This document shows positions 1-42,566 of a stretch of DNA of 42,566 nucleotides, in pieces (the first letter of the stretch is position 1; the number at the start of each line of letters is the position of its first letter). The notes beneath the pieces were generated by a model that ran no database searches, had not been told where the DNA came from, and saw nothing but the letters and a program-made list of their open reading frames with translations. Location: contig JAOXYB010056944.1 in NCBI GenBank assembly GCA_028565635.1, positions 1 to 42,566 of the forward strand, written 5' to 3'. The position numbers and the translations under genes were made by a program. Origin of the DNA: Phoronis ovalis (taxonomy: Eukaryota > Phoronida > Phoronidae).

Positions 1-430
1 TCTACATATAATAGTTTTGAAGATATTTGGTGGAAAGAGTGACAGACGGACACTGGAGATTTAGTAGTATAGATATATTAAGTATTATATAATTTTCCTG
101 AAAAAACGATCTGAGGAATTACCAGATGAATACTTTTCAAAACAACAAAATTAACAAAAGTTTAAAACTTAAAATTAGTTTCAATCATCATTTCACTTTC
201 AAAACTTTCGCAAACACTTTTGTAATGATACAAACTGTTAGTTTCGTACTTCCACCAGGGAACCCTTATTATTAAAAATTAATATCAATTATTAGTTCTA
301 AAAAATTAAATTACTTAAAAACATTAATATCTATTTGCAACAAACTATTATTTAAATACCTCTATTTTATATTATGCAATAAAATTTCTACAAAATATCC
401 TGAAAAACATCTTTTTATTTTGTACTTTTC

Positions 431-663
431 CAGGCCTACCTAATCAGCGTAGACTCGAACCGTCAAGCCGCATTCGCAGACCTCTTTCCTACCATTCGAA
501 CCCATTTTCCGGTTTTCGCATTAAAATTCCTGCTACTCGAACCATCATTTCCGTAGACTCGCGTAAGTTGCCGGGAACTCGCACAGATTTCCGTAGACTC
601 GGACAATTTCCTACGATTTAGAAATAATACATACGGGCTTTCTCTGTTATGGAAACTGGCGAA
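431..663 (+). repeat. Left inverted arm of the foldback-like element
   Basis: This 233-bp arm pairs with 1559-1791 in inverted orientation with scattered substitutions. GTAGACTCG boxes lie at 449-457, 553-561 and 593-601. Confidence 0.85.
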
Positions 664-1558
664 TATCCTTTATATCAGTTTGACACTGACAGGTCTCGTG
701 CAGAACAATAGTGACAAAGAAAAGCGGCGTGGCTTTCTCACGGTTTAAAAAATCTTTATGGTGCTCTATACTTATATATAGTTTACTAAAAATTAATTTT
801 CTGCATTTTTAAGGGGCATATAAAATTGGCCCAAAACTAACTGATTTATTTACGCTGTTAACTGAAACTGATCATAATAAAGAAAATTATTTGAAGACTT
901 AATTGAACACAACAGCCCCGCATTGATCTGGCCCTACACAAACGTAGATTGTCAATCATATTAGGTAGACTGTACTAAGTATATTTACTTCAAACAATAA
1001 TTATTTTTAATTGAATGATGGTCAATGATGCATTGCACTCATGCTATGGAGAAACATATTTTAACTTCGAAAATGTTTGTAACGGTTGTGTACCTGTTTC
1101 ATATTGGGAATTCACATTTGTCCAAGTGACGACGGAGTAAATGCATGAAAATTACTTTGATAGTACATGACATGAAACAACATGAATCCCCGGCGAATGA
1201 AACAAATTGAAATCTTATCAAAAAAATCATATAATATGACTGTAATAATATGTTTCTGTTCTTGCAACCTGTCTTTAGCATGCGGTGAAATATCTAATAC
1301 GGAATTGTACATTTTTTAATAACCTGGTACGGTGAATGACCTGTACATATACAGATGTTTAAGCTAAAATATTGAACTCCACGTGCAATTTTAAATTTTT
1401 AGTTAAAAAAAATCTCCAAGTTAAGTTCCATGAATATATCTGAAAGATCATAATACACTCCAGACGGGACTGCAGGTAACAAACCCGGGCTAAGAAAGTG
1501 ACCGGGGTAGAGTTCGATCTTGTTTGGATTTTTACGTGACCGAGTTCACAGAAATACA

Positions 1559-1791
1559 TTCGTCAGTTTCCGTAACAGAGAAAGCTCATATTTATTATTT
1601 CCGAATGGTAGGAAAGCGTCAGAGTCTACGGAAATATGTGCGAGTTCCCGGCAACTTACGCGAGTCTATGGAAATGACGGTTCGAGTAGCAGGAATTTTG
1701 GTACGAAACCCGGAAAATGGGTTCGAATGGTAGGAAACATGTCCGCGAATGCGGATTGATGGTTCAAGTCTACGCTGGTTAGGTAGGCCTG
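1559..1791 (-). repeat. Right inverted arm of the foldback-like element
   Basis: This is the reverse-complement partner of 431-663, of equal length. The matching boxes are at 1622-1630, about 1661-1670 and 1765-1774; the last two have one substitution each. The open frames seen across this arm are by-products of the repeat and not genes. Confidence 0.85.
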
Positions 1792-3182
1792 TTTTCTATT
1801 TCCTTTTCAGAAATTTGCAGACACTTTCTATAAAGTACACAAGTAGCTGCATTTATCTTTTCGTTAAAAATACAAAAAATGTCTATATCTGGTATATTCT
1901 TTTTATTTGAATAACTGGTTTAAAGAGATTCATTAAAAAAAATCAAAGGTAGTCATAAATATGAAAATGTTGCGAGTGAACAAAAAGTTTTGATTAGTAA
2001 CACTTATTTTCTTATTTTTGTTACTGACTTAATAATATAACATTCTACTATTTAGCACATTAACTTCCATTTGAATAAAGTTTTAGTAAAATACATTTCA
2101 AGCACATTTATTTGATTACAATTCGAGTTCAATTTTCGTAGAATCTGCATTTTAAAAAACACAGGGGCAACTTATATACATTATGGGTACATTTTTGGCA
2201 TCTTATTAAAAATAACACAGCACCTGCAGTCACTGAGTTTCTATTGGATTATATTTACATTTATGAACAATTACACATAGTATTTATTGTGTTCATATCA
2301 ATTCCCAATATGCTATGTCTACATACTATTATTTTCATATTCACTAGGTTTTCTCTATAATCGTTGTTATTATTTAATTTTACTGAAGTTGGCATATTTT
2401 GGTCTTGGGACATTATGAAACCTATCCTATTAATGTTAATTGAAAGTTCACATGGCATACTTGTGTAACTGCAATCATAATTGAGGCGGTAGGGGGTACC
2501 CCCCAAGGTACAATGCTGGCATTTAAAAATCGGCAATGCTCGCATTTAAAATTGACAACCAAAAAAAAAAAACGTCGTCAAACAAAATAGTTCACTAAAT
2601 TCAAAAAGATATCCAACATAATGTTGCCAAAAGACAATGCTCGCTGCTCGCACTTAACAGACCAAATGCTTGCTGCTCGCGATACACTCCCACCCCCCCC
2701 CCCTCATAATTACAGTTGAATTAAACGTTATATGACTGGCTGCTTCAAGCCAGTGACAATTAAGTCATGTTTTTTCTGGTTTTAGCCGAATTGGGAAAAA
2801 AGTTTTTGGATATATGTTTCTCACTACTACTTTGTAAAATGATTTATTTGCTATTTGGAGTATTTCCGGTGAGTGTTTCCAACAAGTAGCAACTATATAC
2901 TGACTGCAAGTTTACAAGTGCAGGCAAAATTAGGTATAATTGCGCGAAAAAGGATTCTAACAAAAAATGTATAAAGTGATATAAAAATCAATTTTCTATG
3001 AATCGTTGATGATGGGCGTGGTTCCCACACCTGAATTAAATATTTTGCAAGTTTAGAAAATGAAATGCTTAGCAATGTTACATCAATTTTCACATATTAT
3101 ATTAATATTCACATGTAATATCAAAATAAATACCAAAAATGGTTTAAGCTTCATGCAACCACGAATACATGTAAAAAGTTAC

Positions 3183-3425
3183 CTGTCTCTGAACTTCTTT
3201 CACCCGCAAGTCATGCTGTGTAGGAGCACTTCTAAGCTTGAAAACCAACCAATTTCTAATAAAGAGTAGCACATCGTAAACGACAGACATTGGTAACAAA
3301 AACAGACAGACAAACACCCATCGATGGTGCAGAATAATATATTCCAAACCTCTGTACCTGGCCCATGATAGCGATATCAGAGCCGGAACTGCAAAATAAT
3401 AGGCAAGACTTGAAAACTCAGTCAT
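3183..3425 (-). CDS. DHCR24: Delta(24)-sterol reductase, first coding exon (partial gene)
   Basis: DHCR24 reduces the C24-C25 double bond of sterol intermediates using FAD and NADPH, late in cholesterol synthesis, in the ER membrane. This exon encodes the N-terminal 81 residues. It reads closely like vertebrate DHCR24: RGLEYIILHHRWVFVCLFLL and then LVFKLRSAP match the membrane anchor and the segment before the FAD domain. Two hydrophobic stretches (about residues 7-20 and 34-55) are the membrane segments. The ATG is the first in frame, and the exon ends in CAG followed by a GTAACT donor at phase 0. No FAD-domain exon appears between the donor and the left edge, so intron 1 is at least 3.18 kb and the rest of the gene is outside. 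The identification rests on recognised family sequence; the remaining exons are not seen. Confidence 0.92.
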
Positions 3426-3488
3426 GCTTTATTACTGCACGGTCAAAGCCGGGTAATTGCTCAAACCGTTGTGCAGCGGTATGATATT

Positions 3489-3498
3489 ATCACCTCAT
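3489..3498 (+). promoter_or_regulatory. Possible sterol regulatory element ATCACCTCAT
   Basis: It matches 8 of 10 bases of the LDL-receptor SRE-1 (ATCACCCCAC) and lies 64 bp upstream of the DHCR24 start. DHCR24 is SREBP-controlled in vertebrates. A partial 10-mer match can arise by chance. Confidence 0.25.
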
Positions 3499-3733
3499 TT
3501 ATAGAGGTTAAAGGTTACAGGTTGTTTTCAGCTATTTTTATATTAGAATTTAACTAAGAAAACATAATTATACAAACAATAAAGAAGGTCTGTTATCGTA
3601 GTCATGGTAAAACATATTATAAAGCCAAATTACAGCATTCATTTTCGATTGTTTATTTGGAGAAATAATACTTTGTTTTAGAATAACATTTTCAAAAGTT
3701 AATTTGCCACACATGATTTTACTAAAACCTGGT

Positions 3734-3741
3734 TTTCCCGC
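3734..3741 (+). promoter_or_regulatory. E2F-type site TTTCCCGC
   Basis: This is an exact match to the E2F consensus TTTSSCGC, 88 bp upstream of the UHRF1 start codon. UHRF1 is a known E2F1-responsive S-phase gene in vertebrates, so position and sequence agree. Binding itself is not shown. Confidence 0.5.
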
Positions 3742-3828
3742 CATTCAACCCAGATCCCACATGTGACATTTCAGTGAGTTTGTTGACATCGTTTTTTTAC
3801 TTAAGAATCTGCGTCAATTTTCGTCAAA

Positions 3829-6288
3829 ATGTGGATCCAGGTGCGCTCGTTTGACGGCAAAACATCTGTCCGTATTGATGGCTTATCGAAATTGACGAAA
3901 GTTGAAGATCTGCGTGAAAAATTAGTTGAAACGTTTGAGGCCCCTCCTGACCGGCAAAGGCTATTCTACCGCGGCAAACAAGTAAGCATTGATTGACTTC
4001 ATTATACAGGATTTGCTTCACATCTGTTCAGCATGTTCGAAAAAAAAACGCCACCGTGATATCTTTCTTTATGTAATTATTGTATTGTTGTATCAGTATA
4101 AGAACTATTTCTTAAGCTGATGTGCCCTTGAGAGTATACACTGGATAGCAGTACTACAATGGGACGTTTGTTTAAAAGTCAAGTTGTCATTTGTGTGGTC
4201 CGTATTCATGATGGATGATTTATGATGATCAGGTGATACTGGTCTGGAATTATTTTTAAAATATGATTAAATTTAACGTTTAGTCGCCTTAAACATTTTT
4301 TGTGTGATATGTTTCAGTCATTACACTTCACATGAGTTATTGTTTAATATTAACCCAGGATTAATTATATACTGGTATTGGTCTTTGTTATTATTATTTT
4401 TTTAAATGCTCACACGATTACCACAAAAAATGCTACATGTTGCTTTTTCTCTTCAAAGTCATGATTGTATGAAAGCGTGATTCGGTGCCAGGTACACAGA
4501 TTTCTAAAAATGTTTTTTATTACTGAACAGACTCAATTTTTGATTGGCTATATACATGTTATGTTTGGCTTGATTTTATATTCGTCCCCTTTTTAAATCA
4601 GGGAAAATATCCGGTGTCTTATCAAATTTCTAAAACTTGTCATCAAAGTATGATTTGTAGCTCTTAATGAGCTTAGAATTATGTAAATATATAGCATGAG
4701 TAATAATTAAACACCATTTTTGTTCAGTTGGAAATCTCAACATTAGTATCACAAAGTATTTTCCCACCCATTAATAGAATAAGTGATTAATTATCATTTG
4801 ACCCAATTTTACAAAGCAGTGATAAATGTATCTAGCTATGGAAATTCAAATTTATGTAAAATTGCCTTGAATTATATATTAATATCTATAATTATTATAA
4901 TCTATTCGTGGAGAAGTAGTACCCCTCCTTGAAATCAGCATATACAGACATATCAAGTCACCCGCATTTGGCGGGTGACACCCACTAAGATTTTGCTAAT
5001 TTTCTTACTTATATATACAAATGACGTCACAAAAACCCTAATCTCCCGCATGTTTTTGCGCTGACCTTGGCATCTCTGCATATATTTTAAAACTTCACAT
5101 GAGTGGTATTTTAGGCATCTTGACTTAAAATGTTATTTAGTTCCAACTAATCTTTCTAATAGGAGGTAATTTGATCAAGGTCTATGGCATTTACACATCA
5201 CTGTATTAAGAACTGTATAAACAAAAGTATTACTGGTGACAATATACTTTGTAGTGGGTTCAATAAACTATCAAGAATGAGTCAATGCACTGTCAGAACA
5301 AACAACAACTAAGGTTAATTTGCATTTATAATTAAGTGATTTTTGTAATTGCCTTAAGCTGCAAAGTGAGGACGATTTACAGATACAGTTTTTCAAACCA
5401 TTTTACATCAGACCAGATAACTGTTACCATTGTCTTGCATTAGTCCTGCACTACTAATTAAAATAACAGTTTGGAAAGGACAATAGGATTACCAGTTTTT
5501 GACATACCCATTGTTTTCTTTCATTCAGTCCTTGTTGAAGTACTTAGTGAAAATCTTAAATTTCTGAAACAATTTTTCTCTGTATTCTGCGACAGAAGTA
5601 ACAAATTCTACAGAAGTAGAAAAATGTGCATAAATTTTATAAAAGCATTTTAAAGGTTTGAAGAGGAACTGCAGATGTTATGTCAAAAGCATCCATTTAA
5701 TCAATGATCCAACTCACCACAGCCCCGGGGGTGTTTACTGTCTTCTTCATGCTCCATGGAAAAACGTAAATGTGTCTGAAGTTTTTGGAATTTCTTTTAG
5801 TATTATCTTAGAATTAACCAAGAAAATGGCCCTTTTTGCTGTGGTTTGATTTATTTATTTCGTGAAGTTAAGCAATTCCACAGTAAAATTAGTAGACCTG
5901 TTTTCTACGAGAATCTGTTTGGGAACGACTGTTTTTTATTTTTCCCAGATTCCGCCCTTTTAAGTTAAGTGGTAAAGAACACGTAACCCATGCACCTGCC
6001 CCATTTTATAGTAGCATCAAAGATTATCCTATATTAAAGAAGAATGGAAAAAAGATATTGATGTCTAGACTTCGAAATGGAAAGGGATCCTCTCCTGAAA
6101 ATCAAAATAGTTGTTCAGAATTAAATTCCATTTTTTAGTTTGTTGATGGACATACATTATTTGACTATGATGTTGGTCTTAATGAAATTGTTCAAATCAT
6201 GGTACGTCCAGCAGTACCAGTAGTTCTGCCAGTTGAGGAGAATGGTAGTGGAAATGAAAGTTCTACGTCTGATAAAGAAAATACAGAG
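3829..6288 (+). other. UHRF1: UHRF1 exons 1-2: ubiquitin-like domain
   Basis: Residues 1-101. [31 protein letters not shown] and then [20 protein letters not shown] follow the vertebrate ubiquitin-like domain closely. The hydrophobic patch that contacts the E2 enzyme lies at LFYRGKQ. After residue 76 the sequence becomes an acidic, serine-rich linker. Intron 1 splits the domain after GKQ. Confidence 0.95.
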
Positions 6289-9200
6289 GTTAGTATTTTG
6301 CTCCATTTTAATTTTTTTCCTAATATTTTATCAAATCAAGAAATGCATAAAAACAGTTGTTAAAGTTTAGGCACAAAGTCTAAAATTCTTCAAAGTAATG
6401 GTAGTGTGCATCTGAAGAGGAAAGAACTAAAGTTAAGATGCTGTATATCTTTCAAACATACAAATTTTGATCTCGTAGCTTCACTGTACTGATAATCTCA
6501 TATCAAGATAGAAACTAGATGGTGAATTCCAATTTTTTTACTAATTATCTTTACATGCCTTTCCAAATATTTTAAAGTACTTAAAAGTACTAAATTTAAG
6601 ATTTTATGTGTATAATGATTGCTTGATTTTCCAGCCTGAATCTATGGAAGCAGAATCCTCTACTTGTGACGAGCACTTTGAAGAATGCACCTATAAGGTA
6701 TCTTATTTGCCTGTTTCGTAAAAATATTGGTTAAATTACATGTATGAGAATTTGTTATGCAATGGAAGGCAGAGAGACTATACCTCGAAATATTAATGAA
6801 TTAGCATGTTAATCTGAATGGGGGGAGGGGGGGGGGACATGGTGTTCTAAAAGTTTGCTGTCAGACTGAGCTAGATAGAGCTATTTCTGAATGTTGCATA
6901 AGGATATAACTGATTTTCCCATCCACTTTTATAGTAACATAAATCATGATAAAAAAATCCTAAGCTTTGTAAAACTGAAATTATTTTATCTTTCTCCCCT
7001 TTTAAATGAAAATGCCAACGCAAAGGAAGAAAGAAGAGAAATATAAAAGTACAGAACCTGCATGTTAGATTTATCTTAAGCTTTACTTATTTCGGCCTCG
7101 ACTTCTGTGACATAAATTCTGTTTTTGTGACACTTTTATTATTTTACTTGAAATTAGTACAGTCTTTTAGGTACACCATCTTATTACATTTTTTTCAGGT
7201 AGGGGACATTGTGGATTGCAGAGATCCAACAATGGGTGCTTGGTTTGAAGGCCGTATTATTAAAATCACAAAAGCTACAGATGAAGATACCACCAATGAA
7301 AACCAGAGTCAAAGTTCATCAGAAGGTCAAAATTCAACTGTAGTTAGTTCTTCTGATGCGACAAAAGCAGAGCAGTATGAAATGAAGTCTGATGAAAATT
7401 CACAGGCATTAACAAATAGGACTAATAATGAAACAGAAAAGGACAACTCTGTTACAGACAGTACGGAAGAAGATTCTAAACAGGAAAAATCTACTGAAAC
7501 AGACATTGAAACAAATTGTGAAACTTTGGAGCAACCTCTAGCTAATGGAGTTGATTCTAATCTAGTCAATGGAGATACAGATAAACCGATTGAAACTGCA
7601 GTGGCTGATGATGGTTATATATATCATGTGAAATATGAAGGGTATGTATTCAAGCGATATCTATACAATAGATATGAAGGGTATATTTTCAAATATTCAA
7701 GTAATATCTGCACAACCATGGATGTGGGTGCACACCAAAAATTTCCAAGTCTAACTTAAAAAGAGACTAGATGTCTGACACGATTGAGCGTTTGAGGATA
7801 CTAGGGACTCTAGTCTAGAGTCTAATGTGAGCACTGATCTTGCTTATGTTTAATTCTGATATTCATCAGTAGATACAATATATGAGATCTAGATACATAT
7901 AGTTTTAAAAACTGGAGGTTACTAATTGTTCTTTTCTGTATGCATAACATTTAACTTTTACTTTGTGATTCATTTTTGAAAATCAAAACTGTTATTTTAA
8001 ACTTAAAAGCATTATTTACAAGGCTAAAAGACAGTTTCTCATCTGCTTTGCTTGGGCTTCTAGCAATGTATCTCCATTATCTTTTCACTTGAAGATTATG
8101 GAGACCTTGACCATATATGACTTGCATCAAACTTAAAGACAAAGAGCCAAAGCATTAACATTTGTTATTTTTTGTCCTCTGTCTTTGACAATATTTTTAG
8201 CAATTTCCCATCTTGCTTAATTTCAGCATTTCCTTGCTTTTTAGTGCGTAGTATAACTACCTTTTGTGTTTAAATTTTCATTGGCTGTTCTTAGCAGATA
8301 TGAAGAGGATGATCCTGAAAAATTACGATCATGCAACATCCGACCTCGCTGTTCAACTATCATTCCCCTGAAAAATGTTGAAATAGGTAAGACAGTATTG
8401 TTACATACCGAAAATGTAGTTAATATGGGATATAAGCTAGTTTATGCGTGTAACATAGTAATTATGGGCAAGGGTTATTTCCATTTACAGTGTAAGCTTG
8501 ACACATTAAAATATATTTAAGGTCTGATCATTACATGGTTAACCTTTAGAAATGCCTTCTTGGTTTTATCTGTGTTTATTATGTGTTGTTTTGATGACTA
8601 CAGTACCAATTGTAAAATACTTTATTTAAAACTTTAAATCATCAGGGGAACAGAGAAGGGAAATTGCAACATTAAAGTGTGCTTGACATCACCAGAATAA
8701 CTTAACTTTCTATTTTTTATTCATAGGTGACAAAGTAATGGTAAATTTTAACTATGACGAGCCAACTGCAAGAGGGTATTGGTATGATGGTATTATTACA
8801 AACAAAAGAGATACTCGCACAATTAAGGAATTGTACGCTACTGTGTATATTGGGTAAGTAACTAAAATTATCACTTCTCAGCATATTAATAGTTTTGTGT
8901 GTTCACTTAGTCTAACTAAAACCTAAGGAAATCGTCATACACTGGTCTCTGACACATTTTGTTGAGTTTAATATCTATTATCTTGTAAATGAAGTTTCCT
9001 TTTTGTTTCTTTAATTTTGATGAATAGGATGAAGTAGTAAAAAGCAGTGAAAACCATATTGTTCTAAACATGAAACTCGATTGTTGCTGAAATCTCTACT
9101 GATATTGTTAACTAAGGAAAATCCAAACCTTAGACAGTTTGGGAGTGATTTGTAGACGATAATAAACCTGCAAACTTCAGTATTATAGAGTCTTCTCACA

Positions 9201-12200
9201 GCTATTCCATCAGTTGATTTACCCTCTACTTCCTGGTTTTATATAGGTGCATATTGCCAATCAATTACACTATAAATAAAGGTTTATCTGACTTTTAAAA
9301 AATCAGGAAACAACCTTTTAGAAAAGAACCTTCTGAGTATTATACTATATTATATATCATATCAACAGGAAAAAATTCTAAACCTAACAATTATTTTTAA
9401 TTTTGATAATTTTGTTATAATTCCTATTGAATGTATGCTTGGTTTGCACATGTAGTATTAGGGGGAAGATTGGAACAGCCATGCATGATAAGATTCTATT
9501 TTTTACTGTTGCGGAAAAATTGTAACAGGTACTTGTCATTAAATGATTCAGTTTGAAAAATACCAAAAATGTTTGCAATTGGCAGTTTAATCAAATTAAC
9601 AGATACTTTGGGACTGGTATTGGTTTGGCTGATCAGTCTGCTAATACACTATTTTTTGCTTACTACTTTTCTTGTTTGTTTCAGTGCTGATCTAATGCCG
9701 TTGAAAGATTGTAAACTACTGTTCATTTATGAGATTTATAAAATTGAGAAACCTGGAGTGCAAATAAACCTAAAAGACCATGATGAAAAGGACTTACCCA
9801 AAATCAGTGAGTTCTGATCTAGTATTTTATACAACAGCTTTATATAAAAACATGAGAGACTTGTATTTTATTCTTCAGCATTCTTTAGTGTATTAAATTT
9901 ATTTATGTCATAGGACCTACAAAACCTGAATGTGATTACTGCCAGGATAAAGAAAGCCGTAAATGTAAGCAATGTGGCTGTCACAAATGTGGTGGTAAAA
10001 ATGACCCTCATCTTGTGATTATGTGTGATGAATGTGACATGGGCTTCCATCTTGACTGTCTCGAGCCACCTCTTGAAAATGTCCCTGATGAAGAGGAATG
10101 GTGAGTATATTTTGTTATGAAGTATTTTTGGCAGTAAAGCAGCATAAAAGCATGCTAATATGGATGATCTAAATGGCACATTCAAGTGTGGTTTGGCATT
10201 TTCAAAATTTTCAGAAAGGAGACTAACTAATACTTGGATTTAATTTGTTCGTTCTTGCTTTTAGTTCATACTTCTGCAGATATTACCAACCTAGCATTTT
10301 ACGTTTCTCAACAGTTTTTTATTGTATTGTTTAGTGACCTCGTACTTTACAGGCAATTTTGTTTACCGCTACTTTGTACATGAGGTTGCATTTGTTTGAA
10401 TTTTTCATTTTAAGCCAAAGTTAAATTTACTTTTAAGCGCTACAGTTTTACGCAGGCTTTTTAGCACAATAACACTAACTCAGTATGCTTTTATAATCAC
10501 CCAAGTTACAGTGCTTCATTACTGCAAACAATTTCTGCATCCGTGCACTCTCATGGTCACGAAGGATCAGAATTTTCTCAGATGTTTATATTTTTGAATT
10601 TGTATGCCTTATCGACTTGAAATTACATGTTAAGGTATTAGCCAAATCAAATATTGCGAAGGTAACTGGACACTTTGGCCAAGGCCAATCAAATTAAATA
10701 CTATTTGGTGACCAGTTACATGTGCAGTATTTATATATTCTTGCAATTTTTCCTTAAAGTGGCAAATACCGTATTGGCATTACTTATTGGAATTATAAAA
10801 TTCTTGTCAAATCTTGAACAGTTATATGAAAAATACATACATACACATAGAAATAAACTTAAAAATGGAGCAAAATTTCAACAATCTGGGACACCTCAGA
10901 GATCCTTGCTGGACGTAAATTTTGGCAAAGTTTCAGCTGCAGGGGTGTTGGACATATTTTTTTTTTGAAGTAATAGTGATTTGAAAAAAAAATTCCTTGC
11001 TGATTGCGTAATCTTGTGAAGGACAAGTTAAGTAATTTTTCATAATCCTTATGTTAGTACCTTTCCAATAATGTATACTTTTATTAGTCTACGAATACAT
11101 GTATCTACCGAAATTAACCTCAAAGTATATAGTGTGAATAAATTCCCTGAACGGTACTAGCCTGTCTTTGTGCTTGCTTTTTTACTGCATAATGTGTGTG
11201 GTGTAACAGTGTCATTTACAAATATATCCATCATTCTTATTGTAAGACTGTAATGGTGAAAAAAGTTTATGAGAAAGGTGCCAAAAATGATTTGCTTACT
11301 TGCTATTCACCTTTGGCTAAAAGCTGATATTTTATTTTGATATACTATAGTCTAGTTTACATTAGAACCAAGCACACTCAATTTTGAAAGCATAATAACA
11401 AACACCTAGATTTTTATGTTGCCTTTTAAGGAGATATTCGTTGTTTAGAGGCAACTGGGGTAATAATTTCTAAACAACCCTGGTGATTCCTTGCTTTGTA
11501 GGTATTGTCCACTGTGTAAGAACGATGATAGCAAAGTGGTTAAAGCTGGTGAAAAACTTAAAGCTAGTAAGAAAAAGTCTAAAATGGCTTCTCAGGTGTC
11601 TCAAAGCAGTCGTGACTGGGGTAAGGTATGTACTTTTAAATGTATTTTAGTGTAAACAAAGATTGAAATAACTATTTTTACATTAAAAATAGTGATTTTG
11701 GGCATGTAACATTATCCTAATTAGTGTCCGAGCTGATGTAATATGAAATGTCGGTGTAAATGTATACAGACTTGGTGTAATTCTAGTCAATTTAGTGAGG
11801 GGACAGCATTTTTGCAGTGCTTGTTTGGATTATTTTTGGTGTAGATATCGAGTTGACAATGTGATAAGAACAGATATATAAATAAAATTAAATTTCCATT
11901 GTATTGGTATTTTATGTTTGTCTGCATCAGTGAGGTTGATGTAGTATAACTAGTTGTATGCTATATAGAACGTTCAGCTTACTACTGTTTTCAACTATTG
12001 TAGGGTATGGCTTGCGTTGGTCGCACCAAAATGTGTACTATCGTTCCACCAAATCATTTTGGTCCTGTACCAGGAATAGAAGTTGGATCTTTGTGGAAAT
12101 TTCGTGTACAGGCAAGCGAGGCCGGTGTACATCGCCCCCATGTAGCTGGAATTCATGGACGTGAAGATGAAGGTGCTTACTCTATAGTGTTGTCTGGTGG

Positions 12201-15200
12201 CTACGAGGATGATGTGGTATGTTTTGAATCTTAATGAATTACCAATTTTATAACAAAACAGGTATAGAAGAGAATTGAAAAATGAACAGTAGTCATCAAT
12301 AAATAGATTCTAAAATAAACAGAATACCTGCTTGGTTATATCTGATACTCTTGAAGCACAAAGTGTACTACAATTCTTAAGTGTAATTTTATAATGATTG
12401 AACTTCTATATATATTAATATGTATAATAAGAAGCTAGAATAAGAAACACAATTTCAAAGCTATAAAAATATTTAGCTAAGACAATTGTTCAGGATAAAT
12501 CTGTTATAAATACATGTTCATTTTGTAGGACGATGGCGAAAGCTTTACTTACACTGGAAGTGGAGGTCGTGACCTCTCTGGGAATAAACGTACAGCAGAA
12601 CAGTCGTGTGATCAGACCCTAACAAGAATGAATAAGTAGGTGTACTAGAAATGAATTTTGATATGTTTAATTTTAATGTGAGCTCTATTTAAATAAGAAT
12701 ATGACAATTTCAAAATATATAAAAAAAAGAATACGACATTAGGGTGCGAACGCGCTAACTTCCTATTTCAACAGTCTAAGGCGAGTGGGAATAGATTGGT
12801 TATTAAATGCATCTTTGGTTTTTCAGAGCTCTGGCTAAGAACTGCAATGCTCCTATAGATAACAAGAAGGGTGCTGAAGCCAAAGACTGGAAGGCTGGTA
12901 AACCTGTTCGTGTTATTCGTAATGCCAAGGGGCGCAAGCATTCAAAATATGCTCCTGAAGAAGGCAATAGATATGATGGCATTTACAAGGTGGGGTATCT
13001 GACTACACACTTTGACAACTCTAGTGCATATCATAACATGTACCCTTCAAGGCTAGCTGTTACTGTCAAGCGTACTACATTTGATGTAGTTTTGTGAATG
13101 GGAATATACATCTGCAGACTAACAACAGAGTATAGTAACAAAACAATTTCATCTCTTCCTTAATATTGGGTACCGAAACTGATCTTTCATACTGTGACTT
13201 AATAGTCATATATGCATGGGGATCCATTGACATGGGTATCTCAAATTCACCGTCTCTTTGACCAATGGGATCACCAACTATCCACTCCATCCAGAGGTCA
13301 GGTAAATTGATGGAGACATCAAGGTCGAAGTTTTGTAATTCTAACTTCTTAATATCACAGTTTGCTAAATATTTAAAAATACTACATAATACATGTTTCC
13401 TAGATTTTGGAAATTCAGTATGGTGTTATACACCATTTATTTGCAAAATGACATCAATTTTTGAATGCCTGAATTAACAAAATTGCCGTATATTCATTCA
13501 TAGATTGCTAAGTATTGGCCGGCTAAAGGTCAGTCCGGCTTTGTTGTCTGGCGCTATCTTTTACGTCGAGATGATGACTCTCCGGCACCGTGGACCAAAG
13601 CTGGAAAAAAGAGGATAACTGAGCTAGGCTTAACTATACAGGTACATTTGTAACAATGTAAAAGTTATAGTTTCTGAACGTGTACTTATTCCGATTGATA
13701 TTGTCATTAGCATCATAAACAAGATATGAATGTCGAATTTCTAGCTTGAACTATTTGCATGTAATACAGTTTTCTTTGTTATGCCTACTTGTAGCCCTAA
13801 AATCACCTAGTAAAAGTTCCCATGTACATATCTTGCCACCAAGGGAACGTTCCTTGTTTGTGCTGATGGGGATAATGATTTTGTTAATGTTTTTTCAAAA
13901 AATTCCTGCTATCCATCACTGCACTGCAGCAGTGATGCTACTTTAAAGATATTCTTGCATCTTAATTATTTGTATGGAATCATTATGATATACTACAACA
14001 GCACAATTTATTGACTTTCGTTTTAGTATCCAGAAGGCTATTTGGAGTCGCAAAAGGAGAAAGAAGAATCTGCAGAAAAAGGTGACAGAAAGGGGAAGAA
14101 GAGAAAGATCAAGGATAGTGGTGAGTTTCAAATCGATTGTGATGATAGTCAATTTTCTCAGTCGTGTAATGTATAGTAACAAATATCTGCTTGGATAGTA
14201 GTACGAATTGTTCTAGGCACAAATCAAGATAATTATTACTTTACTTACTTATCGTCTTCATTTCCAGTGGAACATATGGCCGCAACAACTTCATATTCCC
14301 GTCTTCTTCTTCCACCTGCGCCTAATACTGATTTTATACTTCTGTGACACATTGTCTTCGGCTTTACTTGGGACTTTATCTAGGATTGACCTAGTTATGC
14401 TTTTCTGGGCATGTCCGAGCCATTTATGTCGTTTGATCTCGATGATAATATTGTTTCTGAATACAAATTCTTCTTGGATATCTTATTTCACCAGAATATG
14501 TGACATAGCTTCCGTAGACATCTGTTATTGCATGACTCAACCTTGTGCAGTTTGAAGACATGCGACATTATGCATTTTACCTACCTGCTATTTTCTGTGC
14601 TTTGTGGAAACTATTTTTAGAAATTGCTTGTTTGCTATCTTATTCTACAGGAAAGCAGTATATTTTATTTTCAAGATATCGACTCCCAACTGTGATGGAC
14701 AGCTACACAACTGCCTGTTAACAAATAGCTCTTGAAGTAAGTATAGTGGTGGGGCATTAGTAGCCATCATACATAAGTTGTCCTGCTAAATTAAGGCTGT
14801 GTTAATCTCATTTTTGCAGATACTTCGCCAGGATCCACACCAGACAAGAAAAAGAAAGCTGCTGCGTACAAAATTGCTGCTGATATAAAGAAATTGATTA
14901 AAGAAGACAATATTAATAAAAAGATTTGGGATGAAGCTTCTACTTTTACAAAAGAGGGTGGACAGGTGTGATATTTAAAATTGGATGCATGTAGTATTAA
15001 CATTTTTAAATTTAACAAATTTGAAGAGCTCTTTGGTTCTGTCTTACAGGCTTACTGATTCACATTGCTTGGCTTATTTAACACTGAACTGTTGTATTTA
15101 ACACTGAACTGTTGTATTTTAAGCTGAATCCAGATTTATTAAAAATTGATGCTGGGTCAATTTGTTTGAACCATTGAATTTAGAATATTGAGGCTACATC

Positions 15201-16020
15201 TAGGGACCTATTAACCAAATTTCGTATGGTCAAAAAACATCTGTGGAATTACTATAAAACAAATAATAAAACGTATTGTTGTACAGAAATATTGCATCGT
15301 TACTAATTACAAAAAAATTCACCGTCAACTAACCTCTATTTTCCCTTTAGAAATTCCATGCCAAGGTGGAAGAATTGTTTCTCTGCATATGTTGTCAAGA
15401 TTTAGTATACCAACCAATAACGACCAAATGTCAGCATAACATTTGCAAGGTTAGTTGAATTTGTAGTTGACGCTTTAGATTATTTTGTCAAAATTTTGTA
15501 CATTGGGCAGGTGTTCCTTAAAAATCAGTTAAACATAGGCTGATTATATATGACATTCAAATTAAGTTATTACATTAACTTGATATATTGGGAAATAACC
15601 TGCAGGATTACTTGGAGATGGCTGTGAACAGTTTTAAGTTGAAAGGAATAACAACCAAGTGAAACATACTATTTTAGTTATATGATAATTTTGTTATTTA
15701 CACAAATTTAATCCAAAACTAAAATCTGTCATTGGCAGAATGACTTGAAACAATGTATGAAGATTGACACAGTTCGTGCCTTGTTAAAAAATAGATGCAG
15801 TTTTGATTGATTCAAATGTTTTGCATATTTTATGAAATATTCATTCTGGTAAAAATAAAATGTGTGCTTTCAGTCCTGTTTAATGCGCTCCTTTAAAGCC
15901 GAAGTTCATTCGTGTCCTGCATGCCGCACTGAACTTGGTAAAGATTACAGCATGTCCACCAACAAGACACTAAAACAAATTCTCAATGGACTGTTCCCTG
16001 GATATGAAAATGGGCGTTAA
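3829..16020 (+). CDS. UHRF1: E3 ubiquitin-protein ligase UHRF1, complete 17-exon gene
   Basis: UHRF1 reads hemimethylated CpG and H3K9 methylation in the nucleus, ubiquitylates histone H3 and recruits DNMT1 for maintenance methylation. Coding exons: 3829-3981, 6139-6288, 6635-6697, 7199-7641, 8298-8386, 8727-8853, 9685-9806, 9914-10100, 11502-11625, 12004-12216, 12529-12635, 12827-12989, 13504-13641, 14027-14120, 14820-14965, 15351-15449 and 15874-16020. All have GT-AG borders and consistent phases, giving 2565 nt and 854 residues (human UHRF1 is 793). Domains: ubiquitin-like 1-75, tandem Tudor 120-375, PHD 386-450, SRA 487-695, RING 785-823. The start is MWIQVR, as in vertebrates. The extra length is mostly an acidic insert in Tudor 1. 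Exon 5 could instead start at 8295, adding one residue. A single UHRF-type gene could equally be called UHRF1/2-like. The longest introns are 3982-6138 and 10101-11501; both look non-coding. Confidence 0.97.
6635..9806 (+). other. UHRF1: UHRF1 exons 3-7: tandem Tudor domain with an acidic insert
   Basis: The first Tudor fold starts at [20 protein letters not shown]. Aromatic-cage residues F138, Y268 and Y271 align with human F152, Y188 and Y191, so H3K9me3 binding should be kept. Between F138 and Y268 there are 129 residues against 35 in human. The insert is rich in S, T, E, N and D and lies entirely within exon 4. The second Tudor ([13 protein letters not shown] to [12 protein letters not shown]) is of normal length. 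Confidence 0.92.
9914..11625 (+). other. UHRF1: UHRF1 exons 8-9: PHD finger
   Basis: The zinc ligands run through [28 protein letters not shown] and WYCPLC, matching the UHRF1 PHD with its pre-PHD zinc cluster. The acidic MCDECDM segment normally binds the unmodified H3 N-terminus. The sequence leading into it (DLPKIRPTKPEC) lacks the RRKS linker motif of human UHRF1. After the PHD comes a lysine-rich linker and SSRDWGKG, which opens the SRA domain. Confidence 0.94.
12004..13641 (+). other. UHRF1: UHRF1 exons 10-13: SRA domain
   Basis: Residues 487-693 read as SRA throughout: [65 protein letters not shown] and [15 protein letters not shown]. The NKR finger (576-578) that senses hemimethylated CpG is intact, as is the base-flipping pocket around GGYEDD and YTGSGGRD. 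This supports an active reader of hemimethylated DNA. Confidence 0.95.
14027..14965 (+). other. UHRF1: UHRF1 exons 14-15: polybasic linker
   Basis: Residues 694-773 contain RKGKKRKIK and [11 protein letters not shown]. They correspond to the polybasic region between SRA and RING that in vertebrate UHRF1 controls intramolecular contacts and also serves as a nuclear signal. The exact sequence is not conserved but the charge is. Confidence 0.8.
14291..14483 (-). pseudogene. LINE reverse-transcriptase C-terminal remnant
   Basis: Read on the minus strand this gives an open stretch containing [12 protein letters not shown] (KWLGHA at 14408-14425), then [13 protein letters not shown] and a basic RRRWKKK run before a stop. 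The (K/R)xxWLGH motif is typical of the region after the reverse-transcriptase domain of non-LTR retrotransposons. There are stops just upstream, and the rest of the ORF is missing. It sits inside UHRF1 intron 14. Confidence 0.55.
15076..15117 (+). repeat. Short tandem duplication in UHRF1 intron 15
   Basis: TTAACACTGAACTGTTGTAT is repeated twice in tandem. It is a small, recent-looking duplication without other visible content. Confidence 0.7.
15351..16020 (+). other. UHRF1: UHRF1 exons 16-17: RING finger and C-terminus
   Basis: The cross-brace ligands C785, C788, C800, H802, C805, C808, C820 and C823 are all present (CICC, CQHNICK, CPACR). The protein ends in LFPGYENGR, matching vertebrate LFPGYGNGR. 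The ligase module is complete. Confidence 0.95.
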
Positions 16021-16148
16021 GTTTGATTTAAATATAGTACTGCATCAAATGTGTTGTTCACCTAAACTAGTCAAAGGTGTAGTGTTATATGTTTCTGGCC
16101 CCGGTCAACACTGCAATTAAGTTAGTGATTGGGAATGGAGATCAAGCG

Positions 16149-16257
16149 AATAAAATCTTTGTCAACTTATAAATTTCTTTTAACATGCATGAGTATAATC
16201 AATGCAGGTTAAGTTCAAACTTTGACAACTACTTTCTGAAAATTCTGGTCAAATAAA
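16149..16257 (+). terminator. UHRF1 polyadenylation signals
   Basis: AATAAA hexamers lie at 16149-16154 and 16252-16257, about 130 and 230 bp after the UHRF1 stop codon. Either could direct 3'-end formation. The choice cannot be made without transcript data. Confidence 0.5.
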
Positions 16258-16917
16258 ATTGCATTACTATGCCAGTGCTTTTAAAAAATTTTTAGATATA
16301 ATTTTTTTTTTATATCTGGTAGGTCTAGTTTATGTTACTCTTTATATATCCTTTCATTAGTTTTGAAAGCAGCTCTCATCAATTTGACTCTATATATGTA
16401 CCATGCTTTCTTTTGAAGCATGTAAAGTAACATAATTATGTAAGAAGTGGCTAAAAGGTGGGTGTCAGAAACGTAAACTGTTGTATGAGATGTTTGTACT
16501 GATTACTTCTTGCAATTTTAAATAGAATTTGTAGAATATTGACTAAAAAATTTGTATTTAATGCATTTACTGAAAACACGTTATTAATTGTATACTGTCA
16601 TGAAGCCGCATAGCATTGTGATTGAAACACGGTTGTTTTTTTGTAGAAAGGTAATGGTGACAATTAACAGATGCTTGTTTACTGGTTTTAAAATTCACTT
16701 CAAGTAGACATTTTCCCTCTCAGCATCCAGATTATCAATTTCCAAAACAGAAGTATTACAGTACAATTAATAATGATAATCATATATTGATAAGTGAAAC
16801 AAGTTAACAGTGTTTACTAATGTACAATATGATTACAAATAATACAATCAAAATAGTTTTTAGTTTATATCAACTGAAGTTTTCACAAGACTAACTTTCA
16901 GTGCACAGTGCAAAGCA

Positions 16918-16972
16918 ATCCCGGGACCTCCAGATTACAAGTCGGACTCTTTACCGATTTATCTACCCAGGC
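16918..16972 (-). repeat. tRNA-like fragment, probable SINE head
   Basis: On the minus strand the sequence starts GCCTGGGTAGATAAATCGG and continues with a D-arm-like and an anticodon-arm-like segment (CTTGTAATC) before CCCGGG. This resembles a tRNA 5' half with a TGT anticodon. The T-arm and the closing acceptor strand are not intact, so it is not a functional tRNA. A truncated tRNA-derived SINE is the likely source. Confidence 0.4.
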
Positions 16973-17608
16973 TGCGTTAGTCAATAAAAATAGTATATGG
17001 ACTTGAGAATCAATGTTACAATTTGTCTGCTAAGAGCCATGGGTAAAATGGTAAATTTCATACTATCATACACCAAGGCCAATTTTTGGTCAGCTAAATA
17101 CTTTTTGACAGGCCTCCATGTTGCCTGTTGCTGTTTCCTGCTTCGATACATTATGTTTTGCTGACCTTCACAGAATTGTCTCTTTAATTTCACATCTAAA
17201 TGCCAGCAAACAATTGAAGCAGCTAAAGCTTCCCCCTCCCCCAAGTCGGCTTAATTTGGGATTCACCTAGCATACATTTTAAGATGCACCAAGTTTTTCA
17301 TTAGGATCAGTTTCTATAATCCATGTATATTAAGCTAGTGTATACAGGTAAATGAAGAGTAAACAAGCTGCAGTTTCATCAAATGACCAATTAAATATAC
17401 CCTTAGGCCATACCATTTGTCACTACAGTTTAAAAATTGTCCTGTGGAATAGATCCAACATGCATTAATGATGAGACTTGTCATAGATGTGTAAATATGA
17501 TCTATATTTACAAGAAGTTTTATGACTGTTCAGGAATTCTGCAGAACATGTTAATGGTAATTATACTCACAGTCCTAGGCTAATTAGTTAACGGGATTTT
17601 GTCAGTGT

Positions 17609-17715
17609 TGCAGTTGCTTAACGTATTGAAAATTATTTTAATCGTTGTGCCCTCGGGTATTATTGCAATTACTTAATGTATTGAAAAATATTTTAATCAT
17701 TGTGCCTTTGGGTAT
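17609..17715 (+). repeat. Two-copy 54-bp direct repeat
   Basis: The segment from TTGCAGTTGCTTAACGTATT to CTCGGGTAT recurs 54 bp later with a handful of substitutions (17609-17660 and 17663-17715). It lies in the convergent intergenic region. Confidence 0.75.
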
Positions 17716-18284
17716 GAAGTTGGAGGTACTCTCATTTTGCCCTGTAACCTCTGTCTCGGTATTAAAGTCGTTAACAGGAATCATGAGAGGAAAATGATAT
17801 CCATTTGGAAAAAGGATCGTATATGAAGCTTATTGATTTTGTAGTCAATCAGTACCATTTTCGTACCAAGATAGTTTTTTCCATTGCCCATATCTTAGAA
17901 ACTCTGATAGATAAGAGACTGTACAACTTCACTTCAAGTACAACTAATTGGTGGCCATACTTGTTCCATGATGAGCTGTTTTTGTCTATATCTTGATAAT
18001 TGATAGCTACATCTTGATAATTGATACTAAGATAGAAAGATCCATTCAAGTCAGATATGCATCTGATGAGCATATGAGCTTGGCCTAATTTAAAAAAGTA
18101 AATGTTTGCTCGTCTGCCTTGAAACACTTCTAAAATCCCTGTCTCCTATTTACAACTTTGTCAAGTGGGAGTACATTGTTGTTTACAATTACCAAATGTC
18201 TACTTACAAAAATTATATTGCATGCTTATTTCGTATGCTAATGGTATCAGTCAGCTTGCCATTTGGCCATTTTATGTTATTATG

Positions 18285-18290
18285 TTTAAT
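18285..18290 (-). terminator. Possible polyadenylation signal ATTAAA
   Basis: ATTAAA on the minus strand starts 95 bp after the stop codon of the TIR-pseudokinase gene. I saw no AATAAA closer by. It is a common variant hexamer, but the match is short. Confidence 0.3.
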
Positions 18291-18384
18291 AGTATTATGT
18301 GCTGAGTATTCAATAATAGTATGTAATATGATTGTGGTTAAATATTTTTAGTCACTTTAAGAAATGAATGAGTATTCGCATTCA

Positions 18385-19604
18385 TCAAAATTCCTCACAA
18401 AGCTCTTCATAAATATTTTCCTCACCATCACCTAGCAGTTCCTTACCACTGGCTATCGGTTGTTCGTACGTTGATTCCGAATACATTGTTTCATCATTTG
18501 TTTGACGAGCAACTTCATAACCCTCATCTTGACAAAAACAGGTAGGAACAGTTTGAAACGCATAAGTGTACAATTCTTTTGGTAAGGTCTGTGTGTTATT
18601 TGCAACAGTAAGGTCTGGCGATGAGTGATAGTCCTCAAAGTTACATGCCATGTCGTATAGATTTTGATGAAGCTCGTCAACTGAGAGAAATTGTTTTACT
18701 GATGTTTCCTCTTTTTCCATGCTGCTTTGATGCATATTTGTCCCAGTATTTTCGTGTTTTTCACCGTTTAATTGTTTTCTTGAGGTCTGTGTGGAACCCA
18801 CATTTGTAGAACCTGACTTAACATATGTGTAAATGGGGGCACTCTCTCGAAAAAAATCTGATTCTTCATATTCAGCACAACTTAGTCTTGGTGAAACCAA
18901 ATCTGTTTGTTTCGTCTGCGAAATTTTCTTTTTCTGCCCACCCTTGTGTTTTCCATTGGAAATTTTACTTAAAAATTTTTTAATTTTACTAGGTTTTTCA
19001 TTTTTTGAATTCTCAGTAAAATCAGAGCCCCATGATTGGTAAGATGTAGTTTCGTCAAAGTTGTGCATGTGGGACTGCTGACTTTGTACAGTCTCGCCTT
19101 TAAGAGTAATAAACTTATAGCAGTCTTTCTCATCTGCATGTATAGTGTGCCTGTTTACATCTTTAAGTGAGCTATTATTACTAGATGCACTTGGCTCGTA
19201 ACCTGAGGATCCTCCCCATGAATATAGACCATTGCGTGTATCGCTGTTGTTTTCTGTTGGCATTCTTGGCAAACTAGTGCTACTGTCTTCTCTATTCTCT
19301 AATAAGCTTTTTGGGGAGCTCTGAGGATATGTTTTAAAGCATAATATAGGTTTATCACTATAACTGTCATTGTGTGTAGTGTCAATTTCTCTCTCATTAG
19401 AAAGCTGTTCTTGCAGGCGATGATTGTGAGATTCTGCAGAAACATCTCTATCAATTGATTTTTCTACAGCTGTTATACAATTTTGAGTTGAACTGTCTGA
19501 TGCAAGTGATGATGGGGCCAAGTAAAACTCACTCTGGCTATCTGATTCAGAAATTGCTTCCATCTCTGTTTTAGCAACCAGCCTCTTGTGTCCCATTTTG
19601 GTTG
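18385..19604 (-). other. Disordered tyrosine-motif tail exon of the TIR-pseudokinase gene
   Basis: One large final exon encodes residues 1153-1558 and the stop. It is rich in Ser, Thr, Asn, Glu and Gln and looks disordered. A basic cluster lies at about 1356-1385 (KIKKFLSK, KHKGGQKKK). The C-terminus carries tyrosine motifs YEVA (Y1515), YSES (Y1527), YEQP (Y1532) and YEEL (Y1551). YEEL resembles the Src-family SH2 ligand pYEEI, and YxxP resembles Crk SH2 ligands. That they are phosphorylated is inferred. Confidence 0.8.
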
Positions 19605-22600
19605 CTGTAAGAAATATTATGTATGGTATAATTCACTTTCCTACAAACATACAGGTACATATTCTTGTACACAAATACAAGTTATAAAAAAGAATAAAAA
19701 TGCTACAGTTGATAAGTACCATGTGGCACAACTTTTACAAGTATGAACTGTCAATTTTTGAATAAAAAGGTTTCTGCAATTTGTATATTCAAAATAGAGA
19801 TAAACATAAAAGTATACAATTTTAGAAAGGTTTAAAGTATATAAATCCTATATTTATATGATTGAAAGTTGTTCTCATAACATGAGTTTTGACTTTGGGA
19901 CAGTGTTTTTTCCAAATTTAAATTTTCAAAAAACTATAGCTGAAAACACCACCTACATTTGAAACTTTTAGAACTTGGCCATTTTCCAGGTTTTTAGCAA
20001 TGCTATTTTTAATTAGTATAATAGTTAGAGCTTGCAGCTGTGTGAGTCATATGTTTATGTACATATAATAAGCAGTTAAAAATTGATCTTCCAGCTTAAA
20101 CTGGAGATTGGTTTTTGCAATTTTGGAAGATGTAAGTCTTGTAAAAAATTGACAAAGCTGAAATTTCAATATTTTACTTTATTTTTCTGGTTATTTGATG
20201 ACTGCTATTATACACACTATATTATCTTATTGGGCGATGTAAAATAGGTCTCATCATCGTTATGATAATATTCTTATTAAGTTATTCATAATGTCCCACT
20301 GAATATAACTAATATAACACTGATTATTACTACGTGCTGTGCAGTGTTTGTAGACCGGGTTGTGCCAAACCCAGGATATTACTATTTTTGTTTGTAGGAA
20401 TCCACATATAGTGTGTCTGTTAAATTTATATAGTGAGACATGGATGGGTAACCTTAATCATTTTAGTTAAAATATGTGTATTAAGATGTGGGTAGTAATT
20501 TCTTACCGATTGATTGATGCAAGAATTAATCGAAGAATGCTACCGACAGAATTTCACAGATTATGTAGAAATCATGTTTTAGTTGACCACAAAATTTGAC
20601 CGTGAAAAAAATAGCTGTTGACATTGTTGCGTTAATATGTAGAAATGTTTTTGGATATTTTTTGGTAAATTTGTATGTAGGCCAAGTTCTTTATTGGCTA
20701 GTCCAATGAATGATATGTTCATCTACAGTGTAGAAAGTTAATGAACTGGATTAAGTTTGAATGAAATAAACCAAAACCCTAGGACGTAGATACATTTCAT
20801 ATCAAATATATTTTAGTATATCTTGCTTTAAATTGCTTTAATTCTTTTGCTTGAGTAAAACAATCACATTTTTGCCTCAGATTATGCTGCGAAAGTTAAT
20901 TGAAATATGATCATGATGGCAGATAAGAGGAACTTTGCCAAGTGAGAGGTAAATAAATCCCCTCTTTCCTTATTAGTCACTTGTTTTGAAATTATGTAAT
21001 CAAAATCATATAACCTTACTATCAGAATCTCTTAGTAAATGGCAGATGGGATGACATTTTAAAAAATATTCGAATGAGACGCAGAAAGAAAAATGGAGCG
21101 TCGTATGTGTCTGTAGCTGCTATGTATTAAAGATCTCTGGAAGTTGTCAGCAACTTTGACAGAACTTGATGATACATGAAGTTTTCGGTATCCAAAAATT
21201 TAATGTTTAGCAATGCAGTTCATCAAGCCAAACTCTTGTTAAAACTTGCTTTGCTCAAAATTTTAGATTTTTTAAAATGTATGTAGTCATTTAGACTAAG
21301 GTTTGAAAAAGTAACCTCATGTTTAGTACAGTTTAAAGTACAGCCTTTTTAAACATGTATACTTTAATATATGTGCCTCTATATTTGTTACAAAAACGAG
21401 GTATAAATCGCATATATCTTGAGATCTTACTCCAACAATGTGCATGTGATAAAGAAATTACCCATACCCTACCTTTATTTTCTTGGTGTTTTCTAGATCC
21501 TCGATGGTAAAACATATTTCCTACTCCAGGCACACTTCTTCCATTAAAACTTACTCTATGCTTTTTGTAGCTGTTTGTAGTTTCTGATGTCCTGCAGTTA
21601 CAAAAATTTAAAAAGATATGTATATGTATTCTGTGTTAGTCATAGTATAACTGTTCACCAATAATATATTAAAACATATCTAAGACATGTACAAAGTTGG
21701 AATAAATCAAAGCATATTACTTTCATACAGCATATTAAAACCAAGTTTTGCATTTAAAGGGGTAACAACCTACACCTATTTCAGATTATGTAGAAATTAA
21801 TATATATTACTGTTCATACATAAACTGAAGAAAAGACAGTACACTAACTTTAAACTTTCAGCTATGTCTGCCATACTTGGTCGATAAAGTCGTTCTTGAT
21901 ACCAGGTTTTTTTACAAACATGGTAAATAACATCAGGCATAAGGCAAGGTTGTTCTAAAGTGTTTCTTTCTTCTAAAAAGCTTGGAATCTAAAATATATC
22001 AAGGGGAAACATAAAAGAAAAATCCTCACTTAGATATAATAATAAAGTTGAAAAAAAAATCATGCTTTTTTTACCAATGTACACTTGATGACTATATAAA
22101 TTTTCTATTGAAGAAGGATTCAAGAGGTATTATATCATTAAATATCTACTATATTTTATATTGCTATAATTGGGACTATAAAATATACTGTATGGTATAC
22201 CTCATCAATTTTCAAACTACAGTAGGGTACCAGCTCCTCTTTTTGCTTCCCTTTAACTTCTGTACTTAGTAAAAAGTACACTTCATACACTAAGATGCCA
22301 AACGTAAACACATCTGATCCTTGAGAAAAAATTCCTTCTTGTAGTGTTTCAAGCGGTATTCTACAATCAGATAAGCTTTTATAGTAGAGAGCCTTTGCTT
22401 TACCGTCAGTTTCACATTTCTGTCATTAGTTTTTCATTTCACCACATGCATTTAACATTAACTGTAAAATCTAAATCTTAACAACCCTGCAGGAACAATT
22501 TATTGTTTTAGATGATTTGTACCTATAAAATACTTTTATTGCAATGAAATAGTAAAAAAATAGTAGAATTTCTATTAGCTTTCATTTCGTCACTAAAAAC

Positions 22601-25600
22601 TGCTATGGAAAAAAAGTTTACAAGCATGAAAGCTAATTTAGATGTGAAGCGGCAGTTGGTTATTTAAGCATAAAGGTAATAACATCGTTTTCTAGCGAAG
22701 TAATTACCGTCTCTTTAAATCTGTAGGTACATCTAATCTGGCTTTGCAGCTGGAATATGTACTGTCATGACAGCCTTGTTTCAACTTCGTCATTCTACTT
22801 ATGCGAGCAATTATGGCCTACAAAATTTGTGGATAAAACGTTCGTATATGTGCTGACTACTGCAAACAAATTGATATTTAATTATGCTAATGCATAAACA
22901 TTCTGCTGTGTAAAAATTATACCTGAGAAAGGCAAATCTGATTATTCTAACTAAATCATTCTAGGAACATTCTTTAAAAGGTAATTACCTTATTCCAATG
23001 CTGGTTTATGTGAGTTTGAAAAGTTTCACTGACATGGGCATGGAGACATTTCCTCTTATGCCATTTAATATTAATTACACTATACGAGCATGACGTACAT
23101 GACATGTTGATCGATTATTGGCATTCCTTAATCGTATTTACTGGTAGAAAGGTAAGACATCCCATATATATATACCGTAGGACACAAAAGTACATGGTTT
23201 TAAAAATGGTTTTTGTGAAATGTTTGTTAGCTACTGGGAACTTTCCAGATTGCATTATATTTGTTTGTTCTTAATTTATCGGACTAATGTACATAAAATG
23301 AGAACCAGATTCAGCATAAACTCACAACCAGATTCAAATCGACTTTCAAAAAGTGCATGTTTCTGAATCTGAATATGGTTCTCACTCTACGCAAGTCACT
23401 TACATGTCCATTCACAATTTGTATGAATTCGGGTCTAATATCTCTCAAAATCCATCCTCTTTCATGAAGATAAGAACAGCCACTAGCAACTTCAGCTAAT
23501 CTGTCTTGACACCAATGTTTATCTTTAGTTTTGTTGTACACAATGTCATACAGCGACAGCTCTCCATAACAGTTTATTTGGTAATACTGCAAAAAGTGAC
23601 CAGGCACTCGATGAAATTTCATATTTCCACTAATTTATAAACAAGTTAAATTTTATCTTTGGAAACTAAGGTACTGCAAATAAAAATATTACTCGAATTT
23701 TTCAAAAAGAAGCTGTGGGCAACCTTTAAAAAACAAACTTTTATATTTGAGTTTTTTGGTCCCAAAACATTACCCCTTCGTGGATTTTTGGAAGTAGCTG
23801 ATCTTTCAGAAAATGACTAGAGGGATTAACAGTACTATTTTAAATGCAATTGTAAAAACTGAGTGGCCCTTTTTATGGGCCAATTACATTTTCAAGAAGA
23901 GCTAATCAACTTTAAGAAGGCTTTAGAAAGGACATAGGTGGATGGCTGCCGTAGGCTGTATGGTACTTTTGAACAACCTTGGAAAATGGTCTGTCAATCT
24001 AAATCTTGGACATTTATCGCTGTGCATAACACTTTCTTATCTCTCAATAACTTTAATTTTTAATCAATCGACTTCATATTTGGTTAAATACAGGTCAAAG
24101 TACATGTCAGGTAAAATTTTGAGCTTTCATTTATTTATCAGGATGGATGACTGGTGGTTATATTTGTTCTCGAGAAGGTTTCTCATAATAACAGCTTAGA
24201 TTTTCATCACATTAGCTTCATAATTGGTACAGAGTAAGTAAGTACAGGTCATAGTGTAATTTTTACCTGGATACTTACAGTATGGTTGACTGACACTGCT
24301 CCACTTTCCATAAAGACAAAGCATTGACTTAACGATTCAAAGGCCATAGGGTAGTGGGCATATTATACTTAGTTACTTTTTAGAATGACCTTGAAAAGTG
24401 GGTCAAATTTCGGAACTGAATCATTGATATTTTTTATTGAGCATAACACTTAGTCTCACAGTAACTGCTTTAGTTTTTAATTAAACAGCTTTTATCATGT
24501 TTGGTACAACACAAAAGCAGATCAAAGTATGTATATGTCAGATATAATTTTGACTTGGATCACTTTCAAGATGGTCAACTGGTGGCCATATTTGTTCTCG
24601 TGATACATTGTACCAACAGCTTCCATTTTTATCCAATTAGCTTCATATTTATTACGGATTCAGATGTAATTTTGACCTGGATTACTTCCAACATGACCGA
24701 CTGACAGCCATGGGCATCTGTCTGCAAAAGCACACCTGTTGTGTTCATAGAACAGATTGAAACAATTGTCACAATCAAGCTACCTTGGCCAAAATTTTCA
24801 TCAAACAGATCTTTAAAAAAATCTGAGTTATTTTAAGAATTAATTTTTAAAAGTTCTGTTATAGACTTATTTAAAAGAACTAAATATAGCGGTTAAACAT
24901 ATATGCACGCTTTTTTATCCCAGCTTGCCTAAAATTACTAATTCTTCAAACAGCAAGTAATTTGAATCACACTAATAAAACCTTATTAACTTACTATACT
25001 TTAATGTATAACAAATTAATTTTATAATAATTAATTAGCACTTATATGTACCCAGAAACATCTGATGCATTAATGTAACAGTTTTCTTAAAATTGACAAA
25101 ATAACTGAACAGTAGACTACAAAAAGACATTTTGATTTACTGTTAAGCAGCTGATTTTTTTATAGAAGAGTGTTGTTCTTAAATCAATTAGACCTATGTA
25201 GCTAGTTTCCTAAACAGGATGTATGTACTAACTAAAAGCCATAGTTTGATAAACCCAATACTAATGACAATTTAAGATTCCTATCTTTAATAGCCATAAT
25301 TAATCATCCCTTGCTGCTTTTTATTCTGCTTACCATTTGAAATGTCTCTAATTCCGGCTTTGGCAAGATTCTAACCATTTGCACAAAGTAATAGCATTGC
25401 AGCTGCATTAATTCATCAATTTCGTTCTTAGAAAAAAAATCAATAGGTGCCTCTTCAAACATAATTCTAAATTCCTAAGGAAGAAAACAAGTAAACAATA
25501 TTTCCATCATGTACACATGCACAGATATAAAAAGCAACTCAAGGGTTTTCACGTAATTGTAATCTACAAATTTTCAAGATTTTTAGCAGTTAGTTAGTTG

Positions 25601-28600
25601 GTGTTGTGTACTGAGCCAGGCCCGTCAGATGAGGGGGTGCGCTCCCCCCTTTTGAAATAACAGGAACATTTGTTTACACCCTAATCACAGAATCAAGCGT
25701 ATGGTTAAGTGGCAGGAGGTTGCATAATTACACAAGAGTTACCATAGGTGTGGAAAGATTAGCCTTTCTTGTCCTCATCATTACATTATGATTTCAAACA
25801 TAACATAAATAAACAATAACACGATTCGTACAAATGCACCAACGAAATATGGAATTTCAAAGCATAATTTATAAATGACGCTAACCGGTTAAATGCCATT
25901 TTCTCAACTTTATTGCATGTACACTGTGATCGGAAATAAATGCGCCAAGTTCAACATTTCATAAAAGTTTATTTTTTCAAAAAGTACTTTCCAAATTTGA
26001 AACAAATAAAAATAAAGGTAATTCATTTATAATTGGAATATTATGACATTATTAAAATTTCTCAAGAGTATTTATGTTGTTTTTGCATTTTTTGTGAAAC
26101 ATAGCATTTTAGAGATAAGCATGAACAAATTTAATAACGGCTATATTTCACTGATAATTATTATATTCTGATGATTTAATTTGTTTTAGAGATAAGCATG
26201 AACAAATTTAATAACGGCTATATTTCACTGATAATGATTATATTCTGATGATTTAATTTGTTTTAGAGATAAGCATGAACAAATTTAAGAACGGCTATAT
26301 TTCACTGATAATGATTATATTCTGATGATTTTTAAAATTTGTTTTAGAGATAAGCATGAACAAGTTTAATAACGGCTATATTTCACTGATAATGATTATA
26401 TTCTGATGATTTAATTTGTTTTAGAGATAAGCTTGAACAAATTTAATAACAGCTATATTTCACTGATAATGGTTATATTCTGATATGTAGTATTTTTTTA
26501 CAGAAGTGAACTAGAACTAAGAAATCTTTTAATTTTGCATGAAATTATTAAAATATTAAATTTTGTATCTGGACAAATCTGAGATAGGCGTCATATTGGG
26601 CTCTGCTAAATTACGGGATGTTCTTAGAATTTTATTATTTACAGCAAATAGATTAAACTAAGTTAAAAGTAGTACCTCACTACTCAGTAACGACGTATCC
26701 ACTTCCAAGCATACATTTGAATTGTGTGAAAATTTATTTGAAACAAAACGTAGTAAAAAGAACGAAAGAGTAAAAAAGATGCTTTTCACCGACTTTCTGA
26801 ATATCACTCAAATCACCAAATGTGTATGATATTTACATCCACTCTTAGAACAATAAACTAAAAAATTATTTATTTCACCAAAAAATGATTCGAAACTAAA
26901 ATAGCAAAAACTTTCAGTCGACTTAAAACCATAACACTATTAAATGGGCAGTAAAGGTGAGTTTCCAAAAACTGAAATCTCATTAGCATTTGATATCAGC
27001 AGGGGTAAAAGACAAGCACCGTAACGTTAAATAGATGACACGCATGAAGCAGATAAGTTAAGAATTGCACAGATGATACCATTACAATTATTTCGATGTC
27101 TCGTTTTCTATTTATTAACCAAAATCTTCGAGTAACACATGTTAAAACTTGGATCATTTATTTCCGGTCACACAAGCTTGATCCTTGTCCCTGTTGTCAG
27201 CTTAATATCTTTCAAGCCTCGGGTTGTTATTGATGTACACTGTATTCGCAATGATTAAATTTATAAGTAAAGTTTACCTTGTTGTTGAGGACCATTGCGT
27301 TTGTACTAATTACTTTTATAAGTAGGTTTGAAACGTTTTCTACGTGCTGGAACAATTTGTGCAATCAAAATAAATGTAATACTTGTGTTAGGTACGGATG
27401 CGCTCGATTTTTTTCCTGAACCCTTTTTTATGTCTATCCGTCTAATTCACGAAGACCAGACAAGCAAAACGTATTCTAATTTTTTAAAAATGTCATACTG
27501 GTGGTCTCAGAGAGCTTTGCGGAGCAGTGGTTATACCACGTCCACCTGGCATGTCAAAGATCCCGAATTCGATCCTTTCAAGATAAAAGAAAATACCTGA
27601 CTCTCAACAGTAGGGACTGTGTATCCCTCGTGGCTCGGATGACTACGTTAAATAGTGGTCCCGTCTCTGTGAGGTCTATCTGTCAGTAACGTTAAAGAAC
27701 GGCTATTTGATGTCGGTAAATGACCATCAATTAGTACTAGTCCTTCCTCTCCTTGTATTGTTTATTTTCACTCGGGCATAAATCCGTACCTGCTAGGGTG
27801 TTATTGCATGGAATTGTAAGTTTGCCAAGTGTATATTAGTGCACTGAATACGGAAGCCTCACTGTATACTCCCCAGGGATTTGAAACTGTTCGTGGAACA
27901 GGCCCATAACGGGTAATTGTGTAAAAAAGTCCTGTACGGTGTATATAAAGCCGCTTTGATTTACTACATGTATATGTGTAAGATAAAGGACTATATAAAA
28001 ACAAATACAAATTCCAAAAAAATACATTACATGCAACACTGATTTTGTATTTTGCACCTTATAATATTGTTTTAATTATGATTTTATAGTCAACTTAGAA
28101 AGCTGATTTTATGCTCAAAATGAAGGATATAAAATGCATTAAAAAAAATTGGCAGTTAAACGGGCCCTGGACCCCATGCTGATTACGGAAGGGGACACCC
28201 CTGCTGGACTGAATTTACTACAAACGCACCCCCCTTTTGAAAAAGTGTCTGACGGCCCTGTATGAAAAATTAACATATATACCATATGTACTGATTTCTT
28301 AAAGCATAATTTCCATCAAACAGATTATCAGCTTTACCCAGAGGTGAAAGGCAATATGAAAAGGGGGAAGCAAGTTTCAACAAAGTTTTGCGTGAAATTG
28401 AACATTCTTCTTGTCAGCTCATGATATACACACTTTACGTGTTACTTGCTTTGGATATGTTTTTTTTGCCTAAATCACAAAAGAGGTACTTTGTTGGACA
28501 TTTTGTTAGGTTTGTCACTTAAAGCTTTACTTTGAAAGGGTGCGATTCTGATCAAAACCTACATCTTGAAAAAATGCAAGTGCTAATATGAAGAATGGGA

Positions 28601-31600
28601 TTTACCAACATGGTGCCCCCCCCCCCCCCCCCCTCAGGTACTTTATTAGTATGGTTGTAGTACATGACCTCAAATATAGGTATATCCCCCAGCAAAAATA
28701 GAGAAAAGAAGGATTATATAGCACAAGTAAAGCACCAAGAATACTCAAATTGTTTTTTTAAATAAGATGCTCCCAAGGCAACACATAAATGACATATTGC
28801 AGGACTGTTAGTATAGAGATGGTAAATGCCAGTTGGTTCTGCCAAATCTTGACAAAATCAAACCAGTCTCCAAAAACTGTTTATTGACGAACAATAGAAA
28901 GTTTTTGATCGCGACCCTACTACTATTACGTACATTTTCTCTGTTCTTATGCCTCACTGTTATTCTAGGTGGATTGCTAGGTAATCTTTCTGCCATATCA
29001 CAAGGAAAATATCCAGAGATTGTCATTGCCTCTGAGCGAGCATTAACATAAGGAGGTTCACTACCTAGAAATCCAAAGAAAAATGCTTTTTCATAGGATT
29101 AAATTGTTTAGGATAAAATTACTGGACTAAGTGTGTTAAATTTTGTTTTATTGGTTTCATGAGTCCTTAAAAATGTACTGCTCTGAAACTTCCATTTGTT
29201 ACAATCAATTTGAAAATAAATAATTGCTAAAATAGACACATTTGTATCAATAGTAAAAATTAAGAATTTTCAGGATTTTATCCTTAAAATCTGCTTCTCA
29301 ATGTTTGTACAAATCCTTACTTAAAGCCTCCTCTTCTGTTTTTAAGCCTGGGGATGTTTTAATGCCTAGACTCTGTAAAATAAATGAAAATACATGTGGT
29401 TCAGAATGTGAAATAAGCTTTAGATATAAGTATAAATTTTCTAAAATTGTGTATGTAAGAAGTAAACATGAAAGATATGATGTGTGAAAGCTGCTCTTAA
29501 TTATTACCCAAAGACAAGCTTTAGGAATACATGATAAATCTTCCTTGAATTCAAGAAATGTTGCAAGTTGTTACTTTATGGGACATGATAATGATTTCAA
29601 TAAATTATGCAGCACACATTCAAATATGTAAGGTAACAGCTGAAAACAGTGTACCGTATTTTATAATTTGAGACTTATTTTTTTAGTGAGATTCACAAAA
29701 CACATTTTGACTTTGAGCTTGGTATGCTGAACAGTATAAGAAAGTATGAAAACTGTTACACACTATATTTATTTCGAAGTCATAGATTTATTTAATGATA
29801 TAAACTATACAAAAATACAAAGTAGGTATTCACAAATTTTAGAAAATACATCTGCTTGATAATTGCTAAAGCATATTTCCAAGCTTGGAAAATACTGATA
29901 CACTATTGACTAAAACCAAGACTACAAGACTAAAAGTAACATCAAATGCTTCTTGACTAATCTTATTTCCAAGCTTGAAAAGGCCACTGTTTGATAAACA
30001 CTTGACTACAAGGCCAAGTTTCCAAGCTTGGAAATTCATACTATAAAAAAACAAAGTTACAATTTCTGACTGAGCTTCATCTTTGACTAAATTATATATA
30101 AAATCTGGAGTTTAATTAAACAACTGTTTAGAGCTAAGACAATTTTCTACTGCAAGACAATTCTATAAAATAAAACGCTTGTTTTAGTCAAACTCTACAG
30201 TAAACATGTATATATCTGTAGCCAGATATCCTAAAGTGCTGTGGGGTAAAGTTGAAGCCATATTCCAACTGGTGGAGAAGGGTGACATTGCAGTGCCAAA
30301 AATAAAAGTTTTGTTCCATCGATTGGATTGACTGTAAGTGCAAGAACAGTTTAATATTCCGTACTTTTGATTCCACATACCAGTTAAGATATATCCAAAG
30401 TGTATTTTAAAAATATCAGTAGTTACTAATAACTAATACCTTCTCATATTACTATTTTCTCATGCATATATTGAGGCAAACATTTCTGGAATTCAATATT
30501 CAATTTTGCTTCATACACGTATATGACGGGAGGGGGGGTTATACTAAAATCACAGTTTCCTTTAAAAAATTAAACATGTTCAGAAAATTGTTTATTTTTC
30601 AGCTTTTCAATTCTCTCCAAAGCCTTGGTGTTAGTGACAAACTTGAAGTTTTATTAGAACTTCTGGAGAGCAGAAACTTGTCAGCAGCCTTTATGCATGC
30701 AAAGAAACTGAAGCAGCTCAATCGGCTTAGACATTCATTCATAGCATTAACAAAGAAAAAATGCTGGGAAGACGTGAGAGAAAGCTATCCCATGCACTCG
30801 TCTGATGAGGCAATAGAGCCTTACTTAAAGCTATTTAGTAAGTGAAACAATTTCTTTAAGAAGATCCTTTTTAAAATTTGTTATTTGTTATTATGACAGT
30901 CATGTAATATATAAATTAAAACTGTATGTTTTGCTATTTATACCAAAATAAAGCAATTGCTTGACCAAGTAATAACTAGCTTAAATATTTATCAAATTCG
31001 GGATAACTTTTATTTCAAGCATCGTACTAGTTTTCAGTCAGAATTAGTTTCATTATATATTATAAAGAACGTTTACTGGTTCAAACAATTTATTTCTCGC
31101 CAATTTTCTCACTACCTCCGTTTTATATTGCAATAGGTAAAAGAGCAAATTTTGTTTGATAATTAAGCTCTTATTAAATATCACGTATAATTTTACAGGT
31201 CACAGAGAACAGATGCCTGTGTCATTTGTGAAATATTGCGAGAACGCAGTTTCTCAAACAACAGATCCAACCATAAGTTTCGAAGTGAGCATCAATATTG
31301 CAAGTGGAGGAAAACGTGTATCGTCTGAAAGAAAGAAAAAGTTTCTAGCAAATATAAAGAAAATATCCTAAAAGAACAGAAACAGCTACAAGATGTGACA
31401 GCAACATCGTTTTCACCCCAGAAGTCGCCTTCAAAATCTCTTCCACATTAATCACCTGCTGCTGCAGCCATTAAGGAAGAATACATGCGACTGTCAGAAT
31501 CCAACGGGCATCATCAGCTGTAAAAAGCTCAAGTATGAACAGTCGGGCGAGAAAATCATTGCATTACCGAGCCACGTCCACCCCAGAAACCTCTGAGCTT

Positions 31601-34600
31601 GACCTATCCACTTCAGACTCCACTTCAATGAACAACACATTTGCTGATTTATCACCTCTATCTCCTACAGTTTCACCTACCACTTCCTGCAAACAGACTG
31701 AAGAAACTCTGACTTGCCCTACAACTGCTAAAGACCCGCAACACAAGCTTTTAACAATGCTACTCATCCTACCGCTTCTGTTCAGCCCTCGGCCTATGAG
31801 TTTTCAGAAGACGATGAGGATGGTGATTGGCTTAAAAAAGCGCCGTTATGGAAAATATCATAAGTTGAAAATTACATATGTTTGGCTTTTGATATTTCAT
31901 GTCACTGTTGGTGAGATATCTGTGGATTGGGGCTAGACAGAATAAAGTTTGTATTATGTAATACACTTTTATACCAATGTACACAGTACTATGGGCGTAT
32001 AGTCTATAATAGCATCAGTTTAATATTTGGTACCAGGTAAAAACAGGTCAAAATTGTAAGCTAAATATAATTTAGTCAAAGATGAAGCTCAATCAGAAAT
32101 TGTAATTTTGTTTTTTTATAGTGTGAATTTCCAAGCTTGGAAACTTGGCCTTGTAGTCAGCAGTGTTTCTCAACCAGTGGCGTTTCCAAGCTTGTAAATA
32201 AGATTAGTCAAAAAGCATTTGACATTATTTTTAGTCTTGTACTTTTGGTAGACTGACCTCAGTCCCTTTTGGGTGTTTTTAAACCGTATTCATTTATGAC
32301 ACTTTTTAGCGACTTACATGATTTTTTCTGCTCATGTGTAATATTATACAACCAAATATTATGATATTTTACAATAAATGATATTACAATAATATGCAGA
32401 AAACAGTCTGGACTACAGACCAACTTTTGGTTTTAGTCAATAGTGTATCAGTATTTTCCAAGCTTGGAAATATGATTTAGTAATTATCAAGTAGATGTAT
32501 TTCCTAAAATTTGTGAATACCTACTTAACTGTATTTTTGTATAGTTTATGTGATTAAATAAATCTATGACTTCGAATTAATTAGTGTGTAATAGTTTTCA
32601 TACTTTCTTATGCTATTCAGTATGAGCTCAAAGTCAAAATGTGTTTTGTGAATCTCACTAAAAAAATAAGTTTCAAAATTATAAAATACACTGATTAAAA
32701 TTGTATCATTTTATAGGATGCTGATCACATCACGCAACTGTATGTTAGTGTACATAAATTGCTTAGATGGCTTTTACACATATGTCATGATGAATTTTAA
32801 AGTTGAATTCATAATTATAATGCATTTTCCCAATTTGTTGAAAGACATAGCGACCCTATTTTTTTACTATAACTTTATCTTATCTCATAATAATAACAAC
32901 TTTAACTAATTTGCATGAACAAACTGAAGACATGAAAGTATACAATCATCCCAAGTATCCCAATCATCTTTTTTTATGTGTAAAGCTCATTTGTGTAAAT
33001 CATATGTCTCACCGGCAACATATTTTGAAAATCAAGGTCAAAGGTCATGTGCTCTTCAGGTGCAGTATGGTCATAAAGCTATGTGTAATATTTGGAACGG
33101 TGGTTATAATGTTGTAGCCTAAAATTGCTTTTAAGCAATTACTTTTTATTAATAACAAAAAAACAATGATTTGTTAAAAAATTCAGATTATCCTCGTTAT
33201 TTTCTTTAATACCATGCCTATTTTCATGAAGATCCTGCAAGCAGTGTAGGAGGAACAGAGGCTTGTCAAAATGAACAGAACATTGCTGCCAGTCAGCCAT
33301 ATTAAAAACAATCAAAAAGTTGATTCTGAATTATTCATCCTCTTGGTATATGTTAATGGTATGCCAAGTTTCACAAAGTTCCTGCTAGTGGTGAAGGAGA
33401 AGTGATTTGTGACAAAATGTTAGCGCCAATGGAAAAATAGTACTTATATTTCCCACTCTGTTTCATATGTGAGATAGTAATGGTGATTGAAACTATGGAT
33501 TGATATATTCAATAATTTTACAAAATCTCACAATTTTGCATTTGCCTATAAAATGTTGGTTCAAAAAAATAAATGCACTTACCCCATCTATTTCAGGATG
33601 ATGAATATAAGATAACGGCAGTAATTTTGGCATTTCAATAACTTGACAAAATCCTGATAGTCTGTGTTTGCCTGTAAAGATTTGTTTCTTTGTACAACAT
33701 TTGTATAGTAATTATAGAGTATTTTGTGAAGCTCTTAAAAATTGGGCTTCTAATCAAGGAATGGTAGGATGTTTTTGGAGAATAAATGGAAATATAAGGC
33801 TATCGTCAATGTCAGAAATGTATTCTTTGCGAATAAAAATTAATTTTAACCATTGAGCACCTTTTATTTTGCATTTATACAGTATTGTAGCGAAATTTAA
33901 CTTTGATTTTGAACTATCATTATTGTATAGCGGATTCCCTCCCGTATGTCTATCTATATTACTGCATAGCAGATTCCCTCCCGTATGTCTATCTATATTA
34001 TATATAGCGGATTCCCTCCCGAACGTCTATCTGTATTATATATAGCGGATTCCCTCCCGAACGTCTATCTATATTATGTATAGCGGATTTCCTCCCGAAC
34101 GTCTATCTATATTATGTATAGCGGATTTCCTCCCGAACGTCTATCTATATTATGTATAGCGGATTCCCTCCGCTGGTTGGCTATAAATAGCCTGTGTCAC
34201 TGTATTGTAATTCAGTTGCTCGCTTACATTTGAACAATAAACTTTGTGTCGTTCTCATCAAGTATCACTCTTATTCTCGTCTTTTTACAAACTAGTGCAG
34301 ACTCAGCCAACTGCCCTGAGCCAAAGTCTGCACTTCACGTCTTTCGTTACAGTATTCTTAAGTTTGAGCTTCTGTTCAAGCAAGGTATTACATATGGATA
34401 AATAAAGAAGTTTCAAGTTAAGGGTTCTATTAAAGACAGCTTAAAAAAGGCTTGTATTTAATGTTAATTTTGTAAGGACTTCTATTATACTGAAGCTTTT
34501 TAGTTTCATTTAATAATATAATTTTTGGGACTAATTTGAACTTCACAGGTCATTGTTATGCAAGTGATTAGGTCCTAACAGTTTTGGCGGCTTGTGTCAA

Positions 34601-37600
34601 TGATTCTCATCATAACCTTACGCAAGTAACTTAAGGCAGGTTAAAATATATTTCCAGACGCATGCGCTATAATTCAGAATTATCTCCCCTCTACATATGC
34701 ACGTTCTACTACTGAGCGCTGTTACTTGCAATAAAGTAGGAACGATATAATTCAAATTCCGCGCGTTCCCTTGATTTTGTAAATTTTGGGAAGTTGTTCT
34801 ATGAGATCATGTAAGTAAGAACTTACTTTTGCACATATGGCATACTCAAACTAGTTTGGAGTTTTTTAGGAATAACATATTTTCAAGCCAAAATTGGCGG
34901 ATTTTATTAGAGTTATATGGAAAACAATATGTTACTTAAAATTTTGCAGCGCCACCCGTGGCGAATCGTGGTAAACACCTGCCTTAAGTTACGTCAATTT
35001 TGCATAAACATTCCCTTTCTTGAAATTACAAACTTCAAAAAATAGTCTAGATGTTTCAGTAAATTAATAGTGACACAAAAATAACTGATTACATAATTAG
35101 ATGACAAATGTAAAAAAAGTGTCTTCAAAACAGTTCTTTTATTTTCGTTTAATGTAATTATTCAAACCTTGACATAACTTTCATAACTCAAATAAGTTCA
35201 TTTTGCCAAACAGTAAGTTGTACCATTTACCTGAAGGTTTTAATGCAGCAGCAAACTCTTCAAGCGTTCCACGCACACTGTACTCGACTTCTAAACAGTT
35301 CAACATTACTTTCCATACATCACTGGGAACATTAAAATCTTCGTAAATGGGTTTCAAACCATAAATTACCTACAAAGCCAAGCTTGAATTTAGAACTTAC
35401 GAATAGTGACTTGTCCTTGTCCAGCCATTACAAATAAGTCAGACCCCTCTCCTAAATCCTTTCAAATCACCCTTTTTTTAAAAACCACTATGAAATAATT
35501 ATAATTATAATCACTTATAAATTGCCTTATATCTTTCAAAGCATTCAGAGGTGCTAAAATATATGAGTACAAATAAACTAAAAGCTGACAATATATGACA
35601 ATATAATAAACAGAAAGTATACATATTAAAAAAAAATGAAAATAAAAATAGTAAAAACTATAGATATGATACACTAAAAAGCAACATTTTTAGGAAAGAC
35701 TTCAAATAATTTAGAGTTTCTGGATTTCTGATGTTAACAGGATGATTCCATAGTTGCTTTGGCACAAACAGAGAAAACTGTATCAGCTCTAAGATGAAGC
35801 CAGTGGGACAGTATTTTCTTAAGGAATATTAAGATAAATTGGAGCTTATTAAAGCCACAAGCATTTTTTTACAATAATTTTAAAAGATTTTTCAATTTAA
35901 TTTCAAAAATATGATTATATTTCAAGAGTAAGGCAAGAGCTAGTACAACTATTATAGTAGTAAAAGATGTTTTGTTCTTCTCACACCAAGTTAATGAAAA
36001 CCATTTTCCTTAGCATGAAAATAATAATAATTGTTTTTACCAGTTGCAGTATCTCTACTATTGGCCTTCTTTTTTCAATAGTTAAGTTGTGAAGTGGGGG
36101 ACATCCCATAGATAATATTTCATATGCAGTACAAATGACTGACCAACTGTCATGTGCAACTGTATAAATGCCATGTAACAGTGACTCGGGAGATGCATAC
36201 AGCACTGGAAGATAGTTTTGGGCATCAAGATCCTCTTTGTCTGAAAATAAAAAGATATTGTACATGTTTTTTAAAAGACACTGCTTGAATTCAAGTGTTC
36301 ATCATAAATAAAAATCCAACTGCGTGCATTTAAATCTGCGTTCCGCTCATTTATCATGGTACATGTGTAGTGAGCAGAGGATATGTAGAATATTTGATAC
36401 AAAAATTAGTAAAATCCTAATAATTTCAACTGTACAGCTAGGAACAATTTAGTGTCTGCCTACAATCACACACTGTAGCTGTAGCAGTTTACTGTGGGAC
36501 AACATTTATTTTACTTTGTATACAGATGGCAACATTGTTGTTGCCAAACTACTTAACTTTATTAAAGAAATCTCAACTGTTTGGAAACAAACTGGATTTG
36601 ATTAAACTTGTTTTCTTTGTTGACAAAAATATGTCCCCAATATGTATATTATTTCTTTATATTAATTCCTTATGTCTAGTAAGTGATAAGAGTAATTGCA
36701 AAAAAATCACCTCCGTGCGACAACTTAACTTAGAAGGGCTTAGGATTTTACCTTTTATCTGTTTTGATCTACTAATTTAAAAAAAACAATCTTCAATTAG
36801 AATATCTGATGCATTTTGGCACCTACTTAAACAAATATAAATTCATTACTCAATAGAGTTAATTTTTGTCTTTTACTAAGTTATTCAACACATGTAAAAT
36901 AATTTTCTTACAACAAAATACATAGCTCGAAAAAGAAACAGTGAAACCAAATTCTATCAGCTTAATTATCATTTCACAAATATAAAAATCGATGGCAATG
37001 TGAGCCATGTCTATAAAAGGTGTTTATCTGAAGCGTTTACAAAGAGCGCAGCATTAAGTAATTTCACTCGACGCTACATGTCACACACTCACGCAACAAT
37101 TGTCTATATAAGATATATTCAAACAAATGCTTATTAAGAATTCTATAAGAAAGGAGCAAAATTAAAGAAAAGGTCACAACTGATGGAAAAGTAAACAGCC
37201 TCTTTTTTATTATGCATTTTTATATATTTTGATTATAGTGTCAGCTACATAACCATATCTGTTATTAATTATAACTAATATTTAGGTAGTTACCTTCAAA
37301 CACCAGCTGGTCAAACTTGCCAATCTTCATTTCTCTTGCAATAGTGAAATCGGAAAGTTTCACATAGTCAATATCGTTTGACTTTATATATAGAAAACTG
37401 CTTGGGGTGATATTTCTTACAACAATGTTATTTCTGTGACAGAAATTTACAGCATCCACAACTTTTACAGTGATCTTTTGAAGGTAATCATAATCTAAGT
37501 GAACTTCTACTTTTCGTTGTTCTAATATGTAATGCTTCAGTGACTTGTATGTCGTCTGCATGTCTTCAACGATATAGAAAAGTGGCATTTGATGCACTTG

Positions 37601-40600
37601 ATAGCCTAAAAGTTCAATGACATGCTTGCTTGGTGTTAGCATTGTAAGAAATTTCAATTCATTGACATGCAGATGGCTAATATTTCCATCCTTTTGCTGG
37701 TAACTGTTGCGAAATGTTTTCAAGTATGTATCAGGGTGCAAAATCTTTACAACAATATTCGTCTCTCCCATTTTTCCTCTGCAGGTTATTTCTTTTGTAT
37801 GTTTCTGCAATTCATGTTGGCCATATGTGCTCCATCGAAATTTTACCACTGCACCATATTTCCCCTCTATAAAATTCTTTGCTTCATTCACAAATGGTTG
37901 CCCAACTTTTAGGTCCCCGAAAAATGTACTAAACTTTTCTTTAATCTCAGCATAAGCATTGAATTGAAAGTTTCGGGTCTTCTCTATTATTGCATTCTTT
38001 ACAGCATCTGAACCATTTTTATAAATGTGCTCAAAAAGTAATTTGATGATGTCACAATCACTGGCTGAAAAAATAAATTATAATTTTTATAATAATGCTA
38101 AATTTATTAGGATAGAGGTCCTCAAAAGGATAAAAACATATTGCCTCCCTCTGAAAATGATTATAATGCAGACCATTTGGCTAGTACTGCGGGGCACAAT
38201 TTATTACTACTATATTATGTACACTTCAATTTAGATTTGTATTACATATAGTTAAGTGAAACAATAATATAAAATTGTAAATTCTTGGAAAAACACCAAT
38301 TCAAAGAAAAAAAATCTCTTTACTTTCTTCAGATCTAGCTGTCACATGATTACATAATCAGTAAGATGGCTTTTGGATAAAAATTAATACATAATTTTGT
38401 GTAAAAAACAAAAAATAGCGATCCAAATTTGAAAATCTCAACATAACCACGATTGATTCGCTCCAGTACAGACTGCTGGTAAAATTTGTGTGCTGCTATA
38501 ATACAGCTATAATTTCCTGTAATACTGTATGCATGCAGTCTTGGTAAGCACACATTTATCTAGGCTAGATGTAATGCCAGGCTAGATAGAACATAAAAAG
38601 TAACATTTTTAAACCCAGCTGTAATGATAAAGATAAAGAAATTTGGTGTAAAAAAACAGAGATCCTAAGAGAAGAGTTCAATCTATTTTAATTCGATCTG
38701 TTTATAGTATAATTACCTGGTTTGTACTCATGATTATCTAATACACTGATTATGCAGTTTGCAATGCACATGACATGCATCTCTTTATCTTTATCTTCTC
38801 GCTTTGCTTTCCTCATATTTGAAGCAATGTCATAGAACATCTTATACATTTTTTCGTTCAAATCTTTGTCATGAATAATCTAAAAAACATTAGAGTGCAT
38901 CCCCTGTTAATTTTGCTGTTTTTAACAACACTTTCTTGCTGCTGTATGTGTTCTGGCATGATAGATATAAAATCGGACACAGTTTTATATATGACAGTAT
39001 AAACATTACTTATCCTGGTAATAATAGACCTACAATATAATTAATGCACATTCCCACTTTTGATAACCAATGTCTAGGAACTTATAAGCCTGTTGTATGG
39101 CTGAGTTGTGCTCAATTATTATTTTGAGACATCTCCTGCAGATATATATCTACTAGAAACTTTTCATAGTAAACATTTCTTACCTCAAAACTATCGAGAA
39201 AAAAATTACAGTTAGAGCACCTGAAAATGGTGATACATACAAACAAGGCTCATGTTTTAAATTAAAACTATACATTTTTTTTTTTAAACTTACCTTAGAG
39301 CACATCAACATCTCCAAAATACATCGAAAAATAACAGGAAGCTTTGAAAATTTCCTTATGAATATATTTTTGTTATCTATAGGGGCAAGGATATGTTTGA
39401 CCAAAGCTTCTGTATCTTCGTTGGACATTTTGTTATCTCGTACATGTTGCAGGCATTGCTGACAAAACCGAACTGTGCTTCTTACTGATACTGGATGTTT
39501 TGCTACATGTAAGTATGGATATTCCAAAATCCAACTGAATCTCATATCAAATGCTTCAGATCCAGTTCTACTACATTTTCTACCAAGCCCATCTAATACC
39601 CAATGCTTTGCTTTCCTGTTTATGGCAAAGCTAACTTTGAGAATAGTAACAATAATGCTATAAGCTTCCCACAATTTTTCCAAGGTTTCTAGTGTGTCCT
39701 TCTGTAGCAAACAAGCAATGCGACTTTCTATGTCGAGAATGAAGATATAAAAGTATTCGTCACTGCATTGTACTATATCACATTTGCTTAGATAACGTGT
39801 AAGCATGCAGCAGATAGCCTGATGAGCTTTCAATCTTACATCTTTGCTTCTGCAGTCAGCAAACTGTAATAATTGGAGATATTTCTCACTTTTCTCTGCA
39901 TCTGGTATATAAATTTGAAGGACTGATTGAATAGCTTGGTGAATTCTTCCATTTTCTGACATAGATGACATCTGGTATGAAACCAGTTGTATACATTCTT
40001 CAAGAAGAACAGGAACTGTAAATCATATAGAAAACAATGCAAATATTAAACCATAACTTCTGAACAAGCATACCTTGGGAATTCTTATCATAATTTAGTT
40101 GAATATTTGCAAAAAGGCTGGGATCAATTAAAAAATCTGTCCACATAAAACAAATATATGATTAAACAGATAATTCATGTACAAAAAATATATTAATATT
40201 AATAATGAATAATATATAATTATCAAAACCTTAGAAATAGGCCAAAATGTTTCACTTTAATGCGTAACTTAAAAAACAGCCCATTTGTTTCCATATCAGC
40301 TATGCATATTAAACATACATTTATAAATATCTTGGCCTAATTTCATTGGAAAATATTTTCCATCTCCATTTTTATGCCAAAATAGGTGATTTTGCTTTTG
40401 GTTTTCCGGCTGGGTATAATGATGTTACATAAATGCAGTTATACACACACACATATACATACATATATATTAGATATATATAAATATATATACATCTCAT
40501 TAACTTTAATGCAAGTATTTTCATGTATAAAACAAAAACTAGACAATGAAGTAAGTATTCATTGCAACAACAAAAATATGCGATTCTTTTTCAAACTTCA

Positions 40601-41235
40601 GATGAACATTAAAATAATGAGCAACACAAATTATTTATAAAATTAAATAATTCCCAACAAACCTTTCATTCTGAAATTGTTATGTATTTTAATGCCACAA
40701 TTTGGATCTGTGTCATGACTGAAGTCTAATCCTATGAATACTTCCATATCTTCATCTGAAAATCTTTCTTTCGTGCCAGGCTCAGGTGGCTTGTCTGTTA
40801 CTGTTCCCTTAACTGCTTTATAAATTCGTTGCAACAGATACTTGTGTTTGCACTGCTTACTAGCATCGATAATACAAGTTGACTCCAATTCAGCTGGAAC
40901 TTGGCAATTATCACATTTTATAAAAAAAACTTTTTCATGGTCACAGAGACTTAATGCTGCTGCCCGGAGATTATTTTTTGCGCAAAGGCATTCAGCTGAA
41001 GAGCAAAACAGTATAACAGTGTACATACTGTTGGATGCTATGTTTCCTACTTCCTTTATCCACAAGCCACCTAATGCAAAATCTCGATATTCTATTGCAC
41101 ATCGTAAACCATAGGGTTCTGCCTCCAATGGTTCAAGCAAGTGTTGTGTTGCAAAATTACTGCATGCCGCTTCATCGTTGTCCAAGAACAAGATAAAGAC
41201 ATCATATTGAGTTTCTTTACTAGATGCTGCCATGT
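18385..41235 (-). CDS. TIR domain-double pseudokinase protein, 13-exon gene
   Basis: Exons in transcript order: 41235-40663 (ATG at 41233), 40015-39294, 38879-38717, 38064-37294, 36240-36041, 35369-35231, 33671-33583, 25474-25334, 23586-23404, 22419-22201, 21988-21849, 21591-21473 and 19604-18385. Every junction is GT-AG with matching phase, giving about 1558 residues. Order: TIR (10-140), helical region (191-530), pseudokinase 1 (550-855), pseudokinase 2 (856-1113) and disordered tail (1153-1558). I recognise no orthologue with this layout. An acceptor directly before the ATG (TTTTTAG/ACATG) implies a 5' UTR exon further right. No signal peptide or membrane segment is visible, so the protein is probably cytosolic. 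A role as a signalling scaffold is inferred from domains only. Least certain are the 8.1-kb intron 33582-25475, which could hide an exon, and the weak acceptor at 22420. Confidence 0.82.
19605..21472 (-). other. Intron before the tail exon, TIR-pseudokinase gene
   Basis: AT-rich sequence of 1.87 kb between phase-matched exons. I found no open coding segment or clear repeat on either strand. Confidence 0.6.
22420..23403 (-). other. Intron inside pseudokinase 2
   Basis: No coding segment stands out. A short AT microsatellite (CATATATATATA-type) occurs near 23163. The acceptor used for the next exon (ATGACAG) has a poor pyrimidine tract. Confidence 0.55.
24040..24715. repeat. Diverged two-copy interspersed repeat
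   Basis: Segments 24040-24300 and 24430-24715 share ordered blocks: a CTTCATATTTGGT-like block, CAGGTCAAAGTA, AATTTTGACCTGG-like, ACTGGTGG and ATATTTGTTCTCG. Each segment itself looks like two related halves. Similar wording recurs near 17.95 kb. It is old, non-coding, and of a kind often met in bivalve introns. Confidence 0.55.
26107..26484 (+). repeat. Five-copy 77-bp tandem array
   Basis: Copies start at 26107, 26184, 26261, 26342 and 26419 with TTTTAGAGATAAGC. The period is 77 bp, except the third unit, which is 81 bp because of a 4-bp insertion. Copies are nearly identical, so expansion was recent. The unit has no conserved open frame and the copies touch each other without spacers. Confidence 0.93.
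27498..27740 (+). mobile_element. tRNA-derived SINE
   Basis: A tRNA-like head carries a pol III A-box-like block at 27518-27530 (TTGCGGAGCAGTGG) and a B-box-like block at 27565-27575 (GAATTCGATCC; consensus GGTTCGANNCC). They are about 35 bp apart, as in tRNA promoters. Downstream is a body with AGTGGTCCCG and GTTAACG-type wording. The 90-codon open frame across this area is a by-product. The SINE family is not assigned. Confidence 0.5.
29647..30098 (+). repeat. Left arm with three palindromic boxes
   Basis: TTTCCAAGCTTGGAAA occurs at 29876-29891 and 30019-30034, and a one-mismatch copy at 29966-29981. The arm matches 32064-32693 in reverse complement. Confidence 0.82.
30603..31863 (+). pseudogene. 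Broken spliced gene carried inside the long-arm element
   Basis: A first exon (30603-30837, acceptor TTTTTCAG, donor A/GTAAGT) encodes a helical, charged stretch with LEVLLELLESRNLSAAF and KLKQLNRLRHSF. It joins in phase to a second exon at 31199 (acceptor TTTTACAG; HREQMPVSFVKYCENAVSQ). The second exon then breaks. A stop occurs near 31368, and readable Ser/Thr/Pro-rich sequence continues in other frames to an acidic end (FSEDDEDGDWLKKAPLW) and TAA at 31861-31863. I do not recognise the family. It may be an element-encoded protein or a captured host gene. Confidence 0.55.
32064..32693 (-). repeat. Right arm with three palindromic boxes
   Basis: Boxes at 32128-32143 (perfect), 32183-32198 (one mismatch) and 32455-32470 (perfect) mirror the left-arm boxes in order. 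An extra segment separates the last two. Confidence 0.82.
33928..34175 (+). repeat. 38-bp tandem array in the LTR U3
   Basis: Six full units and one partial unit start at 33928, 33967, 34005, 34043, 34081, 34119 and 34157. The core is TAGCGGATTCCCTCCCGAAC. The array ends just before the TATA box, the place of an enhancer array. Confidence 0.93.
34294..34334 (+). other. Hairpin near the 3' end of the LTR
   Basis: AGTGCAGACT (34294-34303) and AGTCTGCACT (34325-34334) form a perfect 10-bp inverted repeat. An inner CTCAG/CTGAG pair lies between them. It is downstream of the AATAAA and could fold in RNA or mark a U5 structure. Confidence 0.6.
35231..38064 (-). other. Pseudokinase 1 exons of the TIR-pseudokinase gene
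   Basis: Residues about 550-855. The glycine loop is reduced to EGKYGAVV. The VAIK lysine is kept (VVK, K592) and so is the alpha-C glutamate (E621 in HVNELKFL). The HRD motif is VRN (701-703): the catalytic aspartate is Asn703 and the Mg-binding asparagine is Ser708. DFG is DFT (724-726). The C-lobe has SPE (759-761), the alpha-F aspartate D773 (HDSWSV) and a final helix VWKVMLNCLE. It may still bind nucleotide but should not transfer phosphate. Confidence 0.82.
36241..37293 (-). other. Intron within pseudokinase 1
   Basis: It lies between the activation-loop exons. The 84-codon plus-strand open frame at 36526-36780 has no recognisable homology and looks like chance. Nothing else is seen. 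Confidence 0.55.
38717..40015 (-). other. Helical region exons of the TIR-pseudokinase gene
   Basis: Residues 191-485, continuing to about 530 in the next exon. The sequence is a run of amphipathic helices, for example LEECIQLVSYQM, GRIHQAIQSVLQIY, KYLQLLQFAD and RLKAHQAICCMLTRYL. Spacing and leucine pattern resemble HEAT/ARM-type or other alpha-solenoid folds. I cannot assign a family by eye. Confidence 0.6.
40016..40662 (-). other. Intron between the TIR and helical exons
   Basis: AT-rich, with a CA/TA microsatellite around 40440-40495. No coding segment seen. Confidence 0.6.
40663..41235 (-). other. TIR domain exon of the TIR-pseudokinase gene
   Basis: Residues 1-190. Box 1 is YDVFILF (10-16), followed by a TLR/MyD88-like helix. 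Box 2 is YRDFALGG (49-56), close to the RDxxPG of Toll-receptor TIRs but with leucine for proline. VILFCSS (73-79) is the strand D equivalent. The position of the NADase glutamate of SARM1-type TIRs (WxxxE) reads CAKNNL, so the glutamate is absent. This points to a protein-protein interaction TIR. Residues 141-190 are a proline- and acid-containing linker. Confidence 0.85.
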
Positions 41236-42566
41236 CTAAAAATCCATAAATAAATATTTAGAAAAGTGTTAATATTGCAGGCCAAGAAAACAAATCCTGT
41301 TTCTTATATTCTGTCAGCTAAAAATCATTTTGTGCATGCTGGTCAACCTGATAGCATCCTGATGTGTTAGTCATCAAAATGCAATAAGCTCCAGGATAAG
41401 CTTAACAGCTGTTCAACATAACAGAAGTAATGTACTGGAGACTTTTTCCAACAGATGGAAGCCATACAGCAGTGGTTATATTTTGAATGCTGAAGATGTC
41501 ACAAGGATATATTCTTGCAAGCAGGCAAACTATTTTATCTTTGAAATGTAAGGCTGCTTGAACAAACAAAATATAATAGGATTTGTACCCACATGCATGT
41601 ATAGAAAGTGATTACCTATACTCACTTGCTATATTACGAAAACGAATTGAATTACATATGAAAAGAAAAATGTAAAAATAAAGCAAGCAAATTAATGCTA
41701 CTAGTTAAAATTGATGTTTCAATATACGTTTAGTATGATCTTCAAGAAATACACGATGCAGTGATATGCATACTCTGGATACATAATGTGGTTGATATTA
41801 ATTTTATAGTGCCACCTTCCAGGCACAAACTGAATTTTCTAAAATGTAAACAACTTGTACATATATCATAATTTAATCTCCTTATGCCCAATGCCCATAG
41901 TTTATGTCATGTTCATAGGTTATGCAGTGATCTGTTGAAAAAAGTGACTACTGGTATACCGTATTTCCTCAAATAATTGCCTGGGCTATTGTTAAAAAAA
42001 TGCTTTTTTGGGGGGGATTAATAGAGAGAGTGCGATTATTTACTCCTTTATACTCCTGTCATTAATATTTAAGATTTTTTAATTCTATTGTTTGCGATAC
42101 ATAAGGCAGTTTATCAAACAAAATTGGTTACTTAAGCGAAATTTTGGGTGTAATGCATTTTGTTTATTCAAAAGAAAAATTTCCGGACCTTAAACAAACA
42201 GCAAACAGTACATTTATATTGTTAGTGACATACCTAGAGAAACTTGTGCAGTACTGTACCCAGTCTGAATAAATCCATCCGTTAGTGTTCTGTACCTTCT
42301 CAACTAATGTCTGGGCTTAACCATAGTCAATTTTTGTTATTTCCCTTCAATTTAACCTGGGACTAATAAAACTAGAGGGATTGGAAACGCGGCAAGTTTC
42401 TTTGAAGTTAACTTGCCTCGGATACGTTAATCCGATAATTGCATGTAGCTGTCAAATTGGACTAGGGTATGCTTTTATGCGTTTTTTTAAAATAAGATAG
42501 TCAATGTAATAGTTTTGAAATTTGCATAGTTACATTATATAACATGCAATACTTTTGATGTAAGGT
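41236..42566 (-). other. Upstream region or 5' UTR intron of the TIR-pseudokinase gene
   Basis: The acceptor at the ATG exon implies that transcription starts somewhere to the right of 41235, in or beyond this stretch. I cannot point to a first exon or promoter. At 41957-42054 there is a block starting ACCGTATTTCCTC, with GCCTGGGCTATTG and GTGCGATTATTTACTCC, that looks like a dispersed MITE-type repeat of invertebrate genomes. Confidence 0.4.

Follow-up and report, generated by a model that had tools for sequence, protein, structure and literature searches.

The window, by which we mean the whole stretch of 42,566 nucleotides that was analysed, carries on its minus strand a gene, one of a small family, that is best explained as encoding a large, probably cytosolic TIR adaptor, a scaffold leading from TIR domains to tyrosine kinase pathways; we give this reading a probability of roughly 55%. 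From the N to the C terminus the modules are a TIR domain, a helical region, pseudokinase 1, a linker, pseudokinase 2, and a tail, and both the gene model and the paralogs in the same genome bear out the original prediction of a single gene in which these modules follow one another in that order. The kinase domains lack key catalytic residues, and the protein may therefore be a signalling scaffold and not an enzyme.

RESULTS

Gene model and paralogs

The gene runs from an ATG at 41233 to the end of a TGA at 18385, and its 16 coding exons specify 1636 amino acids with no internal stop. Thirteen exons with matching phases had been reported earlier; the phases stood up, with GT-AG borders at 15 of 15 introns and an open frame, but the number did not. 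Exons 7, 8, 9, and 12 were detected only through comparison with paralogs, of which the genome holds one at full length and one or two others in part. The full-length paralog, C2994 of the same assembly, encodes 2065 amino acids without a stop in the same 16 exons, in the same order and with equal phases at all 15 junctions. C3365 holds exons 1 to 3 and C1839 exons 9 to 15, with order and phases as in the window gene; for C1839, the phase in which the piece begins was taken from that gene. Protein identity between the window gene and C2994 is 55 to 73% outside exon 15 and the tail, and 30% over the tail. The recurrence in C2994 of the 16-exon order and of 15/15 phases argues strongly for one gene extending from the TIR domain through the tail; moreover, no in-frame methionine lies upstream of exon 9 in any of the three genes that include it, so that this exon must be spliced to something upstream.

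A divergent N-terminal TIR domain

Exon 1 (40663..41233, minus strand, as are all the exons) supplies the start codon and the TIR domain (residues 1 to 190), with box 1 (YDVFILF) at residue 10 and box 2 (RDFALGG) at residue 50; it ends in phase 1 and is kept in C2994 (57% identity) and C3365 (56%). In single-sequence Pfam scans of the window gene, TIR reached E values of 0.06 to 0.12, under the cut-off and below a chance-like IBR_1 match at 0.022; a chance-like ProRS-C_1 match (0.15) likewise ranked above TIR in C3365, and the scan of C2994 returned no TIR match. The claim of a TIR domain was nevertheless upheld by a profile of the three paralogs, which matched 13 PDB sequences at E<=10. Ten of these are variants of TIRAP, at E 2e-4 to 0.014, and the other 3, at E 0.15 to 0.31, are not TIR domains. 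When the profile was compared with four TIR rows drawn from the genome itself, it scored 36.5 (probability 69.6), whereas none of 20 column shuffles scored above 17.9 and two unrelated alignments gave 12.6 and 15.5. The match spans only the first ~75 positions, those of boxes 1 and 2, and because it ends before the glutamate of NAD-cleaving TIR domains, that position was aligned by eye, ungapped, to the TLR TIR domains of the genome; the three paralogs carry L, L, and Y there. By sequence, then, the N-terminal domain appears to be a divergent TIR domain in which boxes 1 and 2 are present and the NAD-cleaving glutamate is absent. Genome-wide, there were 19 TIR and 34 Death-domain matches, and none of 4348 candidates, from a database that includes UniRef and nr animal proteins, matched the TIR profile at E<=1.

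Helical region and linker

Exon 2 (39294..40015), kept in C2994 and C3365, and exon 3 (38717..38879), which supplies the last part, encode the region originally described as helical. Its position in the chain was confirmed, whereas its helicity appears only in a low-confidence AlphaFold model (pLDDT 44.8); the AlphaFold models of single exons, at pLDDT 36.6 and 44.8, were too poor to use. A known family was rejected for the region, since its PDB matches reached E 0.83 at best and none of its Pfam matches passed the cut-off. The linker is made up of exon 7 (33583..33671), bounded by GT-AG, entered in phase 1 and left in phase 0, and placed by comparison with C2994; exon 8 (29321..29372), of 52 bases; and exon 9 (28934..29064; PYVNARSEAMTISGYFPC), of which C2994 and C1839 have counterparts. 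We rejected the idea that exon 9 is SH3-like, Pfam SH3 being absent at E<=2.

Two degenerate kinase folds

The two successive kinase folds match Pfam kinase families at 3e-20 and 8e-18, fold 1 passing both Pfam cut-offs and fold 2 of the window gene passing PF07714 only. Both appear by homology to resemble the tyrosine kinase group, to which all of the 60 best listed PDB matches of each fold (the best 60 of 693 and of 740) belong, with JAK2 among the best matches of fold 2.

Pseudokinase 1 begins in exon 4 (37294..38064), which covers the N-lobe up to the DFG position and retains the beta3 lysine (NIVVK, residue 588) but has VRN for HRD (residue 700) and DFT for DFG; exon 5 (36041..36240) encodes the C-lobe, with SPE and AHDSWS, and exon 6 (35231..35369) the last part, ending in phase 1. 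In both genes that include this fold HRD is replaced by VRN, and DFG reads DFT or NFT. Pseudokinase 2 opens with the beta3/alphaC region in exon 10 (25334..25474), where FRIMFEE (residue 948) lacks the beta3 lysine. It continues from beta5 to the catalytic loop in exon 11 (23404..23586; LRD for HRD, residue 1039), through exon 12 (22708..22817; ISRMTKL, residue 1060, in place of the DFG region), which was placed by three-gene comparison, and through exon 13 (22201..22360; RIPLE and the F-helix aspartate in QGSDVF), and it closes in exon 14 (21849..21988; YRPSM). In all three genes F or C stands in place of the beta3 lysine of this fold, and the stretch corresponding to DFG reads ISRM (VSRM on C1839), with no aspartate. 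An exon 11 ending at SDLRR was rejected, since the paralogs stop at NGH, which puts the end at 23404. An open frame near 24.8 kb with the look of a glycine loop was likewise discarded as an exon: it is partly repeated DNA; its second half recurs on the opposite strand of C2994 and its first half finds no match there; and in all three genes exon 10 connects directly to exon 11 in phase 0.

On our own assignment of the motif positions, pseudokinase 1 retains the beta3 lysine and the alphaC glutamate and pseudokinase 2 the catalytic-loop aspartate, but neither fold combines the Lys-Glu pair with the catalytic and DFG aspartates. Both therefore seem to be catalytically degenerate, with key residues absent in every paralog, and the proposal of two kinase folds that share a chain with a TIR domain and have lost catalysis is well founded. 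What is retained leaves room for residual nucleotide binding or some odd activity. The family is under purifying selection, with the strongest constraint on the kinase folds: pN/pS between the window gene and C2994 was 0.32 (95% interval, 0.25 to 0.41) for kinase 1 and 0.28 (0.20 to 0.39) for kinase 2. Such constraint suggests that the folds bind something specific.

C-terminal tail

A basic segment (exon 15, 21473..21591) follows pseudokinase 2, and exon 16 (18385..19604) encodes a tail that has no Pfam match and a C-terminal IYEEL (residue 1628), and includes the stop codon. The label "tyrosine tail" is weakly supported: 18 of 416 tail residues in the window gene are tyrosines, compared with 59 of 1220 in the remainder, and there is thus no enrichment; the corresponding tail count in C2994 is 50 of 821. 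Motifs of the YxxL type occur at chance level in both genes (3 against 2.5 expected in the window gene), acidic-Tyr motifs gave p values of 0.10 in the window gene and 0.004 in C2994, and YxN motifs gave 1.0 and 0.098, and on these counts a tail enriched in tyrosine motifs was rejected. On a hydropathy scale only, the most hydrophobic 19-residue stretch scores 1.52 in the window protein, which is probably cytosolic, and 1.86 in C2994, where a membrane segment is possible.

DISCUSSION

The most economical reading of a TIR domain chained to dead kinases is the scaffold role originally suggested. The TIR domain would dock on the TIR domains of Toll-type receptors or adaptors of the host; the two kinase folds, unable to transfer phosphate by the usual chemistry, would serve as docking or conformational-switch modules; and partner kinases or SH2 proteins could then gather on the folds and tail. 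The same architecture might instead describe a decoy, or negative regulator, whose TIR domain caps Toll-type receptors while the dead kinases render the complex inert, which would keep responses in check, those to resident microbes for instance. The kinase folds appear inactive by sequence, and mammalian BCAP is reported to dampen TLR signalling (PMC5241739, PMC6937578), but the strong constraint on the folds suggests specific binding, and we consider a decoy somewhat unlikely; it would in any case be a scaffold of negative sign and overlaps our preferred reading.

Alternative splicing could yield two adaptors from the locus, a short TIR-helical-pseudokinase 1 form produced by read-through of exon 8 and a full-length form with the second fold and tail. 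Beyond the exon 8 donor hexamer, eight bases are identical in the window gene and C2994, and in both genes read-through soon meets an in-frame stop, so that a transcript could end there; a short isoform of this kind, which is possible, would part the TIR domain and pseudokinase 1 from pseudokinase 2. The conservation concerns two sequences and 14 bases in total, however, and exon 8 was not found on C1839 within 3.1 kb upstream of exon 9. We regard such splicing as unlikely, although it is compatible with the scaffold reading.

An active enzyme, whether an NAD+-cleaving, SARM1-like executioner or an unusual kinase with one live fold, is improbable: unusual activities are known for some pseudokinases, and the lysine and glutamate kept in fold 1 and the aspartate kept in fold 2 would suit one, but neither fold has both that pair and the catalytic and DFG aspartates, and the residues at the by-eye TIR glutamate position set the protein apart from SARM1. 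Weakest is the notion of two neighbouring genes joined on paper only (TIR-helical-pseudokinase, exons 1 to 8, and pseudokinase-tail, exons 9 to 16), for which speak the separation of the kinase folds by nearly 10 kb, including an intron 7 of 4210 bases with a plus-strand cluster of open reading frames (30612 to 31936), and the conserved stop-bearing sequence after exon 8, but which is made very improbable by the full ordered set of exons with equal phases in C2994, where intron 7 measures 582 bases, and by the missing upstream methionine of exon 9.

The scaffold reading can be set beside several known systems. In animal innate immunity the TIR module is normally supplied by one protein, MyD88, which also has a Death domain, and the kinase module by another, IRAK, a TKL-group kinase with a Death domain; both module types are indeed present here, as the original comparison held, but in one chain, with tyrosine kinase-type folds that have lost catalytic residues. 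The closer analogy fails, since the scanned pieces gave no Pfam Death match (the genome's own Death-domain matches notwithstanding) and IRAK is absent from the 60 best listed PDB matches of each fold. Among the PDB sequences that the TIR profile matched at E<=10, TIRAP/MAL alone is a TIR protein; it is a small adaptor not known to have kinase folds, and the similarity is confined to boxes 1 and 2. JAKs share the tandem tyrosine kinase-type folds but combine FERM and SH2 domains with one active kinase; neither FERM nor SH2 found a Pfam match in the scanned pieces.

The BCAP/PIK3AP1 family includes BANK1 and Dof, and YxxM PI3K sites are a feature of BCAP, BANK, and Dof; none of the 18 tail tyrosines of the window gene lies in a YxxM motif. 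The DBB domain (PF14545), which in that family follows the TIR domain, was not found in the helical regions of the three paralogs (E<=1 and E<=2) or genome-wide at E<=0.1, in a search that detected no control either, and Pfam found no ankyrin repeats in the scanned pieces. BCAP is not known to have pseudokinase folds, whereas the window protein has two. The likeness to BCAP, described as a TIR adaptor with phosphotyrosine sites (PMC5241739, PMC6937578), lies in a divergent ("cryptic") N-terminal TIR domain, a multimodular adaptor layout, tyrosine sites, and a likely bridge from Toll-type receptors to tyrosine kinase pathways.

Judged by their published description, the nearest known proteins are the "Kinase TIRs" that Richter et al. 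(2018, PMC6040629) report from choanoflagellates, and the idea that the protein had no familiar counterpart must be given up accordingly. In that paper, Kinase TIRs combine a TIR domain and a protein kinase in one cytosolic chain without a transmembrane segment (listed as "Pkinase, TIR"), are suggested to bypass a separate adaptor and kinase, and are called unique to choanoflagellates. Set against that description, the window protein shares the union of TIR and protein kinase domains but is of animal origin, has two degenerate folds, a helical region, and a long tail, and places its TIR domain first.

A molluscan host had been supposed, but COX1 groups with Phoronopsis harmeri and is phoronid-like, and the host is most probably a phoronid (horseshoe worm). 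A search with a query of 1089 residues, among candidates restricted to proteins of ~600 to 1900 residues, found no homologue of residues 1 to 855 at E<=1e-3 among 2917 candidates. The database includes UniRef and nr animal proteins, but by our estimate relatives of less than about half identity would probably escape its word filter and limits on length, and the homologue searches thus rule out close relatives only. The literature searched, which covered few subscription papers, yielded no description of an animal TIR-pseudokinase fusion. We tentatively suggest, while holding it somewhat doubtful, that these genes form a lineage-restricted phoronid (or lophophorate) adaptor family in which docking through a Toll-type TIR domain is fused to two dead tyrosine kinase folds, an animal, catalysis-free counterpart of Kinase TIRs by which Toll-type receptors would feed phosphotyrosine scaffolding without a Death-domain bridge. 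If so, pseudokinases can be wired directly to TIR domains in animals, and the fusion would be an alternative to signalling through Death domains that can be put to the test. Such a family would bear on phoronids in particular, in which Toll receptors are reported to be expanded, with 24 in Phoronis australis (PMC8609888).

Results

The assembly containing the window (77.4 Mb in 4,805 contigs) was decisive for the gene model, which was built from open frames and splice sites and refined against paralogs in the same assembly. Searched with the first half of the window protein, the assembly yielded the initial exons on contig C3365 and, on contig C2994, a collinear set of TIR, helical, and kinase exons; the remaining matches were the window itself and weak matches to other kinases. 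With the second half, C2994 and contig C1839 each gave a match to the second kinase fold. Comparison of the inter-kinase gap of the window gene with that of C2994 revealed exons 7, 8, and 9, and a three-way paralog comparison set the extent of exon 11 right and brought exon 12 to light. In the final models, the window gene encodes 1,636 amino acids in 16 coding exons and C2994 encodes 2,065 amino acids in 16 exons, both with no internal stops. GT-AG introns were found at 15/15 positions in the window gene, 15/15 in C2994, 2/2 in C3365, and 6/6 in C1839, and exon-end phases equaled those of the window gene at 15/15, 3/3, and 7/7 exon ends in C2994, C3365, and C1839, respectively, the starting phase of C1839 being taken from the window gene. 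As exon boundaries were chosen by hand within each gene, the evidence lies in agreement between paralogs and not within any one of them. The original prediction, a 13-exon minus-strand gene at 18385-41235 in which a TIR and a helical region are followed by two kinase folds and a tail taken to be disordered, thus described a real gene, but its exons number 16.

All of these parts are present in C2994 in the same order, and intron 7, which spans 4,210 bases in the window gene, is reduced there to 582 bases. Exon 9 has no in-frame methionine upstream in any of the three genes that carry it (window, C2994, and C1839) and is for that reason regarded as internal. Beyond the donor of the 52-base linker exon 8 (29321-29372, minus strand), GTAAGGATTTGTAC is shared without a difference by the two full-length genes (from 29320 down in the window, from 15381 up in C2994), an identity exceeding what a donor site requires, and the frames reach a stop soon after in both genes; transcripts may end just past exon 8, as a short isoform or alternative 3' end. 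On C1839, no exon 8 was found in front of exon 9. Intron 7 of the window gene also holds an open reading frame (ORF) cluster on the plus strand (30612-31936), which could be a gene nested within the intron or an insert present in single copy. A joint search with its first two ORFs gave no other match in the assembly, and none of its three ORFs matched a Pfam family over the cutoff. Tandem arrays lie in intron 9 (26107-26484; 77 bp, 4.9 copies) and intron 6 (33914-34171; 38 bp, 6.7 copies).

The two kinase folds that had been proposed were borne out, and their catalysis is predicted to be lost. Fold 1 (exons 4 to 6) matched Pfam kinase families at an E value of 3e-20 and fold 2 (exons 10 to 14) at 8e-18 with the full model; the likeness between them is distant (hhalign probability of 61 over 98 columns). 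The best 60 of 693 PDB matches to fold 1 all belong to the tyrosine kinase group (FGFR, CSK, PDGFR, and FLT3), as do the best 60 of 740 to fold 2 (EGFR, JAK2, TIE2, and Eph), many being constructs of the same few proteins; IRAK is absent from both sets of 60. Fold 1 keeps the beta3 lysine and alphaC glutamate, and in both paralogs HRD is replaced by VRN and DFG by DFT or NFT. Fold 2 keeps LRD, and in all three paralogs the beta3 lysine is replaced by F or C and the DFG stretch has no aspartate. By the usual chemistry, both folds should be inactive, judging from these residues.

Support for the TIR assignment comes from the paralogs taken together, although single sequences fall under the Pfam cutoff. 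The window TIR alone gave E values of 0.06 and 0.12, with IBR_1 ranked ahead at 0.022; that of C3365 gave 0.21 (TIR_2), behind ProRS-C_1 at 0.15; the C2994 region had no Pfam TIR match; and no NCBIfam match was obtained. A three-paralog profile matched 10 PDB sequences at E values of 2e-4 to 0.014, all of them TIRAP variants and therefore one independent match; the only other PDB matches were three non-TIR entries (0.15 to 0.31). Against four TIRs of the same genome, the profile scored 36.5 in hhalign (probability of 69.6), compared with at most 17.9 for 20 column shuffles and 12.6 and 15.5 for two unrelated alignments. The match extends over boxes 1 and 2 only, and where NAD-cleaving TIRs have their catalytic glutamate, the three paralogs, aligned by eye, have L, L, and Y. 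We take the N-terminal domain to be a divergent, presumably nonenzymatic TIR. Elsewhere in the assembly, contig C3375 carries four TIR matches, two within long open frames of 1,121 and 944 amino acids; Toll-type receptors arranged in tandem are the probable explanation.

The helical region matched no family. Tail identity between the window gene and C2994 is 30%, and the tail exon of C2994 (contig positions 22029-24487) is twice as long. The window gene tail shows no enrichment of tyrosine (18/416 versus 59/1,220 elsewhere); the C2994 tail has 50/821. YxxL-type sites occur at chance level, and only C2994 has more acidic-Tyr sites than expected (P of 0.004, versus 0.10 in the window gene); HIYDTTLP occurs three times in its tail (amino acids 1513, 1635, and 1759). 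Both tails terminate near IYEEL or IYENL.

Between the window gene and C2994, pN/pS (95% bootstrap interval) was 0.56 (0.42 to 0.74) for the TIR, 0.43 (0.34 to 0.56) for the helical region, 0.32 (0.25 to 0.41) for fold 1, 0.28 (0.20 to 0.39) for fold 2, and 0.65 (0.57 to 0.75) for exon 15 plus the tail; the linker gave 0.73 (0.44 to 1.29), an interval spanning 1, and 0.41 (0.23 to 0.64) against C1839 over 43 codons. The dead kinase folds are therefore the parts under most constraint, which fits docking or switch modules.

Discussion

A TIR and two dead kinase folds in one chain make an unusual architecture for an animal, and it is kept as a small family in this genome. No relatives of amino acids 1 to 855 or of the TIR profile were found in a protein database including UniRef and nr, a result that excludes only close relatives, since the word filter probably misses those under about half identity. 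The BCAP family is defined by DBB, ankyrin, and YxxM features, none of which was found in the window protein. The best functional counterpart is BCAP, described as a TIR adaptor that binds the TIRs of TLR2/4 and TIRAP and gathers SH2 and SH3 proteins (PMC5241739, PMC6937578). "Kinase TIRs," which combine a kinase and a TIR without a transmembrane segment, are reported, in the part of the study consulted, as unique to choanoflagellates (Richter et al. 2018, PMC6040629). The sections consulted list many TIR combinations in amphioxus, with no kinase partner among those named (PMC2575513), and name ARM, EGF, COR, and TIR-only proteins in Aplysia (PMC9334734). TIR-kinase fusions and TIR adaptors are known kinds, of which the window protein is a variant. 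Of the proposed scaffold with lost catalysis, the degenerate, constrained kinase folds stand; a scaffold function would be consistent with them.

A mollusc host had been assumed; COX1 points elsewhere. The sole mitochondrial COX1 match in the assembly (contig C1114, 10091-11431), with nad2-like and cox2-like frames (named by eye) on the same strand, is 90% identical to that of Phoronopsis harmeri and at most 87% identical to any other among the 120 proteins listed, and in a 31-row tree it groups with P. harmeri and one further row (SH-aLRT of 99). A phoronid is the most likely host, with the reservation that a mixed assembly is possible in principle.

About 5 kb off the 3' end of the TIR-pseudokinase gene, and convergent with it, lies a UHRF1-like gene (3805-13094, plus strand) with ubiquitin-like, tandem tudor, PHD, and SRA exons recognized by Pfam. 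Inverted arms of 234 nt lie at 431-664 and 1558-1791, 89% complementary and separated by 893 nt. With 40 of 340 candidates scored, one arm has at least 41 matches in the assembly, on at least 10 other contigs and in both orientations; the arms look like a non-autonomous DNA transposon family.
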